Shown here: positions 1-64,000 of the stretch, piece after piece
Numbering within the stretch: position 1 is the first letter of the stretch
Layout: the number at the start of each line of letters is the position of its first letter
Assembly: GCF_003096355.1 (NCBI RefSeq)
Contig: NZ_QEKI01000015.1
Coordinates: forward strand, 62,001-126,000
Reading direction: 5' to 3'
Source of the DNA: Pontibacter virosus
GTDB taxonomy: Bacteria > Bacteroidota > Bacteroidia > Cytophagales > Hymenobacteraceae
Length of the DNA: 64,000 nucleotides
The notes under the pieces: model-generated
The model's database searches: none
What the model saw: only the letters and a program-made list of their open reading frames with translations
Told to the model about the DNA's origin: nothing
Program-made: the position numbers and the translations under genes

Positions 1-1332
1 AGCGTTGCGGGAGCGGTTCTTCTGTTGCTCCATCTCCACACCAAAGCCAGCTTCGTCCACTTTGAGGCCTTTTTCACGGGCGATCAGGGCGGTCAGGTCC
101 AGCGGGAATCCGAACGTATCATACAGTTCGAAGGCAGTTTTGCCGTCGATGGTGTTGTTGTTCTCTTTGAATTTAGCTTCCAAAGCGTCCAGACGCTTCA
201 GGCCGTTTTCCAGCGTACGCAGGAAAGCGTTTTCTTCTTCCTCAATCACACGCTGCACGAAGCTTAGCTGTGCTTTCAGTTCCGGGAATACGTTTTCCAT
301 CTGGTCCGCCAGTACGGCAGCCAGTTTATACAGGAATGGCTTTTTGAAGTCGAGGAATGTAAAGCTATACCTGACCGCACGGCGCAGGATACGGCGAATC
401 ACATAGCCCGCCTTATTGTTAGACGGCAGCTGTCCGTCCGAAATCGCAAAAGCAATGGCCCGGATGTGGTCGGCCATGACGCGGATGGCAATGTCTACTT
501 GCTCGTTTTCTCCATAAACAACACCGGCTTCTTTGGCGATGAACTGGATCAGCGGCTGGAAAACGTCGGTATCGTAGTTAGAACGTTTGCCCTGAATGGC
601 CATACACAGACGCTCGAAGCCCATACCTGTATCGACGTGCTGCGCAGGCAGTTTTACCAGCGAGCCATCGGCCAGACGGTTGAACTCCATGAATACGTTG
701 TTCCAGATCTCCACCACCTGCGGATGGTCAGCGTTGACGAGTGTCTTGCCGTCCACCTGTGCACGCTCCTCGTCGGTACGCAAGTCCACGTGAATCTCCG
801 AGCACGGACCGCAAGGACCAGTGTCGCCCATCTCCCAGAAGTTGTCCTTCTTGTTGCCCATCAGAATGCGGTCTTCCGCAATCATAGACTTCCAGATATC
901 AAAAGCTTCCTGGTCCATCGGCAGGTTCTCGGAGTCATCACCCTGGAAAACCGACACATACAGTCTATCTTTCGGCAGTTGGTATACCTCTGTCAAAAGT
1001 TCCCAGGACCAGGCCAGCGCCTCTTTCTTGAAATAGTCGCCGAAAGACCAGTTGCCCAGCATCTCGAACATCGTATGGTGATAGGTGTCGTAACCTACTT
1101 CTTCCAAGTCGTTGTGCTTGCCCGATACGCGAAGACATTTCTGGGTGTCGGCAATGCGCTTGGATGGGGCGGGTTTGTTGCCCAGGAAGTAGTCCTTGAA
1201 GGGCGCCATACCTGAGTTGATAAACATCAGGGTGGGGTCATCTTTCACCACAAGGGGTGCTGACGGCACGATCTGATGCTGCCGTTGCGCAAAGAAGTCA
1301 AGAAACTTTTGTCTAATTTCAGCTGAGTTCAT
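1..1332 (-). CDS. alaS: Alanyl-tRNA synthetase, N-terminal part (cut by window edge)
   Basis: Charges tRNA-Ala with alanine in the cytoplasm. Read from the ATG at 1332, the protein starts [19 protein letters not shown] and continues through class II AlaRS catalytic motifs such as [28 protein letters not shown], and [21 protein letters not shown]. The first 444 codons are present; the family is usually about 870 residues, so the editing and C-terminal domains lie beyond the left edge. The frame stays open to base 1. It is divergent from the MerR gene across a spacer of about 200 bp. The identification is firm; only the 3' part is unseen. Confidence 0.95.
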
Positions 1333-1535
1333 CTATGATTATTAAGCCTTTAGATACAATCTGCTATACTTGTTGTTTAATAACAAAAAATATAGAATTT
1401 TTGCCTTATAGAAACAGCCCTTTCGGGCAATGCTTACACGGGCCTGCATTAGGGCAAAAGTAGCAATTTTAGCCGTAATTCTGCGTGCTATACCCGAAAA
1501 TTAGTGCTGCTGCCCTATACCTTGAAACCGACACT

Positions 1536-1883
1536 ATGCCTTATAAAGAAAAAGAAATCGAAAAGCAGTACTACACCATCGGTGAAGTAGCTGCCCAGTT
1601 TGACGTCGCCCCTTCGCTGATCCGCTTCTGGGAGACTGAGTTTGACCAGCTCAAGCCGAAGAAAAACAAGAAAGGCAACCGCCAGTACACTGCCAAGGAC
1701 ATTGAAGAATTGCGAGCGGTCTACCACCTGGTAAAAGAGCGCGGCTTCACGATACAGGGCGCTAAGGAAGTGCTGAAGAACAAATCGGTGCAGACCAAGG
1801 ACAAGATCGAGATCATCAATTCGCTGGAGAAAGTGCGTTCTTTCCTGGTGGGAATCAAGGAACAGCTGAACACCAAAAGCTAA
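1536..1883 (+). CDS. MerR-family transcriptional regulator
   Basis: A 115-residue DNA-binding protein. The motif YYTIGEVAAQFDVAPSLIRF near residues 10-30 is the MerR helix-turn-helix, followed by the wing (NRQYTAKDIEELR) and a short C-terminal helix that probably dimerises. There is no obvious C-terminal effector domain or metal-binding cysteines, so the signal it senses is unknown. I chose the ATG at 1536 (MPYKEKEIEKQY). An in-frame ATG at 1485 would add 17 residues that do not look like the family. It sits 18 bp before dprA and is probably co-transcribed with it. Confidence 0.85.
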   Translation: MPYKEKEIEKQYYTIGEVAAQFDVAPSLIRFWETEFDQLKPKKNKKGNRQYTAKDIEELRAVYHLVKERGFTIQGAKEVLKNKSVQTKDKIEIINSLEKVRSFLVGIKEQLNTKS

Positions 1884-1901
1884 GCCTGCGTACTTTGGTG
1901 C

Positions 1902-3023
1902 ATGTCACACGAAGCCCAGTTTGAAGTAGCCCTCTCGTTTTTGCCCCACGTCGGCGACCAGCTGACGAAGGTGCTCGTGAGTTATTGCGGCTCTGCCAAA
2001 GCCGTGTTTGACACGCCTGTTGCCAAGCTATTGAAGGTGCCGGGCGTGGGTGAGCGTGTAGCGAAGAGCATTCGCGACAACGGTCGTCAGGCCTTATTGG
2101 AAGCGGAAGATGTGCTGAAAAAGGCTGCAGACAAGCATGTGCAATTGCTGTTCTATACCTCACCGAAGTACCCGAACCGGCTGAAGCAACTGCCCGACGC
2201 CCCGCCCCTCCTCTATTTCAGAGGAAACTCCGACTTAAACCATCGCCGCATTATCAGCATTGTAGGCACCCGTAAACCAACGAGTTATGGGCAAGCGATA
2301 ACCGAGCGGATTGTGGATGAACTGAAGCCCTATAATGTGATGATCGTGAGCGGTCTGGCCTACGGCATTGACATTGCCGCTCACCGGGCCGCACTGCAGG
2401 CCGGACTTCCGACCATCGGCGTGATGGCCTCCGGACCTGATACGATCTACCCCGGGGTGCATAAAAAGTATGCCGAGAAAATGCTCGAGCAAGGCGGCGT
2501 AATCACCGAGAACACCTTCGGCACCAAACCCGATGCACCGAGATTCCCAGCCAGAAACCGCATCATCGCAGGTATGTCCGACTGCACCATCGTGATAGAG
2601 GCGGCTTTCAAGAGCGGAACCCTCATTACTGCTGACATCGCCCACAGCTATGACAAAGAAGTGATGGCTGTGCCTGGCAATATCAACTCTCCCATGTCGG
2701 AAGGCACCAATTGGCTGATCAAATCACACAAAGCGGCTGTGCTAACTTCCACCCAAGACCTGATCGAATTGCTTAACTGGGATGTCGAAGACAAACTGGC
2801 CTCCAAAAGGGCCGCTGCTATACCTGCCCTAGACCCGGCAGATTTCACACCGGAAGAAATGCAGGTGCTGCAAGTGCTGATTCAATCCGGCGAAGAGCAA
2901 ATGGATAATTTAGGCTGGAAGTCACAGGTACCGGTTAACCAATTGGCCTCCGTGCTGTTAGGTCTGGAATTTAAAGGAATGGTGAAAGCGCTTCCAGGGA
3001 AACGGTTTGCTTTGATTCGGTAA
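1902..3023 (+). CDS. dprA: DNA-processing protein DprA
   Basis: Loads RecA onto incoming single-stranded DNA during natural transformation, and is also widely conserved in non-competent bacteria. The 373-residue protein has an N-terminal helical region containing an HhH-like KVPGVGERVAKSI. A Rossmann-type core follows (VGTRKPTSYGQAITERIV, VSGLAYGIDIAAHRAAL, GPDTIYPGVHKKYAE, FPARNRIIAGMSD, SGTLITADIAHSYDKEV). A C-terminal winged-helix region (about 300-373) ends in KGMVKALPGKRFALIR. The length is normal. It starts 18 bp after the MerR stop. Confidence 0.96.
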   Translation: MSHEAQFEVALSFLPHVGDQLTKVLVSYCGSAKAVFDTPVAKLLKVPGVGERVAKSIRDNGRQALLEAEDVLKKAADKHVQLLFYTSPKYPNRLKQLPDAPPLLYFRGNSDLNHRRIISIVGTRKPTSYGQAITERIVDELKPYNVMIVSGLAYGIDIAAHRAALQAGLPTIGVMASGPDTIYPGVHKKYAEKMLEQGGVITENTFGTKPDAPRFPARNRIIAGMSDCTIVIEAAFKSGTLITADIAHSYDKEVMAVPGNINSPMSEGTNWLIKSHKAAVLTSTQDLIELLNWDVEDKLASKRAAAIPALDPADFTPEEMQVLQVLIQSGEEQMDNLGWKSQVPVNQLASVLLGLEFKGMVKALPGKRFALIR

Positions 3024-3052
3024 TGGTGTAGATAATTGCGCTTTCTTTTAAA

Positions 3053-3130
3053 TTGTCATTCAGAAGGAATCTTGGTTACCAGCTTCGTAATCCTTTGCTA
3101 CTCGCCACCAAGATCTTTCCAAGATGACAA
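3053..3130. repeat. Intergenic inverted repeat, GTCATCCTGAAAG family, copy 1
   Basis: The left arm at 3053-3076 (begins TTGTCATTCAGAAGG, ends ATCTTGGT) and the right arm at 3107-3130 (ACCAAGATCTTTCC then AAGATGACAA) are imperfect inverted copies of about 24 bp around a 30-bp loop. It lies in the 166-bp spacer after dprA. The same arms recur near 49706, 49998, 61885 and 61976, so this is a dispersed element rather than a private terminator. No coding potential is seen. Confidence 0.8.
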
Positions 3131-3189
3131 AAAATTACTTCAAAACTTCTAACTATTAACTTTCAACTTATAACTCTTAACTAAAAAAC

Positions 3190-4005
3190 TTGCTTCTCTA
3201 CAACAATACTTTCCTTCCTGTACAAGATCTGAAGCTAGCCATCACCAGCCGGGCCTTTCAGTATAATGACGGCTTTTTCGAAACAGTGATGGCTGTGGAT
3301 GGCATGCTGCGCTTTTGGCCTGACCATCAAGCGCGAATGAGAGAGGCAACTGCAGCCCTGCAATTGGCTATACCTGCTTATTTTTGGGATGGAGAGCTCG
3401 AAGAAAAACTGTTGCAGCTGGCTAAACAACGCAATGTGCCTCAGTTAGGTCGTCTTAAGCTGAAGGTATGGCGGGCGGGTGCCGGACTATATACCCCACA
3501 AATCAACGAAATCGAATGGTTGGCAACGGCAGAACCAACGCAACCTATACCTGACGTTGGTATAAAAGTCGGGATTTGTCAGACTGCTAAAGCGTGCTTC
3601 TCTCCTCTTTCCCATTTCAAAGGTCCGCAAGCCCCACTTTATGTACTGGCAGGTATAGAGAAGCAAGCCAGCGGTTTGGATGATATGCTGCTATTGGATG
3701 CAAAAGGCAACGTCGCGGAGCTGATCTCTTCCAATATTTTCTGGCTGAAGGATGGAACGCTCTATACCCCCACTTTGGAGTCTGGCTGTGTGAACGGGAT
3801 TTTGCGCCGCAATATCCTGCGCGGGTGCCTTCAGCAAGGTATAGCAGTACGTCAGGTGCTGGCTAAACCGGAAGAGTTGGTTCAAGCTGATTGCGTATTC
3901 GGGACCAATGCAACAGGTATACGAGGTATAGAGAAACTGGAGGATTCTCACCTACGGATCAATCATGATTGGTTGCAAAATCTTAAAGCCGGGCTACAGG
4001 TATAA
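3190..4005 (+). CDS. Class IV aminotransferase (PabC/branched-chain aminotransferase fold)
   Basis: PLP enzyme of fold type IV, 271 residues. Near the N-terminus RAFQYNDGFFETVMAVDG matches the conserved start of aminodeoxychorismate lyases and branched-chain or D-amino-acid transaminases. LKLKVWRAGAG carries the region of the PLP lysine, and AELISSNIFWLKDGTLYTP followed by GCVNGILRRNIL are the cofactor phosphate-binding segments. It is closest in feel to 4-amino-4-deoxychorismate lyase (folate synthesis), but substrate cannot be fixed from sequence. There is no ATG at the 5' end; the first usable start is TTG at 3190, which preserves the complete fold. Confidence 0.85.
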   Translation: MLLYNNTFLPVQDLKLAITSRAFQYNDGFFETVMAVDGMLRFWPDHQARMREATAALQLAIPAYFWDGELEEKLLQLAKQRNVPQLGRLKLKVWRAGAGLYTPQINEIEWLATAEPTQPIPDVGIKVGICQTAKACFSPLSHFKGPQAPLYVLAGIEKQASGLDDMLLLDAKGNVAELISSNIFWLKDGTLYTPTLESGCVNGILRRNILRGCLQQGIAVRQVLAKPEELVQADCVFGTNATGIRGIEKLEDSHLRINHDWLQNLKAGLQV

Positions 4006-4026
4006 ATACTTGAAAAACAGGTAAAT

Positions 4027-4060
4027 AAAAGGCTGTCTTTTACCTTGGGCCAGCCTTCTT
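4027..4060. terminator. Hairpin terminator between convergent genes
   Basis: AAGGCTG at 4029-4035 pairs with CAGCCTT at 4051-4057, with A-rich and T-rich flanks. It lies between the convergent aminotransferase (stop 4005) and SusC-like gene (stop 4066), so it may serve both. Confidence 0.6.
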
Positions 4061-4065
4061 ATCTG

Positions 4066-6726
4066 TCATATACTCAGATTTAAACCTAACGAGAAGGTGC
4101 GCGGTTGTGGATACTGCCCCCTGTCAATACCGTTGGAGACTTCTGGATCCTGTCCACTATACTTGGTTAAAATAAAAGCGTTCTGTACCGTGGCGTTAAC
4201 TTTTAAATTGACTTTATTGCCTAGCAGTTTCCCGACATTGTAGCCAAATTGCACATATTCCAGACGGAGAAAGGATGCATCTTCGAGAAAGTGGCTGGAT
4301 TCTAAGTGGGAACTAATAAAGCCGTTCTCCAGGTAGCTGCGGGTCGCATTCGATAAGGAAGGATATTTGTCATTTGCATACAGCCAACTTCGTTTGGCGT
4401 CTGCCTGATTGTATACCTGTTGTCTGGCCGAACCCCGCACTAACAAAGACATTTCCCATTTTCTATAGCCGCCATTGGAACTGATGCCATAGTATACCTT
4501 CGGTTGGTTCGTGCCCATGGCATATTTCAAGGCATAACCATATTCGCTTTTATCATAACCACCTTGTATGGGTTTCCCGTCACCATCGTAAAGGTGCTGA
4601 TAAAGGTCGAAAACCTGAGCGGGTTTACCCTCAACCAGTGCCAGGCCATAGTCACTGTCGGAGTAGGTGTATTTTTTTGTAGCATCCCCTATACTGCCAA
4701 CCTCATTTCTGATAAAAGTGGCATGGGCTCCTAACTTCAGAAAGGCAATTCCTTTCTGATATATTGTGTAGTGCAAAGCTGTTTCTAACCCGGACGCGGT
4801 GAGGTCACCTACGCTCAGGTGCCTTAACCCATTGCCACTACCATACGGAAGTCTAAAAGGTATAAGCAGGTCGCTAGACTTATTCTGAAAATAGTTAATG
4901 CTACCGAGAATTTTATTCTGAAACAGGGCGAACTCTACACCTAAACTTTTCTGCAACGTTTTCTCTAATTTAATTTCGTTGCTGGGACCCGGAAATACAT
5001 ACCAGTTAGACCCACCAGGCGTCGGACTTCCTTGAACAGGTGACCACCCAATGCTCCTGAATCTTCCGGGCTCATCCAGTCTGCTGAAGCTGCCCAGATT
5101 TGCTCTAAGGTTTAGTAGCGCGATAAATTCCGAGTTGGCGAGAAACCTTTCTTTTACGATGTCCCAGCCTATACTTACTGCCTTTGACTGGTGCCGGAAA
5201 ACATCTTCTTTATATCTTGAATCTGACAAGTTTCTGAAAGAAGCACTTAAGGTATAGCGATCAAACAGGGTATAGCCAAAGCTTCCATAATAACTCAAGT
5301 TCTCCGAAATTAGCTGTCTGTTCTGAGCCCTGGTATACAGAATGCTGCTGCGCTGGCTTTCTTCATATTGGCTTAAATTCTCTTGGTAGGTTTTGAGCGC
5401 GCCAACTTTCAAGTTCAATTTACTACTCCAAGCAGGCAGGAGCTGATCTAATGTAATAAACACCTCAGAATGCTTGGTTTCTGACTCCAAGGCATGCTTG
5501 ATCAAATCGATATGGCTGGACGGGCGGGAAGCCATATCGAGCGGCCAGCTACTGCTGTAATCGCTATCGGATTTGAAGTAGGCATACCTGTAGTTGGCCG
5601 TAAACGCAGGAAGGAAGTGTAGCCGATACTGTACGTGCGCCTGACCGGAGAGTGTTTTAATCTCATCGCTATTCTCCATTTGCTCCAGCAGACTCACCGG
5701 GTTGATCTGGCTACTCAACAAAGAGCCATCCGGTCTAGTGTGAGCAAAATAGCCACCGTACTTGTTATCAGCATGCACAGGCTGCGTAGGGTCAAAAGCC
5801 ATGACGGCAGGTATGGCCCGTTCATCGGCCAGCTGCAATTCCTGCCGTGTGTTATGCATGGACAGATTGAAAGTCAGGTGCTTCTGAAAAAGGCTAGGTT
5901 GGAGATTGACGGCCAGCGTGTTGCGCTTATACCCGGAGGTTTTAAGAATTCCGTCTTGCTTCAGCTGTCCAACAGACACCCGATACGGTACTGGCCCCAT
6001 TGCGCCACTCACATTTAGATTGTTGGCCAATCCGAAACCCGTACGGTAGATCTCATCTTGCCAGTCGGTGTTGTGTTCCCCCAGGAGATGCTGCTGGTTA
6101 GGATATCGCTCTCGAATCAGAATTCTGAATTCATCCGCAGAAAAGATATCAGCCCTTTTGCGCAGGCTTGAAACTGCGCCTGTCGCATTGTATTGCAGCC
6201 GGATTTTGTCGCCCGCGTTTCCTGATTTCGTTGTGATCACCAGGACTCCGTTTGCAGCGGCACCTCCATAAAGGGCGGTTGCAGAGGCATCTTTCAGCAG
6301 CGAAACCGCGGCAATATCATTGGGATTCAGCCAGCTCAGGTTGCTTGCATGAAGGGAATGACTGAAAAAATCGAGCAAAACGCCATCGATAATCACCAAC
6401 GGGCTGTTGTTTCCGAATAAAGAAGTACCTGATCGCAGCACCATCTCTGCTCCTGTACCGGGTGCACCTCCGCCGGACACCACCCGCAAGCCATCAAACC
6501 TGCCGATAATAGCCGGTTCCACAGAGGTGACAAGCCCTTTGTTAAAATCTGCTGCGCTTAATTCGTAAGGCTTGTATGTGAACTGTACCGTATCGGCGGC
6601 AAACCTCGTAGAGTCGGCAAATGGCTGATTCTGGCCTAAACTAGCTGCAGAGGTTGTAATGTATAAGCCAAAAGCGACACAGCTATACCTTAAAAATTTA
6701 ATTGGTTGGGGTAAAATTTGTTTCAA
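4066..6726 (-). CDS. SusC/RagA-like TonB-dependent outer-membrane receptor
   Basis: An 886-residue outer-membrane beta-barrel that imports ligands with TonB energy. A signal-peptide-like hydrophobic stretch (about residues 12-32) is followed by the SusC-type plug: GLRVVSGGGAPGTGAEMVLR, then SPLVIIDGVLLD, then LNPNDIAAVSLLKDASATAL and GGAAANGVLVITTKSG. The rest is barrel, ending in ARTFSLGLNLSI-like terminal strands. It lacks the N-terminal carboxypeptidase-regulatory-like domain usual in SusC proteins and is about 100 residues shorter than typical members. No SusD partner, sigma factor or glycan/peptide gene sits nearby. The start is TTG at 6726; no ATG precedes the plug. The substrate is unknown. 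Confidence 0.87.
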   Translation of the reverse strand: MKQILPQPIKFLRYSCVAFGLYITTSAASLGQNQPFADSTRFAADTVQFTYKPYELSAADFNKGLVTSVEPAIIGRFDGLRVVSGGGAPGTGAEMVLRSGTSLFGNNSPLVIIDGVLLDFFSHSLHASNLSWLNPNDIAAVSLLKDASATALYGGAAANGVLVITTKSGNAGDKIRLQYNATGAVSSLRKRADIFSADEFRILIRERYPNQQHLLGEHNTDWQDEIYRTGFGLANNLNVSGAMGPVPYRVSVGQLKQDGILKTSGYKRNTLAVNLQPSLFQKHLTFNLSMHNTRQELQLADERAIPAVMAFDPTQPVHADNKYGGYFAHTRPDGSLLSSQINPVSLLEQMENSDEIKTLSGQAHVQYRLHFLPAFTANYRYAYFKSDSDYSSSWPLDMASRPSSHIDLIKHALESETKHSEVFITLDQLLPAWSSKLNLKVGALKTYQENLSQYEESQRSSILYTRAQNRQLISENLSYYGSFGYTLFDRYTLSASFRNLSDSRYKEDVFRHQSKAVSIGWDIVKERFLANSEFIALLNLRANLGSFSRLDEPGRFRSIGWSPVQGSPTPGGSNWYVFPGPSNEIKLEKTLQKSLGVEFALFQNKILGSINYFQNKSSDLLIPFRLPYGSGNGLRHLSVGDLTASGLETALHYTIYQKGIAFLKLGAHATFIRNEVGSIGDATKKYTYSDSDYGLALVEGKPAQVFDLYQHLYDGDGKPIQGGYDKSEYGYALKYAMGTNQPKVYYGISSNGGYRKWEMSLLVRGSARQQVYNQADAKRSWLYANDKYPSLSNATRSYLENGFISSHLESSHFLEDASFLRLEYVQFGYNVGKLLGNKVNLKVNATVQNAFILTKYSGQDPEVSNGIDRGQYPQPRTFSLGLNLSI

Positions 6727-6853
6727 ATTGCAAGGTATGGTTAATTGAAGCGAAAGTTAAATATAGTAGTTTCATTATTATTATGCAGCAAATAGGATGG
6801 CTTGCCGTAAGCATTTGAAGGCGGCAAATGATGAAATTTTATAATTACCTCTA

Positions 6854-7936
6854 ATGACGAATAAAACTTTAAATATCGGCCTTCTTGGCTTCGGCACAGC
6901 CGGGCGGGTCTTTCACGCGCCGATCTTATCCGCCGTGGATGGCTTGAAACTCAGCAAAATAAAAGCAAACCGCCCCGAAAGCATTGCGCTTGCCAGACAG
7001 TTATACCCTGAAGCTGATATTGTATCCGATACCACGAGCGTTTTGGAGGACGAAGCCATTGACCTGGTGATCGTAGCTACCACCAACGACACACATTACA
7101 GCCTGGCCAAAGCAGTGTTAGAAGCAGGTAAGCATGTGGTGGTCGAGAAACCGTTTACAGTTACTTCAGAAGAAGCAAGCGAACTCATAGAACTTGCCCA
7201 TTCTAAAGGAAAGCTGCTGACCGTTTACCAAAACCGCCGCTGGGACAGTGATTTCAGGACTGTGAAGAAGTTGCTCGAAAACGAAATGCTTGGCCGTCTG
7301 GTAGAGTACGAAGCACACTTCGATCGCTTCCGTCCTATACCTGCCTCCCAGACCTGGAAAGAGGAAGAGCAGCCGGGGTCGGGCATCCTCTATGATCTGG
7401 GTGCCCACCTGATAGATCAGGCCCTCATGTTGTTTGGAACTCCGCAAGAGGTATACGCTGACCTTCTCACCCAGCGTAGTGGCGGCAAGATCATCGACAG
7501 CTTTGACTTAACGCTCTATTACACCAATGGCCTGAAAGCTATTTTAAAGGCAGGTATGCTGGTGAAGCAGCCTGGACCTCGCTTTAAACTTTCAGGTGAT
7601 AAAGGCGCCTTTGTGAAATACGGCCTGGACGTCCAGGAAGCGGCATTGAAAGCGGGACATAGCCCTGTAGTAGCAGACTGGGGCGTAGAATCGGAAGAGA
7701 TCTGGGGCAAACTTGACACTGAACTGAACGGACAACACCTTATCGGCAAAATTCAAAGTGAACCGGGTGATTACCGGGGTTTTTATGAAAATGTCCGAGA
7801 TGCCATCGCAGGTATAACGGAACTGGAAGTAAAACCGGAACAGGCACGAAATACCATCCGCCTCATAGAGGCCGCCATGCAGAGCAACGCAGAAAAGCGC
7901 CGAATTTCATTTGGTAAATATCAGGAACTGACCTAA
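6854..7936 (+). CDS. Gfo/Idh/MocA-family oxidoreductase
   Basis: A 360-residue cytoplasmic NAD(P)-dependent dehydrogenase. The N-terminal Rossmann fold has the GLLGFGTAGRVFHAPI nucleotide-binding loop and the family motif HVVVEKPF (catalytic Lys). The C-terminal substrate domain includes YDLGAHLIDQAL, matching the conserved GxH(x)xD region. The substrate is probably a sugar or polyol derivative but cannot be named. It lies divergently from the SusC-like gene and upstream of an SDR gene that has its own likely promoter. Confidence 0.9.
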   Translation: MTNKTLNIGLLGFGTAGRVFHAPILSAVDGLKLSKIKANRPESIALARQLYPEADIVSDTTSVLEDEAIDLVIVATTNDTHYSLAKAVLEAGKHVVVEKPFTVTSEEASELIELAHSKGKLLTVYQNRRWDSDFRTVKKLLENEMLGRLVEYEAHFDRFRPIPASQTWKEEEQPGSGILYDLGAHLIDQALMLFGTPQEVYADLLTQRSGGKIIDSFDLTLYYTNGLKAILKAGMLVKQPGPRFKLSGDKGAFVKYGLDVQEAALKAGHSPVVADWGVESEEIWGKLDTELNGQHLIGKIQSEPGDYRGFYENVRDAIAGITELEVKPEQARNTIRLIEAAMQSNAEKRRISFGKYQELT

Positions 7937-7956
7937 ACTTTATGACTATACTGTGG

Positions 7957-7964
7957 TATATTTG
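7957..7964 (+). promoter_or_regulatory. Candidate Bacteroidota promoter -7 element for the SDR gene
   Basis: TATATTTG fits the Bacteroidota -7 consensus TAnnTTTG and lies 27 bp before the ATG at 7991. No convincing -33 TTTG is seen at the right distance, so support is modest. Confidence 0.4.
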
Positions 7965-7990
7965 TAGCTACAAACATTGCTTATTACAAC

Positions 7991-8707
7991 ATGGAAAAAT
8001 TAACAGGCAAAAGCGCCCTCATTACGGGCGCCGGTAAAGGTATAGGGAGAGCAATAGCAGTCGCGCTGGCCAAAGAAGGTGTAAATGTGGGGCTGTTGGC
8101 TCGTACAACATCGCAGTTAGAAGAAGTAGCCGAAGAGGTCATGCGACTGGGGGTTAAAGCTTCCGTTGCCACAGCCGATGTAACCGATATAGAATCAGTG
8201 AATGCAGCAGTAAAGCATATTGGCTCCGAACTCGGTCCCATTGACATCCTGATCAACAACGCAGGGATTGCTAAGTTTGGCAAATTTCTTGAACTCGACC
8301 CAGCTGACTGGGAAAACATTATCCGGGTGAATCTGATGGGGGTTTACTACATGACCCGCGCCGTGTTGCCAGAAATGATCGAGCGCCAGACCGGCGATAT
8401 CATTAACATTTCTTCTACGGCCGGTCAGCGAGGCGCCCCGGTAACGAGTGCTTATAGTGCCTCTAAGTTCGCTGTCATTGGCCTGTCGGAGTCGCTCATG
8501 CAGGAGGTGCGCAAGCACAACATCCGGGTGAGCACCCTTACGCCAAGTACGGTGGCTACTGACATGGCCATTGATTTGAAACTGACGGACGGGAACCCGG
8601 ATCGCGTGATGCAGCCGGAGGACTTTGCCGAGTTGATCGTGGCGCAACTCAAACTAAACCGCCGCGTGTTTATCAAAGAGGCCGGTATCTGGTCTACTAA
8701 TCCCTAA
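7991..8707 (+). CDS. SDR-family oxidoreductase (3-oxoacyl-ACP reductase-like)
   Basis: A classical short-chain dehydrogenase of 238 residues. It shows the TGxxxGIG cofactor loop ([13 protein letters not shown]), the NNAG motif ([10 protein letters not shown]), the catalytic Ser in ISSTAGQRG, and the YxxxK pair in YSASKFA. The length and motif set resemble FabG-like or sepiapterin-reductase-like SDRs. The C-terminus has [11 protein letters not shown] rather than the usual FabG ending, so a fatty-acid role is not assured. A strong terminator follows immediately. Confidence 0.9.
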
Positions 8708-8710
8708 ATG

Positions 8711-8747
8711 AAAAATGCCCGAAGCTTAGCTTCGGGCATTTTGTTTT
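8711..8747. terminator. Rho-independent terminator
   Basis: AAAATGCCCGAAGC pairs perfectly with GCTTCGGGCATTTT around a 3-base loop, then TTGTTTT. It lies just after the SDR stop and before the convergent thyA stop, and its A/T flanks suit use in both directions. Confidence 0.9.
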
Positions 8748-8768
8748 ATAGGCTTATACTTTTAACAT

Positions 8769-9563
8769 TTATACGGCAACAGGTGCTTTTATACCTGGGT
8801 GGGCTTCGTAGTTCTCTAATTTAAAGTCTTCGAATGTAAAACCGAAAATATCTTTAACGTCTGGGTTCAAGCGCATGGTTGGCAGCGTGTGCGGCTCACG
8901 GGTAAGCTGCAATTGGGCCTGCTCCAGGTGGTTCAGGTATAGATGCGTGTCACCTCCGGTCCAGATGAACTCGCCTGGCTCCAGGCTGGTCACCTGCGCC
9001 ATCATTAATACCAGCAAGGCATATGAGGCAATGTTAAACGGCACCCCCAGGAACACATCAGCGGAGCGCTGGTATAGCTGACAGCTCAGTTTGCCCTCGG
9101 CAACATAGAACTGATAAAAAGCATGGCACGGCGGCAGCTTCATGTTTTCGATCTCGGCCACGTTCCAGGCACTCACAATAATGCGTCTTGAGTCAGGGTT
9201 GTTTTTGAGTTGATTCACCACCTGGGTAATCTGGTCAATATGGCGGCCATCGGGTGTAGGCCAGCTGCGCCACTGCGAGCCGTATACCGGACCCAGATTT
9301 CCGTTTTCATCCGCCCACTCGTCCCAAATGGTAACACCGTTTTCTTTCAGGTAAGCAATGTTGGTGTCGCCCTTCAAAAACCATAGCAGCTCGTGAATGA
9401 TGGACTTAAGGTGCACCTTTTTAGTCGTTACCAGCGGAAACCCTTCCGCCAGATCGAAACGCATCTGGTAGCCGAACACACTCAGGGTACCGGTGCCGGT
9501 ACGGTCTTCTTTCTTCACCCCTCTGTCAAGGATGTGCTGCATCAGGTCCAGGTACTGTTTCAT
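8769..9563 (-). CDS. thyA: Thymidylate synthase
   Basis: Methylates dUMP to dTMP using methylene-tetrahydrofolate. At 264 residues it matches the length of E. coli ThyA. The start [15 protein letters not shown], the [11 protein letters not shown] loop and the catalytic Cys146 in [14 protein letters not shown] are present. Also present are [28 protein letters not shown], and the C-terminal substrate-closing PVAV. The ATG at 9563 is chosen over longer in-frame starts because it gives the family's canonical N-terminus. No dihydrofolate reductase gene is adjacent. Confidence 0.97.
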
Positions 9564-9595
9564 AAGGGTAAGTTGTTTGGTGTAGTTCTGAGTCT

Positions 9596-9627
9596 TAAAT
9601 ATAGCGCTAAAATAAGCCGGCAAAAAA
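9596..9627 (-). promoter_or_regulatory. Candidate thyA promoter
   Basis: On the minus strand a TTTTTTG (9621-9627) is followed after 17 bases by TATATTTA (9596-9603), one mismatch from the Bacteroidota -7 element TAnnTTTG. It lies 33 bp upstream of the chosen thyA start, and its position also argues against the longer thyA start. Confidence 0.4.
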
Positions 9628-9697
9628 TTGTTGTCTGATTTATGGGCACAGGTATAGGAAGTGCTGGATCCTTTTCCTACACGGAGTATGGTGTTTT

Positions 9698-10306
9698 CTA
9701 AGGCTGCACGGCGCCTGGCATACGATTTATGATTTTCTGTACTTCGCTCTTCGCCTTTCCATATCCTGCATCAAAATTCTTTATGGCTCCCTCGGTCCAA
9801 CCGCGCCAGAGCAGCTGCTTTGATTTTGGGTCGATCACGTCTACGATCAGCGTTCCCTGCTTAAACAAGTCCACGGCGCGGTATCCAGGGAGTTGTGCGT
9901 TGCCGTAGCTATACCTGTAGCCGGCCATATACGCGTAACTATATCCGAAGCCCGGACCATAGAGCTCGGCTTTGTCCATCGCATCCGGTACCGACACGCT
10001 CACATCGTAAGCCACCAGCATATCTGGGTTTACGGTGGTCTTAGTATAGCCTTTGCGCTGCAGTTCCTCTTCTATCGCTTTCAGCATGTGCCTCTGCAAA
10101 CTGGGATTAAATTCTGGACCGTAGGCAGGCTGTGCAGGTGGAGTTGGCTGGTACCAGGCGTAGGTTGTCTTCTTACCCAGAATTCCTTCTGATGAACTAA
10201 TACTAGTGGTGTTGTCGATGCCGGAAGTGGCCACACATGAACTAAGAAAAATAGAGCAAAGAAACAGGTATAGCGCTGATGACAGTTTAATTTTTATGCT
10301 TTTCAT
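9698..10306 (-). CDS. DUF4136-family lipoprotein
   Basis: A 202-residue predicted lipoprotein. The N-terminus [18 protein letters not shown] leads into the lipobox LSSC (Cys24). The mature part shows the DUF4136 pattern: [32 protein letters not shown], then [12 protein letters not shown] and a strand-rich end with [20 protein letters not shown]. Function of the family is unknown; it is probably anchored in the outer membrane facing the periplasm. The ATG at 10306 is chosen because it starts the signal peptide; an upstream extension would bury it. Confidence 0.82.
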
Positions 10307-10532
10307 AGTTGAAGTGGGTGTGTGGTCGGCAAGGGTGTGGGGCTTCTCTCCTTCCTCCTTACGCGCGCTTATTTTTAAGGGTGACAAATATCATAGCTTG
10401 CTTTCAAATTTATATATTCTTTTGCGAATAATTAAACATGGCGCCCTGATTTAGGACGCATTATAAACCGAGTGCCTGCCTGGACGTAAGTTAAGCGATA
10501 CTCCCAAAGCATACATTCAAAAACAAAGAACC

Positions 10533-11822
10533 ATGAATCAACTCCAATTGAAGTACACCACAGCTGAAGAAGCGCTTTCTGTTATCAAATCAGGTGATCG
10601 CGTATTTGTGCACGGCAGTGCCGCTACGCCACAGTACCTGCTGCATAAGTTGGCTGAGCGTGCTGATGAACTGCGAAACGTGGAGCTGGTGAGTATTTCT
10701 ACCTTTGGTGACATGCCCTGCGCTGATGAACGTTGCAGTGACGCTTTTTATATCAACTCACTTTTCGTGTCGGCGAACGTGCGTGAGGCCGTGAACAGTG
10801 GCCGAGGGGATTATGTGCCTATTTTCCTGAGCGAAATCCCGAACCTGTTCCGTTCCGGCATCATGCCGCTGGATGTGGCCATCGTGCACGTGTCGCCGCC
10901 CGACCGCCATGGCTTCTGCTCCCTGGGAGTTTCTGTGGACATTGCCCGCCAGGCTGTTATCAGTGCGAAGCACGTCATTGCGCAGGTAAACCCCCAGATG
11001 CCCCGTACCCACGGTGACGCCCTGATCAACATTCGCCGTTTTGATGCGCTGGTGGAGGTGAATGAGCCGCTTCCGGAAGTGGATTATGGCCCGCGCATCA
11101 CCCAAACAGAGGAAACCATAGGTCGCTACATTGCCGAAATGGTAGAAGACGGCGCCACGCTGCAAATGGGAATTGGCGGTATACCGGATGCCACACTCAG
11201 GAGCCTCACCAACCACAAAGGCCTTGGCATTCACACAGAGATGTTCTCTAACGGGGTACTGCCGCTGGTCGAGAAAGGTATCATTACCAACGAGTTCAAG
11301 AAGAAGCACCGGGGCCGCATTGCGACAGGCTTTATTGTGGGCAACCGGGAGCTCTACGATTTTGTGGATGACAACCCGCTGATCACGATGCTCAGTTCTG
11401 ACTATGTGAATGATGTGACTGTCATCCGCTCCAACCCGAAAGTAACTGCCATTAACAGCGCCATTGAGATTGACCTGACCGGCCAGGTGGTGTCTGACTC
11501 CATCGGCACTTACCAGTTTTCAGGTATAGGCGGCCAGATGGACTTTATTCGGGGAGCAGCTTTATCCGATGGCGGGAAGCCAATCATTGCACTGCCGTCC
11601 ATGACGAACAAAGGCATTTCGCGGATCACACCCTACATCAACCAGGGAGCAGGTGTGGTGACGACGCGCGCGCACGTACATTACGTGGTGACGGAATACG
11701 GCGTGGCTTACCTGTACGGTAAAAACCTGCGGCAGCGTGCCAAGGCGTTGATTGAGATTGCCCATCCGGATCACCGTGCCCGCCTGGAGGAGGAAGCACA
11801 TAAGCGATTCAAAAACTTATAG
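10533..11822 (+). CDS. Acetyl-CoA hydrolase/transferase-family CoA-transferase
   Basis: A 429-residue class I CoA-transferase of the Ach1/Cat1/4-hydroxybutyrate CoA-transferase group, moving CoA between acyl-CoA and a carboxylate. Seen: EALSVIKSGDRVFVHGSAATP at the start, the ADVAIVHVSPPD-type segment (PLDVAIVHVSPPDRHGFCSL), GATLQMGIGGIPDATL, and GIGGQMDFIRGA. Also seen is the C-terminal VVTEYGVAYLYGKNLRQRA signature. Whether it acts on acetate, succinate, propionate or 4-hydroxybutyrate cannot be told. A DUF1206 gene follows 35 bp later. Confidence 0.9.
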   Translation: MNQLQLKYTTAEEALSVIKSGDRVFVHGSAATPQYLLHKLAERADELRNVELVSISTFGDMPCADERCSDAFYINSLFVSANVREAVNSGRGDYVPIFLSEIPNLFRSGIMPLDVAIVHVSPPDRHGFCSLGVSVDIARQAVISAKHVIAQVNPQMPRTHGDALINIRRFDALVEVNEPLPEVDYGPRITQTEETIGRYIAEMVEDGATLQMGIGGIPDATLRSLTNHKGLGIHTEMFSNGVLPLVEKGIITNEFKKKHRGRIATGFIVGNRELYDFVDDNPLITMLSSDYVNDVTVIRSNPKVTAINSAIEIDLTGQVVSDSIGTYQFSGIGGQMDFIRGAALSDGGKPIIALPSMTNKGISRITPYINQGAGVVTTRAHVHYVVTEYGVAYLYGKNLRQRAKALIEIAHPDHRARLEEEAHKRFKNL

Positions 11823-11857
11823 GCACGATACTAAACTTTAGCCTCGGGTTTTCGTGT

Positions 11858-12727
11858 ATGGGAAGGTTAAATACTCACTATATGGATATTTCTATCTCGC
11901 CTTCCCGTATACCTGCCCCCCGCCCGGAGTGGGTCGTGCGATTCGCCCGCATTGGTCTGATCGCTAAAGGAATCGTGTACTGCCTGGTTGGAGCGCTTGC
12001 CTTTATGGCGGCTTTCGAACTTGGCGGTCAGACAGAGCAGGGAGCCGGCAAGACCGGGGTTTTTCAGTTCATTCTGGAGCAGCCTTATGGCAAGGTGCTG
12101 CTTGCGATCGTGGTGGCTGGTATGCTGTGCTATACCTTGTGGCGCTTCATACAGGCCATCCGCGACACGGAGGAGAAGGGAACGGATGCTAAAGGTATAG
12201 GAAAGCGTATCGGCTACGCATTTAGTGGAGCAGTCTACGGAGCACTTGCCTTCACAGCCGCGCAACTGCTGCTTGGCAACGGCGGAGGTGGCAACGGAGC
12301 GGATTCACGCCAAACGTTGGCGCGTGAGTTGCTGTCGCAGCCTTTTGGGCAGTGGTTGCTTGGAGCTGTGGCTGTTGGCACCATGGTGATGGGCATTTAC
12401 CAGTTTTACCGTGCCTACTCCGGTAAGTACATGAACAAAGTACAGGCACAGCAGCTAAAGCCGGAAATTAGAACCTCGCTCATACGGGCCGGACTAGTGG
12501 GGTATATCGCCCGCGGGGTGGTTTGGCTGATCATTGGCTACCTGCTTTTACGCGCCGCACTGACTTCAAATTCCAAGGAGGCAGGCAGTAGTTCTCAGGC
12601 CTTTCAGTTTCTGGAGGAGGCTTCCTATGGCTCCTTCCTGTTGGGGATTTTGGCTTTGGGCTTGATCTGCTACGGCGTATTCATGTTTGTGCGAGCCAAA
12701 TGTGAGGTCATCAACACGAAGGGCTAA
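11858..12727 (+). CDS. DUF1206 membrane protein
   Basis: An integral membrane protein of up to 289 residues built from three repeats of paired hydrophobic helices. Each repeat opens with a R-x-G-(L/Y)-x-A-(K/R)-G pattern: FARIGLIAKGIVYCLVGALA, GYAFSGAVYGALAF, and RAGLVGYIARGVVWLIIG. That triplicated layout is the DUF1206 hallmark. Function is unknown. Two start codons are possible: ATG 11858, or ATG 11882 (MDISISPSRIPAP), which has a GGAAGG upstream; the downstream one would trim eight residues. Confidence 0.85.
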   Translation: MGRLNTHYMDISISPSRIPAPRPEWVVRFARIGLIAKGIVYCLVGALAFMAAFELGGQTEQGAGKTGVFQFILEQPYGKVLLAIVVAGMLCYTLWRFIQAIRDTEEKGTDAKGIGKRIGYAFSGAVYGALAFTAAQLLLGNGGGGNGADSRQTLARELLSQPFGQWLLGAVAVGTMVMGIYQFYRAYSGKYMNKVQAQQLKPEIRTSLIRAGLVGYIARGVVWLIIGYLLLRAALTSNSKEAGSSSQAFQFLEEASYGSFLLGILALGLICYGVFMFVRAKCEVINTKG

Positions 12728-13031
12728 CCATGCCAACCTTAGAATGACGGAATGCTCGACGATATGAATATGTAGATGCCCCGTCACCATTGTCACAAAG
12801 TACAAGTCGGAACTCATACCTTAAACTTCTCTCTTGATTTTTTCTATGTAGCCGCATCAAAGTGTGAAGGCAGTATTAAGTAATGTAAAGTACTGAACCG
12901 AGGCGAATTATAACATTATTCTGAAATGCTGATTAAGCCATACAGTTAAACCAAAATTGGGACGGAATCTGTTATCAGGATATAACATTTAAGTTATATT
13001 TGACTCAAACTTTGCAACTATCCCACAGCTG
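12728..13031. other. Gene-free spacer upstream of the NtrC-type regulator
   Basis: About 300 bp of A+T-rich DNA with no credible reading frame. Its only recognisable signal is a TATATTTG near the 3' end, described separately. Confidence 0.6.
12995..13002 (+). promoter_or_regulatory. Candidate -7 element for the NtrC-type regulator gene
   Basis: TATATTTG matches TAnnTTTG exactly, 29 bp before the ATG at 13032. A matching -33 TTTG is not evident. Confidence 0.35.
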
Positions 13032-14390
13032 ATGACAAACGGTTCCTTTAAAATATTCATTCTGGATGACGATATCTGGTATAGCGAATTGCTGGAATAC
13101 CACCTTTCGCTGAATCCAGACTATGAAATCCGCAGGTTTCACTCAGCCAACGATTGTCTTGCCAACATGCACCTGCAGCCCAATGTGGTGACGCTTGACT
13201 ACTCGCTGCCAGACAAAAACGGTTCGGAGGTTCTCAAACGCATCAAAGAACAGAGCCCCGATGTACAGGTCGTGGTTATTTCAGGTCAGGAGGATGTGGC
13301 CACTGCTGTAGATCTGCTCAAACTGGGCGCCTATGACTATATTGTAAAGGACGAAGACACACCGGAACGACTTTGGAACACGATCAACAAGATACGGGAA
13401 AATGTGTCATTGCGTGAAGAGATCGACCACCTGAAACAGGAGATCGGGCAGAAATACGATTTTGGCAAAGTGATCATTGGCAACAGTGATGCCATCAAAA
13501 AGGTGTTTAACCTGATGGACAAAGCGACTAAAACCAATATTACGGTGTCAGTACACGGCGAGACGGGTACGGGCAAGGAATTGGTGGCCAAAGCGATACA
13601 CTATAACAGCACCCGTAAAAGAGCGCCCTATGTGGCTGTAAACGTGGCGGCTATACCGCGCGAACTGATTGAGAGCGAATTGTTTGGCCACGAAAAGGGC
13701 GCCTTTACCGGAGCTGTTTCACGCCGCCTGGGTAAGTTTGAAGAAGCGAACAAGGGTACTATCTTTCTCGATGAAATCGGAGAACTGGATATTAGCCTGC
13801 AGTCTAAATTGCTGCGCGTGCTGCAGGAAAAAGAAATTACACGGGTAGGTGGCAACGCTGTAGTGCCGGTGGATGTGCGCATTATTGTGGCTACCCACAA
13901 AAACCTGGCTGAGGAAGTAAAAAAAGGTCGGTTCAGAGAAGATTTGTACTACCGATTGCTGGGTCTGCCTATCCAACTGCCGCCTTTGCGTGAGCGAGGG
14001 AGCGATATTCTGGTGCTGGCAAAATTTTTTATTGACGCTTTCGTCAAAGAAAACGGAATGGGTCGCAAACACCTGTCGCCTGAAGCGCAGCAGAAACTCC
14101 TCTCCTATGCTTTTCCGGGCAACGTGCGCGAGCTGAAGGCCCTGGCAGAACTGGCTGTTGTGCTGGCTGATGAAGACACAATACAGGAACAGGATATCAA
14201 TTTTTCCGCCAGTCACACCGAAAGGGATTTCCTGGCCGAAGAACGCAGCTTAAAGGAATACACTACTGCCATCATTCAACGTTTTCTGGACAGATACGAT
14301 TATAATGTACTGCTAGTAGCTGACAAACTCGATATCGGCAAATCAACAATTTATCGGATGATCCAGAGCCATGAGCTCACGGTGAAGTAA
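13032..14390 (+). CDS. Sigma-54-dependent response regulator (NtrC family)
   Basis: A 452-residue transcription activator that opens sigma-54 promoters after phosphorylation. An N-terminal receiver domain (about 5-120) carries the acidic pair in FILDDDIW and the phospho-acceptor Asp56 in VTLDYSLPD. The AAA+ domain has the Walker A GETGTGKELVAKAI, the sigma-54 contact loop GAFTGA at residues 223-228, Walker B GTIFLDEIGEL, and the R-finger region FREDLYYRL. The Fis-type HTH is at the C-terminus (YNVLLVADKLDIGKSTIYRM). It converges with two histidine kinase genes, likely but unproven partners. Confidence 0.95.
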   Translation: MTNGSFKIFILDDDIWYSELLEYHLSLNPDYEIRRFHSANDCLANMHLQPNVVTLDYSLPDKNGSEVLKRIKEQSPDVQVVVISGQEDVATAVDLLKLGAYDYIVKDEDTPERLWNTINKIRENVSLREEIDHLKQEIGQKYDFGKVIIGNSDAIKKVFNLMDKATKTNITVSVHGETGTGKELVAKAIHYNSTRKRAPYVAVNVAAIPRELIESELFGHEKGAFTGAVSRRLGKFEEANKGTIFLDEIGELDISLQSKLLRVLQEKEITRVGGNAVVPVDVRIIVATHKNLAEEVKKGRFREDLYYRLLGLPIQLPPLRERGSDILVLAKFFIDAFVKENGMGRKHLSPEAQQKLLSYAFPGNVRELKALAELAVVLADEDTIQEQDINFSASHTERDFLAEERSLKEYTTAIIQRFLDRYDYNVLLVADKLDIGKSTIYRMIQSHELTVK

Positions 14391-14447
14391 GGTATAGCAC
14401 ACGGGTTACGACATGTATGCGGCTGGCTTAGGTATGCAGGTAAAAAT

Positions 14448-15545
14448 TTACTGAGTGGGAAGCGTGATGGTAAACGTGGAGCCTTTGTCTAACTCGCTTT
14501 CAACTTTGATCTGCCCACCCATCAACCTGACCTGCTGATTCACAATATACAATCCCAGGCCGTTGCCTTCCGCTGCCTTCGGAGCAAATCTCCTGTGCAT
14601 CTGAAACAACTCTTTGCCTATACCCGCCAGGTTCATACCGATGCCATTGTCCTTCACTGAAATGGTGATGAGCCCATTGTGCAGGAAAGCTGACACTTGG
14701 ACTACTGTTTGGCGGTTTGGACTACGGTATTTTATTGCATTGGAGATCAGATTGCGGATAATGCTGTTGAAATAAGCCTTGATAGTCTGTATATGGATGT
14801 TATCCGCCACTTCCTGCTCTACGACTGCGCCCGCCTGCCGGATCTCTTCCTGAAAGAAATTGACAATACGCTTTATCGTTTTTTTGACGTCCACCGCTTC
14901 TTTGCTTTCCTTCCCTGTCGACTGCAACGCAATCAATTCGTTCAGGTCGCGCAGCATTACGTCAACCGATTCCACGGTGTGCAACAAATAGCGTTTCACT
15001 TCTTTTTCTTTGCTCTCGGGGAGGCTTCCGTTCAGTAGCCTTGCAAAACCTAGTGCGTTAGCAACCGGCTTGCGCATGTCATGGGCCAGTATCTTCCGGA
15101 AGATCTCCAACTCGTCGTTATGCATTTGTAGTAGTGCCATGTATTGCTCGAGCTCTAATTCTTTCTGTTTCTTTTCAGTAATGTCTTTGGCGATTCCGAA
15201 AATAGCGAGGATGCGGTCATCATTTTTGAGTGGGAAATTGGTGACGTCCAGGTGTCTAAAACCACTTTTGGTGACAATAGAGGTTTCGTAGCGCTGTGGT
15301 TTATCCTGAATGGATTCAAGAAAGCGCTCCTTTGTAAAAGCTTTCATACGCTCTTCGATGAGTGGTTCAAAACTCTGGCCGATGAGCGTCTCCCGGTCAT
15401 GCCCGGTAATGCGGCACACTTCGTCATTTACCATCATGAAATTCCCCTCCAGATCCAGTAAGTAAATGGCATCCGGATGATTGAGAAAGAGCGTCTGGTT
15501 AAGTTTTTCGAACTGATACAGCTCTAGTTCTTTATTTATATCCAT
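14448..15545 (-). CDS. PAS-domain sensor histidine kinase
   Basis: About 365 residues, with no membrane span, so cytoplasmic. One PAS domain (NHPDAIYLLDLEGNFMMVND through GIAKDITEKKQKELE), then the DHp helix with the phospho-acceptor His in FRKILAHDMRKPVANALGFA. The ATPase domain follows, with the N-box RNLISNAIKYRSPNRQ, the G1 box ISVKDNGIGMN and the G2 box GNGLGLYIVNQQV. I prefer the ATG at 15545 (MDINKELEL); an upstream ATG at 15602 would add 19 residues of unconvincing composition. It is convergent with the NtrC-type regulator and collinear with the next kinase. Confidence 0.9.
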   Translation of the reverse strand: MDINKELELYQFEKLNQTLFLNHPDAIYLLDLEGNFMMVNDEVCRITGHDRETLIGQSFEPLIEERMKAFTKERFLESIQDKPQRYETSIVTKSGFRHLDVTNFPLKNDDRILAIFGIAKDITEKKQKELELEQYMALLQMHNDELEIFRKILAHDMRKPVANALGFARLLNGSLPESKEKEVKRYLLHTVESVDVMLRDLNELIALQSTGKESKEAVDVKKTIKRIVNFFQEEIRQAGAVVEQEVADNIHIQTIKAYFNSIIRNLISNAIKYRSPNRQTVVQVSAFLHNGLITISVKDNGIGMNLAGIGKELFQMHRRFAPKAAEGNGLGLYIVNQQVRLMGGQIKVESELDKGSTFTITLPTQ

Positions 15546-15796
15546 CGGTAATGGGATATCTGCAGTAGTCAAATGGGCTCGTATCTTATCGTACGGGCAC
15601 AAGCAGGAATTGACGTAATTTAAAGACTTATCTCCTCAAATTTTTTAGTAAAGGCCTTATCTCCGGCGCAATCTACTCCAACAGGAACAGACACCAGTAG
15701 CAAACGGTCGCATTTGCTAACAGGTATACAGAGTTGTGGCCAAACTTTAGGCCTGGCGTAGCATTGCCATCGTCATTTAAGCAGCATCTACCAAGC

Positions 15797-17980
15797 TTAG
15801 GCTTTGAATTGAATTTTGAAACTGGTGCCTCTGCCTGGTTCTGATGTCACTTTGATCTTTCCCTTCAGTATGTCCAAATAAGTTTTGACCAAAAACAAGC
15901 CTATGCCTCTGCCCTGGTAGCCAACATGAAACCGCTTGTAGATTTTGAACAGGTCCTCTCCCACCTGGTGCATGTTCATGCCTACACCATTGTCACTTAT
16001 TTTGAGTGTCACGGTTTCCTTTTTCCTGCTGGCAGAAATAGTAAGATCGAGTGGTTTGTCCTTTTGCCTGAACTTAATTGCGTTTGAGATCAGGTTCTTG
16101 AGAATCTCCAGCAGGTATGCCTTGTTGGAGACTAATTTGATTTCAGAATCTACGGTTACTTGAAGGTTGCAGGGTTGGCGGTTGAGTTTATATTCCATCA
16201 GGGTGATCGCTTCGTCCACTATCCTTGCCAGGTATACCTCTTCGCGTTGCAGGTCCTCGTGCTGGTCGCGTATGGAAAGCACATGGTTCATGTCGCGAAT
16301 GACCGTATCCAGGTTGTGTGCAGATAATTTTATTTTCTGTATGAGCTGATCATACATGGCGTCACGCTTATCGATGCGGCCCATTAGACTCGACAGCCCC
16401 ATGATGTTGGCAGCCGGAGCCCGAAGGTTATGCGATACCATATAGCTGAAGTGCTGCAGGTCGTGGTTCTGGCGAAACAATTCACGGGTTGCCTCTATCA
16501 GTTCCTCTTCTTTTGCTTTTCGAGCTGTAATGTCTGTCCGGATCGAGATGAACCTAATAAGGTCTCCATGCTCGTCATGGACTGGCGTGATCTCCAGGAA
16601 AAACCAGATTTTTTTGCCGTCTTTTGTATAATTAAGTATTTCACCCCTGAAAGGCTTGCCATTGGCAATGTGCTTCCGGATCTTGTTTAATGTTTTAGGA
16701 TCTGTCTCCTCACCTGACAGCAATGCTGTAGAGTCCCGAAGTATGATCTCGCTCAAGGTATAGCCTGTTACGCTTTCGAATGCTTCATTTGCCCATTCAA
16801 TCTGCCCCCGTTTGTTTTTGATAAGAATACAGGTATTTGTCTTGCTGGCAACCAACGATAGTTTTTCAAGTCGGTCCTGCTCCTTTTTCTTTTCCGTTAT
16901 ATCCACAAAATGAACAGAGATGTCTTCCCCAGTTGGGTATATCTGTAGGTTGATGGTAGTGGCTTCGTGATGCGGAGAGGACGTTTCCATGACAGCCGGC
17001 ATACCTGTTTGGGCCACCTGCAGGCAAGTTTTGAAAAAACTGCCGTTCACCGCATCTGGAAACAAATCCCATATCTTCTTACCAAGGAGGTCTGTCTTAG
17101 AAATACCCAGATACTGGCAGTAATGATTGTTGGCATAGGTATAGCGCCACTCCCGATCGAGCGAGAAGAAAGACTCCGGCAAACGTTCCATGATACTGTG
17201 CAACTGTTTGGACTGCGCCGCTGTGTAGCTTTCGTATTTTTTCTGCAACGTAATATCGCGGGCTATACCTTGTATCTTCACAATGTCATTTCCTATCACC
17301 ACGGGCACAACGGCAATAGTCAGGTACACTTCCTCCTGTTCAGGTTTTACGATCGACAGTTCCACCTGGTGTGCGTTCCCCTCCAGTGCTCTTACAAAGG
17401 CATTCAGCGCGATCGGAAGGTCTTTTTCATGCACCAAATCACGGAAGTGCATGCCTTTTATTTCTTCCGGCCCATAGCCTGCCAGCTTAGGGAAGTTTTT
17501 GTTGACGAGTGTAAAAAAGCCGCCCCTGTCCAGCTCGAATACCGCATCAGGGTGATTATGAAACAGGGACTCGTAATGCGCCTGCGACCGAAATTGTTGT
17601 CGCTCCACCTCTACCCGATCTGTTATATCAATTGAGTTGGTCACAAAGCCCCGCACTTCCGGATTATCCGACATATTGGTAATACGGCATTGTAACCAGC
17701 GCCAGCTTCCGTTTAGGTGCCTGAAGCGGAAATTTGGCAGGTTGGTTGTCCTGTTAAATAGGGCACTTCCCAAAGCGGATGCAACCAGAGGCTGGTCGTC
17801 GGGGTGAATGAATTCAAAAGCCGAGCGAGAAACCAGGTCTGCTGGTTGATAGCCTAGTAAGCTTCGGATGGAGCCGCCAACAAATTGGTAGTTGCCTGAG
17901 GCATCTATGACAGAAAACAACTCGCCACTGCTATCCATTATTGAGCTGATGAATTTTTCCTTCAGGCGGGCAAATTTCAT
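15797..17980 (-). CDS. Multi-PAS sensor histidine kinase
   Basis: A 727-residue soluble kinase. Four PAS/PAC units in order: about 12-125 (IDASGNYQFVGGSIRSLLGY), 135-255 (FELDRGGFFTLVNKNFPKLA), 265-375 (FSLDREWRYTYANNHYCQYL) and 385-500 (IKNKRGQIEWANEAFESVTG). A DHp helix with the His in FSYMVSHNLRAPAANIMG follows, then the ATPase with LKNLISNAIKFRQ, ISDNGVGMN and GRGIGLFLVKTYLDI. It has no receiver domain, so it must signal to a separate regulator; the NtrC-type protein nearby is a candidate. The ligand of the PAS units is unknown. Confidence 0.92.
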   Translation of the reverse strand: MKFARLKEKFISSIMDSSGELFSVIDASGNYQFVGGSIRSLLGYQPADLVSRSAFEFIHPDDQPLVASALGSALFNRTTNLPNFRFRHLNGSWRWLQCRITNMSDNPEVRGFVTNSIDITDRVEVERQQFRSQAHYESLFHNHPDAVFELDRGGFFTLVNKNFPKLAGYGPEEIKGMHFRDLVHEKDLPIALNAFVRALEGNAHQVELSIVKPEQEEVYLTIAVVPVVIGNDIVKIQGIARDITLQKKYESYTAAQSKQLHSIMERLPESFFSLDREWRYTYANNHYCQYLGISKTDLLGKKIWDLFPDAVNGSFFKTCLQVAQTGMPAVMETSSPHHEATTINLQIYPTGEDISVHFVDITEKKKEQDRLEKLSLVASKTNTCILIKNKRGQIEWANEAFESVTGYTLSEIILRDSTALLSGEETDPKTLNKIRKHIANGKPFRGEILNYTKDGKKIWFFLEITPVHDEHGDLIRFISIRTDITARKAKEEELIEATRELFRQNHDLQHFSYMVSHNLRAPAANIMGLSSLMGRIDKRDAMYDQLIQKIKLSAHNLDTVIRDMNHVLSIRDQHEDLQREEVYLARIVDEAITLMEYKLNRQPCNLQVTVDSEIKLVSNKAYLLEILKNLISNAIKFRQKDKPLDLTISASRKKETVTLKISDNGVGMNMHQVGEDLFKIYKRFHVGYQGRGIGLFLVKTYLDILKGKIKVTSEPGRGTSFKIQFKA

Positions 17981-18450
17981 AAGGGTAAATGTTCTGCTAC
18001 TTTGCTATATTTTGTTTGATTTAAAGTTTGCCCATTTTTTTAAAAAATGAAATAAACAAAATTTCAAATAAATATAATTTATTCTATAATCAGCAGGCAT
18101 CTTTGTTTTTAAGCAACCATTTGCCCTTTTGATAAATAATAGGAACTGAAACAACTCTCTAAAAATGCTATAGGCTGCTGTTTTTTTGAAAATTCCAGAA
18201 TAGTATTCTGCTGTTGTGTCAAAATCATAACACGAGCTGTATAGCACTGCAGAATACTATTATCGCCTAATCTAAAAGATGGTAACCCGAAGGTATAGCA
18301 CAGACATTAGACTGGAAGGAACTTGTATTTAGAAAATAAATTATTCTGTTTAGTACTAAAATTATCTTCCTACATTGATTGTTACCTCAATGAAAAACAA
18401 TAATTTGCGGGTAAATCCGCTTTCCTTTTTACTCGGATTTTATTGATTGC
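17981..18450. other. A+T-rich spacer between divergent kinase genes
   Basis: About 470 bp, the longest gene-free stretch in the signalling island. It must hold the promoters of the minus-strand kinase pair and the plus-strand hybrid kinase, but no clear TAnnTTTG/TTTG pair is visible. It contains a perfect 13-bp inverted repeat (listed separately) and a small GCGG-gtaaat-CCGC hairpin at 18407-18420. Confidence 0.6.
18199..18261. repeat. 13-bp perfect inverted repeat, 37-bp loop
   Basis: AATAGTATTCTGC (18199-18211) is exactly inverted as GCAGAATACTATT (18249-18261). The left arm also forms its own near-palindrome CAGAATAGTATTCTG. It could be an operator for paired dimers upstream of the hybrid kinase, or an RNA hairpin; the function is not determined. 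Confidence 0.6.
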
Positions 18451-21400
18451 ATGATGGAAACTTCATACGAGCTGCAGGTTTTGCAAAATGAGCTCGAAAA
18501 AGAAAAGAAAGCACGTCAGGAAGCTGAACTTAAGGCCACCTCTCTTGCCAGCGAACTAGAGCTGCTGCGTACAAATCAGCCTGATACAACGGCAGAGCTC
18601 GTGCAAAATGTCATGCACATGGTGCCGAGTATCGTCTACATTTACGATCTGGATCAGAATAAAAGCATCTACCTTAACAACAGCATCAAAACGATTCTGG
18701 GGTACACGCAACAGGACCTGGATGCCATGGACGGTCATTTTTTTATGTCCGTTATACAAGACGTGGACAAGCCCGTCCTGCTGCAGCACACCTCGGGCAT
18801 GCTAAGTGCCCGGGACGGCGAGATTCGGGAAATAACATATAGTGTACGGGCAAGGGACGGCTCCAGCAGAATTCTATTTTGTAAGGAAGCCGTTTTCAGA
18901 CGCAATGCCGATGGCAAAGTTAGCCAGATCATCGGATCGGCTGAGGACACCACCAAATTGCGTCAGAAGAACCAGGAACTGGCCGAACAGAAAGCGTTTT
19001 ATGAGGCCATCCTGAACAATCTGCCTTCAGACGTGGCTGTTTATGATGATCAGCTGCGCTACATTTTTGTGAACCCGACGGCCGTGTCGGATCCACACCT
19101 TCGGGAATGGATCATTAATAAAACGAACGAAGAGTACTGCGCTTACCGCAATGTGCCGTTGCACCGCATAGAAAACCGTGGTAAGCATTTAATTAAAGTC
19201 TTACAGGAACGTCGTCAGGTCTCGTTTGAGGAAAGGCTCGTCGATAAACAGGGCAACGCAAGTTACCATATCCGAAAACTCAAGCCAGTACTCGACGAGA
19301 AGGGCGAAGTAAGGATCGTTATCGGGCACGGACTTAATATTACCGATCTGCATCACGCACAGCAGGAGATCAAAAACAGTGAAGCCAAAATACGGGCGAT
19401 GCTGGATGCCATACCTGACCTTATGTTTATCATCGACAAACGTGGGGTATACCTGGAGATGCATAATGAACACTCACAGTACGATATCATGCAGCCCTCA
19501 GAGGTGGTTGGGAAAACACTCTTTGATATGCTCCCTGCTTCCCTCAGCCAAAAAGCATTTGACCTGATACAGGACGTGCTGGCAACCGGTCAGATGCAGT
19601 CAATAAACTACGAACTGGACGAGCGGTTTTACGAAGGACGTATCGTAAAGTACAATGAAGAGCAGGTGTTGACGATTGTACGCGATGTGACAGAAGAGCG
19701 TAAGGCTGCCGATGAAGTAAAAGAGAAGAATGACTTTATCAGACTGGTGCTAGATACCAGTCCTACACTGATTTATGTAAAGGACGGCGCAGGCAATTTC
19801 AAACTTGTGAACCATGAGTGCGCCGCGCTGTTTGGAAAGGAGCCAAAGGATCTTCTGGATCAGAATACCAACGATCTGCATAAGGTGTCGCAAGAATTGC
19901 AGTATTATAACGAGGTTGACCAAATCGTGATCCAAACCGGTCAGGAGCTTCGTGTACAGGACAGCTTTACCCTGCCTGATGGTCGCGTGGAATGGTTCAA
20001 CACCATCAAAAAGCCCCTTACCACAAAAAATGGCGATGTGCATGTGCTGGGCATATCCGCAAACATCACAGAGCAATATAACGCCAACAAACGACTGGAG
20101 GAGAGCGAGGAACTGCACAGGCTGCTGTCCGAAAACTCACGCGACCTGGTTTGTTTGCACGACGCTGAGGGAAACTTTCTCTATGTCTCGAATGCCGTGG
20201 AAGAGATGCTGGGCTACAAGCCCGCTGAGTTGATCGGAATTTCTGCCTATGATATCATACATCCGGATGATGCGCTCAAAGTGCACACCATGGGCCACCA
20301 GATCGCTTTAGAGAAAAGACACGACACGACTGTACAGCACCGTAAAAAGCACCGGGATGGCCACTACATCTGGGTCGAAACCAGCATCAAGCCCATTACC
20401 AACAATGCAGACAATATCATCAAAATTCAGTCCTCTTCACGTGAAATAACAGAGCGCCGGCTGGCAGAAGAAGCTCTCAAAAAGAGCGAGAAGAAGTACC
20501 GTGACCTGATCAAGTACAGCCAGGCTTATTTGTGTACGCACGATATGCAGGGCGTCATCCTTTCTGTTAACCCCTACCTGGTCGAAATGCTGGGCTATAC
20601 AGAAGAGGAGATTCTGGGTAAAGAGCTAAAACAGTTCTTCCCGCTACTGCATCGCCAGCACTTCCCGGACTACCTGAAGCAGTTTGAAGATAACACCGTG
20701 GTCAAAGGTATACTGAGCGTACTGCGGAAAGACAAAGAGGAGCGCTTCCTCAACTACCAGAATTATAAAGTAAGTGAAGATGGTCAGGCCCCTTACGTCA
20801 TTGGGATTGCGCAGGACGTGACCGACCGGATCATGACCGAGCGTGAACTCAAAAATGCCAAAGAAGCGGCTGAAGAGTCTGCACGGGTAAAAGAGAACTT
20901 TCTAGCCAATATGAGCCACGAGATCAGGACGCCACTCAATGGTATACTGGGCATGAGTGGTCTGTTGCACAAAACCCAGCTGGACGATACGCAACTCAAT
21001 TACCTCAAGATCATCAACAAGTCTGCTGACAACCTGCTGGTCGTTATAAATGACATTCTGGATGTGGCTAAGATTGAAGCAGGTAAGCTGGAGCTGGAGT
21101 CTATTCCATTCAGAATTGAAGAGACTGTGCAAGCAGCCTATCAGGCATTGAAGTACAAGGCCGAAGAAAAGGATATTGCCCTTCAGCTTGGCCAGTTGGA
21201 CCTGCCGCATAGCCTATTGCAGGGAGATCCCTACCGCCTGAATCAGATTCTTCTGAATTTGTTAAACAATGCCATTAAGTTCACGGAGGAAGGAAGCGTT
21301 ACCCTGCACGCCAGAACGCTGGAGGAAACACCATCTACCCTCACCATCGAGTTTTCGGTAGTTGATACAGGTATAGGCGTACCGTCCGACAAAAAGGATT

Positions 21401-22413
21401 TGATCTTCGAGGGCTTTACACAGGCCTATTCCAGCATCACCCGTAAGTATGGAGGTACCGGACTCGGACTCAGCATTTGTAAAAACCTGGTAGAGCGGCA
21501 GGGTGGCGATATCTGGGTAGAAGATAATCCGCAAGGAGGCAGTATTTTCCAGTTTATGATCACTTACCCGAAAAGCGAAATAGACAAACTCCCGGAGGAA
21601 GAAGCCGCAGATATTGACTACAGTAGCCTGGGTGCTGTAAAGGTATTGCTGGCAGAGGACAATGAAGTGAACGTTTTCCTGGCGCAGGCTATCATGGAAG
21701 AATGGGGCTTTGCGCTGGACGTTGCCACCAACGGCCTCGAAGCTGTCGAAATGGTACAGCGATCGGATTACGACATTGTACTGATGGACATCCAGATGCC
21801 GGAACTAAGCGGAATTGATGCTACGATACAGATCAGGGCTATGGGCGATCCGCGTAAAGCCGGTATTCCGATCATTGCCCTCACAGCCAATGCTCTGAAA
21901 GGAGATGCCGAAAAATACCTGAGCGCAGGTATGAATGACTATCTGTCGAAGCCTTTTGAATCTGAAGTGCTGTTTGCCAAAATTGCCAGCCTGGTACCTG
22001 ATAAGCAATACAGAGCCGAGCAAAAAGGCACTGACACTCCACAGCAAGTGCAGGATGAGCAAGTGAATGCTGCTCCACTTTACAGCATGGAGGTCATCCA
22101 GAAAATGTCGCACAACAACGAGGTGTTTATGAACCGTGCCCGTCAGCTCTTTGCCGATACCATACCTGTTACCGTGCGCGATCTGCAAATTGCGCTGGAG
22201 CAGAATGACTGGAAGTCGGTGAGTGCCTTGGCGCACAAGGTTAAGTCTACCATTGACACCATGAAGATCGACTCCCTGAAAGAAACTGTGCGGTTTGTAG
22301 AGTCAAATGCCAAGCAGGAAACCAATTTAGCTGAAGTGCGCACGGGCGCCATGCAAATCGCAAAGGTGCTGCTGCAGGTAGTCGATCAGATTTGCGAAGA
22401 AATCAGTTCGTAA
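18451..22413 (+). CDS. Hybrid histidine kinase: six PAS, kinase, receiver, Hpt
   Basis: A 1320-residue soluble phosphorelay protein. A short coiled coil (about 5-40, rich in Glu/Lys/Ala) precedes six PAS units at roughly 50-165, 178-290, 303-405, 410-535, 545-670 and 675-800. The DHp helix has the acceptor His823 ([20 protein letters not shown]); the ATPase has [24 protein letters not shown] and [15 protein letters not shown]. The receiver carries Asp1113 ([13 protein letters not shown]) and an Hpt domain carries His1262 ([13 protein letters not shown]). It can pass phosphate His-Asp-His to an external regulator. ATG codons at 18451 and 18454 are equally usable. Confidence 0.95.
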
Positions 22414-22437
22414 GTAAGTTATAATTTCGAAATTACA

Positions 22438-22480
22438 GCCTGCCCTGCTAGCATGATGATGTACGGGGCAGGCTTTTTTG
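22438..22480 (+). terminator. Rho-independent terminator of the hybrid kinase
   Basis: GCCTGCCC pairs with GGGCAGGC, followed by TTTTTT at 22474-22479. It starts 25 bp after the kinase stop. Confidence 0.85.
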
Positions 22481-22536
22481 TAAAGTTTTAGCCCAATCAA
22501 CCGTAAGCCCTACTGACAGCTAAGTACATTTTACCT

Positions 22537-23709
22537 ATGCCCTCTACCCTGCCCCTTGTTTCTATACCTGATCTGCATGAAATCACGGCGTTACGCCACC
22601 ACTTGCACCGGCACCCTGAACTCTCCGGCCTTGAGTATGAAACAAGTCTCACCCTTAAAAGCTTCTTACAGCGTTACCAGCCTGCTGAAATAATAAAAGA
22701 TCTTGGCGGCACTGGCTTCGCAGCCATCTTCCATGGAAGCGAAACGAACGAAGGACCAACCGTATTGTTTCGTGCGGAGTTAGATGCACTCCCGATAATT
22801 GAACAAAACGAGCTACCCTATACCTCCATTCATATAAGTGTCAGTCACAAATGCGGGCACGATGGACATATGTCCATTTTAGCCGGGCTTGCCAGTATGT
22901 TGCACCATAACCCATTGCCACGGGGCCGCGTGGTACTGCTGTTTCAGACTGCAGAGGAGAACGGCGCGGGTGCCTTGGCAGTACTCCGGACGGCGGCCTT
23001 TCAGCAGCTTGCTCCTGATTATGTTTTTGCGCTGCACAATATCCCTGGTTTACCCATGGGACAGGTACTCTACCGCCCAGACATATTCGCGGCAGCCTCT
23101 GTGGGACTGCAGGTGAAGCTGCATGGCAAAGAGTCCCATGCGGCGGAGCCTGAGAATGGGCTGAACCCAGGTGAAGGCATGAGCGAACTGATTCAAGCCT
23201 TTAATGCCCTGATCCGGGACCCACAAAATTTTCGGGACCTGACATTGCTCACCATTGTGCATGCCCGCTTGGGTGAAGTCTCCTTTGGTATCAACCCAGG
23301 TTTTGCGGTGGTATTGGCCACACTCAGGGCCTTTGAGCAGGAAGACCTGAATAAACTGAAATCACTTGCAGTAGAGTCTGTTAGGCTGGTTACGCTCAAG
23401 TACGGATTAAGGTATGAGTTGGAGTGGTTCGAAGAATTTCCCGCCACACGCTGTAGTGAGGAAGCAGTAAAACTTGTAGCGGAAGCAGCAAGGCAACTGG
23501 ACATGGACGTGAAGCAGGCCGCACAACCGGTTCGCTGGTCTGAGGACTTCGGGCACTTCACCAACAGGTATAGCGGTGCCCTTTTCGGATTGGGCTCCGG
23601 TCCGGACCAACCACAGCTCCACCATGCCGACTATGATTTTCCTGATGAACTTATACCTACGGGAGCCGCCTTGTTTTACCGCATCGCAGCGTCTGTAATA
23701 AACCCCTAA
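22537..23709 (+). CDS. M20-family metal-dependent amidohydrolase
   Basis: A 390-residue zinc peptidase/deacylase of the M20D group (hippurate hydrolase, IAA-amino-acid hydrolase type). HHLHRHPELSGLEYET at the start, FRAELDALPIIEQNELPY, the metal-binding HKCGHDGHMSILAGLA, the catalytic Glu pair in FQTAEENGAGA, and FALHNIPGLPMG are all present. The dimerisation domain includes HGKESHAAEPENGLNPGE. The substrate is an N-acyl amino acid or dipeptide. It is followed 7 bp later by alanine racemase, so the two are probably co-transcribed and perhaps linked to amino-acid or peptidoglycan metabolism. Confidence 0.92.
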   Translation: MPSTLPLVSIPDLHEITALRHHLHRHPELSGLEYETSLTLKSFLQRYQPAEIIKDLGGTGFAAIFHGSETNEGPTVLFRAELDALPIIEQNELPYTSIHISVSHKCGHDGHMSILAGLASMLHHNPLPRGRVVLLFQTAEENGAGALAVLRTAAFQQLAPDYVFALHNIPGLPMGQVLYRPDIFAAASVGLQVKLHGKESHAAEPENGLNPGEGMSELIQAFNALIRDPQNFRDLTLLTIVHARLGEVSFGINPGFAVVLATLRAFEQEDLNKLKSLAVESVRLVTLKYGLRYELEWFEEFPATRCSEEAVKLVAEAARQLDMDVKQAAQPVRWSEDFGHFTNRYSGALFGLGSGPDQPQLHHADYDFPDELIPTGAALFYRIAASVINP

Positions 23710-23716
23710 CCACTTC

Positions 23717-24868
23717 ATGTTCCATAGTTCTTATATCGAAATAAGCAGTTCATCTTTAGCGCATAACATTAAGTTTCTTAAAGCCCAGCTAAGCCCTGCC
23801 ACCCGCTTTTCTTCCGTGATAAAGGGAAACGCGTATGGGCACGGCATTGAGGAGTTCGGGAAACTGGCTCATACCTGCGGAGTTGACCATTTCTCAGTTT
23901 TCAGTGCCGATGAGGCCTACCGCCTGCATCAAGTGCTGCCCCGGCACGTTACCATCATGATCATGGGCTACATTGATGATGCGGAACTGGCCTGGGCTAT
24001 TGCTAACGACATTGAGCTTTATATTTTTTCGATCAACAGGTTGGAACAAGCAGCCATTGCAGCCCGATCTTTACAAAAGCCGGCCCGTATCCATCTCGAT
24101 CTGGAGACCGGCATGAATCGCATTGGATTAGACACCGCTGAAATAGAACGAGCTGCCGATATTATTCTAAAGCAACCTGATGCATTTGAGCTAGTGGGAG
24201 TGTCCACGCACTATGCAGGGGCTGAGAGCAGTGAAAACCATGACCGGGTAACAGGACAGTTAAACAAATACCACCTGGCCGTGCGCTCGATTCTGCAGAA
24301 AGGACTTAAGATAAAAACCCTGCATACAGCCTGCTCGGCAGCCGTTATGTCATACCCTGAAACGCATCTGGACTTGGTACGGGTTGGTATTATGCAGTAT
24401 GGTTTCTGGCCAAGCCCGGAAATCTACCAGCGTTATATGGGAGTGAGCACTGACCGCACAGATCCCTTGAGGCGGTTAATCAATTGGAAAAGCCATGTAA
24501 TGAGCTTAAAGCTAGTACCGTCGGGTGAGTTTATAGGGTATGGCAAAAGTTTTCAGGCCAGCAGCGAAATGCTGATTGCGGCCATTCCGGTGGGGTACGC
24601 CTGGGGGTATAGTCGTAGCCTGAGTAACCAGGGGCATGTACTCATCAGATCGCATAGGGCGCCTGTGGTTGGCATTGTTAATATGAATGTACTGATGGTG
24701 GATGTGACAGGTATACCCAACGTGTCGCTGCAGGACGAGGTCGTACTGCTGGGCAAACAGGGGAATGAGCACATTACGGTGGCTTCCTTTGCCGAGCTCA
24801 GCACACAGCTCAACTATGAATTACTCACCAGACTCCCCATAAACATCCCCCGGATCATCATAGACTAG
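23717..24868 (+). CDS. alr: Alanine racemase
   Basis: Converts L- to D-alanine for peptidoglycan. 383 residues, PLP-dependent, with an N-terminal TIM barrel: the PLP lysine is Lys36 in FSSVIKGNAYGHG. RIHLDLETGMNRIGL and LVGVSTHYAGAESSEN are the barrel strands that bind the cofactor, and VRVGIMQYGFWPS follows. The C-terminal beta domain has IGYGKSFQASSE, with the second catalytic Tyr region, and VPVGYAWGYSR-type residues (IPVGYAWGYSRSLSNQG). The length is usual. Its stop overlaps the stop of the convergent channel gene by 4 bp. Confidence 0.95.
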   Translation: MFHSSYIEISSSSLAHNIKFLKAQLSPATRFSSVIKGNAYGHGIEEFGKLAHTCGVDHFSVFSADEAYRLHQVLPRHVTIMIMGYIDDAELAWAIANDIELYIFSINRLEQAAIAARSLQKPARIHLDLETGMNRIGLDTAEIERAADIILKQPDAFELVGVSTHYAGAESSENHDRVTGQLNKYHLAVRSILQKGLKIKTLHTACSAAVMSYPETHLDLVRVGIMQYGFWPSPEIYQRYMGVSTDRTDPLRRLINWKSHVMSLKLVPSGEFIGYGKSFQASSEMLIAAIPVGYAWGYSRSLSNQGHVLIRSHRAPVVGIVNMNVLMVDVTGIPNVSLQDEVVLLGKQGNEHITVASFAELSTQLNYELLTRLPINIPRIIID

Positions 24869-25713
24869 GCAGGGTTCCCCACTGCCTCCTGCTTTCTATG
24901 AAGTTCATAGCCGCAGTTGTCGCAAAAGTTAGCCGTTGGGGCGTGTCCTTCTTTGTGGCAGTTCGGACAAACGCGGGTGTTGGTATTCATGCGTTCTGCA
25001 TTGGCTAGCTCTACTGACACAATGCCTGTAGGTACTGCAATTATACCGTAACCAGTGATCATCAGTAAACTGGCCAGAAATTGCCCCAACGGCGTAACTG
25101 GCGTGATGTCACCAAATCCTACTGTGGTGAGTGTCACAATGGCCCAGTAGATGCTCTTCGGGATGCTCGTATACCCACTCTGCCTGCCTTCTATCACATA
25201 CATCAGGGCGCCCACTACAATAACCATCATCAGCACAACTCCCAAAAATACGGTGATCTTGGTTAAACTGGCACGCAAAGCCTTTGACAGTACCTGTCCT
25301 TCGTTCACAAACCGTGTCAGGCGAAAGACCCTGGCAATGCGCAGCAGTCGGAATACCCGAATGACCAACAGGTATTGGGAACCCAATATAAAGAGACTCA
25401 GGTAGGTTGGAATGATCGCCAGAAAATCAATGATCCCGAAAAAAGAGAAAATATAGTTAAGTGGTTTTCCTGAGCTGTAAATGCGCAGCAGATACTCAAT
25501 TGTAAAGAGAATGGTGAATGCCCACTCCAGTGCCTGGAAAAGGTGGAGGTAGTCTCTCCTCAAACTTACAACACTCTCCAGCGAAACCACCACCACACTG
25601 GCCACAATCATAAACAGCAGTATCACATCAAAAGCCTTACCTGCCGGCGTTTCAGCTTCAAAAATGATACTATACAGTTTCCGCTTTAAAATGTCACTGC
25701 CCTGACTTGCCAT
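24865..25713 (-). CDS. Voltage-gated-type potassium channel with C-terminal zinc ribbon
   Basis: A 282-residue inner-membrane channel. Six hydrophobic segments are visible. S4 carries spaced arginines (RVFRLLRIARVFRLTRFV), and the pore loop has the K+ selectivity filter TLTTVGFGDITPV. After the last helix comes a short cytoplasmic tail ending in two CxxC knuckles, CPNCHKEG and FCDNCGYEL, a rubredoxin-like zinc ribbon. The channel core is standard KvAP/MthK-like in size; the ribbon is the unusual part. A DUF389 gene lies 8 bp upstream on the same strand, so the two are probably one operon. Confidence 0.92.
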   Translation of the reverse strand: MASQGSDILKRKLYSIIFEAETPAGKAFDVILLFMIVASVVVVSLESVVSLRRDYLHLFQALEWAFTILFTIEYLLRIYSSGKPLNYIFSFFGIIDFLAIIPTYLSLFILGSQYLLVIRVFRLLRIARVFRLTRFVNEGQVLSKALRASLTKITVFLGVVLMMVIVVGALMYVIEGRQSGYTSIPKSIYWAIVTLTTVGFGDITPVTPLGQFLASLLMITGYGIIAVPTGIVSVELANAERMNTNTRVCPNCHKEGHAPTANFCDNCGYELHRKQEAVGNPA

Positions 25714-25721
25714 ACTGCCGA

Positions 25722-27110
25722 TTATAAGGAAGATGAAACCCTCACCGAGTCGCGGCGGAAGCGACTGGCCATGTACTGCTGTATACGCTGTTCATACTCC
25801 GTTACTTTGGCTGGGTCCACAAAAACGGCACTGGTGTTTTTCGCCTGATCGGCAGCCTGTGGTTTTTTCCATCCGATCATAACCAACATAACTGTATCGA
25901 GCTTTGCTTTGTTTTCGGCTACCGATACGATCTCTCCCACCTCTACTTTGTCAATTTCCGGGAAGATCAGTTTGAGTTCGCGGCTGGCACTCACAGGCGT
26001 ATACGAATTGGCAAGCCGCATCAAGCTGTCGGCACGTTGGCTTTGCATTTTCTGGATCTCAATCGTTCTCAAAAAGTCCTGCGTCAGGTTATTCGTCAGG
26101 TCAGAAGCCATGCGACGCACATCTTCGGCAGACACGTCGAGCTGCACTAGTTTGACCTGGTGTTTCGGGAGTGAATTGTTAGCCAGCAATGTGTTGTAGT
26201 GCGTGATAAGGGTATCATGCACAGGATTTCCAACGCTGTAGATCTTGATCGTGCTGAGGGTATCGGTATCAGAAACCTCCCACTTAATGATCTCATTGTC
26301 TCGGTTAGCGAAGTCGCGCACGATCAGGTTCTCAATTTTCTTTTTGGTCTGTACGTTTTGGTAAATGTTGTAGAGGAAATAGGCGCTGGGTGACACCACG
26401 ATAAAAAGCACGATGGCCATGATACGCGCCACACGGAGCTCCGTGGCTTTGTCTACGTAGTGCTTGGTGTCGAACTTCAGATACTTAACGATCAGGAAAG
26501 TGGCCAGACTGATAAAGACAGCGTTGATGAAAAACAGGTAAAAGCCTCCGAAAAAGAAGTCCAGACGCCCCAGGGCAAGACCGTAGCCCGCTGTACACAG
26601 CGGCGGCATCAGGGCGGTGGCAATGGCTACGCCAGGTATGGCGTTCGATTTATCGGATCTGGAGATAGAGACGATGCCTGCCACACCGCCAAAAAAGGCC
26701 ACCATCACATCGAGCAAGGTTGGTTTGGTACGGGCCAGCAGTTCATTGGTAGGCTCGCCCAAGGGTGTGATCATGAAATAAAACGTACTCACGATAAGGC
26801 CGGCAGCTGCTGCGATGGACAGGTTTTTGACGGACGCCCAGAGCATTTCGCGGTCGTTGATGCCCACCGCCAAGCCCAGCCCCAGGATAGGCGACATGAG
26901 CGGCGAGATAAGCATGGCCCCGATGATGACGGCTCCTGAGCCTGTGTCGAGACCGATGGAGGCCAGCATGGCGGAGCAGATCAGCATCCAGGTATTGTTG
27001 CCACGCACCGGAATCTTATCGTAAATTTCGCGTATTGTGCCTGGCTCATCGGTCTCGTGGATAATGTTGAAAACACTATCCAGCACCTTCTTAATCGAAT
27101 CAAAAATCAT
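25722..27110 (-). CDS. DUF389 (TIGR00341-type) membrane protein
   Basis: A 462-residue membrane protein of the DUF389 family. The N-terminal half has several hydrophobic helices with conserved glycine/proline patches such as GAVIIGAMLISPLMSPILG and GLAVGINDREM. A periplasmic or cytoplasmic alpha/beta C-terminal part (about 290-460) contains a leucine- and glutamine-rich coil. Function is unknown; the family is widespread and often predicted to be a transporter. I start at ATG 27110 (MIFDSIKK) rather than the TTG at 27119. Confidence 0.85.
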   Translation of the reverse strand: MIFDSIKKVLDSVFNIIHETDEPGTIREIYDKIPVRGNNTWMLICSAMLASIGLDTGSGAVIIGAMLISPLMSPILGLGLAVGINDREMLWASVKNLSIAAAAGLIVSTFYFMITPLGEPTNELLARTKPTLLDVMVAFFGGVAGIVSISRSDKSNAIPGVAIATALMPPLCTAGYGLALGRLDFFFGGFYLFFINAVFISLATFLIVKYLKFDTKHYVDKATELRVARIMAIVLFIVVSPSAYFLYNIYQNVQTKKKIENLIVRDFANRDNEIIKWEVSDTDTLSTIKIYSVGNPVHDTLITHYNTLLANNSLPKHQVKLVQLDVSAEDVRRMASDLTNNLTQDFLRTIEIQKMQSQRADSLMRLANSYTPVSASRELKLIFPEIDKVEVGEIVSVAENKAKLDTVMLVMIGWKKPQAADQAKNTSAVFVDPAKVTEYEQRIQQYMASRFRRDSVRVSSSL

Positions 27111-27152
27111 AAACAGCAATTAGCAATTCCTGTAAAAATAACTTTTTCCCGC

Positions 27153-28499
27153 TTAAGTCGCCAACTTTAAGCTGAGCTTAGGAAGTGACTGGGGAAGCGC
27201 CCGGGTATTGTTCAGTGCTTCTATCATGTCGTCTATCTTGTCCCTGTCTCCCCTGTTTTGCACAGCACCATCCGCATCGGCTATGACGAGCCGAGCCTCC
27301 GAAGTGATTGGATCCAGTCTTTTGGGGTTTGATTTTGCTGCCTGGCACAGGTTTTTAAGCAGGTTCAGCAGACGCAGCAAAATAACCGGGTCTTCTCTGC
27401 CATACACCCGGATCGGCCCCAGGCAAAGGCTGAGTAATTCCTGGAAGCTGACCTCATCAAGTCGCAGGCGAAGCACATTCTCTTTGTCATGGTATATTTT
27501 CTCGTCGGTGAGCTCCATCCGCACGATCAGGAGATCGGTCAGGTAGTCGATTGCCTTTATGGCGGTGCCAGGATCGTTTATGCTGGGACTAAGCGCTTTG
27601 ACTGCGCTTTCCGTAATCTGCTTGAAACCATAGAGGTAGTTTATTTCCGCCAGCTCCTCCTGGTAATAGCTCACCTGGGTGTTTAGCTCTTCACAAAAAG
27701 TATCTTTGTTTTCAAGCTTCCCTGTGACCTTGGCAAATGGTAATCCTTTGATCACGAAGTGCCCGAGCGGCTGCAAAAACTCCAGCACCACATCATGCTC
27801 TCTGCAAAGCTCTATCACGGCATCCCTGTCTACTTTTTGCAGATAACCGCTATAGCTACTATTGAGTTGTTGCCAGTTTCCTGTTTCGAAGATGGCGGGG
27901 AGTTCTTTCCCTTCGTCCTGCTCTATTTCCTTGCGCAATTTCTGCAGCGTCAGTTTGTAAATGCTTTCGAGGATGCTGCCAATTTGTATGGCAGTAGAAA
28001 TGGAGTGTATGAAATAAACAAAAAAGGCCAGGCAGAGGATCGTAAAGCACATGGCCAGGAACACGGCAAGCCCCGGCAGGTCGGTGTCATAGTGTTCGGA
28101 GCGAACATTCACCATCACCACCAAGGTATAAATCAGCGTTCCCAGGAATAAGCCCAGCACTTTCTGGTTGGACTTGGAAGTAATAAGTCCTGGAATAACC
28201 CGGGGTGAGAAATTGGCACTCGCCTGGTTGAGCACCAGCATGACCATGGTAAAACCGAAAACGATCAGCGAGAAAACGCCCGTTGCAATCGAGCTCAGGA
28301 TCATGTTGGCCGTTTCGCCATGACTAATGATGAAAAAAGGGAGTTCATCTTCAAGGGATTTGCTGATGCCCCTGGTTTCAAAATAGATCATTAAGACCGC
28401 AATACCGAAAAAGAGCAGGGAGACCAATGTCGGGTAAAAACCTATGCTGGTATAAATGAACTGAACAACAAGCTTCAGCCGGCTTATGATTCTCTTCAT
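27153..28499 (-). CDS. DUF2254 membrane protein
   Basis: A 448-residue integral membrane protein. The ATG at 28499 gives MKRIISRLKLVVQFI followed by four hydrophobic segments in the first 180 residues. The DUF2254 motif NQASANFSPRVIPGL and a large soluble C-terminal domain with ALSPSINDPGTAIKAIDYL are both highly characteristic of the family. Function is unknown. A longer in-frame start at 28562 would add 21 polar residues and is less likely. It sits upstream of DUF389 and the channel on the same strand, suggesting an envelope or ion-homeostasis operon. Confidence 0.87.
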   Translation of the reverse strand: MKRIISRLKLVVQFIYTSIGFYPTLVSLLFFGIAVLMIYFETRGISKSLEDELPFFIISHGETANMILSSIATGVFSLIVFGFTMVMLVLNQASANFSPRVIPGLITSKSNQKVLGLFLGTLIYTLVVMVNVRSEHYDTDLPGLAVFLAMCFTILCLAFFVYFIHSISTAIQIGSILESIYKLTLQKLRKEIEQDEGKELPAIFETGNWQQLNSSYSGYLQKVDRDAVIELCREHDVVLEFLQPLGHFVIKGLPFAKVTGKLENKDTFCEELNTQVSYYQEELAEINYLYGFKQITESAVKALSPSINDPGTAIKAIDYLTDLLIVRMELTDEKIYHDKENVLRLRLDEVSFQELLSLCLGPIRVYGREDPVILLRLLNLLKNLCQAAKSNPKRLDPITSEARLVIADADGAVQNRGDRDKIDDMIEALNNTRALPQSLPKLSLKLAT

Positions 28500-28560
28500 A
28501 TAGTCGTGGCGGGTATGTTGCTTTTGTTTACTGCCAGCTACAGGTATAGGTTGTAAATAC

Positions 28561-28593
28561 AAAGAGCCAGCAGCTGTGGGCTACTGGCTCTTT
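28561..28593. terminator. Terminator after the cNMP-binding-domain gene
   Basis: AAAGAGCCAG at the left pairs with CTGGCTCTTT at the right around an imperfect loop. It lies between the stop of the cNMP-domain gene (28611, minus strand) and the start of DUF2254. It ends in TTT on both strands. Confidence 0.75.
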
Positions 28594-28610
28594 AACATAA
28601 AGTGGTTTAA

Positions 28611-28985
28611 TTATTCGAAAGCCGTGTTGGTGAGGCTGGCTTCCCAGCTCATCATTTTGAGCAGGTATAGTCGCAGCATCGGATTTTCATGCAAAGCTTT
28701 TTTTATCGCTTCCCGTTTTATCCGGATCAGTTCGGTGTGCTCCAGGGTATAGGCCGTGAAGCTGTAGGTATCATGCAGCAGGTCGGTGATGCCGAGCAAA
28801 TAATCTGGTGGGGCAACAGCCTGCTCATCTTTACCTGTTGTATAGTCTGTCAGCGCCACACGCCCCTGCGTGACCAGGTAAAAAAAGGAAACTTCCTCTC
28901 CTTGCCTGAAAATGCAGCTCCCCCGATCCAGGGTTTCTGACTCCCCTTCAATCATCCCTCTTTTTATGAAATCCCTGACTGACAT
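28611..28985 (-). CDS. Small cyclic-nucleotide-binding-domain protein (no HTH)
   Basis: A 124-residue protein consisting only of a cNMP-binding beta-roll: LDRGSCIFRQGEEVSFFYLV, TQGRVALTDYTTG, and a trailing helix LHENPMLRLYLLKMMSWEAS. It resembles the sensor half of Crp/Fnr proteins but stops before any DNA-binding domain, and the phosphate-binding cassette residues are not clearly conserved. It lies 10 bp after a universal stress protein gene on the same strand, at the edge of the cbb3 oxidase locus. Its role is unknown; it may be a stand-alone sensor. Confidence 0.75.
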   Translation of the reverse strand: MSVRDFIKRGMIEGESETLDRGSCIFRQGEEVSFFYLVTQGRVALTDYTTGKDEQAVAPPDYLLGITDLLHDTYSFTAYTLEHTELIRIKREAIKKALHENPMLRLYLLKMMSWEASLTNTAFE

Positions 28986-28995
28986 AGCTGTGGGT

Positions 28996-29904
28996 TTACT
29001 GGATTATAGCCTGCAGTTGTACCTGCTCTTGTTTGCTTTTGCAGTTAACACAGCAGCCGGAACATGGTTTTTTCTTTTGCTGTCGGTAGGTCAATAGTGG
29101 TATGCGGGTGTGGAAGGCCATGGTTTTCATGTAGTTCGTGCTGAAGAGACGCTCCATCAGGAAGTTGTCCTGAGTGGCCAGTATCAGTAAATCTGCCGAT
29201 GCTTTTTCTGAGAACTCGCTAATGCCCTCCAACACATCTTCCTCCTCCAGTAAGCGGAACGCCACTTTGCGCCCCTCCAGCTGCTTCTCAAGCTCCAACA
29301 TGGCGGCCTTGTAGCTACACAACTGGGAGCGCTCTTCCTCCCCGTATACCTGTACAAGGGTCAGTTTAGCTTTCAGCTGCTGCGCCAGGTCCGCAATCCG
29401 GAAGAGTACCTGCTGGTCCTGGTCTGTAAAGTCGGTTGCAAACACCAGGTTTTTCAGTTTTCTATACCTTACGCAGGCCGGCACCACCATCACAGGGCAT
29501 GACACAAGTTCCATGATGGCTGCGGTCTGCTCTGCCGCCTCGTCTGTAAGCCCCTTGTTGGCACGTGCTCCCGCGTCCATCAATACCAGGTCGATTTGAT
29601 AGTCTTGCACAACGGATTGTATACTGTCCCGAATCTGCCCCGGGCGCACTACGCAGTCAAAGGGCGCTGCAACTTTGGAAGCGTTGAATTCCCGGCTAAA
29701 CACGCGCTCGGCAAATGACCGAAGTTTTTGAATACAGCTGCTTTGCTGTGTAAATGTCATGTCAGCCGTTTTGCAGGCATGGAACAGGTATAGCTCTGCC
29801 CCCAGTGCGTGGGCCATCTGCCCGGCATAGTACAACAGGTCCTCCCCCGTCTCGTTCAGGTCCAGCGGAACCAGGATGCGTTTTGTCTGCGATAGCGTTG
29901 TCAT
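28996..29904 (-). CDS. Tandem universal stress protein
   Basis: A 302-residue protein with two UspA-like domains. Domain 1 is KRILVPLDLNETGEDLLYYA to about 140, including SCPVMVVPACVRY. Domain 2 is KNLVFATDFTDQDQQVLFRI to about 275, including TRIPLLTY. UspA proteins bind ATP or other nucleotides under stress. The short C-terminal tail is unusual: KKKPCSGCCVNCKSKQ holds four cysteines in CxxCCxxC, a possible metal or redox site. Its place beside the cco cluster suggests a low-oxygen role, as for many such proteins. Confidence 0.85.
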   Translation of the reverse strand: MTTLSQTKRILVPLDLNETGEDLLYYAGQMAHALGAELYLFHACKTADMTFTQQSSCIQKLRSFAERVFSREFNASKVAAPFDCVVRPGQIRDSIQSVVQDYQIDLVLMDAGARANKGLTDEAAEQTAAIMELVSCPVMVVPACVRYRKLKNLVFATDFTDQDQQVLFRIADLAQQLKAKLTLVQVYGEEERSQLCSYKAAMLELEKQLEGRKVAFRLLEEEDVLEGISEFSEKASADLLILATQDNFLMERLFSTNYMKTMAFHTRIPLLTYRQQKKKPCSGCCVNCKSKQEQVQLQAIIQ

Positions 29905-30004
29905 AGTCGTTATGGTTAGTATCGTAAAGGTATAGGAAGCCGGCTTCGGCTGCAGTGAGCTGCATCATCCGAAAAAGTGACTTTTAACAGTATTGGCTTT
30001 AGAG

Positions 30005-30721
30005 TTATTCTGGCTTTGAGCAGCAGCTCATTTCGGTGGTGTGCTGCGCCGTCTGCACTACCTTAGGGCTCAGGTAAGGTATACCTAGGCCAAGGCCTCG
30101 CATAATGAACAGCACCGCCAATGCCATACCCACGTATGGAACAGCTCTGTTAAACAGGCCCCGCACCTTCAGGCTGATTAGTTTGCCCGAAAGTGAAACG
30201 ATGTACATGAGCGGGAAAGTACCCAACCCGAAGAGCGCCATATAGAGCATGGCACCCCCTATACCTGGAGCGCTGATGGCACCGGCCAGGGCAATGTAAA
30301 CGAATCCACAAGGAAGCAGCCCGTTGAGCATACCCACCATGAAGAGGGAACCCATTGAGTTTTTTTGAAAGTAATAGCCGAGTTTTTTGCGCACCCAAAC
30401 CATCACCTTATCTGTCCCCATTACACTGGAAGCCTTGCCTTTGAAAGCGGCCGGCAAAACCAGCAGCAACAAGATCAGCACACCGGATACAATGGATACG
30501 GTTTGTTGCAGGCCAGCCATCTCGAGGGACTGTCCGAAGGCGCCTGCGAGCGCGCCCAATAAAGCGTACGTAACGATGCGACCACCATTGTACAGGAGCC
30601 GGCCGACGTAGTAACGCCAGCCAGAGCTCCCGACAAATGGTAGCGCCATTGCTATAGGGCCGCACATCCCGACACAATGGAAACTGCCTAATAAGCCAAA
30701 TAGAAAACCTGCCCAGATCAT
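30005..30721 (-). CDS. SafE/TauE-family membrane protein of the cbb3 assembly cluster
   Basis: A 238-residue, mostly hydrophobic inner-membrane protein with about six helices. The start GLLGSFHCVGMCGPIAMALP carries the HCxGMCGP signature, a potential metal-binding site, and MLNGLLPCGFVYIALAGAI repeats the Pro-Cys-Gly theme. This subgroup, often called 'sulfite exporter TauE/SafE', is commonly encoded beside ccoGHIS and is thought to help copper supply or maturation of cytochromes. It is 4 bp after ccoH, so translationally close. The C-terminus has CCSKPE, a further possible metal ligand. Confidence 0.85.
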   Translation of the reverse strand: MIWAGFLFGLLGSFHCVGMCGPIAMALPFVGSSGWRYYVGRLLYNGGRIVTYALLGALAGAFGQSLEMAGLQQTVSIVSGVLILLLLVLPAAFKGKASSVMGTDKVMVWVRKKLGYYFQKNSMGSLFMVGMLNGLLPCGFVYIALAGAISAPGIGGAMLYMALFGLGTFPLMYIVSLSGKLISLKVRGLFNRAVPYVGMALAVLFIMRGLGLGIPYLSPKVVQTAQHTTEMSCCSKPE

Positions 30722-30725
30722 GGCT

Positions 30726-31193
30726 TTATTTTATTTGGATTGTTTTTTCTGAATAATATGCCTCTTCTCCGTCGCTGAAGTTCACACGAACTTTCCAGAG
30801 CCCTTTTTCAAGGTCTCCCACCTCTATGAGCTGGCTCTTGTCCCTGCCAAGCTGCAAAGGCAGCTGCTTGTCCAGTTTGTCATTCGATGGACGGAACAAG
30901 GTGATCGTGCCGTTCAGCTTTTTATCCTCATATGTAGCCGGCACCTGCAGCAGGATACTGCCTGCCTCCTCGTTGTACTGCAGCATCACATCGCCCAGGG
31001 CCTGTGTGCGGCGCACGCGGTCAATCTGGTCCTGGTAGGCGATCTCCTGAGCGTAGTAGTCTTTGCTCACCAGGTCTACATCCTGGTTCATGGCCTGAAT
31101 AACAAAGTAGATGATGTAGCCCATGAAGGACGCCAGGCCAATGACAACGGCATAAGGCCAGAAAGTGAATTTTTTATCTTTATCAGTTTTCAT
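30726..31193 (-). CDS. ccoH: cbb3 oxidase assembly protein CcoH/FixH
   Basis: A 155-residue single-pass membrane protein. One transmembrane helix near residues 12-33 (WPYAVVIGLASFMGYIIYFV) is followed by VSKDYYAQEIAYQDQIDRV, the FixH signature, and a periplasmic beta domain. It assists copper insertion or stability of the cbb3 oxidase. It lies between ccoG and the SafE-type gene on the same strand. Confidence 0.88.
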   Translation of the reverse strand: MKTDKDKKFTFWPYAVVIGLASFMGYIIYFVIQAMNQDVDLVSKDYYAQEIAYQDQIDRVRRTQALGDVMLQYNEEAGSILLQVPATYEDKKLNGTITLFRPSNDKLDKQLPLQLGRDKSQLIEVGDLEKGLWKVRVNFSDGEEAYYSEKTIQIK

Positions 31194-31234
31194 GATGATT
31201 GCGCTTGAATGATTGCTTTTTAATTAAGCTGTAT

Positions 31235-32641
31235 TTATTTGGCAGGGGCCAGAAACTTGGTGTCCTGTGTGGTGATGAGTTCACCCTCGTGGTACACTCC
31301 TATTTCTATCTTGGCGTTCATGCCCGTCAACTGGCTTTGCGGAATTTCAGCAAAGAACACTCCGTCGGCCTTGCCCTGTGCCGGCAGCACCAGTTCGCTG
31401 CCCACCATCTTAATCGAGCCGTCTGTGTTGTGCAGCTTCAGGGTCAGTGGCATATCCAAATTGGTCTTGTTGATCACCGAGATGTTGTAAAGGTTCTTCA
31501 CGGTGCCCTGCTCTGTTTTCTGGTAGAGCTGACCCGGTGTGCGCAGAATAGTTGCCTCCGCGTCGTCGCGGGTAAGCAAAAGCGACGTAAGCGCAACCAG
31601 CAGGAGCATCAGCACAGCGCTGTAGCCCATCACCCGTGGTGTGAACAGCTTCCACTGGCGTCCTTCCGAAATAGCCTCTTCAGAGTCGTAGCGGATCAAA
31701 CCTTCCGGCTTGTCGATCATGCGCATGATGTCGTTGCAGGCATCGATGCAGGCCGTACAGTTGATACATTCCAGCTGTTGTGCTCCGTTGCGTATGTCTA
31801 TACCTGTCGGGCATACCTGCACACACTGGTGGCAGTCGATACAGTCGCCTTCAGTCCGCTCCTGCCCTTTGCGCAGCTTGCCGCGAGGCTCCCCACGGCC
31901 ATAGTCATAGGCTACTGTCAGACTTTTCTTGTCGAGCATTACCCCTTGTAAACGGCCATAAGGGCAAACGATGGTACATACCTGCTCCCGGAAGTAAGCA
32001 AAAACCCAGTAAAATACGCCCGTGAAAGCCAGTAGAGATCCAAAGCCAGCCATATGATTGATAGGGCCTTCTACTATTACCTTCTTCAGTTCATCTATAC
32101 CTATTACATAGGCCAGGAACAAGTTGGATATAAGGAATGAGATCAACAAGAAAACAGCGGTCTTGGAGCTCTTCTTCAGAATTTTCTCCGTATTCCAGGG
32201 CATTTTGTTCAGTGCCCGCTGTTTGGTGTAATCACCCTCTATCAGGTACTCGATGCGGCGGAAGACCATTTCGAGGAAGATCGTTTGCGGACAGACCCAG
32301 CCACAGAACAAGCGGCCATAAACCACCGTGAACAGGATAATGAACACAACAAGCGCTAGAAAGGCGAGTACCAGTATAAAGAAGTCCTGCGGCCAGAAGA
32401 GGACGCCGAAGATCACGAACTTGCGCTCTACCACATTGAGCATCAGCAGCGGCAGTCCATTTATCTTAATGAAAGGTCCTGCAAACAGAAACGCCAGCAA
32501 GCCATAGCTTACCCACTTTCTATAGTCATAGAGTTTACCTTTGGGTTTTTTAGGGTATACCCATACCCTTTTTCCATGCTCGTCTACTGTCGAAATATGG
32601 TCCCGGAATTCGTCCGGAGCGGTGTGCATTTTAGTTGCCAT
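31235..32641 (-). CDS. ccoG: cbb3 oxidase accessory protein CcoG (FixG)
   Basis: A 468-residue membrane iron-sulfur protein, implicated in reducing Cu(II) for cbb3 oxidase assembly. Several transmembrane helices occupy the N-terminal half; FCGWVCPQTIFLEMVFRRIE and CTIVCPYGRLQGVMLD are typical. Two ferredoxin clusters follow: CIDCHQCVQVCPTGIDI and CINCTACIDACNDIM. The C-terminal part is an immunoglobulin-like periplasmic domain. It is the first gene of the ccoG-ccoH-safE unit and has a tandem FNR-like site upstream. Confidence 0.95.
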   Translation of the reverse strand: MATKMHTAPDEFRDHISTVDEHGKRVWVYPKKPKGKLYDYRKWVSYGLLAFLFAGPFIKINGLPLLMLNVVERKFVIFGVLFWPQDFFILVLAFLALVVFIILFTVVYGRLFCGWVCPQTIFLEMVFRRIEYLIEGDYTKQRALNKMPWNTEKILKKSSKTAVFLLISFLISNLFLAYVIGIDELKKVIVEGPINHMAGFGSLLAFTGVFYWVFAYFREQVCTIVCPYGRLQGVMLDKKSLTVAYDYGRGEPRGKLRKGQERTEGDCIDCHQCVQVCPTGIDIRNGAQQLECINCTACIDACNDIMRMIDKPEGLIRYDSEEAISEGRQWKLFTPRVMGYSAVLMLLLVALTSLLLTRDDAEATILRTPGQLYQKTEQGTVKNLYNISVINKTNLDMPLTLKLHNTDGSIKMVGSELVLPAQGKADGVFFAEIPQSQLTGMNAKIEIGVYHEGELITTQDTKFLAPAK

Positions 32642-32757
32642 GGCAGTTTAATTTGTGCGGATATTAATCCTGCCTGTTAAATTATGAATGATAGCCAGAA
32701 GCTGCTTTATGCTGCTCTTTGCTGATACAAAATTCCAGATTTGTGGTCTGTTAAAAG

Positions 32758-32793
32758 ATGACCAATGTCATTCTTCCAGGTGATTGTCATCAG
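32758..32793 (-). promoter_or_regulatory. Tandem FNR-like operator upstream of ccoG
   Basis: ATGAC-CAAT-GTCAT (32758-32771) and GTGAT-TGTC-ATCAG (32780-32793) are two 5-4-5 inverted repeats whose centres are 22 bp apart. The second keeps the TGAT-N4-ATCA core of the classical FNR site. The surrounding 47 bp (32753-32799) is repeated with one clear mismatch upstream of ccoNO. It lies about 117 bp from the ccoG ATG. Confidence 0.7.
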
Positions 32794-32804
32794 TAAACCA
32801 TCAA

Positions 32805-32840
32805 AATACAAAAGGCAGGCACTCTTCCGAATGCCTGCCT
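32805..32840 (-). terminator. Terminator of the ccoNO-Q-P unit
   Basis: On the minus strand AGGCAGGCA pairs with TGCCTGCCT and is followed by TTTTGTATTTTG. It begins just past the ccoP stop (32862) and separates this unit from the ccoG promoter region. Confidence 0.8.
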
Positions 32841-32861
32841 CTTACGTAGGGAGGGTTTTAT

Positions 32862-34058
32862 TTACTCTTTTTCGCCTTGCGCCTCTTTGGCGTTCGGCGG
32901 GTTCGTGCCTTGCAGTGACAGGATGTAGCTGCTCACTTCCAGCATCTGGTCTTTGGTCAGTTTGCCCTGCCAAGGCACCATGCCTTTGCTAGGCACACCA
33001 AACTTGATCGTGCGGAAGATGTCATTCACATCGCCACCGTGTATCCAGTATTCATCTGTCAGGTTAGGGCCTACCGTACCTTCACCAGCCTGGCCGTGAC
33101 AGGCCGCGCAGTTCTGTATGTAGAGCGCCTTGCCTGACTCCAGTGCGCCAGCATCTGTCAGTACTTCAAAATCAGTGACTGCATTCGGGTCTTCCACATT
33201 TTGGGCGGCAATCAAAGCTGCCTGTGCCATTTCTGTTTCATACTCCTCAATCTGCAGCGCTCCGGTGCGAAACACGTGGTAGTGCAGCATGTACCCTACA
33301 GCAAACACAATAGTCACATAGAACATGTACTTCCACCATGGCGGCAGGTCATTGTCGTACTCCTGTATGCCGTCGAAATCGTGGGTAGAGTGAATCACGT
33401 CTTTTGCCTTGCCCGTCATTACCGTGGCATCACCACTCAGTAGCGCATATACGCGTCCAGAGAAAGTACCCTGAAACTCCTCGTCTTTCAGAGAGTCTCC
33501 CATCATGGGCACGATCAGACGGAAAAGCATGATCAGCACAATGATAATCAGCAGGATGATCAGACCCACCAGTCCATAAATAAAGTGCACGATCGGTGGC
33601 AGGTCCATGAAAGCAACCTCCTGCACGGCGGCCGGGGCTGCTGCCTCAGCTGTAGTTGTGGCTGCAGGCGCTTCTGCTACGGCAGGTGCCGCGGCACTGG
33701 CCTCTTTTATGTAAGCGATCACATGGTTAATGTCGTCGTCGGTGAGGGAGCCACCAAACGCCGGCATCGGCATTTTGTTAAACTTCTCGTACACGGCCAC
33801 CGCATCAGCGTCACCCGCCTGGATCATCTCCTGCGAGTTCTTGATGAACTTATGGAGCCATTCATCACCACGGCGCTCGTGCACGTCTTTCAAAGCAGGT
33901 CCTACTACGTCAGCATCCATGCTGTGGCAGGCGGCGCAGTTTCCTTCAAATATTTTCTTGCCCTGCACTGCATCCTGCGCAAAGGCCGTGGCCCCCGTCA
34001 TCAGGACAAAGCCGGCCGCCAGGGCCAGTTGTTTCAGTTTTGTCATGGGAGATTTCAT
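32862..34058 (-). CDS. ccoP: cbb3 oxidase diheme subunit CcoP, rearranged
   Basis: A 398-residue cytochrome c subunit feeding electrons to the cbb3 oxidase. Signal peptide (about 1-27), then a cytochrome c domain with CAACH at 41-45. An Ala/Pro linker and a transmembrane helix (about 155-185) follow, then the FixP-N region with HDFDGIQEYDNDLPPWWKYM and a second helix. A second cytochrome c domain has CAACH at 317-321. In canonical CcoP both heme domains follow the membrane anchor; here one precedes it. The start ATG at 34058 overlaps the ccoQ stop (ATGA), indicating translational coupling. Confidence 0.92.
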   Translation of the reverse strand: MKSPMTKLKQLALAAGFVLMTGATAFAQDAVQGKKIFEGNCAACHSMDADVVGPALKDVHERRGDEWLHKFIKNSQEMIQAGDADAVAVYEKFNKMPMPAFGGSLTDDDINHVIAYIKEASAAAPAVAEAPAATTTAEAAAPAAVQEVAFMDLPPIVHFIYGLVGLIILLIIIVLIMLFRLIVPMMGDSLKDEEFQGTFSGRVYALLSGDATVMTGKAKDVIHSTHDFDGIQEYDNDLPPWWKYMFYVTIVFAVGYMLHYHVFRTGALQIEEYETEMAQAALIAAQNVEDPNAVTDFEVLTDAGALESGKALYIQNCAACHGQAGEGTVGPNLTDEYWIHGGDVNDIFRTIKFGVPSKGMVPWQGKLTKDQMLEVSSYILSLQGTNPPNAKEAQGEKE

Positions 34059-34249
34059 TGTCTGTTCCCTCCTGTTGTTTGGTCTTGATCCTCGTCTGCG
34101 CAGGCGAAGCTGCTCATGTTACTCACATACTTCTTGTCCATCAGGGCCACGTAAACCAGCAGGCCCAGGAAGAACAAAAAGAAGATAGTAAATGAAATGA
34201 GCGGGTATATTTCAATGCCTTCTATGGCTTGTAACACGTTCTTATACAT
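34055..34249 (-). CDS. ccoQ: CcoQ/FixQ-like small membrane subunit
   Basis: A 64-residue protein with one transmembrane helix (IYPLISFTIFFLFFLGLLVY) followed by VALMDKKYVSNMSSFACAD, the usual CcoQ layout of helix plus short cytoplasmic tail. It stabilises the cbb3 complex. The ATG at 34249 (MYKNVLQAIEG) is chosen; upstream sequence is not CcoQ-like. Its stop overlaps the ccoP start by 4 bp. Confidence 0.82.
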   Translation of the reverse strand: MYKNVLQAIEGIEIYPLISFTIFFLFFLGLLVYVALMDKKYVSNMSSFACADEDQDQTTGGNRQ

Positions 34250-34339
34250 TGTCTTATAAATTTCGACGCTTAAACTTGGTGACAAAGGACTTCCGATTTA
34301 CGCTTCAGTCCTCTGTCATCTTGTCTATTGTCAGGTTTA

Positions 34340-36526
34340 CTATTCTTCTACTTCTTCAGCTTTCACCTTGATGTCGGTACCCAGACGCTGCAGGTAGGCG
34401 ATCATGGCGACGATCTCGCTTTCAGGGCGCACTTCCAGGCCTTCTTTGGCCAGATCGGCGGTAATCTCACGTGCCTGGTTCATCAACTCCTGGTTCGCGT
34501 TCGCAATGTACTCGTCCTCGTAAGGTACGCCCAGTTGCTTCAGCACTTCCAGTTTCTTCTGCGTCGTGGTCAGGTCCACGTCCTGCTCAAACAGCCATGG
34601 GTAAGCCGGCATGATAGAGCCTGGTGACATGGAAGTCGGGTCAAGCATGTGGTGGTAGTGCCAGCTGTGTGGGTACTTGCCGCCCACTCTGTGAAGATCC
34701 GGACCGGTACGCTTGGAACCCCACAGGAAGTTGTGGTCATACACGAACTCACCTGCTTTAGAGTACTCACCGTAGCGCTCTGTCTCCGAACGGAACGGAC
34801 GAACCATTTGCGTATGGCAGTTCACACAGCCCTCTTTAATATAGAGGTCACGTCCCTGCAATTCCAGTGAGGTATAAGGCTTCACGCTGGCAATGGTCGG
34901 CACGTTAGATTTGATCACGAAGGCAGGTATAAATTCAACCAGTCCACCGATCAGGATCGCTACGGTTGCCCAGATAGCCATTTGCATCGGACGCTTCTCA
35001 ATCCAGCTGTGCCAGTGACCGGCGTTGTGGCTCACTTCTTTCACAACCGGTGGAGCTACTGCCGCCTCGTTTGCCTCCAAAGCACCAGACTTAGCCGTCT
35101 TATACAGGTTGTAGATCATCAGGAACACACCGCTCAGGTATAGCACACCACCAATACCACGCAGGTAGTACATCGGCACGATCTGCAGCACAGTCTCCAG
35201 GAAGTTAGAATACTGCAGAGTACCTTCCGGAGTGAATTGTTTCCACATCAAACCTTGGGTGAAACCTGCCCAGTACATCGGGATGGCATAGAAAAGGATA
35301 CCCAGTGTGCCTAACCAGAAGTGTGCATTGGCCAGCTTCTTAGAGTGTAGTTGTGTTTTGTACAGGCGTGGGAACAACCAGTACAGCATCGCAAATGTCA
35401 GGAAGCCGTTCCAGCCCAGGGCACCTACGTGCACGTGTGCTACGATCCAGTCCGTAAAGTGCGCGATGGCGTTTACGTTCTTCAGCGACAGCATCGGGCC
35501 TTCGAAAGTAGCCATACCGTAAGCGGTAATCGCCACTACCATGAACTTCAACACGGGCTCTTCACGTACCTTGTCCCAGGCGCCACGCAGCGTCAGAAGA
35601 CCGTTGATCATACCGCCCCAGCTTGGTGCCAGTAGCATGATGGAGAAAACTACACCCAGTGACTGTGCCCAGTCAGGCAATGAGGTATACAACAAGTGGT
35701 GCGGACCAGCCCAGATATAGATGAAGATCAGCGACCAGAAGTGTATAATAGAGAGTCTGTATGAGTATACCGGACGGTTTGCAGCCTTAGGCAGGAAGTA
35801 GTACATCAGGCCCAGGAACGGCGTTGTCAGGAAGAACGCAACCGCGTTGTGGCCATACCACCACTGCACCAGCGCATCCTGCACCCCGGCGTAGCCAGAG
35901 TAGCTCTTGAATAAATTGACAGGCAGCGCGTAAGAGTTTACAATATGCAGCACCGCTACGGTCAGGAAAGTGGCGATGTAGAACCAAATGGCCACATACA
36001 TGTGCTTTTCGCGACGCTTGGCAATGGTGCCGAACATATTCCATCCGAACACCACCCAGATCAGTGTGATAGCAATGTCAATAGGCCACTCCAACTCTGC
36101 ATACTCTTTCGAGGAAGTCATACCCAGAGGAAGGGTAATAACGGCTGCTACGATGATCAGCTGCCAGCCCCAGAAGTTGAGCTTGCTCAGCAGGTCACTG
36201 TACATGCGCGACTTACAAAGGCGCTGCAGCGAGTAGTACACGCCCATGAAGATGGCGTTACCCACGAAGGCAAAGATCACCGCATTGGTGTGTAGTGGCC
36301 TGATACGACCGAAAGTCGTGTACTGGTTGCCCAGGTTCACGTCGGGGTTTGCGAGCTGGAACGCGATCAGCGTACCGATGATCATACCGGCTACGCCCCA
36401 GAAAACGGTGGCGATACCAAAGTCGCGAACGATCTTGTTGTCGTAGAAAAAGGATTCTATCCCCCCTGAATCCTGTCCTACCCGTTTCGGGTTCGGCTCT
36501 AAGACGGTTTCTACATTAGTTGACAT
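34340..36526 (-). CDS. ccoNO: Fused cbb3 oxidase subunits CcoN and CcoO
   Basis: A 728-residue fusion. Residues about 20-490 are CcoN, the catalytic heme-copper subunit with twelve helices: the haem and CuB histidines lie in RPLHTNAVIFAFVGNAIFMG, VQWWYGHNAVAFFLTTPFLG, AGPHHLLYTSLPDWAQSLG and DWIVAHVHVGALGWNGF. Residues about 510-728 are CcoO, with its membrane anchor and the heme c site CVNCHTQM (Cys567, His571). CcoN and CcoO are separate genes in proteobacteria but fused in many Bacteroidota. It is the first gene of its unit, with a tandem FNR-like site upstream. Confidence 0.97.
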   Translation of the reverse strand: MSTNVETVLEPNPKRVGQDSGGIESFFYDNKIVRDFGIATVFWGVAGMIIGTLIAFQLANPDVNLGNQYTTFGRIRPLHTNAVIFAFVGNAIFMGVYYSLQRLCKSRMYSDLLSKLNFWGWQLIIVAAVITLPLGMTSSKEYAELEWPIDIAITLIWVVFGWNMFGTIAKRREKHMYVAIWFYIATFLTVAVLHIVNSYALPVNLFKSYSGYAGVQDALVQWWYGHNAVAFFLTTPFLGLMYYFLPKAANRPVYSYRLSIIHFWSLIFIYIWAGPHHLLYTSLPDWAQSLGVVFSIMLLAPSWGGMINGLLTLRGAWDKVREEPVLKFMVVAITAYGMATFEGPMLSLKNVNAIAHFTDWIVAHVHVGALGWNGFLTFAMLYWLFPRLYKTQLHSKKLANAHFWLGTLGILFYAIPMYWAGFTQGLMWKQFTPEGTLQYSNFLETVLQIVPMYYLRGIGGVLYLSGVFLMIYNLYKTAKSGALEANEAAVAPPVVKEVSHNAGHWHSWIEKRPMQMAIWATVAILIGGLVEFIPAFVIKSNVPTIASVKPYTSLELQGRDLYIKEGCVNCHTQMVRPFRSETERYGEYSKAGEFVYDHNFLWGSKRTGPDLHRVGGKYPHSWHYHHMLDPTSMSPGSIMPAYPWLFEQDVDLTTTQKKLEVLKQLGVPYEDEYIANANQELMNQAREITADLAKEGLEVRPESEIVAMIAYLQRLGTDIKVKAEEVEE

Positions 36527-36621
36527 GTGCGGTGTCCTCCATTGGTTAAGATGTGTTGTGTAATACTGTTTGTTTGCTTGATAATCATTTGCAAAATTGA
36601 TAAAACGACCTCTCCGAAAAG

Positions 36622-36657
36622 ATGACTAATGTCATTCTTCCAGGTGATTGTCATCAG
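36622..36657 (-). promoter_or_regulatory. Tandem FNR-like operator upstream of ccoNO
   Basis: ATGAC-TAAT-GTCAT (36622-36635) and GTGAT-TGTC-ATCAG (36644-36657), centres 22 bp apart, with the same flanks as the copy before ccoG. It sits between the ccoS stop (36671) and the ccoNO start (36526), about 96 bp from the ATG. Confidence 0.7.
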
Positions 36658-36670
36658 TAAACCGTGTGAC

Positions 36671-36856
36671 TTAGGGCTGCTTTTGAGCTGCTTTATCGGT
36701 TTTTGGACCGCCGCCAACCTCGTTTTCGAAAAGCATGCGAACGGCTGGCGTATAGTCATCGTCGTACTGCCCGGAACGAACGGCCCACAGGAAAGCGGCC
36801 AGAAAACCAGCTGCTACCAGCACACTAATGGCGATGAGAATGAATATGATATACAT
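36671..36856 (-). CDS. ccoS: cbb3 oxidase maturation protein CcoS
   Basis: A 61-residue single-helix membrane protein. MYIIFILIAISVLVAAGFLA then FLWAVRSGQYDDDYTPAVRM carries the diagnostic W-x3-SGQ(F/Y)DD motif. CcoS is needed to insert haem and copper into the cbb3 oxidase. It is the second gene after ccoI on the same strand, 123 bp downstream of it. The ATG at 36856 is preferred; a longer frame upstream is not CcoS-like. Confidence 0.9.
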   Translation of the reverse strand: MYIIFILIAISVLVAAGFLAAFLWAVRSGQYDDDYTPAVRMLFENEVGGGPKTDKAAQKQP

Positions 36857-36979
36857 GGCGTTTTTTTGATTTGGTGCGTTAGTGAATGAATGGTTGAGTG
36901 ATTGATCGAATGGATAATGGAATAAAACAGAGAATGAATTTTTAATCACTATTTCAATCAATCACTCATTCACCCATAA

Positions 36980-39388
36980 TTAAAGTCCCGCTTTTTTGGC
37001 GGCGTACTTAACGGAGAGCGTTGCGAACGTCATCACACTAAGTGTGCTGATCGGCATCAGGATGGCAGAGACGATCGGTGTGAACAGTCCCATCACGGCC
37101 ATGGTCAGGCCGACCACATTGTAAACCAGCGACACAGCAAATGTCAGCAGGATCAGCGTCATGGTCTTCCTGGAAAAGTTCAGGAACTGGCTCAGTTTGT
37201 CGAATGACTCAGCATCCAGAATGGCATCGCAGGACGGTGAGAAGTTGGTGACACTGTTGCTCAGGGCTATACCTGCATCACTTTGCTTCAGGGCACCGGC
37301 GTCGTTGAGGCCGTCTCCTACCATCAGCACTTTGTGGTTATCCTGTTCTTTTAGCTTTTGGATATACTCCAGCTTCTGCACTGGCGACTGGTTGAAGTTC
37401 AACTCTGCCTCAGTGCCAAGCAGTTCCCGCAGTCGTGCCGCCTCGTGGTCGTTGTCACCGGAGAGCACCGCGATCTTCTTGTCTTTCAGATCACCCAGCA
37501 CTTTTTTCAGGCCGTCGCGGTACACGTTGAAGAAGGTATAGTAACCCAGTACTACGCCGTCAACAGATACATAAACAGTTGTTTTGAGCGTGTCTTTCTG
37601 TTTATCAGTAGGAACGCCCAGGTATGCGGCTGAACCTACCCTTATCAACATACCGTTTACTTCGCCTACCAGTCCTTTGCCGGTGAATTCCTGAAAGCCT
37701 GTAACTGGTGCCGTGCTGCCTTTCATGGATTCGCTGATGCGCTGGCTGAGCGGGTGCGTGGAGTGGCGCAGCACTGAAAGTATAGCTTGCGCCTGATCAG
37801 CTGAAAGAGCTTTACCTGTGTAGGTTACCTCTGCTTCGCTTGGCTCTGTGAGCGTGCCGGTTTTGTCGAACACTACTGTGTCGATTTTGGCTAAACGCTC
37901 GACTACCCCGGTGTTTTTGAGGTAGAACTTATTGCGTCCGAATACCCGCATGGTATGGCCGTGCACGAAAGGTGTGGCCAGCGACAAGGCGCAAGGACAA
38001 GCGATGATGAGTACGGACGTAAACGCTTTCATGGCAATGTCCATGTCGCGCGGTACCCAGTAAATGAGCGCACCGGCTGCGACCATCAGGGTCACGATGA
38101 TGAAGTACTTGCCCGCGATGTTAGAGTAGGTATGCAGGTACTGTTCTTCGTTCTTGGAGAATACGGTGTCGTTCCAGAGTTGCGTCAGGTAACCCTGGGA
38201 CACCTCTTTCACCACTTCCAGTTCAATGCTCTCGCCTACCTGGCGACCACCGGCGTAAATCACCTCGCCTACCACCTTTTCTACCGGCTCCGACTCACCA
38301 GATACAAAGCTGTAGTCGATCATGGCACGACCGCGCAACAGGATGGCGTCGGCAGGTATAAGTTCCTGGTTACGAATACGGATACGGTCTCCTACCTGAA
38401 GATTTCGTACCGCTGTGGATGATTCCTCGCCGTTCTCTTTCAGCACCGTGATGGATACCGGGAAATATGAGGTATAGTCGCGGTCGAAGGACAGCGTGTC
38501 GTAGGTGCGCTGCTGGAAATACTTACCGATCAGCATGAAGAACACCAGACCGGTAAACGAATCAAGGTAGCCAGGTCCGCGGCCGGTCAGGATATCAAAA
38601 AGGGAAACAAAGAAGAGCGCCAGCAGACCGGTGGAGATCGGCAGGTCGATGTTGACCATGCGCTGCTTGATGCCCTCCCAAGCCGACGTGAAGAAACCAC
38701 GTGCGCTGTAAAAGAACACAGGTATAGACAGCAGAATGCTCAGGTACCCGAAAAACGAGCCGAAGTTGTGTTGCAGCCCCTGTGTAAAGTCCAGGTAATC
38801 CGGGAAGGCCAGCAGCATAACGTTACCAAAAGCGAAGCCGGCTATACCTAGCTTGTAAATGATGGTGCGACTTTTACTGGTGGTTTTCTTACCGTCGGTG
38901 TCGGCCAGCGTAATGGCGGGCTCATACCCGATACGGGTCAGCAGTTCCACCACTTCACGCAATGAGGTCTTTTCGTGGAGGTATGTGAGGGCCACTTCCT
39001 TGCGCATGAAGTTCACCGTGGTCTCGGCTATACCTGGGTTTAACTTAAAGAGGTTTTCCAGAAGCCAGATACAGGAACTGCAGTGCATCTGCGGAATGTA
39101 GAAGGTCAGCTTGCAGATCTTGTCGCTGCGGAAGTTAATCAGCTGTGCTTCCACCCCCGGATCGTCCAGATAGGCAAAACGCGCCTCTGAGACAGGCTTC
39201 TTGCCTGTCAGGCCTGGGCTTTCCTCCAGGTTATAGTACGTGCAGAGATTGTTTTCTTCGAGAAGTTCATAAACGGCTTTGCACCCGTCGCAGCAAAAGG
39301 CTTTTTCGTGCGCCAAAATGGGTTCGTCACCGCAGGAATCCCCGCAGTGGTAGCAGTTCTGAATATTGGTTTGGAGTGCGGCTTCCAT
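36980..39388 (-). CDS. ccoI: Copper-transporting P-type ATPase CcoI (FixI)
   Basis: An 802-residue heavy-metal P1B ATPase supplying copper to the cbb3 oxidase. The N-terminal cysteine-rich motif (CYHCGDSCGD, FCCDGCKAVYELL) is followed by an HMA-like domain with HCSSCIWLLENLF. The membrane copper site CPC is in IACPCALSLATP. DKTGTLTEP holds the phosphorylated Asp, and MVGDGLNDAGALKQSDAGIA is the hinge. The ATG at 39388 is used instead of the adjacent GTG. It is the first gene of a ccoI-ccoS unit with an FNR-like site upstream. Confidence 0.95.
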   Translation of the reverse strand: MEAALQTNIQNCYHCGDSCGDEPILAHEKAFCCDGCKAVYELLEENNLCTYYNLEESPGLTGKKPVSEARFAYLDDPGVEAQLINFRSDKICKLTFYIPQMHCSSCIWLLENLFKLNPGIAETTVNFMRKEVALTYLHEKTSLREVVELLTRIGYEPAITLADTDGKKTTSKSRTIIYKLGIAGFAFGNVMLLAFPDYLDFTQGLQHNFGSFFGYLSILLSIPVFFYSARGFFTSAWEGIKQRMVNIDLPISTGLLALFFVSLFDILTGRGPGYLDSFTGLVFFMLIGKYFQQRTYDTLSFDRDYTSYFPVSITVLKENGEESSTAVRNLQVGDRIRIRNQELIPADAILLRGRAMIDYSFVSGESEPVEKVVGEVIYAGGRQVGESIELEVVKEVSQGYLTQLWNDTVFSKNEEQYLHTYSNIAGKYFIIVTLMVAAGALIYWVPRDMDIAMKAFTSVLIIACPCALSLATPFVHGHTMRVFGRNKFYLKNTGVVERLAKIDTVVFDKTGTLTEPSEAEVTYTGKALSADQAQAILSVLRHSTHPLSQRISESMKGSTAPVTGFQEFTGKGLVGEVNGMLIRVGSAAYLGVPTDKQKDTLKTTVYVSVDGVVLGYYTFFNVYRDGLKKVLGDLKDKKIAVLSGDNDHEAARLRELLGTEAELNFNQSPVQKLEYIQKLKEQDNHKVLMVGDGLNDAGALKQSDAGIALSNSVTNFSPSCDAILDAESFDKLSQFLNFSRKTMTLILLTFAVSLVYNVVGLTMAVMGLFTPIVSAILMPISTLSVMTFATLSVKYAAKKAGL

Positions 39389-39446
39389 CACAATTATCCT
39401 TTATTAATGTCTGACACAAAGGTAATTGGATGGTGAAGCCTAAAAG

Positions 39447-39460
39447 ATGATGTATGTCAC
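39447..39460 (-). promoter_or_regulatory. FNR-like site upstream of ccoI
   Basis: ATGAT-GTAT-GTCAC is a degenerate version of the 5-4-5 site found before ccoNO and ccoG. On the minus strand it is followed by the same TCTTTT. It lies 59 bp upstream of the ccoI ATG. Only one site is seen here, without the 22-bp partner. Confidence 0.6.
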
Positions 39461-39639
39461 TTTCTGAACTGATATACCTCAGTGCATAGCCCGGCAGAAT
39501 GCCCGACATTTGTTATATCAAACAAGATAATAATGGCTGGCGCAAGAGCGCTGAAAGCCTTTCAAGATAATGTTTTGTGATTAAAGTTTAGTGTTTAGTA
39601 TAAGGTGATTTTAGCTTAGAGGAGAGACTGAGCTACAAT

Positions 39640-39670
39640 AACGGCAGACGTCATACGGCTGCCGTTTTTT
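39640..39670. terminator. Hairpin with T-run downstream of the FNR-type regulator
   Basis: AACGGCAG pairs with CTGCCGTT, followed on the plus strand by TTTT (39667-39670). It lies past the stop of the minus-strand regulator at 39704, but the better T-run is on the plus strand. Confidence 0.7.
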
Positions 39671-39703
39671 ATTGCCTATACCTTATACCTTGCGCCAATC
39701 GAC

Positions 39704-40408
39704 CTAGTCGTACATATGGCTGATCTTGTACAGCTTGTCGTGATCCAGAATGGTAATGGAGCTGCCCTTGGCGGAAATGAGTCCTTCGTCTTTGAACTCG
39801 GAAAGTAGTCGGATAGTCGTTTCCTTGGCAGTACCGACAATGGAGGCCAGGTCTTCGCGGGAGATAGAAATGGTAAATGTATCGCCTTCTTCCCGCTCCT
39901 GATATGTTTTCTGGAGCAGCAGCAAAGCCTCAGCCAAACGCTCGCGTACTGGCTTGTAGGCCATTTGCACCATGCGTTCCTCCGCCTCCCCCAGGGCATT
40001 GGAAATAAGCTTCATCAGCCCACCCGCAAACTCCACGTTCTGACTGATCAACTCCAGGAACTGCGAACGAGGTATAAAACAGATCACAGCATCCTCCAGT
40101 GCAACCGCCGAGGCAGAATAATTGGTGTCAGCCATCAGGGCACGGTACCCGATCAGATCGCCCGGTTTGGCCAGGCGCACGATCTGCTCTTTGCCGTCGC
40201 TACCGAGCTTGGCGATTTTGATCTTGCCGGTGTTGATGCAGTAGAGGCCTGACGGCTTACCCCCCTCATGAAAGATCAGCTGCCCTTTCTTGTAAGTGAA
40301 ACACGATTTGGTTTCAGAAAGGTGCGTCAGCTCAGATGCCCGGCAGCAGCTCAGCAGGGAGTGTGCGCGGCTCGAACAGTTCAGACAGTCAGGGTTGGTG
40401 AATTTCAT
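39704..40408 (-). CDS. FNR-type transcription regulator, probable oxygen sensor
   Basis: A 234-residue Crp/Fnr regulator. N-terminal cysteines at 8, 11, 21 and 22 (PDCLNCSSRAHSLLSCC) precede the effector beta-roll. Cys110 in EDAVICFIPRSQF sits where FNR has Cys122 (VCEIPF), so three N-terminal cysteines plus Cys110 could hold a 4Fe-4S cluster; that is inference. The HTH SREDLASIVGTAKETTIRLL keeps the Glu and Arg that read the TGA half-site in FNR, with Ile in place of Ser212. The ATG at 40408 is chosen over the TTG at 40414. It probably controls the nearby FNR-like sites. Confidence 0.88.
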   Translation of the reverse strand: MKFTNPDCLNCSSRAHSLLSCCRASELTHLSETKSCFTYKKGQLIFHEGGKPSGLYCINTGKIKIAKLGSDGKEQIVRLAKPGDLIGYRALMADTNYSASAVALEDAVICFIPRSQFLELISQNVEFAGGLMKLISNALGEAEERMVQMAYKPVRERLAEALLLLQKTYQEREEGDTFTISISREDLASIVGTAKETTIRLLSEFKDEGLISAKGSSITILDHDKLYKISHMYD

Positions 40409-40516
40409 AAGCAATCAGGATGCTACAAAAGTATGCATTCGCCGGGTATATCGTATGCCTTCTAACATGCTTTTTTTGCAATTCGTTCTCAGGTTATACC
40501 TGTAAGTGTTTAAAGC

Positions 40517-40552
40517 TCAAAAAGAAAGCCCCTGCTTGTGTGCAGAGGCTTT
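40517..40552 (-). terminator. Terminator of the azurin-like gene
   Basis: AAAGCCCCTGC pairs with GCAGAGGCTTT with one mismatch; on the minus strand it continues CTTTTTG. It lies just beyond the stop at 40579. Confidence 0.7.
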
Positions 40553-40578
40553 GCTATTATAAAATCAAGGTATGGGGC

Positions 40579-41112
40579 TTACTCCCTGATAATCAGCTTT
40601 CCTTTCATCAAGGGTGTTTCGCTCGGGTAGGTGTTCACGTACTCGAAAACACCGGTTGTGTCGGGTGCCGTAAACTCCACTGTCACAGACTGACCGGGCA
40701 AAGCCAGGGGCGTCGCTGCCAGCAGCAGAGAGCTGTCTGGCAGGTAGTTGCCCGAAGCACCTGCTTTGCTCCCCTTTTGGGCGGCTTGTGCCGAGTAGCC
40801 TTCTTTCGTGAAAACGATGTTATAGATCATCTTCGGATCCTTCCCTTCGTTGGTAAAAGTCAGCTTTATCAGCGTACCTGCCTTTACCTCGATGGTGTCC
40901 TGATCGAAAGTCATGCTTTCAAGTTCCTCCCCACCGATGGCACGAATACTGATCTCGGCCACATGCTGCAGCGTGGTATCCGCCCCCACCTCCCGTTGCG
41001 TCAGGCTTCCGTCTGTTATTTTTTCAGGTCTGTCCCTTGAACTTTGCTCCTCGCCACAGGAGGCAAGCAGCATGTGTCCAAAGAGCAGGCATACTATTCC
41101 TAACTGTTTCAT
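40579..41112 (-). CDS. Azurin-fold lipoprotein lacking copper ligands
   Basis: A 177-residue predicted lipoprotein (MKQLGIVCLLFGHMLLASC, lipobox LASC, Cys19). From about residue 50 it aligns along the length of azurin: IEVKAGTLIKLTFTNEGKDP, MIYNIVFTKEG, YLPDSSLLLAATPLALPGQS, and VFEYVNTYPSETPLMKG. Azurin's copper site is His46, Cys112, His117 and Met121. By eye those positions are Tyr, Asn, Glu and Met, so three of four ligands are lost. It is therefore unlikely to bind type 1 copper. Electron transfer is improbable; a structural or metal-delivery role is possible. Confidence 0.75.
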   Translation of the reverse strand: MKQLGIVCLLFGHMLLASCGEEQSSRDRPEKITDGSLTQREVGADTTLQHVAEISIRAIGGEELESMTFDQDTIEVKAGTLIKLTFTNEGKDPKMIYNIVFTKEGYSAQAAQKGSKAGASGNYLPDSSLLLAATPLALPGQSVTVEFTAPDTTGVFEYVNTYPSETPLMKGKLIIRE

Positions 41113-41149
41113 AGTTCACATGTTAAGATGATATCCTTATATCTTCGGA

Positions 41150-42892
41150 TTAGCTGAATAGCTCCTGCTCCAGTCGCTTGTCGTGGCCGTAAATGTCATC
41201 ACGGAAGTGTACGTTGCCGTCTTCATCGACCCAGCTGGTGAAGTATACCAGGTATACCTGAATTTGCTTTGGTAAGGTGATCCACTTCTCCTCTCCTCCG
41301 CTAATCGTTTCACGGATGCGGCTCTCGTTCCACTCAGGCATGTCTTTCAGCACGTACTGTGCTAAGTCCATGGGGCGTTCCAGCCTAACGCAGCCATGGC
41401 TGAAACCACGCTGGGTCTGGCTGAACAAGGAGCCGGATGGCGTGTCGTGCAGGTATACGGCGTGCTCGTTCGGAAACAGGAATTTCATCGTGCCAAGCGA
41501 GTTCTTAGGCCCTGGACGCTGGCGAACCATGTAAGGGAAATCCTTTTCAGTGACTGACGACCAGTCGATGGAAGACGGGTCAATCTGCTTTGGTTCACGC
41601 TCTTTGGTCACTACTTCCATGTTCTGCCCTTCCAGATAACCCGGATTTCGGGCCATTGCCGGCGCGATCTCTTTTTCTACAATGCTGTTTGGTACATTCC
41701 AGAAAGGGGCCAACACCACATATTCCATTCTGTCGCTGAAGATTGGTGTGGAATGCATGGTTTTGCCCACGATCACATTCATCTCCATGGTTTTTTTGTA
41801 GGCGCGTTCTGCCTCCGGGCTGTTGTTCGGGTCTTCGTACACATAGAGTTTGTATTCCGGAATGTTTACCCAGATATACTTCTGGTCCAGACTCTTTGGC
41901 ACCAGGCGCTTTGGTATCCAGCGCCAGCGCTCCATGTTCATCATGATCTGCTGGATGCGGTCTTCCACCGGCACGTTCATCGTGCGCAGCGTGTTGCCAC
42001 CTACTTTGCCGTCAGGCACGATGCCGTGAAGTTCCTGGAATGCCTTTACCTGCGCCTCCAGTTTGTCGTCAAACTTGCGCATCACCGGGTCGTTTGCATT
42101 GATCTGTGCAGTTGGGTTCAGGCGTTGGCGAAGCGACAGCACGGCAGCGGCTGTATCGCCTTTCACCAGCATCTTTTTGTTGCCGAGTTCTACTTTAGAC
42201 CAGCCTCCTTTTTCTTCCAGCTCACGGTACTGCTGCAGGGCATCCCGCAGGTCGGCGTAGCCTTTGTGCAGCGCTTCAAACTCGTAGTACGGGTAGGTGC
42301 TTTCACGTTCCTTCAGGATTGTCTGGAGCGCTTTGTGCAGTTTTATTTTATTGTTACGAACGCCCCACTCCACCTGTTTTACGTTGCTTGGGTCGATGCG
42401 GCCCCTGTAAAAATCAGAGGCATAGTTGAAGTAAGTGGCAGTCAGGGCAATATCGATCTGCTGCTGTAATTGCAGACGCGCAGAGTCTTTACGTCCCATC
42501 TCATTGTATTGGCTGATCATCTCGTCGATGGCAACTACCTTATACTCTTTAGGGTCCAGGCCCTCTTGTGCGGCATTGTTTAGGGTCGTCAGCAACTTTT
42601 CTGATTCAGGCACCAGATCGGAGCCCCTGAACCAGCCCAGTCTGTATTCACGATCACCATAAAACTGGTAGATCAGGTCTTCGTGCTCTTTAAACTGCTT
42701 ATGCTGACCAATGTAGTCCTTTATGTATAGACTGTCGGTTTCAGTAGCGGCCACCGTGTTGAGGCCCAGCATTTCTTTAACGCCGCCGCCTTCTTCTTTG
42801 CTATCCCCGCTTTTGTTGCAAGCAGCAAGGCTAAACAGGCAAAGGAAGACCAGACCTATTGGTTTAAATTTCTGTAGGATGAAAGGGTTCAT
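41150..42892 (-). CDS. L,D-transpeptidase (YkuD) lipoprotein
   Basis: A 580-residue envelope protein. The ATG at 42892 gives MNPFILQKFKPIGLVFLCLF and the lipobox LAAC (Cys25). A helical scaffold domain follows, then a peptidoglycan-binding-like repeat (KLEAQVKAFQELHGIVPDGK). The catalytic YkuD domain has HDTPSGSLFSQTQRGFSHGC and VRLERPMDLA, the HxGx...SHGC(V)R motif with the nucleophile Cys. It makes 3-3 cross-links or attaches proteins to peptidoglycan. The layout matches the YcbB/LdtD group. Confidence 0.92.
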   Translation of the reverse strand: MNPFILQKFKPIGLVFLCLFSLAACNKSGDSKEEGGGVKEMLGLNTVAATETDSLYIKDYIGQHKQFKEHEDLIYQFYGDREYRLGWFRGSDLVPESEKLLTTLNNAAQEGLDPKEYKVVAIDEMISQYNEMGRKDSARLQLQQQIDIALTATYFNYASDFYRGRIDPSNVKQVEWGVRNNKIKLHKALQTILKERESTYPYYEFEALHKGYADLRDALQQYRELEEKGGWSKVELGNKKMLVKGDTAAAVLSLRQRLNPTAQINANDPVMRKFDDKLEAQVKAFQELHGIVPDGKVGGNTLRTMNVPVEDRIQQIMMNMERWRWIPKRLVPKSLDQKYIWVNIPEYKLYVYEDPNNSPEAERAYKKTMEMNVIVGKTMHSTPIFSDRMEYVVLAPFWNVPNSIVEKEIAPAMARNPGYLEGQNMEVVTKEREPKQIDPSSIDWSSVTEKDFPYMVRQRPGPKNSLGTMKFLFPNEHAVYLHDTPSGSLFSQTQRGFSHGCVRLERPMDLAQYVLKDMPEWNESRIRETISGGEEKWITLPKQIQVYLVYFTSWVDEDGNVHFRDDIYGHDKRLEQELFS

Positions 42893-43214
42893 GTTAGTTG
42901 GTTTAATGGCTTGAGCGAAAGGCTGTGAAAACACGACAATAATGTATTGCTTGAAATTGTGCTATTTTTTTGAAGTCGGAGCCGTTTCGCTTTTGTTTTG
43001 CTTTATGTACTTTAAACACGTATAAAATGTTCTATATATACCGGTAATGCCAGCTCGCCGCGATGGTACAGATCCATTGCCCGTGAAGTGGATCAACTAT
43101 AATTACTAAAGATTCCTCTATAACATATTACGTATTAAAAGGTCCAGTCGCTGCATTTACAGGATGGTACTTTAAAGTTCATGGCAAAAAATGTATCTTT
43201 CCAGACGATAACCA
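42893..43214. other. A+T-rich spacer between divergent envelope genes
   Basis: About 320 bp separating the L,D-transpeptidase and aminopeptidase genes, which diverge. It has no reading frame of note. TATCTTTC at 43193 is one mismatch from a Bacteroidota -7 element and may serve the aminopeptidase. Confidence 0.5.
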
Positions 43215-45122
43215 ATGTATACAATGACTCCATACCGTAAATTTTTACTTGGATTAGGATTGGCCGGCAGTCTGCAATTAGGTGCCTGCTCTACCCAAAC
43301 CACCACGACAGATGAAACTATGACAGCAGAACAGCAAGGCATGGCCCAGGCGCCTGCCGACGTACACAGCTTTGCCAAGCCTGCCGAGGCTGTGGCACGC
43401 CACCTGGACCTAGACATTGCCGTGAACTTTGAGCAGAAAGTGATTTCCGGCAAAGCCTCCTACCAGATCGAGAACCTGGCAAAAGGCAACGAGATCGTAT
43501 TTGATACGCGCGGGCTTGAAATCGAACAGGTATACTTGGGCAAAGAGCAGACGCCAACCACCTTCAAGCTCGGTGACGAAAAAGAATTCCTCGGCCGACC
43601 GCTGATCATCGCAATTCAGCCTGAAACGGATTATGTAACGATTCAATATAGAACAACAGCCAATGCCGATGCGCTGCAGTGGCTCAACCCGCAGCAGACG
43701 GCCGGCAAGAAGCACCCCTTCCTATTCACGCAATCGCAGGCAATCCTGGCCCGCACCTGGATTCCGATTCAGGATAGCCCGGGTATACGCATCACCTACA
43801 GCGCCAAAGTGCAGGTGCCAAAAGAGCTGATGGCCGTGATGAGCGCAGAGAACCCGCAGCAGAAGAACAAAACCGGCAGCTATACCTTCGAAATGCGCCA
43901 GGCGATTCCGTCTTACCTGATGGCCCTCTCAGTGGGTGACCTGGTGTTCAAGCCGATCGGGCAGCAGACCGGTATTTACGCTGAGCCAGCCACGATTGAT
44001 GCTGCCGTGTATGAGTTTGCTGAAATGGACAAGATGCTGGTAGCCGCCGAAAAACTATATGGCAAGTACCGCTGGGACCGTTACGATCTGCTGGTGCTCC
44101 CTCCTTCCTTCCCCTTCGGCGGTATGGAAAACCCACGCCTGACATTCGTAACGCCTACCGTGCTGGCTAAAGACCGCTCGCTCACCAGCCTGATCGCGCA
44201 CGAACTTGCGCACAGCTGGAGTGGTAACCTGGTGACCAACGGCACCTGGGACGATTTTTGGTTGAACGAGGGCTTTACCGTCTATTTTGAGCGCCGCATC
44301 ATGGAGGAGATCTACGGAAAGGACTACGCCGACATGCTGAACGTGCTGGGCTACCAGGATCTGCAGAACACGCTGCAAGAACTAGGTCCAAATAGCGATG
44401 ATACCCGCCTGAAATTGGATCTTGAAGGACGTGACCCGGACGAAGGCCTGACGGACATTGCCTATGAGAAAGGTAACTTCTTTTTACAAAATATGGAGCG
44501 TGCCGTGGGCCGGGAGCGTTTCGACCAGTTCCTGAACAAATACTTCCAGACCTTTGCTTTCCAGAGTACAAATACTGATCTCTTCCTGGATTTTCTGCGC
44601 AAAGAACTGATTCAGGGCGATGCGAAACTAGTGGAGCAGATCAATATTGAAGGCTGGGTTTATACCCCTGGGCTGCCAGAAGATCATATGAAGCCAACAT
44701 CGAAGCGTTTCGCGCAGGTTGAAGAGTCATTCAAGGCTTGGCAGGGCGGCAAACCGGCCAGTCAGTTGCAGACCAAAGACTGGTCGAGCCACGAGTGGCT
44801 GCACTTTATCCGCATGCTGCCTGAGCAGATGAGCCAGCAGCAGATGGCAGACCTGGACAAAGCCTTTGGCTTCACCAACTCGGGTAATTCTGAGGTACTG
44901 GCGGCCTGGTTCATCCACACCATCCGTAACAACTACGCGGCTGCCGACAAGGCGCTCGACAGCTTCCTGACCAATGTGGGACGTCGTAAGTTCCTGGTGC
45001 CGATCTATAAAGCACTGGCCGCTACGCCGGAAGGCAAGAAGAAGGCGCAGGAAATCTACATTAGAGCCAAGCCTAACTACCATGCCGTGTCCACCAACAC
45101 GCTGGATGCCATGCTGAAATAG
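43215..45122 (+). CDS. M1-family zinc aminopeptidase (leukotriene-A4-hydrolase type), lipoprotein
   Basis: A 635-residue exported peptidase. MYTMTPYRKFLLGLGLAGSL runs into the lipobox LGAC (Cys25). The exopeptidase motif GGMENPRLTFV and the zinc motif HELAHSWSGN with the distal Glu in NEGFTVYFERR are all present. The C-terminal helical domain has the LTA4H-type arrangement. It removes N-terminal residues from peptides in the periplasm. The ATG at 43215 or 43224 are both possible. Confidence 0.93.
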   Translation: MYTMTPYRKFLLGLGLAGSLQLGACSTQTTTTDETMTAEQQGMAQAPADVHSFAKPAEAVARHLDLDIAVNFEQKVISGKASYQIENLAKGNEIVFDTRGLEIEQVYLGKEQTPTTFKLGDEKEFLGRPLIIAIQPETDYVTIQYRTTANADALQWLNPQQTAGKKHPFLFTQSQAILARTWIPIQDSPGIRITYSAKVQVPKELMAVMSAENPQQKNKTGSYTFEMRQAIPSYLMALSVGDLVFKPIGQQTGIYAEPATIDAAVYEFAEMDKMLVAAEKLYGKYRWDRYDLLVLPPSFPFGGMENPRLTFVTPTVLAKDRSLTSLIAHELAHSWSGNLVTNGTWDDFWLNEGFTVYFERRIMEEIYGKDYADMLNVLGYQDLQNTLQELGPNSDDTRLKLDLEGRDPDEGLTDIAYEKGNFFLQNMERAVGRERFDQFLNKYFQTFAFQSTNTDLFLDFLRKELIQGDAKLVEQINIEGWVYTPGLPEDHMKPTSKRFAQVEESFKAWQGGKPASQLQTKDWSSHEWLHFIRMLPEQMSQQQMADLDKAFGFTNSGNSEVLAAWFIHTIRNNYAAADKALDSFLTNVGRRKFLVPIYKALAATPEGKKKAQEIYIRAKPNYHAVSTNTLDAMLK

Positions 45123-45139
45123 GCAATGACTTAACATAC

Positions 45140-45171
45140 AAAAAAGCCCTGCAGTTATGCGGGGCCTTTTT
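45140..45171 (+). terminator. Terminator of the M1 peptidase gene
   Basis: AAAAAGCCCTGCA and TGCGGGGCCTTTTT form an imperfect stem followed by T-rich sequence, 18 bp after the stop at 45122. Confidence 0.8.
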
Positions 45172-45266
45172 GATGCAAACAGGTATAAACAAAAAAATCT
45201 GTCTCCTTCTGGCCAGCTTGTTTAGCATGGGGAAAGGACAGATTTTTTTCGGTATATTTTTAGAGC

Positions 45267-45770
45267 TTACTTTGCTCCTTTGTGTTCAGCTTTTACATTG
45301 ATCTTGCTCTCAGCCAGATCGGTTAGCTTCAGGTCAGTGGCCTTTTCTTCCTCGAGTGTGGTATGCAGCAGGGTTAGAATCTCTTTGTGACCTAACTGCT
45401 TGGCATAGGTGCAAAGTGTACCATAACCGGCAATTTCGTAGTGCTCCACACGCTGAGCCGAAGCAATCAGGGCAGCGTCCATCACATCAGAGTCAGCGTT
45501 TTCAGACATCATGTCCTGCGCTTCTTTGATGATTCCTTCCATTGCCTTGCACTTCTCTCCGGAGGCCTTCATGCCCAATAAATCGAAGACTTGCTCAAGT
45601 CGCTCTATTTGTGTCTCTGTTTCGCTGAGGTGCATCTCAAAAGCCTTCTTCAACTGAGAGGACGAAGCCTCTTTCATCATTTTAGGAAGTGCCTTGGTGA
45701 TCTGCTTTTCAGCGTTGTAGATATCCTTTAGTTCGTGGATGAATAAGTCATTCAGGTTGTTTAGTTTCAT
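45267..45770 (-). CDS. DUF892 ferritin-like protein (YciE/YciF family)
   Basis: A 167-residue four-helix-bundle protein. LNDLFIHELKDIYNAEKQIT opens the family signature, followed by FEMHLSETETQIERLEQVFD with Glu and His residues spaced as in di-iron sites, and VEHYEIAGYGTLCTYAKQLG. The family is stress-induced and may be a ferroxidase-like iron-handling protein. It has its own spacer on both sides. Confidence 0.88.
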   Translation of the reverse strand: MKLNNLNDLFIHELKDIYNAEKQITKALPKMMKEASSSQLKKAFEMHLSETETQIERLEQVFDLLGMKASGEKCKAMEGIIKEAQDMMSENADSDVMDAALIASAQRVEHYEIAGYGTLCTYAKQLGHKEILTLLHTTLEEEKATDLKLTDLAESKINVKAEHKGAK

Positions 45771-46119
45771 AGCTTGGAAAGGTTTAGCGTCGTAAATAAT
45801 TATAAGCCGAAGCTTGTGTGATTACTATACGGGAGGAGGTGCCGGAGGTTTGGAAATATAACTTTTATTATATGAAGTATATATAGTAAGATCACAGATT
45901 AGTTAAATATATAACATTTGTGATATTTTTATTGTGTAAGTCGTGCGTCTTTATTGCAGTACAATTCAGAGAAACAAATAAATACAGGCTTCAGACGTAA
46001 TAAAGATGCTTGTCTCGTAACGATTTTCGAAAATATAGGTAATCTTAGGGGAGGGAAATTTGATCGTAGGACATTTTACCTTTCGCATTAGTATACAATT
46101 AGCATAAAGAGAAGCACAC
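45771..46119. other. A+T-rich spacer upstream of cyanophycinase
   Basis: About 350 bp, strongly A+T-rich, between the divergent DUF892 and cyanophycinase genes. It has many runs such as AAGTATATATAGTAAG but no clear promoter pair, RNA structure or reading frame. Confidence 0.5.
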
Positions 46120-47016
46120 GTGGATAGACCAAAAGGAAAGCTCATAGCCATTGGCGGAAATGAAGACAAAGGCTCATATCCGAACCCGAAACATCAAAAG
46201 AAATACTACCTTGATTTTTTTGAACTGGGTATACTTAAGCGCTTTCTGAACGAAATACCTGCCCGCAACCCTACCATCGAAGTGATTACGACAGCCTCGC
46301 TTATACCTGAGGAAGTAGGCGAACGCTACGAAAGCGCATTCGGTATCCTGGGCTGTGAGAACGCCAACATGATGCACATCCGGGAAGAAGAGGATGCCCT
46401 GAAGCCGGAGTACCTCGAACGCATCCGCAAAGCCGATGGGGTGATGTTCAGCGGTGGCGACCAGTCCCGTCTCACCCGCATATTTGGAAACACAGAGTTT
46501 TTGCAGATCATCCACGACAGGTACTGGCATGAGGAGTTTGTGGTGGCCGGCACCAGTGCAGGCGCTATGGCCATGTCGGAAGTTATGATCAAGGGAGGCA
46601 GCTCCACAGAATCTCTCTTGCGCGGCTCAGTGAAGATGGACCGGGGCTTTGGCCTGATCAGCGGCGTCATCATCGATTCCCACTTCGTGATACGTGGTCG
46701 CTTCGGTCGGCTGATGGAGGCGGTGGTCACTTACCCTAAAACTGTGGGCATTGGTTTGGGTGAAGATACCGGCGTGTTGATCACAGACGGTCATATGATC
46801 GAAACCATCGGATCCAATCTGGTTGTCATTGTAGATGGGCACGGCGTGAGTTACACGAACATCAACGACATAGAGCCTGGACGCCCGGTGGCCATCGCCG
46901 GTATGATGATGCATGTGCTGGCAAAGGGAAACGTGTTCAACATCAACTCGCGGTCCTTTTACAAGGACATGGCGGACGTAGAGAAAAACGAGATGGCCTC
47001 AGAGTCGCGCAGTTAG
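46120..47016 (+). CDS. cphB: Cyanophycinase-like S51 peptidase
   Basis: A 298-residue serine exopeptidase that cleaves cyanophycin (multi-L-arginyl-poly-aspartate) into beta-Asp-Arg dipeptides. KGKLIAIGGNEDKG starts the flavodoxin-like core; MFSGGDQSRLTRIFGNTEF and the nucleophile elbow VVAGTSAGAMAMSEVMI (Ser) are the family's catalytic motifs. The only usable 5' start is GTG at 46120, since an in-frame stop lies just upstream. It overlaps the convergent isoaspartyl peptidase gene by 4 bp; that enzyme would split the dipeptide product. No cyanophycin synthetase is in the window. Confidence 0.9.
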   Translation: MDRPKGKLIAIGGNEDKGSYPNPKHQKKYYLDFFELGILKRFLNEIPARNPTIEVITTASLIPEEVGERYESAFGILGCENANMMHIREEEDALKPEYLERIRKADGVMFSGGDQSRLTRIFGNTEFLQIIHDRYWHEEFVVAGTSAGAMAMSEVMIKGGSSTESLLRGSVKMDRGFGLISGVIIDSHFVIRGRFGRLMEAVVTYPKTVGIGLGEDTGVLITDGHMIETIGSNLVVIVDGHGVSYTNINDIEPGRPVAIAGMMMHVLAKGNVFNINSRSFYKDMADVEKNEMASESRS

Positions 47017-47939
47017 TCCTTGTAGATAGCCACTCTGCCCTCTTTGCCGCTGCTTCGGCAAGCCCGGTACATCCCCTCGGAGTTGAAGGGCAGGGCCAGC
47101 TCTCCTTTGCTGTCCACGGCAATCAGTCCGCCCTCTCCCCCAAATTTAACGAGCTTGTCCATTACTACTTCCTCGCAGGCCTCCTGCAAGGTATAGCCTT
47201 TGTACTCCATCAGGCAGGACACATCATAAGCCACCACCGCCCGGATAAAGAACTCTCCATGCCCGGTGCAGGAAATCGCGCAGGTTTTGTTGTTGGCATA
47301 GGTACCCGACCCGATCACCGGACTGTCGCCGATGCGGTTGTAGTTTTTGTTCGTCATGCCGCCAGTAGAGGTGGCTGCTGCCAGGTCTCCGTTCTCATCG
47401 CGGGCAACGGCGCCTACTGTGCCGAATTTCCGTTCCTCGGTGTGATCGAGCATAAAAATGTCAGTGTCCCGTACCTCGCGCCACTGCTGGTAGCGGTGCT
47501 GGTCGTAGAAGTATTCTTCGGGTGCAAAATCAATTTTGTACTTGCGGGCAAACTCCTCCGCCCCATAGCCGCTCAGGAACACATGGTCGGAGTGCTCGAG
47601 TATGGCCCGGGTGAGCCGCACCGGATTGCGGATACTTCGTATACCTGCCACCGCGCCGGCTTCCAGGGTCTTGCCGCACATCATGGCCGCGTCCATCTCG
47701 TGCTTGCCTTCCTTCGTGAACACAGAACCACGACCGGCATTAAACAAGGGAGAATCCTCGAGCAACACCACGGCCAATTCAACGGCATCCAGCGCCGAGC
47801 CACCTTTTTCAAGCACCTGGTAGCTTTGGTTCAAGGCATATGAGAGAGCTTGCTTGTAGGCTTTCTCTAATTCTGGTGTCATGGAGGCGGGTGTGATCGT
47901 GCCGGCTCCTCCGTGTAGGGCAATCGCTAAGTTTTGCAT
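47013..47939 (-). CDS. Isoaspartyl peptidase/L-asparaginase (Ntn hydrolase)
   Basis: A 308-residue precursor that self-cleaves before its nucleophile Thr174 (ERKFGTVGAVA). IALHGGAGTITPASM starts the alpha subunit, and FNAGRGSVFTKEGKHEMDAA and TSTGGMTNKNYNRIGDSPV are family signatures. It hydrolyses beta-aspartyl dipeptides and L-asparagine. Opposite and 4 bp overlapping the cyanophycinase gene, it fits the second step of cyanophycin use: beta-Asp-Arg to Asp plus Arg. Confidence 0.92.
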   Translation of the reverse strand: MQNLAIALHGGAGTITPASMTPELEKAYKQALSYALNQSYQVLEKGGSALDAVELAVVLLEDSPLFNAGRGSVFTKEGKHEMDAAMMCGKTLEAGAVAGIRSIRNPVRLTRAILEHSDHVFLSGYGAEEFARKYKIDFAPEEYFYDQHRYQQWREVRDTDIFMLDHTEERKFGTVGAVARDENGDLAAATSTGGMTNKNYNRIGDSPVIGSGTYANNKTCAISCTGHGEFFIRAVVAYDVSCLMEYKGYTLQEACEEVVMDKLVKFGGEGGLIAVDSKGELALPFNSEGMYRACRSSGKEGRVAIYKD

Positions 47940-48063
47940 ATTAATGGGTGCGTTATAGTAGGCTCCTACGCCTGCAGGGCCCTGCCTGTTTTATCGGTCC
48001 GCTTTTAAGCATGAAAATTAAAAAAGCTGCCATTTTTCCGTCCCGCCGAAACCAAACATTTTG

Positions 48064-48071
48064 TATATTTG
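48064..48071 (+). promoter_or_regulatory. Candidate -7 element for the DUF3127 gene
   Basis: TATATTTG fits TAnnTTTG exactly, 36 bp before the ATG at 48108. A T-rich stretch is about 25 bp upstream but no clear TTTG. Confidence 0.45.
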
Positions 48072-48107
48072 TCCTTAGATCAATCTATTCATTATAAAGT
48101 ATATTTT

Positions 48108-48485
48108 ATGTCGTTTGATATTCAAGGAAAGCTGTACGAAGTGTTTGAGGAACAGCAGGTAAGTGAAAAATTCAGAAAGCGTGAGTTTGTGCTGGAGATT
48201 CCGGACGGTTCGTTCACGCAGTACTGCAAGTTCCAACTGACGCAAGACAAGTGCAACCTGATCGACAACTACAAGCCGGGTGACGAAGTAAAAGTAACGT
48301 TTAACCTGACGGGCAAGCCTTTCACGAAGAACGGCCAGACCATGTACTTCACCAACCTGCAGGCATGGCGTGTTGAGGGTGCTGCCGCCTCAGGTGGTTT
48401 TGGCGCTCCGGCTGGTGCTCCTGCCCAGGAGTCAGCGGCTCCGTCTTTCTATAGCAGCGATGCAGACAACGATCTGCCATTCTAA
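48108..48485 (+). CDS. DUF3127 protein with SSB-like C-terminal tail
   Basis: A 125-residue protein. The body (FDIQGKLYEVFEEQQVSEKF, REFVLEIPDGSFTQYCKFQL, KPGDEVKVTFNLTGKPF) is a small beta-barrel of the DUF3127 family, compatible with an OB-fold. A glycine/alanine/proline-rich linker leads to SSDADNDLPF. That acidic-hydrophobic end closely resembles the SSB C-terminal tip (DDDIPF) that recruits repair enzymes. The family's function is unknown; a single-stranded DNA role is inferred from the fold plus the tail. The ATG at 48108 is chosen over 48069 because it gives the DUF3127 start MSFDIQGK. Confidence 0.85.
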   Translation: MSFDIQGKLYEVFEEQQVSEKFRKREFVLEIPDGSFTQYCKFQLTQDKCNLIDNYKPGDEVKVTFNLTGKPFTKNGQTMYFTNLQAWRVEGAAASGGFGAPAGAPAQESAAPSFYSSDADNDLPF

Positions 48486-48504
48486 TACATATTGCGTATA
48501 AAGA

Positions 48505-48533
48505 GAGCGAGCCCCAACAGGCTCGCTTTTTTT
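48505..48533 (+). terminator. Terminator of the DUF3127 gene
   Basis: AGCGAGCC pairs perfectly with GGCTCGCT around CCAACA, then TTTTTTT. It is a strong, short rho-independent terminator 20 bp after the stop. Confidence 0.9.
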
Positions 48534-48639
48534 ATGCATTTCTGATTTAGCATGAAGCTGGCCTACCAAAACAAAACCGGGCGCCAGCTCTTATTACAGT
48601 ATAACGAGGTATAGCCTGTATACCTGCAGCCTTCTGACT

Positions 48640-49260
48640 ATGGATGATTTACAGCGCCTGATCTGGCAGGGCGAAAACGATCAGGTAGATTTTAAGCAGC
48701 GCGTCACCCAGCCTGACAAAATAGCCCGTACCCTGGTTTCCTTTGCCAACACACGCGGTGGCACCATCCTGATCGGAGTAAAAGACGATGGCAAGGTAGT
48801 CGGCATAGACCCAGAGGAAGAGAAACATACCCTGGAGCTTGCCGCCAGCTTTTACTGCGACCCTCCCCTTTTGCTTACCTATGAAGAAGTGGAACTGGAC
48901 GGTCACACCATCTTGAAAGTGACAGTACCCGAAAGCAACGTTAAACCACATTTTGCCAAAGTAAAAGAAGATGACTGGCGGGGTTATGTACGTGTAAAGG
49001 ACACGAGCGTGCAAACCAGCAAAATGGTAGAGAAATCCTTACAGACGGAAGAGCCCGCTTTCGAGCGCATTCCCCTTGACCGACACGAACGCGCCGTGCT
49101 GGACTACCTGGCGCTCAACCGACGTGTTACGCTGCGGCAGTATATGAAAATTGCGAATTTATCTGAAAGAAGGGCCTATCGTATGCTGGTAAAACTGGTA
49201 ATTCATGGGTATGTGCGGCTGCATGATAAAGAGAAGGAGGAGTATTATACGCTGAGTTAG
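48640..49260 (+). CDS. AlbA_2 (Schlafen-like) putative DNA-binding protein
   Basis: A 206-residue protein. The first 125 residues are an AlbA_2 domain: ENDQVDFKQRVTQPDKIART, LVSFANTRGGTILIGVKDDG and the conserved charged strand after it. The C-terminal third (about 140-206) is a winged helix-like region, LRQYMKIANLSERRAYRMLV. The family is often called 'ATP-binding' or 'transcriptional regulator', but the function is unproven. It is isolated, with the repeat island downstream. Confidence 0.82.
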   Translation: MDDLQRLIWQGENDQVDFKQRVTQPDKIARTLVSFANTRGGTILIGVKDDGKVVGIDPEEEKHTLELAASFYCDPPLLLTYEEVELDGHTILKVTVPESNVKPHFAKVKEDDWRGYVRVKDTSVQTSKMVEKSLQTEEPAFERIPLDRHERAVLDYLALNRRVTLRQYMKIANLSERRAYRMLVKLVIHGYVRLHDKEKEEYYTLS

Positions 49261-50202
49261 TAGTCAGTGAGGGTCTTCGCCTTGCCAGCGGGGCTCTGTT
49301 TAATGGCTCGAGCGTCCACGCTCGTGACTGTTATGGTGGGGCCTCTGGCCCAGGTATAGCTTGCTTTATAGCGACTGCTGTTGTAGGTATACTAACTACG
49401 TTGATTTGTAACTTCGCCTGTGCGGCGGGCACTCACTTTTTTCATTGATGAAAAAATAGAGGGCCCTTACCCCCAGCAAGCAAAAAAATCAAGACGCTCC
49501 AAATCGAGGGCCCCAGCCCCCACTCGCTGAACGCTCGAACAGTGGAGCGCCGAAAAGTGCACATGGCTAGAGCGATCTGCTTCGTAGCTCAAGTGTCAAG
49601 GATGTCTTTCTATACCTGCCAATGGTTTTTACTACAGCGCTGTACCTGTAGATTAAGATTGGCAGGAATTCTCCGCTTAAGAGTGGGGCCTTCATGCTAC
49701 TTCTTTTGTCATCCTGTAAGTATCTTGGTAGCAAGCAGCATCGGCTTAACATCCCGGGGATAAGGACAATGCTGTCAACTTAAGCAAATACTCGGATTAT
49801 CAATCCGAAAGCTTAATAAGGGGCCCCTACCCCCAGTGCAGGAGATTTCCTAATCCCCGTATACAGGTACACGCGGGTCTGGAGACCCGCAACAGATTAG
49901 ATTCGGATTGATAAATCCGAATCAGCTTCTTCTTATTCCTTAAGTTAACAGCATTGGGGGCAGGGGTGTGTTATAGCAATCACCTAACCAACCGGCAACC
50001 AAGATCCTTTCAGGATGACAGGCGGGAAAGCAGTAGGTAGGACAAGTCCACCTTCGAGGTCGAAGATCCCGGAATTGATTCGGGAGGTGCAGGTGGATGA
50101 AAATCGTGCAGGACAATCCTGTTAATCCGTGGGGGTAGTGGCCATCTTAAATCCTGCAAATCCTGATTCAGACAAATTAAAATCCAGTCAACCCCCTACC
50201 CA
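49261..50202. repeat. 0.9-kb intergenic repeat island
   Basis: No gene is seen. The region is a patchwork of inverted repeats: a CGAGCG/CGCTCG hairpin near 49310, repeated G/C blocks of the form GGGCCCC...CCCCCAG (49461, 49511 and 49820), and the 315-bp nested element listed separately. A CCCG..CGGG hairpin near 50064-50080 is followed by phrases like AATCCTGTTAATCC and AATCCTGCAAATCCTG (about 50115-50170), known as common intergenic fillers in Bacteroidota. Confidence 0.7.
49706..50020. repeat. Nested-hairpin element, GTCATCCTGAAAG family
   Basis: Outer arms TTGTCATCCTGTAAGTATCT... (49706-49729) and ACCAAGATCCTTTCAGGATG... (49998-50020) are inverted. Inside, AATGCTGTCAACTTAAG (49768-49784) pairs with CTTAAGTTAACAGCATT (49939-49955). 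TCGGATT-ATCAATCCGA (49792-49808) and a similar palindrome (49903-49920) lie within, and GCGGGTCT/AGACCCGC (49873-49890) forms the innermost hairpin. The AGCATCGGCTTAACATCCCGG piece recurs near 61932. It looks like a non-coding, MITE-like unit. Confidence 0.7.
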
Positions 50203-50673
50203 TCATTTTCTGCTCAATTCCAGCTTCATCTCGTTTCCCTTTTCATAATACTCCGTGTGGGTGAGTTGGCCGGCGCGGTTGTATACCTGCCAAGTGCCGA
50301 ACCAATAGTAGTGGATCACGTGCTCGGTTTCCACCACCCTGGCCATGCCTTGCTTTTCCAGCTCGCCGTTGTCATGAAAGAACTTGATTAGAAATTCCTT
50401 AGAGTATGGCTTGTGGTACTCGATCTTCCGGATACTTCCATCAGGGTAGTAATAGCGCCACTTGCCCCGCTCCTGCCCGTGCTTGAATCGCCCGTCACGA
50501 AGCAGGGTCTTGTTATCTGACAGGTATAGCTTCCAGCGGCCGTGGTGGCGCCCCTCTTTGTCGAAACGATTAATCCTGAAAGGCCAGATGCCGTTTTTGG
50601 GCTTCGTCTGTGCCTGCAGGGGCAGCGGAAGGGCAAGAAGCAGCAGTAAGAAGAAGGTATAAGTGGTTTTCAT
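50203..50673 (-). CDS. Exported MORN/YwqK-like repeat protein
   Basis: A 156-residue protein with a signal peptide (MKTTYTFFLLLLLALPLPLQ, cleavage near AQA/QT). The mature part has short repeats of the MORN-variant type: GRWKLYLSDNKTLLRDGRFK, RGKWRYYYPDGSIRKIEYHK, and WQVYNRAGQLTHTEYYEKG. Such proteins are annotated 'toxin-antitoxin system YwqK family antitoxin', but no toxin is adjacent. Function is unknown; it is probably periplasmic or surface-located. Confidence 0.8.
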   Translation of the reverse strand: MKTTYTFFLLLLLALPLPLQAQTKPKNGIWPFRINRFDKEGRHHGRWKLYLSDNKTLLRDGRFKHGQERGKWRYYYPDGSIRKIEYHKPYSKEFLIKFFHDNGELEKQGMARVVETEHVIHYYWFGTWQVYNRAGQLTHTEYYEKGNEMKLELSRK

Positions 50674-50944
50674 ACGCCCGATTATATTTTATAGTATCGT
50701 ATAAAACTGCACTCCTCTTTTAAGGAAGGCTCAAACAAATATAGATATTTTTTTCATATTCAACTAAGCATTTAGTTATACAAGTTTATTTTGTAAAGAG
50801 TTATAAATCAGAAGACTAAAAATCGGAATTTTTTTTCACTGATAACAACACCTGTGCGCAACAGGAAATAGACTCTTTTAAAGATAGACTAAGCGCTATG
50901 TGTTTGCGTAAAATGGGTATGTCTACCACTTTAGCCCTTCCCTT

Positions 50945-52360
50945 ATGCCCAAACAGACGAAGACAACCCAAGACAAAACCGAAACAATTTCACGTACAGT
51001 TAGCAAGGTAAAAGAACCTGCACCCGGTATAGTAATTGATGCAAAAGGCAAAAAGATATTTGTACTCGACACCTCGGTCATCCTCTACGACCACAGCGCG
51101 GTGCAGAACTTCCAGGAGCATGATGTGGCTATTCCAATTACAGTGCTGGAGGAGCTCGACAACTTCAAGAAAGGCAACGACATTAAGAACTTTGAGGCCC
51201 GCGAGTTCATCCGCTTCATCGATAAGCTTTCCTCTGAGCATATGCTGCAGGAATGGATTCCGCTCAACGGCAAGACCAAAGGCAAGTTTAAGGTGATGAT
51301 GAACGGCAGTGCCAAACTGGATGCCACCAAGATCTTTGGCGATAAGAACGACCACCACATCCTGAACTCTGCCCTACACATGCAGCAGGATTACCCAAAG
51401 AGCAAAGTTGTACTGGTGACCAAAGACATCAACCTGCGACTGAAAGCCCGGGCACTCAATTTGATCGCCGAAGACTATGAAACCGGTAAGATTCAGGATG
51501 TGGCGGGCTTGTATACCGGTAGTGATACGCTGGAGGAAATTGATCCGGGTGTGATCAACGACTTGTATGAAAAAGGCAACTCAAATAGCGGTAAAGTGAT
51601 TAAGGAAACTCCACCAGACAATCACTTTTATGTATTGAAAAGCTTTAAAAGCTCTATCCTCTCATACTACAATCCGGCCGAGGATCAGTTTGAGCGGGTA
51701 GACAAGCAAACGGCCTATGGTGTGAAGCCTCGAAATGCCGAGCAGACGTTCGCCATGCATGCCTTGTTAAATCCGCGCATCAAGCTGGTGAGTATACAGG
51801 GTGTGGCAGGTACAGGCAAGACCCTACTGGCCCTGGCCAGTGCCCTGGAGCAGCGCCGCGACTACAAGCAGATCTACCTGGCGCGGCCAATCGTGCCGCT
51901 CAGCAACAAAGACATCGGCTATCTGCCCGGCGATATCAAATCGAAGCTCAACCCTTATATGGAACCGCTTTGGGACAACCTGAAGTATATTCAGAACCAG
52001 TATGCGGAGAATAGCAAAGAGTACCAGAAGATCAAGGAACTGGTGGAACTGGAGAAACTGGTGATCACACCTCTGGCTTATATTAGGGGGCGCAGCCTTT
52101 CGAACATCTATTTTATAGTGGACGAAGCGCAAAACCTGACCCCGCACGAGGTCAAGACCATCATCTCGCGGGCGGGGGAAAACACCAAGATCGTGTTCAC
52201 GGGGGATGTATACCAGATCGACACGCCTTACCTGGACTCGCAGAGTAATGGCCTTTCCTACCTGATCGATCGGGCGCGCAACCACCCGCTATATGCGCAC
52301 ATCACACTGCTGAAAGGGGAACGCTCTGAGTTGGCCAACCTGGCAAACGAACTGCTCTAG
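50945..52360 (+). CDS. PIN-domain PhoH-like ATPase
   Basis: A 471-residue protein. An N-terminal PIN RNase domain (about 33-170; FVLDTSVILYDHSAVQNF, VLEELDNFKKG, and later acidic residues) is joined to a PhoH ATPase/helicase domain. Walker A is GVAGTGKT (286-293), Walker B is IYFIVDEAQNLTPHEVK, and ILxRAGE-type sensor residues follow. The PIN-PhoH combination (YlaK/VapC-PhoAT type) is implicated in RNA unwinding and cleavage. A terminator follows. Confidence 0.94.
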   Translation: MPKQTKTTQDKTETISRTVSKVKEPAPGIVIDAKGKKIFVLDTSVILYDHSAVQNFQEHDVAIPITVLEELDNFKKGNDIKNFEAREFIRFIDKLSSEHMLQEWIPLNGKTKGKFKVMMNGSAKLDATKIFGDKNDHHILNSALHMQQDYPKSKVVLVTKDINLRLKARALNLIAEDYETGKIQDVAGLYTGSDTLEEIDPGVINDLYEKGNSNSGKVIKETPPDNHFYVLKSFKSSILSYYNPAEDQFERVDKQTAYGVKPRNAEQTFAMHALLNPRIKLVSIQGVAGTGKTLLALASALEQRRDYKQIYLARPIVPLSNKDIGYLPGDIKSKLNPYMEPLWDNLKYIQNQYAENSKEYQKIKELVELEKLVITPLAYIRGRSLSNIYFIVDEAQNLTPHEVKTIISRAGENTKIVFTGDVYQIDTPYLDSQSNGLSYLIDRARNHPLYAHITLLKGERSELANLANELL

Positions 52361-52379
52361 CTATACCTATAAAAAAGGC

Positions 52380-52412
52380 AAAAGGCCGCTGCTATACCTA
52401 GCTGCGGCCTTT
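52380..52412. terminator. Terminator shared by PIN-PhoH and SRPBCC genes
   Basis: AAAAGGCCGC (52380-52389) pairs with GCGGCCTTTT (52403-52412), with A/T tails both sides. It lies between convergent genes and overlaps the last codons of the SRPBCC gene. Confidence 0.8.
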
Positions 52413-52979
52413 TCCGTTTGCGATCTGTGCTTTGCTGTCCGCCTTGGCATTGGGGTCTAAAAGCAATTTGAGCGAAAGCAGGCTTTGTTCCGTTTCAGCT
52501 TCTGTTTTGAGTTTCTTAAAGAAGCCCTTATACTTGTTAAGGATATCATCGGCCACACGTGTCTTCTGGTGCCACACCACGCGTGTCCCTTCCTCCAGCG
52601 GTTCCAGGCTGAAGATGCCAATGGTTTCAAATTCCTCGCCTTTGATGAACTGCTTGTAGTACAGTTCGTTAGGGGGCGTGCTTTCCGTAAAGTGTACTTT
52701 CACCATTCCTACCCTGTCGCCGTTCCATTCCTGGTAAGCTCCTTTACCTGACAGCGGACCACCGTAAAGGCGAATCAAGGTGGGGTCGTAGGCTTTGTTC
52801 CAGGCGTTCCACTCTTCCCACTTGGTCGGGTTGTTCAGGTATGGGAACACCTGCTCTGGCTTGCCGTTGACCACAATGGAGCGCCTGACTTCATAGGAGT
52901 CAGGGAGCAGGAAGGAACCAAAGACTACTGCGGCCGAAGCTACCAGCAACGACACCAGCATGATGAGGGACGCTTTCAT
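52398..52979 (-). CDS. SRPBCC (START/Bet v1-like) protein
   Basis: A 193-residue protein with one N-terminal transmembrane or signal segment (LIMLVSLLVASAAVVFGSFL). The Bet v1-like lipid/ligand pocket domain has RRSIVVNGKPEQVFPYLNNP, KWEEWNAWNKAYDPTLI and EEGTRVVWHQKTRV, and a C-terminal helix (FKKLKTEAETEQSLLSLKL). The usual annotation is 'polyketide cyclase / SRPBCC'; no ligand can be assigned. Confidence 0.83.
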   Translation of the reverse strand: MKASLIMLVSLLVASAAVVFGSFLLPDSYEVRRSIVVNGKPEQVFPYLNNPTKWEEWNAWNKAYDPTLIRLYGGPLSGKGAYQEWNGDRVGMVKVHFTESTPPNELYYKQFIKGEEFETIGIFSLEPLEEGTRVVWHQKTRVADDILNKYKGFFKKLKTEAETEQSLLSLKLLLDPNAKADSKAQIANGKGRS

Positions 52980-53177
52980 ATACGATGCGACATGCCTGTA
53001 AGTGTATGGGATAATTTAATGCTTAAAGTACACCAATTTAATGGAGAAAAAACAAGACTGCAAAGCATGTAGGCAATAATAATTTTTTATCTAAGACGGC
53101 TCTCTTCTATCATGCTGCGGTAGCATATACCAAATAGAAGACTACTACCGTATAAGTGCCAAACAAAAGACAAAAAT

Positions 53178-53627
53178 ATGATTCAGGATCTTATCAATAA
53201 AGGACTAAAACTATCGCAGCACACTATATTCAAGCGTTTTCTGGGTAAGGCCGGAGTTCTGGTGTCCAAGCCAGTGAAGCTGGGCATGCTGCTCACCACG
53301 GCCTATGGCAAGTTGGTGGATGTAGAGAGTAACAAGAGTGGCTTTGAGCAGGTAAAGGAAGTGATGCAGACGTTCATCCGACTAGCAAAGGCATATATCA
53401 ATGGCTCGTACCGGGATGTGTCGAACAAGTCGCTGCTAGCCGGGGTGGCCGTGCTGCTATACCTGGTCACGCCCCTCGACGTGATCCCTGACTTTATACC
53501 TGTCATCGGTTTCCTCGACGACATCAGCCTGATGGCCTGGTTCATCGATTCGTTTCAGAAAGAGATCACCAATTTTAAAACCTGGGAAAGCAACAAGGGC
53601 TTTGAGCCGACTATGGGAACGCTTTAG
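53178..53627 (+). CDS. YkvA-family (DUF1232) membrane protein
   Basis: A 149-residue protein with the DUF1232 motif SLLAGVAVLLYLVTPLDVIP followed by DFIPVIGFLDDISLMAWFID, the conserved PLD(V/I)IPDFIP turn inside a hydrophobic helix pair. The family is membrane-associated and of unknown function. Confidence 0.88.
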   Translation: MIQDLINKGLKLSQHTIFKRFLGKAGVLVSKPVKLGMLLTTAYGKLVDVESNKSGFEQVKEVMQTFIRLAKAYINGSYRDVSNKSLLAGVAVLLYLVTPLDVIPDFIPVIGFLDDISLMAWFIDSFQKEITNFKTWESNKGFEPTMGTL

Positions 53628-53670
53628 AGTTTAAGTGTGGGAAGTTTGAGAGTTTAGGAGGTATAATTCT

Positions 53671-53813
53671 GTAGGGACAGGTCGCGACCTGTCCGAATCG
53701 TTCACCAGCCATCAATCATAATTTCGGGATCAGTCCTGAAAATGTATAGCAGACTGAAAGATGCAGTTGCATAGGTTAGCCATTTGCGCGGACAGGTCGC
53801 GACCTGTCCCTAC
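53671..53813. repeat. 143-bp MITE-like element with 24-bp perfect inverted ends
   Basis: The 24-base ends (53671-53694 and 53790-53813) are perfect inverted copies, each containing the 20-bp palindrome GGACAGGTCGCGACCTGTCC plus GTAG outside. About 95 bp of non-coding DNA lies between them. A related third copy is at 62095-62124. There is no transposase inside. Confidence 0.8.
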
Positions 53814-53912
53814 CAGACTCCCTCACTATCTTTCAAACTCCCCAATTCCCCAACTCCCAAACTCGTAATTCTTCCGTATCTTGGGAGCTTAAAACCAACT
53901 CTTATAAAAACC

Positions 53913-56240
53913 ATGATCAGTAAGCGCATTATAGCATTTTTTGCTGCCGCCTGTCTGAGCCTGGGTATAAGCACGGCCAAGCCTGATGAAGGCATGTGGC
54001 TGCCTATGCTCCTCAAGCAGCTCAACGAAGCAGAAATGCAGAAAAAGGGCATGAAGCTCTCTGCCGAAGACATTTACAGCATCAACCAGTCGAGCCTCAA
54101 GGACGCGATCGTGTCATTTGGGGGCTTTTGTACCGGCGAAATGATCTCTTCGGAAGGCCTCCTGTTGACCAACCACCATTGCGGGTACGGCCAGATCCAA
54201 AGCCACAGTTCTGTGGAGAAAGACTACCTGACCGAGGGCTTCTGGGCCATGAACCGCGAGCAGGAGCTTCCGAACCCGGGCCTGTTTGCCACATTTATCG
54301 TGCGCATGGAGGACGTGACGCAGCAGATTCTGGCAGGTATACCGGCCAACGTAACAGAGGCTGAACGCGAGAAAATGGTGCAAACGAACATCGGCAAGGT
54401 GCGCCAGCAGGCCATTGCGGGTACGCACTACGACGCTGTTATCCGTCCGTTCTTCTATGGCAACGAGTACTACATGTATGTGACCGAAACCTTCCGCGAT
54501 ATCCGTCTGGTAGGTGCTCCTCCTTCATCAATCGGTAAGTTTGGTGGCGACACCGACAACTGGATGTGGCCACGCCATACCGGCGACTTTGCCATGTTCC
54601 GCATCTATGCCGACGAAAACAACAACCCGGCCGAATACTCTCCTAACAACAAACCTTACAAGCCGAAGCACCACCTGCCTATTTCGCTGAGCGGAGTGCA
54701 GGAGAATGACTTCACGATGGTGTTCGGTTTCCCAGGTCGTACGAACGAGTACCTGACTTCACATGCCATCCAGGAGATTTATGAAACTTCCAACCCGCAC
54801 AAAATCAAGATCCGTGACACGAAGCTGGCTGTGCTGGACAAGGACATGAAGGCTTCTGATGCGGTCCGTATTCAGTATGCGGCTAAGTATGCCAGCGTTG
54901 CCAACGCCTGGAAAAAGTGGATCGGTGAGAGCCGTGGGTTGCGTAAAGCCAACACCATTGCCCGCAAACAGGAACAGGAAAAGCAGTTCACCGCCTGGGC
55001 CAATGCCGATGCTGGTCGCAAGCAAACGTATGGCAACCTGATCGCTGAGTTCGAAAATAATTACAAGCAGCTGGAAGGCGTCACGATTGCCCGCGACTAC
55101 ATCATGGAAGCTGCCTGGGGGGTAGAGCTGATCCGCTATGCCAACGACTATATTAAGTTGAACGAGCTGATCGAGGCCAAGGCACCGCAGCAGGAGATCA
55201 ATGCACAGCTCGACCGTTTGGAGAAAGGCGCAGCGGGTTACTTTAAGAACTACAACGCTCCTACCGATAAGAAGGTGTTTGCCGCCCTGCTGAGCATGTA
55301 CTATGAGAATCTGGACCCGAAACTGCATCCTTCTGCCTTCGCAATGGTGCGCCAGAAGTATAAGGGTGACTTCAGCAAGTATGCCGACGAGGTATACAGC
55401 AAGTCGCTCTTCACTTCCGAAGCCGGTGTTCGCAAAGCCATTGCCGAAATCAGAGCAGGCAAAACCAACCCATTGAAAAATGACCCGGGCTTCCAGCTGG
55501 CCAACAGCATCAACGACTATTACCGTACCAATGTGCTGCCGACCTATACCAAGGTAAACGACAACCTGAACCCGCTGTACAGAACATATATGACCGGTTT
55601 GCGAGCCATGCAGCAGGACCGCAAGTTCTACCCGGATGCTAACTCTACCCTGCGCGTAGCCTATGGCAAAGTAGAACCTTACGAGCCGGTGGATGGTGTG
55701 AAGTACAAGTATTTCACTACCCTGGAAGGCATCATTGAAAAAGCGGCCTCCGGTGCGGCCGAGGACTACGCTATACCTGCCCGTTTGCAGGAGCTGTACG
55801 ACAAGAAAGACTACGGCCCTTATGGCGTAAATGGTCAGCTGCCAGTTGCCTTTATTGCCTCTAACCACACAACGGGTGGTAACTCCGGCTCACCGGTGAT
55901 CAATGCTAACGGTCAGCTGATCGGTACGAACTTTGATCGCAACTGGGAAGGTACTATGAGCGATCTGACCTATAACCCGGATCAGGTGCGCAACATTTCG
56001 GTGGATGTGCGCTACATGCTTTTCATTGTAGACAAATTTGCCGGTGCCGGCCACCTGGTAAAAGAGATGACGCTGGTAAATGACAACACGTCCGGTTTAC
56101 CGCAGGTAGATGCCCGCCGCAAAGCTGAAACACCGGCGGATGCTCCGCAACTCTCTAAAAGGGAGCAGCGCAAAGCCGAGAAAGCCGCTAGAAAAGCAGC
56201 CAAAAAGAAAGAAAAAGAAGCTGCCGAGGTGGTGAACTAA
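53913..56240 (+). CDS. S46-family dipeptidyl peptidase, DPP11-like
   Basis: A 775-residue periplasmic peptidase, removing dipeptides from peptide N-termini. After a signal peptide (MISKRIIAFFAAACLSLGIS) come the catalytic His (TNHHCGYGQIQSHS, His88/89), Asp region (GGDTDNWMWPRHTGDFAMF) and Ser658 (TGGNSGSPVINANG). Arg676 lies 18 residues after the Ser (GTNFDRNWEG). In the Porphyromonas enzymes that position is Arg673 in DPP11, which cuts after Asp/Glu, and Gly673 in DPP7. A DPP11-like specificity is therefore inferred. The C-terminus has an unusual Lys/Arg/Ala-rich tail of about 30 residues. The ATG at 53913 starts the signal peptide. Confidence 0.9.
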   Translation: MISKRIIAFFAAACLSLGISTAKPDEGMWLPMLLKQLNEAEMQKKGMKLSAEDIYSINQSSLKDAIVSFGGFCTGEMISSEGLLLTNHHCGYGQIQSHSSVEKDYLTEGFWAMNREQELPNPGLFATFIVRMEDVTQQILAGIPANVTEAEREKMVQTNIGKVRQQAIAGTHYDAVIRPFFYGNEYYMYVTETFRDIRLVGAPPSSIGKFGGDTDNWMWPRHTGDFAMFRIYADENNNPAEYSPNNKPYKPKHHLPISLSGVQENDFTMVFGFPGRTNEYLTSHAIQEIYETSNPHKIKIRDTKLAVLDKDMKASDAVRIQYAAKYASVANAWKKWIGESRGLRKANTIARKQEQEKQFTAWANADAGRKQTYGNLIAEFENNYKQLEGVTIARDYIMEAAWGVELIRYANDYIKLNELIEAKAPQQEINAQLDRLEKGAAGYFKNYNAPTDKKVFAALLSMYYENLDPKLHPSAFAMVRQKYKGDFSKYADEVYSKSLFTSEAGVRKAIAEIRAGKTNPLKNDPGFQLANSINDYYRTNVLPTYTKVNDNLNPLYRTYMTGLRAMQQDRKFYPDANSTLRVAYGKVEPYEPVDGVKYKYFTTLEGIIEKAASGAAEDYAIPARLQELYDKKDYGPYGVNGQLPVAFIASNHTTGGNSGSPVINANGQLIGTNFDRNWEGTMSDLTYNPDQVRNISVDVRYMLFIVDKFAGAGHLVKEMTLVNDNTSGLPQVDARRKAETPADAPQLSKREQRKAEKAARKAAKKKEKEAAEVVN

Positions 56241-56702
56241 TCATTACCACTCCCCTATTTTGAAAAGCCTCGTCTGGTCATTCAGGCGGGGCTTTTTTGT
56301 TTGCGCTTTAACTGAGCCGGTTGTTTTATACCTTGTTCTGCTCCATACAAGGCTGCCAATTCACTATGAGCACTTTCTCGTCCTCGAGCAGCAGGTAGCC
56401 CTAGTCGTAGCAGAAATGGTAGGTGATGCCCTGATTAGTGCGGTAAAGATGGGTGAAGTGACGGAAATCGAAGCCAGCCACTTGCTGAAAACAGAGAGAA
56501 CACATCCTGTTAACTAGCTGTAACCCTTACAGTTCTTCGCACTTCAAGATCAGACATCTGTGGCCTGCTGATACCGTAGACAAGTGCTTTCAGGCTTAAG
56601 CGTTAGAATATTTGCAAACTAGTTTCTTCAATTCCGTACAAAAACCCAATACTGTATGGAAGCACCGAGATCAGCGGGGTGAGCACCTTAAATTCAGCAA
56701 AT
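56241..56702. other. Spacer between DPP11 and gntK-gnd
   Basis: Holds the DPP11 terminator and, at about 56340-56517, a coding-like stretch (EMVGDALISAVKMGEVTEIE and onwards) that ends in TAG. It lacks a good start of its own, since the available ATG overlaps the terminator. It may be a remnant or an unannotated small protein. No promoter is clear. Confidence 0.4.
56262..56298 (+). terminator. Terminator of the DPP11-like gene
   Basis: AAAAGCCTCG pairs with CGGGGCTTTTTT with minor mismatch, 22 bp after the stop at 56240. Confidence 0.8.
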
Positions 56703-58598
56703 ATGATCTACATCGTAATGGGAGTGACAGGTAGCGGCAAGACCACGGTCGGGCAGAAACTTGCTGACAGGCTCCGGCTCCCTTTTTATGATGCAGATGA
56801 CTACCACCCACAGCAAAGCATTGACAAGATGCGTCAGGGCATTCCCCTGAACGACTCCGACCGTGCCCCCTGGCTGGCGCAATTGGCTAGTCTGATTTCA
56901 ACCTGGAATGCAAGTGGAGGCGCCGTGCTGGCCTGCTCTGCCCTGAAGGAGGATTACCGCAAAACGCTGCAGGTTGTTCCGGACATCAGCTGGATCTACC
57001 TGGATGGCTCCCGCGACACCATTTTGAAGCGGCTGCAGGCACGGCAGGCACATTTCATGCCACCCGCCATGCTGGAGTCGCAACTGGAAGCGCTAGAGAA
57101 GCCCGCCTATGGTATACACGTCAATGTTGCTTTAAGTCCTGAGCAGATCGTGCGGGATGTAATCTCTAAACTGAATCATATGAACCCACATTCAGAATTT
57201 GGTGTGATCGGCCTCGGTGTGATGGGCAAAAGCCTGGCCCTGAACCTGGCCAGCCGTGGCGTGCGCGTTGCCATGTTTAACCGTCACGTGCCGGGTAAAG
57301 AAGAAGGTATAGCCGAGCAGGTAATTGCCAATAACCCTTCCTTTACCAATATAAAAGGCTATGACCAGCTCGAAGAGTTTGTGCAGTCACTTGAGCAGCC
57401 GCGCAAAGTGCTGCTGATGATCTATGCAGGCGCCATTGATGCGCAACTGGAAGCGCTCATACCGCTGCTGGAGTCTGGCGATGTGGTGATAGACGGAGGC
57501 AACTCATATTATAAAGACACGGCAAGGCGTACTGCGTTGCTCTCAGGCAAGGGGCTGCACTTTGTGGGCACGGGTATCTCGGGTGGCGAGGAAGGCGCCC
57601 GTAAGGGCCCGTCCATTATGCCTGGTGGCCCGCGTAAAGGATATGAACAGATAGCCAAATACCTGGAGCTGATTGCGGCCCGCGACAGCAAGGGCAATCC
57701 CTGCACGACCTACATCGGACCTGAGGGAGCCGGACACTTCGTGAAGATGGTGCACAACGGCATAGAGTATGCCGAGATGCAGGCCTTAGCAGAGGTCTAC
57801 TCACTTTTGCGACATATGCTAGGTATAGCGCCCACTGACATTGCCTCTATATTCAAGGACTGGCAAAAGAACGGCTTGGGAAGTTACCTGCTGGAGATCA
57901 CGATCGACATTCTGCAAATGAAAGAAGGCGACGACATGCTGCTCGACAAAATACTGGACCAGGCAGAGCAGAAAGGCACTGGTGGCTGGTCAGCCGCCGT
58001 AGCACTGGATTATGGTGTACCCTACGACACCCTCTCCGCTGCCGTGATGGCCCGGGCGCTCTCTGCCATGAAAACTGAACGGGTAAAAGCGGCAGGCCTC
58101 TACCAGAAAATGAACCCTAACGTTACGATTGATGAAAGCAGTTTCGTCAACAGTCTGAAGCAAGCGTATCAGGTGACGCGCATCATCAACCACGAAATTG
58201 GATTTAGCTTGATGCGTGAAGTATCCGTTCAGTTAAACTGGGAGCTCAATTTTAGTGAAATTGCCCGTATCTGGACCAATGGCTGCATTATCCGTTCCGA
58301 GCTGATGGAGGAACTCGTCCAGATCTACCAGCAGGATCAACATTTACTCCTGGCCCCTCCTATCGTCGATCGAATCCGCAATGCGCGTCAGGGATTTGCC
58401 TCAGTCGTAGCACTGGGCCTGCAGTATGGTATACCGCTTCCTGTGCTCTCTGCTGCCTTAAATTACTTCCTAGGGTATAGCACTGCAGATTCAGCCGCCA
58501 ACCTGATACAGGCGCAGCGGGACTATTTTGGGGCGCACACTTATCAGCGCAAAGACAAACCTGCCGGAGAGTACTTTCACACAAACTGGAAAGATTAA
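56703..58598 (+). CDS. gnd: Gluconokinase - 6-phosphogluconate dehydrogenase fusion
   Basis: A 631-residue bifunctional enzyme. Residues 1-155 are gluconokinase: P-loop IVMGVTGSGKTTVG, LPFYDADDYHPQQSIDKM, and GGAVLACSALKEDYR. Residues about 160-631 are 6-phosphogluconate dehydrogenase: EFGVIGLGVMGKSLALNLA, VIDGGNSYYKDTAR, GISGGEEGARKGPSIMPGGP, and AGHFVKMVHNGIEYAEMQ. It would phosphorylate gluconate and then decarboxylate the product to ribulose-5-phosphate. The frame is unbroken across the junction near Met160. The ATG at 56703 is preferred; a GTG at 56679 is possible. Confidence 0.94.
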   Translation: MIYIVMGVTGSGKTTVGQKLADRLRLPFYDADDYHPQQSIDKMRQGIPLNDSDRAPWLAQLASLISTWNASGGAVLACSALKEDYRKTLQVVPDISWIYLDGSRDTILKRLQARQAHFMPPAMLESQLEALEKPAYGIHVNVALSPEQIVRDVISKLNHMNPHSEFGVIGLGVMGKSLALNLASRGVRVAMFNRHVPGKEEGIAEQVIANNPSFTNIKGYDQLEEFVQSLEQPRKVLLMIYAGAIDAQLEALIPLLESGDVVIDGGNSYYKDTARRTALLSGKGLHFVGTGISGGEEGARKGPSIMPGGPRKGYEQIAKYLELIAARDSKGNPCTTYIGPEGAGHFVKMVHNGIEYAEMQALAEVYSLLRHMLGIAPTDIASIFKDWQKNGLGSYLLEITIDILQMKEGDDMLLDKILDQAEQKGTGGWSAAVALDYGVPYDTLSAAVMARALSAMKTERVKAAGLYQKMNPNVTIDESSFVNSLKQAYQVTRIINHEIGFSLMREVSVQLNWELNFSEIARIWTNGCIIRSELMEELVQIYQQDQHLLLAPPIVDRIRNARQGFASVVALGLQYGIPLPVLSAALNYFLGYSTADSAANLIQAQRDYFGAHTYQRKDKPAGEYFHTNWKD

Positions 58599-58655
58599 CC
58601 AAGTCAGGATCTAGCAAATATAGCGTTTCATCATCCTTGTAAATTTACATCCGAA

Positions 58656-58669
58656 TTGATATAAGTCAC
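58656..58669 (+). promoter_or_regulatory. FNR-like site upstream of nirK
   Basis: TTGAT-ATAA-GTCAC fits the pattern seen before the cco units and has a perfect FNR left half (TTGAT). It is 84 bp upstream of the nirK ATG. Downstream, GTCACTTCT echoes the ccoI site's GTCACTTTCT. Confidence 0.55.
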
Positions 58670-58752
58670 TTCTGCGACTGACTACCGTCATAAGATTAGA
58701 AGAGTTTGAGGTGTTCTTTTGTAACCATAAAGACACTCTAACAGCAAATTTT

Positions 58753-60231
58753 ATGAAACGGTCACATTTACCTAAAGCAATACGGCTGGCCATGGTGGGC
58801 ATTTTTTGCCTCGGCATCGCCTCCTCTTGTGGCACCAAGACCACAAATGCTGAAATCCTGAACTCGCTTAACGAAACGGCAGCTCCCACAGAGATGCCCG
58901 TGATCGAGGCGGAACTGACGGATGCCCCACTCGTGCCAGCTCCGATCACCCGCAAGCACCCGGCCAAAGTGGTGGTGCGCCTGGAAGTGACCGAAGTAGT
59001 GAAAAAACTGGCTGACGGCGTAGACTATACCTTCTGGACGTTCGGTGGCTCGGTGCCGGGCAAATTCATCCGCGTGCGCCAGAACGACGAGGTGGAGTTT
59101 CACCTCATGAACCACCCCGACAGCAAAAACCCACACAACATTGACCTGCACGCTGTAACCGGCCCGGGTGGTGGCGCAGCAGCTACGTTCACAGCACCTG
59201 GTCAGGAAACGGTGTTCAATTTCAAAGCGATCAATCCTGGTTTGTACGTGTACCACTGCGCTACAGCACCGGTAGGGATGCACATTGCCAACGGTATGTA
59301 CGGCCTGATCATGGTGGAGCCTGAAGAAGGCATGGAGCCTGTTGACAAGGAATACTACGTGATGCAGGGCGACTTCTATACCAAAGGAGCATTTGGAGCC
59401 CCCGGTCTCCAGCCTTTCGACATGGAAAAAGCTTTGGACGAGCGACCATCTTACGTGGTGTTTAACGGCTCTGTAGGCGCCATGACAGGTGACAACGCCA
59501 TTACGGCCAAAGTTGGTGACAAAGTGCGTCTCTTCGTGGGCAACGGTGGTCCAAACCTGGTGTCAAGCTTCCACGTGATCGGTGAAATCTTCGATAAAGT
59601 ACACCCAGAAGGTGGTTCCAATGTCAACACCAACGTACAGACCACGCTTGTTCCTGCCGGTGGTTCCGCCATCACAGAGTTTAAAGTAGACGTACCGGGC
59701 AACTATGTGCTCGTGGACCACTCGATCTTCAGAACCTTCAACAAAGGTGCGTTGGGCATGCTCAAAGTAGAAGGACCGGATAACCTGGCCATCTTCTCCG
59801 GACAAACCGAACAGAAAATCTACCTGCCTGAAGGTTCTGCCATACAGGAAATGCCTAAGTCTGAAACGCCAAAAGCAGCCTTTGCCTCTAATAAAGATAT
59901 GCGCATGGAATTGGGCAAAACCCTTTACGCCCAGAACTGCCAGGCATGCCACCAGGCCGAAGGGCAGGGCATCACAGGAGCCTTCCCTCCCCTTGCCAAG
60001 TCTGACTACCTGAACGCAGACGTGGATCGCTCTATCGGGGTGGTAGCCCACGGTCTGGAAGGCCAGATCAAAGTGAATGGTGAGGTGTACAACAGCACCA
60101 TGCCGAAGATCAAGCTGACAGACGAGGAGATTGCTAACGTGATGACCTATGTGCTGAACAGCTGGGGTAACAAAGGCGGCGAGGTGAACCTCGACCAGGT
60201 GAAGAAGGCGAAAGCCAAGTACAAGCACTAA
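58753..60231 (+). CDS. nirK: Copper nitrite reductase with C-terminal cytochrome c, lipoprotein
   Basis: A 492-residue enzyme reducing nitrite to nitric oxide. [20 protein letters not shown] leads to the lipobox ASSC (Cys26), so it is probably lipid-anchored. Two cupredoxin domains follow: [34 protein letters not shown] (type 1 Cys169 with adjacent His168), [18 protein letters not shown] and [17 protein letters not shown] supply type 1 and type 2 copper ligands. A cytochrome c domain (heme CQACH at 396-400, distal Met in [11 protein letters not shown]) ends the protein. An FNR-like site lies upstream. Confidence 0.95.
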
Positions 60232-60254
60232 CAGTAAATTAACGCTTTTCAATC

Positions 60255-61058
60255 ATGCGACGACTTCTGACAATCTTGCTGATGCTCGGAGCCTGTAGTA
60301 TAGCACAAGCACAAAAGGGCACTCCCGCCAACATGGTTCATGTGAAGGGAGGCACTTTTGTGCCGCTTTACGGCAGCAACAACCAGGCGATAGCCGTGCA
60401 GGAATTTATCATGGATAAGTATCCGGTAACCAATGCGCAGTACAAGGCATTTGTGGCCGAGTATCCAAAATGGAAGAAGTCGGAAGTGAAACAGCTCTTC
60501 GCAGACGCCGGCTACCTGAAGCACTGGGCCTCCGACCTAAGTGTGGGCTCGAACGCTGAGAAACTCAAGGACAGCCCGGTGATCAACGTGTCGTGGTTTG
60601 CGGCCAAGGCCTACTGCGAATGCCAGGGCAAACGACTGCCCACCGTAAACGAGTGGGAATTTGCCGCACTGGCCAGCGAAACGAAAAAGGACGCCTCCAG
60701 CGAACCCAGCTTTTACCAGCGCAGCCTCGATTGGTACAGCCAGCCTAACCCAAAGTACCTGCCACCAGTGCAGGAGAGTTTCAAAAACTACTATGGCCTC
60801 TACGGTATGATCGGACTGGTATGGGAATGGACCTCTGATTTCAACTCAGCCCTGATCATAGGCGAGTCCAGACAAAACGCCAGCCTGGACAGGCAGCTGT
60901 TCTGTGGTGCCGGGTCTACCGGAGCGAGTGATGTGAAAAACTACGTGGCCTTTATGCGCTACGCCTTCCGCTCCAGCCTCAAAGCCAACTACACGGTGGC
61001 GAACCTGGGTTTTAGATGCGTGCAGGACGTACCCGCAAAAATCACAGCTAAAAAATAA
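60255..61058 (+). CDS. nirV: NirV-like formylglycine-generating-enzyme-family protein
   Basis: A 267-residue exported protein (signal peptide MRRLLTILLMLGACSIAQAQ) of the FGE/SUMF1 (C-type-lectin-like) fold: MVHVKGGTFVPLYG, IMDKYPVTNAQYKAFV, SPVINVSWFAAKAYCECQGK, RLPTVNEWEFAAL and ANLGFRC. In denitrifiers the gene after nirK, nirV, encodes a protein of this family; its role is unknown but presumed in nitrite reductase maturation. The end of the protein lacks the CxxS-type active cysteine of true FGE as far as I can tell. It starts 23 bp after nirK. Confidence 0.8.
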   Translation: MRRLLTILLMLGACSIAQAQKGTPANMVHVKGGTFVPLYGSNNQAIAVQEFIMDKYPVTNAQYKAFVAEYPKWKKSEVKQLFADAGYLKHWASDLSVGSNAEKLKDSPVINVSWFAAKAYCECQGKRLPTVNEWEFAALASETKKDASSEPSFYQRSLDWYSQPNPKYLPPVQESFKNYYGLYGMIGLVWEWTSDFNSALIIGESRQNASLDRQLFCGAGSTGASDVKNYVAFMRYAFRSSLKANYTVANLGFRCVQDVPAKITAKK

Positions 61059-61068
61059 TCTGATTGTT

Positions 61069-61728
61069 ATGAAACGCTATACTTTATACCTGTTCACTTT
61101 AATTGCCTTTAGCTTCGCAGCCTGCCAGCAGGAAGTGGCGCAGGAAGAAGACAGCTGCTGCGCCAAACCCCTGGCCGCTGACGAACTGCCTGACGGCACG
61201 GGTAGCCTGGCTATACCTACTGCCGGGCTGACGGATATGTCCCTTTACCAACTCGATTCTGACTGGCAAAACCAAAATGGTGAGGAGCTGAAGCTACAGG
61301 AATTCCAGGGCAAAGTGCAGCTGGTGGCGATGGTGTATACCCACTGCAGCTACGCCTGTCCACGCATCATTGCAGATTTGAAACGCATCGAGATGGGGCT
61401 GGAACAGTACAAGCGGGAAGACATTGGGATCGTGCTCGTAACCATGGACCCGGCCCGCGACACACCGGAGCGCCTATTGGACTTCGCTAAGTCAAACAAC
61501 CTGGACGCGAAGCGCTGGACGCTGCTGACCAGCGGGCAGGACAATATCCGCGAGTTAGCTGCCCTGTTGAACATGAAATACAAGACCGAGCTGGATGGGG
61601 AGATCTCCCACTCCAACATCATTACAGTGCTAAGCGAAAGCGGTGAGATCATCCACCAGGCCGAAGGACTTGGTGTAGAACCAGATGAAACTGTTAACGC
61701 CATCAAAGGCCTGTTGCAGAAAATTTAA
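61069..61728 (+). CDS. SCO1/SenC-family copper chaperone lipoprotein
   Basis: A 219-residue thioredoxin-fold lipoprotein (MKRYTLYLFTLIAFSFAAC, lipobox AAC). A CxxxC copper site is in THCSYACPRI, and SHSNIITVLSESGEI contributes the His. An extra SCCAK near residue 28 may add thiols. SCO proteins deliver copper to CuA sites or repair thiols. With nirK and nirV upstream (10 bp) it probably serves nitrite reductase copper loading. Confidence 0.88.
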   Translation: MKRYTLYLFTLIAFSFAACQQEVAQEEDSCCAKPLAADELPDGTGSLAIPTAGLTDMSLYQLDSDWQNQNGEELKLQEFQGKVQLVAMVYTHCSYACPRIIADLKRIEMGLEQYKREDIGIVLVTMDPARDTPERLLDFAKSNNLDAKRWTLLTSGQDNIRELAALLNMKYKTELDGEISHSNIITVLSESGEIIHQAEGLGVEPDETVNAIKGLLQKI

Positions 61729-61745
61729 GGTATAGCCACTAAAGT

Positions 61746-61788
61746 AAAATCCCTGGACTGCATTCAGATGCAAAGTCCAGGGATTTTT
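61746..61788 (+). terminator. Terminator of the nirK-nirV-SCO operon
   Basis: AAAATCCCTGGACT pairs with AGTCCAGGGATTTTT around a loop that itself pairs (TGCA/TGCA). It lies 17 bp after the SCO stop. Confidence 0.9.
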
Positions 61789-61884
61789 GTATTTATAGAG
61801 ACGTTGTTTTGTAGAAGGTTGTTACCATTAAAAAGGAGTGCTTGAGTGCTTCCTAAAAGTACTGGATCATTTCATTCTGTATTT

Positions 61885-61999
61885 TTGTCATCCTGAAAGA
61901 ATCTTAGTAAAGAGGGCTCCTACCCTCGCCAGTAGCATCAGCTTAACCTCCCGGCAGAAAGGGCTCTCTATTTCAACCAAGTTTCTTAACAGAATGACA
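61885..61999. repeat. Intergenic inverted repeat, GTCATCCTGAAAG family, copy 3
   Basis: The left arm TTGTCATCCTGAAAGAATCT... (61885-61908) and the right arm ACCAAGTTTCTTAACAGAATG... (61976-61999) are imperfect inverted copies. The core AGCATCAGCTTAACCTCCCGG near 61932 matches the 49.7-kb copy. The region 61789-62188 is otherwise free of genes, holding this and the palindromic repeat below. Confidence 0.75.
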
Positions 62000-62094
62000 G
62001 TAGGGTTTGACTTCCTTTCCTTAGAGAGAAACGGCTTTGCAATGGAGAAGATTGTTACCTGTGCTCTTTCGGATTTAGTCAAAAATTACTCTAC

Positions 62095-62124
62095 ACGATT
62101 CGGACAAGTCGCGACCTGCCCTAC
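62095..62124. repeat. Degenerate copy of the GGTCGCGACC palindrome element
   Basis: ACGATTCGGACAAGTCGCGA and CCTGCCCTAC together match the reverse complement of the left end of the 53671 element, with two or three changes. Only one end is present here. Confidence 0.7.
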
Positions 62125-62188
62125 AAAATTTTCCTCCTTAGTAACTCCATATTCACTCCATCACTCATCCACTCAATCGCTCAATTAA

Positions 62189-63061
62189 TCACCCCTGTTT
62201 CCCTCTCATCTGCTTTTCCATGGCGTCCCACATTTCCTGCGGAATCTGGTCGAAGGCATTGAACTCGCCGGCACCGTACAGCCATTCGCCACCGTCTATC
62301 GTTACAACTTCCCCGTTCACAAAGGCAGCGTAATCCGATACCAGGTAGGCTGCCAGGTTAGCCAGTTCCTGGTGCTCGCCGAAACGTCCGACAGGTATAC
62401 GCTTTACCGGATCGAGTTTGTCCGCCAATTGTTTCGGGAACAGACGGGTCCAGGCACCTTCGGTTGGGAAAGGTCCGGGAGCGATGGCATTGGAGCGGAT
62501 ACCATACTTGGCCCATTCAGAAGCCAGGGAACGGGTCATGGCCAGCACACCGGCTTTGGCGCAGGCTGAAGGCACTACGTAGCCGGAACCGGTCCAGGCG
62601 TAGGTGGTGACGATGTTGAGGATATTTGCTTCCTGTTTCTGCTCGATCCAGTGTTTGCCTAGCGCAAGTGTACAGTTGTAGCTGCCCTTGAGCACGATGT
62701 CGGTGATCACATCAAAGGCTTTGTGGCTGAGGCGCTCCGTGGGGCTCACAAAGTTACCGGCCGCATTATTGACCAGTACATCCACCCTGCCGAACTTGTC
62801 GAGCGTGGCCTTTAGCATGGCCTCTATTTCATTGTATTTGCGCACATCACAGGCTACCGGCAACACCTGTCCGCCGGTTTCCTGCATGAGTTCTTCGGCG
62901 GCTTTTTCGAGCACGTCCTGCTTGCGGCTGCAGATCACGGCGTTGGCACCGAGCTCCAGAAAATACTTCGTCATGGAGCGGCCCAGGCCGGTTCCGCCAC
63001 CAGTTACCACAATAGTTTTGCCTTTCAGGGCGTCTTCTTTTAGCATTGGTTCTGCCTTCAT
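62189..63061 (-). CDS. SDR oxidoreductase, 2,4-dienoyl-CoA reductase-like (DECR type)
   Basis: A 290-residue SDR. The cofactor loop is VVTGGGTGLGRSMTKYFLEL, and NNAAGNFVSPTERLS matches the dienoyl-CoA reductase group. The usual YxxxK is replaced: TTYAWTGSGYVVPSACAKAG has the Tyr earlier and Ser at the canonical place, exactly as in mitochondrial DECR1. NAIAPGPFPTEGAWTRL follows. It likely removes double bonds during unsaturated fatty acid beta-oxidation. Confidence 0.85.
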   Translation of the reverse strand: MKAEPMLKEDALKGKTIVVTGGGTGLGRSMTKYFLELGANAVICSRKQDVLEKAAEELMQETGGQVLPVACDVRKYNEIEAMLKATLDKFGRVDVLVNNAAGNFVSPTERLSHKAFDVITDIVLKGSYNCTLALGKHWIEQKQEANILNIVTTYAWTGSGYVVPSACAKAGVLAMTRSLASEWAKYGIRSNAIAPGPFPTEGAWTRLFPKQLADKLDPVKRIPVGRFGEHQELANLAAYLVSDYAAFVNGEVVTIDGGEWLYGAGEFNAFDQIPQEMWDAMEKQMRGKQG

Positions 63062-63184
63062 CGTCTTATTTTGTTTGTTTTAAAAAGCTAACGTATAAAT
63101 GTCAGGGCTGACTAGCTAAAGATAAGAACCTAAGGCGAGAATTAGAGTAAAAGAAGCATTCTTTTGGTGAAGCAATTTAAAACT

Positions 63185-63589
63185 ATGGACCTTAAAACAA
63201 TTGAATCAGAACTGAAGGAGGCGACGGATGGACTGCTTATGATGAGCGAAACAGACGCCCCTTTTGAATTCTACCATGCCGAAAACTTCCGGAACGAAAA
63301 ACTGGACGAAGAGACCGTACTGAAACTAGCAGCAATGCCAGCCGACTATCCTTTTGAGGAGATGGAGCTTGGGTATTTTTTCAGAAATATGACCAAGTCC
63401 AGACCGGAATCGGGTGATGAAGATGGGCAGCAGGTCGGGCGCTTCCAAAACCTGGAGAAAAAGCTGCACGAGCTCCTGCAGAACGTGAAGGTATACCGCG
63501 TCGGCGAAACCCAGAAACTGGTACTCATACTGGGCCGAACTCCCGACGGCGAGATTGCCGGCCTTAAAACGATGGTGGTCGAAACCTGA
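63185..63589 (+). CDS. nuiA: NuiA-like nuclease inhibitor
   Basis: A 134-residue cytoplasmic protein of the nuclease A inhibitor family (cyanobacterial NuiA is 135 residues). EATDGLLMMSETDAPFEFYH holds the acidic contact region, VKVYRVGETQKLVLILGRTP and GEIAGLKTMVVET end the protein; NuiA also ends in a Thr that reaches the metal in NucA's active site. The ATG at 63185 is chosen because it gives the family start. It converges with a NucA-family nuclease gene 62 bp away, its probable target. Confidence 0.9.
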   Translation: MDLKTIESELKEATDGLLMMSETDAPFEFYHAENFRNEKLDEETVLKLAAMPADYPFEEMELGYFFRNMTKSRPESGDEDGQQVGRFQNLEKKLHELLQNVKVYRVGETQKLVLILGRTPDGEIAGLKTMVVET

Positions 63590-63597
63590 TCAAAATT

Positions 63598-63631
63598 AAA
63601 AATCCCCGACTGCAGCAGCCGGGGATTTTTT
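63598..63631. terminator. Terminator between NuiA-like and NucA-like genes
   Basis: AAAAATCCCC pairs with GGGGATTTTTT around a short loop containing a GC/GC inner pair. The stem suits both converging genes. Confidence 0.9.
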
Positions 63632-63650
63632 ATAGCAAGTCAGCTATACC

Positions 63651-64000
63651 TTAGGAAGTCGGCCCAGAGTCGACACGGGCCTCTATAACACTTTGCACCG
63701 CATCTGGCACATTGGAAAGGATGTTGTAGCCTGTCTTGGTCTCGATCGCATCTACAGTTGTGCGGTAATTTCCCCAGGTGTTGCTGACGTTGTTGGAGTT
63801 TGGTGTGTCGATCGCGATAACGCGTGTGCTGCTTGTCACGCGTGCAACGTCATTTGCACCCAGTGGCAGCACCACAATTACCTTCCAGATACGATTCGGC
63901 ACCGTTACCTTTCCATTTGCCAGCGTTTCCTTATACCCGTTGCTGCCAGATCCACCTTTGCCATACTGGCCCATGATGATGTACAGTTCATTTCCCTGGC
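63651..64000 (-). CDS. DNA/RNA non-specific endonuclease, NucA family (C-terminal part)
   Basis: The C-terminal ~115 residues of a nuclease of the NucA/Serratia family, cut by the window edge. QGNELYIIMGQYGKGG, GKVTVPNRIWKVIVVLPLG, STRVIAIDTPNSNNVSNTW and TGYNILSNVPDAVQSVIEAR match the NucA C-terminus along its length. The catalytic DRGH motif lies beyond the right edge. NucA-type enzymes are secreted and degrade DNA and RNA. It converges with a NuiA-like inhibitor. Confidence 0.88.
   Translation of the reverse strand, partial: QGNELYIIMGQYGKGGSGSNGYKETLANGKVTVPNRIWKVIVVLPLGANDVARVTSSTRVIAIDTPNSNNVSNTWGNYRTTVDAIETKTGYNILSNVPDAVQSVIEARVDSGPTS

Follow-up and report, generated by a model that had tools for sequence, protein, structure and literature searches.

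An iterated TATA-containing word in Pontibacter belongs to a genus-wide family of dialects with the anatomy of an uptake sequence

The stretch of Pontibacter DNA analysed here (64,000 nt in full, referred to as the window) is crowded with the word AGGTATA and its complement TATACCT, and the question is what has placed so many copies there. The initial annotation counted about 150 GGTATA/TATACC sites against about 31 by chance, and about 105 AGGTATA/TATACCT sites against about 8. Our recount gave slightly higher numbers: 163 GGTATA/TATACC sites (85 + 78 by strand; 31.2 expected for iid bases and 37.7 under an order-2 Markov model) and 109 AGGTATA/TATACCT sites (58 + 51; 7.8 iid and 10.3 order-2 Markov). 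Under the order-2 model AGGTATA is the highest-scoring 7-mer in the window and AGGTATAG the highest-scoring 8-mer (61 copies versus 1.9 expected). Iteration extends beyond the scale first claimed: the 4.88 Mb genome contains 4084 copies of AGGTATAG (1992 + 2092), balanced between strands at about one per kb, versus 122 (55 + 67) for the reversed-word control. The genome count is thus far above expectation, and the enrichment is not restricted to a few repeats, the window sites being dispersed (CV of spacing 1.02; random placement 0.98, range 0.82-1.20). Sites and features in the window are listed below. The back-to-back pairs cited in the initial annotation were placed correctly to within a few bases; the actual starts are 3915/3924, 39677/39684, 41250/41253 and 48607/48619.

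3651, 3837, 3915, 3924, 5250, 8038, 8935, 9650, 12193, 14390, 16230, 18291, 21369, 28542, 29928, 35136, 48607, 49352, 57305, 61728, forward strand: starts of AGGTATA, among 58 in all
366, 1516, 2154, 2819, 3369, 6684, 9910, 12131, 16233, 22563, 29463, 32096, 37268, 39677, 39684, 43881, 48619, 52362, 52393, 59026, 63645, reverse strand: starts of TATACCT, among 51 in all
1902..3023, forward strand: dprA, DNA recombination-mediator protein A, 373 aa (PF02481 plus winged-helix domain), holding two words at 2154 and 2819
3915..3930, forward strand: tandem word pair, spaced 9 bases
16230..16239: palindrome AGGTATACCT, an overlapping inverted word pair
21231..42660: region compared by alignment to loci L009-L015 and L054, covering eight sequences of the AGG dialect as well as L015; words kept here in 72.7% of comparisons versus about 30% for controls
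30077..30086: palindrome AGGTATACCT, an overlapping inverted word pair
39677..39690, reverse strand: tandem word pair inside a spacer, spaced 7 bases
41250..41259: palindrome AGGTATACCT, an overlapping inverted word pair (first given as 41245/41252)
45181..45187, forward strand: word in a spacer flanked by convergent genes 43215-45122 (+) and 45267-45770 (-)
48607..48625: inverted word pair inside a spacer, spaced 12 bases
52362..52399, reverse strand: two words in a short spacer flanked by convergent genes 50945-52360 (+) and 52398-52979 (-)

By a simple ORF-based gene map, 90 of the 109 words lie in genes (1.57 per kb) with all six frames occupied, and 19 lie between genes or at gene edges (2.88 per kb), in agreement with the earlier description of sites in genes and spacers on both strands. 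In three genomes the spacers are 2.0-3.5 times denser in words than coding DNA, and their word density is highest between convergent genes, lower between tandem and lowest between divergent genes. Tandem word arrays are present in some spacers (L197). Four annotated low-word segments, which are four among the poorest of 60 sampled, carry RM, TA, phage-like and metal-resistance genes and are acquired-looking islands.

The word characterises one clade. Counts of AGGTATAG cover 37 of the 50 Pontibacter genomes and reach 2,823-5,222 copies in nine of the 37; three further genomes (G059, G063, G067) were assigned to the AGG clade by a comEC tree only, which carries no support values. Other genomes use other spellings. 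AAGTATAA reaches 2,125-7,030 copies in 23 of 50 genomes and AACTATAG 2,002-8,208 copies in seven; both are abundant in three genomes, and either or both in 27 of 50. GGGTATAA is found 1,228 times in G036 versus 127-384 times in the other 49 genomes, and G069 favours ATATATAR, with ATATATA there at 20 times the iid expectation. TATA is constant across the dialects and the spellings are distributed clade-wise, so the window word is one dialect within a genus-wide family. The AAC dialect, and only this dialect, commonly builds the palindrome AACTATAGTT (242 both-strand counts, i.e., 121 places, versus 1.2). Eight genomes (G002, G024, G025, G026, G028, G033, G064 and G068) are word-poor as judged by two or three pattern counts over 40 kb each, and G002 might still carry a sparse word of unrelated sequence. 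Example species are P. indicus for the AGG dialect, P. flavimaris for AAG, P. populi for AAC and P. beigongshangensis for the word-poor state.

Aligned comparisons were made between related species and are mutually non-independent. AGGTATA is replaced by AAGTATA in 24.8% of 689 cross-dialect comparisons and the same change is found in 3.9% for control words; the figures for the reverse direction are 24.3% and 3.4% (controls with three to five source or target species, the words themselves with three to ten). Given how frequently an AGG site has an AAG site as its aligned counterpart, many sites have been respelled in place. In the word-poor group, first labelled ('none') from 21 kb per species, unchanged AGGTATA was found in 17 of 378 comparisons when L032 was included and in 0 of 301 without it, indicating that L032 has shared AGGTATA sites; L032 was omitted from that group in the respelling comparison, from which the mixed L022 was omitted as well. 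Conservation of sites, a check suggested in the initial annotation, gave the following: within the AGG clade the word is retained in 1456 of 2004 comparisons (72.7%) versus 30.4% for anagram controls. The excess is modest in the AAG group (28.0% versus 16.7%) and in the AAC group (34.3% versus 26.7%; 70 comparisons). Near-misses of the word are enriched in a graded and position-specific manner. Single-step changes seen in the alignment, few in number (5 gains, 21 losses), involve several positions and base changes, and flank information is slight past about 10 bases around the word.

By analogy with known systems, we consider these data best read as the product of an uptake-bias system with a non-pilus reader, probably the functional counterpart of the Neisseriaceae and Pasteurellaceae uptake sequences. 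ComP is the reader of the DUS in Neisseriaceae, and the USS of Pasteurellaceae is found at high density on both strands. The accessible text of PMC1939737 names these two families for uptake words and describes a gradual drive of near-misses for USS; that of PMC3630211 gives Neisseriaceae DUS dialects of about 1,900 to 5,918 copies per genome with a constant core, a mixed-dialect genome and overlapping dyads. As far as these accounts go, the Pontibacter word resembles DUS in its thousands of copies, a constant core with variable positions forming dialects that follow the phylogeny, a two-dialect genome, overlapping dyad pairs, a preference for spacers/terminators and word-less relatives. It shares with USS the dense occurrence on both strands and the gradual drive of near-misses, although sequence and hosts differ. 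The DUS core is CTG, whereas that of Pontibacter is TATA, an unrelated word in a Bacteroidota host. The initial annotation had likened the word to HIP1 or to uptake sequences. The latter comparison has held in terms of anatomy (density, strands, genes and spacers, clade dialects, graded near-misses and low density in the annotated acquired-looking segments), and the likeness to HIP1 proved weaker.

We infer that the biased step is uptake and that a single reader acts, located in the envelope and distinct from a type IV pilin. Such an envelope protein would favour word-bearing DNA, and DNA of kin would enter and then recombine with ComEC, a ComEA-like protein and DprA among the pathway components. 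Word-bearing alleles would be over-represented in the incoming DNA and words would accumulate as a result. Molecular drive over thousands of sites would maintain them, the value of a single site not being what keeps them. Upon a shift in reader preference the old sites would be respelled in place, giving rise to dialects of the general form A-N-N-TATA-R.

All 50 genomes have the ComEC domain, which is broken in G009 and in G022 and has a split frame in G018; DprA is intact in 48 genomes and the ComEA-like gene in 49; all three genes are also present in the eight word-poor genomes. Loss of competence was considered as a natural experiment. G022, with three broken genes, has 0.46 words per kb compared to 0.71-1.44 in its eight nearest relatives, which fits; G009 does not fit, with comEC and dprA broken yet a full word density (5041 copies), and G020 has no such lesions yet only 0.45 words per kb. 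Competence-gene loss does not clearly lower word density. Within the phylum, the accessible text on Riemerella reports natural transformation without a pilus in R. anatipestifer (PMC8459023) and that R. columbina favours its own DNA (PMC7965970). ComEC, DprA and an HHH protein are parts of a kind shared with Pontibacter, but in those portions of the Riemerella transformation literature (PMC8459023, PMC7965970) an uptake word is not mentioned. We count against the uptake reading the competence genes of word-poor genomes, the word densities of G009 and G020, the mild strand excess of the AAG dialect (see below), the modest retention above control in the AAG and AAC groups, and the fact that close-kin self-preference in this phylum is known from a single distant genus.

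The search for the reader covered several candidates. A type IV pilus was rejected as the uptake machine: no pilus ATPase was found in the 50 genomes, the PF00437 matches being short and partial (about 40-66 of 370 positions) with three genomes barely passing the cut-off. Pontibacter therefore differs from Neisseriaceae in having no ComP-type reader by this search, and a Neisseria-like pilin reader is unlikely. DUF5689, which occurs in the Riemerella transformation protein RA0C_RS04920, was also rejected, being patchy (22 of 50 genomes) and absent from G000. In nine loci inspected, seven of them with matches, it is found beside SusD-like genes, in another gene that is short and lipoprotein-like, or in proteins of >1000 aa, and this DUF5689 search identified no Pontibacter counterpart of the outer-envelope proteins RA0C_RS04915/04920. 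No obvious outer-membrane partner is encoded near comEC at two loci (L273, L288). The ComEA-like protein is conserved across dialects and word-poor species, and visual inspection of an 18-row alignment showed no evident dialect signature (an ORF filter had removed G069; tblastn shows its gene without a stop). We tentatively suggest, as a proposition that falls just short of even, a new type of uptake system in which a non-pilus Bacteroidota envelope reader changed specificity about four times in the genus (from AAG to the AGG, AAC, GGG and ATA spellings). At every such change thousands of sites would have been respelled or replaced, and gene exchange between sister clades would have become partly blocked.

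A drive without uptake is the strongest alternative, which we nevertheless regard as unlikely. A DNA methyltransferase or repair enzyme would recognise near-misses and tilt mutation or mismatch repair in favour of the word, in a HIP1-like or very-short-patch-like manner, and dialects would track changes in its recognition domain. Such a drive accounts equally well for the action on all sites and for the dialects, and it would be equally compatible with the respelling, the retention and the depletion in islands. The frequent AACTATAGTT palindrome of the AAC dialect is in its favour, as is a long PF01555 methyltransferase in 10 of the 12 genomes of the AGG clade, a set that includes the three tree-placed ones. 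HIP1 of cyanobacteria is tied to particular methyltransferases in the accessible text of PMC4390886 and resembles the Pontibacter word as a clade-limited octamer found in genes at about one per kb; HIP1, however, is palindromic, unlike AGGTATAG and AAGTATAA, the words of the AGG and AAG dialects. Neither of the two profiles examined is coextensive with the word: PF20473-type enzymes went undetected in 10 of 50 genomes, of which five (G029, G030, G031, G032 and G060) bear the word, and PF01555 in 19 of 50, including the word-bearing G003, G011, G030 and others. The variable position and base change of the gains and losses, small in number, also speak against this drive.

A second alternative, in which a protein that organises the chromosome or processes DNA binds the word and selection keeps it site by site (nucleoid protein, Chi-like recombination signal or segregation signal), appears quite improbable. 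Chi sites are short over-represented words that differ between groups and are oriented along the leading strand. The Pontibacter word is likewise short, over-represented and spelled clade-specifically, and its spacer preference would suit a binding site. Unlike Chi, it has no marked leading-strand orientation: tested against local GC skew, the ratios were 256:271 (AGG), 683:614 (AAC) and 403:314 (AAG), the last a mild leading-strand excess (p = 0.001), and no strong Chi- or KOPS-type skew was found in these three dialects. Thousands of in-gene sites, retained at the high rate found in the AGG clade, would presumably each need appreciable selection.

Two further explanations are contradicted by the data and have a negligible probability. 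An origin as a side effect of base composition, codon usage or the encoded proteins could draw on the enriched codon pairs GGT-ATA and ATA-CCT (in the window, GGT upstream of ATA in 35/225 versus 17/986 for ATT+ATC, Fisher p = 3e-15; CCT downstream in 24/225 versus 2/986, p = 2e-16), but the word occupies spacers as well as all six frames, exceeds the order-2 Markov expectation about tenfold, shows no enrichment when reversed and is spelled differently at the same places in sister clades; the ATA context and frame usage uphold the initial view that protein sequence is not the driver. A mobile short repeat spreading by copying could explain the tandem arrays in some spacers (L197), but, these arrays excepted, it is at odds with the slight flank information, the random spacing in the window and sites at aligned positions of conserved genes altered by base substitution.

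Among the open-licence PMC papers surveyed, mostly by title and the opening of the abstract, none was seen to describe an uptake word for Bacteroidota or the Pontibacter word. If the uptake reading is true, specificity of uptake would have originated independently and without a pilus. One genus with cultured species would then comprise five spellings along with mixed genomes and relatives poor in the word. How uptake words arise, switch and are lost, and the recombination barrier that they set, would all be open to direct testing in it, and the reader could be sought along those branches that show a change of spelling.

The heptamer AGGTATA/TATACCT occurs 109 times in the window, against 10.3 expected under an order-2 Markov model and 7.8 under an iid model, and its octamer AGGTATAG occurs 61 times against 1.9. 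The window is positions 62001-126000 of contig 15 in a 4.88-Mb assembly of 42 contigs (G000), which carries 4084 copies of AGGTATAG (1992 and 2092 by strand) and 122 of the reversed word. The consensus in the window is approximately cAGGTATAGc, and T follows AGGTATA at only one of the 109 sites. Near-misses in this genome with C or A at position 8, G at position 1 or G at position 7 reach 3.9 to 7.6 times expectation, while changes at positions 3 to 6 stay at 0 to 2.5 times; tolerance of word variants is graded by position. A simple gene map drawn from ORFs places 90 of the 109 sites in genes, in all six frames (1.57 per kb), and 19 between genes or at gene edges (2.88 per kb); spacing within the window is random. 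The initial annotation tied the word to the rare ATA isoleucine codon context, and this holds. A search with the window's CcoG protein gave Pontibacter species as the closest named relatives (94-96% protein identity to P. sp. BT731, P. amylolyticus, P. ramchanderi, P. lucknowensis, P. indicus and others), which makes the organism a Pontibacter of the phylum Bacteroidota. Genes of the window considered here are as follows.

1902-3023: dprA
15797-17980 (-): large PAS-domain sensor kinase
18451-22413 (+): second large PAS-domain sensor kinase, a hybrid that also carries receiver and Hpt domains, about 470 bases from the preceding kinase and on the opposite strand
31235-32641 (-): CcoG, near the following frame
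34340-36526 (-): 728-aa single frame, COX1-type oxidase subunit I plus FixO/CcoO domain
56679-58598 (+): 639-aa open frame that by NCBIfam and Pfam matches fuses a gluconokinase-type N-terminus with a complete 6-phosphogluconate dehydrogenase

An unbiased 8-mer scan over 21-kb loci of named species returned different top 8-mers in other Pontibacter species, which whole-genome counts bore out. AGGTATAG (AGG dialect) is present in 2,823-5,222 copies in nine of the 37 Pontibacter genomes counted for it, AAGTATAA (AAG) in 2,125-7,030 copies in 23 of 50 and AACTATAG (AAC) in 2,002-8,208 copies in seven of 50. Three genomes are rich in both AAGTATAA and AACTATAG. A further spelling, GGGTATAA, is found 1,228 times in G036 (reversed word 65) and 127-384 times in each of the remaining 49 genomes. 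In 400 kb of G069, ATATATA occurs 516 times, a 20-fold excess over the iid expectation, against ratios of 0-1.8 in twelve other sampled genomes; the TA runs of G069 are mostly 6-8 bases, so the excess is not a microsatellite effect. The count is reduced in G007, and eight genomes are word-poor (G002, G024, G025, G026, G028, G033, G064 and G068), some with a residue, as in G002 (AGGTATAG 638 vs reversed word 191). In 22 genomes from other families of the order, AGGTATAG does not exceed about 1.3 times the reversed word, and no such word was found in the Rufibacter and Hymenobacter loci examined. In a tree built from comEC of all 50 genomes, AGG forms one clade beside AAG-bearing lineages, AAC forms another with mixed genomes close by, and word-poor genomes are scattered over several places. 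A CcoG-region tree likewise groups AGG and AAC. Three further genomes were assigned to the AGG clade by tree alone; with these included, a long PF01555 methyltransferase (505-696 aa) is found in 10 of 12 AGG-clade genomes and is absent from G003 and G011.

Eight AGG-dialect sequences (80-92% identical) were aligned over 21 kb to follow the evolution of sites within this dialect. AGGTATA was unchanged in other AGG species in 1456 of 2004 comparisons (72.7%), compared with 30.4% for anagrams and 29.8% for equal-composition words; among the 3083 words compared 150 times or more it ranked 11th. Retention within the AAG group (28.0% vs 16.7% for control) and the AAC group (34.3% vs 26.7%, 70 comparisons) exceeds control by a smaller margin. 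In AAG species, AGGTATA sites are spelled AAGTATA in 24.8% of 689 cross-dialect comparisons (same-change control words 3.9%) and are unchanged in 6.7% (control 18.0%); the opposite direction gives 24.3% vs 3.4%. Respelling so far over control in both directions shows that many sites have stayed in place and changed their spelling. AACTATA sites lie mostly at new places: 3.7% are spelled AAGTATA in AAG species (control 0.2%) and 4.0% are unchanged. In the outgroup AGGTATA was kept in 0 of 296 comparisons (control 12.9%), so most sites arose inside the genus.

Placement was compared in 391-400 kb samples from three genomes of different dialects, G000 (AGG), G021 (AAG) and G030 (AAC). Word density per kb in non-coding and coding DNA is 2.42 and 1.19, 3.82 and 1.34, and 8.16 and 2.30, respectively, and spacers rank convergent > tandem > divergent in each. 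Pairs at most 60 bases apart are in excess (71, 165 and 402 observed against 41, 73 and 229 expected), and 8, 16 and 121 places carry overlapping palindromes at offset 3. In the AAC dialect (G030 segments L143-L162) the 10-base palindrome AACTATAGTT is about 200 times as frequent as the order-2 model predicts. A long spacer of G021 (L197 7560-8640) holds AAGTATA tandem arrays (about 8400-8610) between repeated palindromic blocks. With strands assigned by local GC skew, leading and lagging sites number 256 and 271 (p = 0.54), 403 and 314 (p = 0.001), and 683 and 614 (p = 0.06). No Chi-like strand skew was found in these samples; the AAG dialect shows a mild leading excess.

Sixty segments were sampled from word-bearing genomes and four of the poorest annotated (poor segments L167, L173 and L187 were left out).

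L163 (G000), 5 words: MmeI-type restriction-modification (RM), AbiEii, MerT, Schlafen, SIR2
L164, 7 words: P-type ATPase, multicopper oxidase
L193 (G021), 8 words: S49 peptidase, MmeI-type RM, D12 methylase; arrangement read as phage-like
L146 (G030), 26 words vs 45-83 in other G030 segments: type I RM, GmrSD, plus ordinary genes

Two of the richest segments (L169 and L197) carry ordinary or unknown genes. The MmeI-type genes lie at L163 6763-9516 (+) and L193 10771-13527 (+), both among the word-poorest segments.

The ComEC domain is present in all 50 genomes, with a broken frame in G009 and G022 and a split one in G018. DprA is intact in 48, and a ComEA-like three-HHH protein (304-346 aa) in 49 by the rows listed. 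The broken genes are comEC, dprA and comEA-like in G022 (L299, L300, L291) and comEC and dprA in G009 (L301, L286). AAGTATAA density is 0.46 per kb in G022 and 0.71-1.44 in its eight nearest tree relatives; it is 0.45 in G020, which is free of the G022 lesions, and word density is not reduced in G009. PF00437 gave partial matches alone in the 50 genomes (about 40-66 of 370 positions, three barely above cut-off), so a pilus ATPase was not found.

A word that persists at thousands of sites, most of them genic, and is respelled by clade would need a drive acting on all sites jointly. Such a drive is known in two kinds, one through biased uptake followed by recombination, the other through bias in mutation or repair. 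That biased repair or methylation drives the word seems unlikely, as no coextensive enzyme was found in the two methyltransferase families searched and the few scored gains and losses involve varied base changes. We favor biased DNA uptake as the probable source of the word, given the four annotated island-like segments, the competence genes and its resemblance to the DNA uptake sequences (DUS) of Neisseriaceae. Like the Pontibacter word, DUS are described in PMC3630211 as having dialects around a constant core, genomes of mixed dialect, dyads that overlap and a preference for spacers. The word may work like a DUS and should be classed as a candidate uptake word, not a DUS member, since no pilus ATPase was found and uptake itself is putative. 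According to PMC8459023, transformation of Riemerella anatipestifer requires ComEC, DprA, RecA, ComF and an HHH protein, as well as outer-envelope proteins unlike known machinery, and PMC7965970 reports that R. columbina prefers its own DNA. Both a pilus-free machine and self-preference thus have precedents in the phylum.
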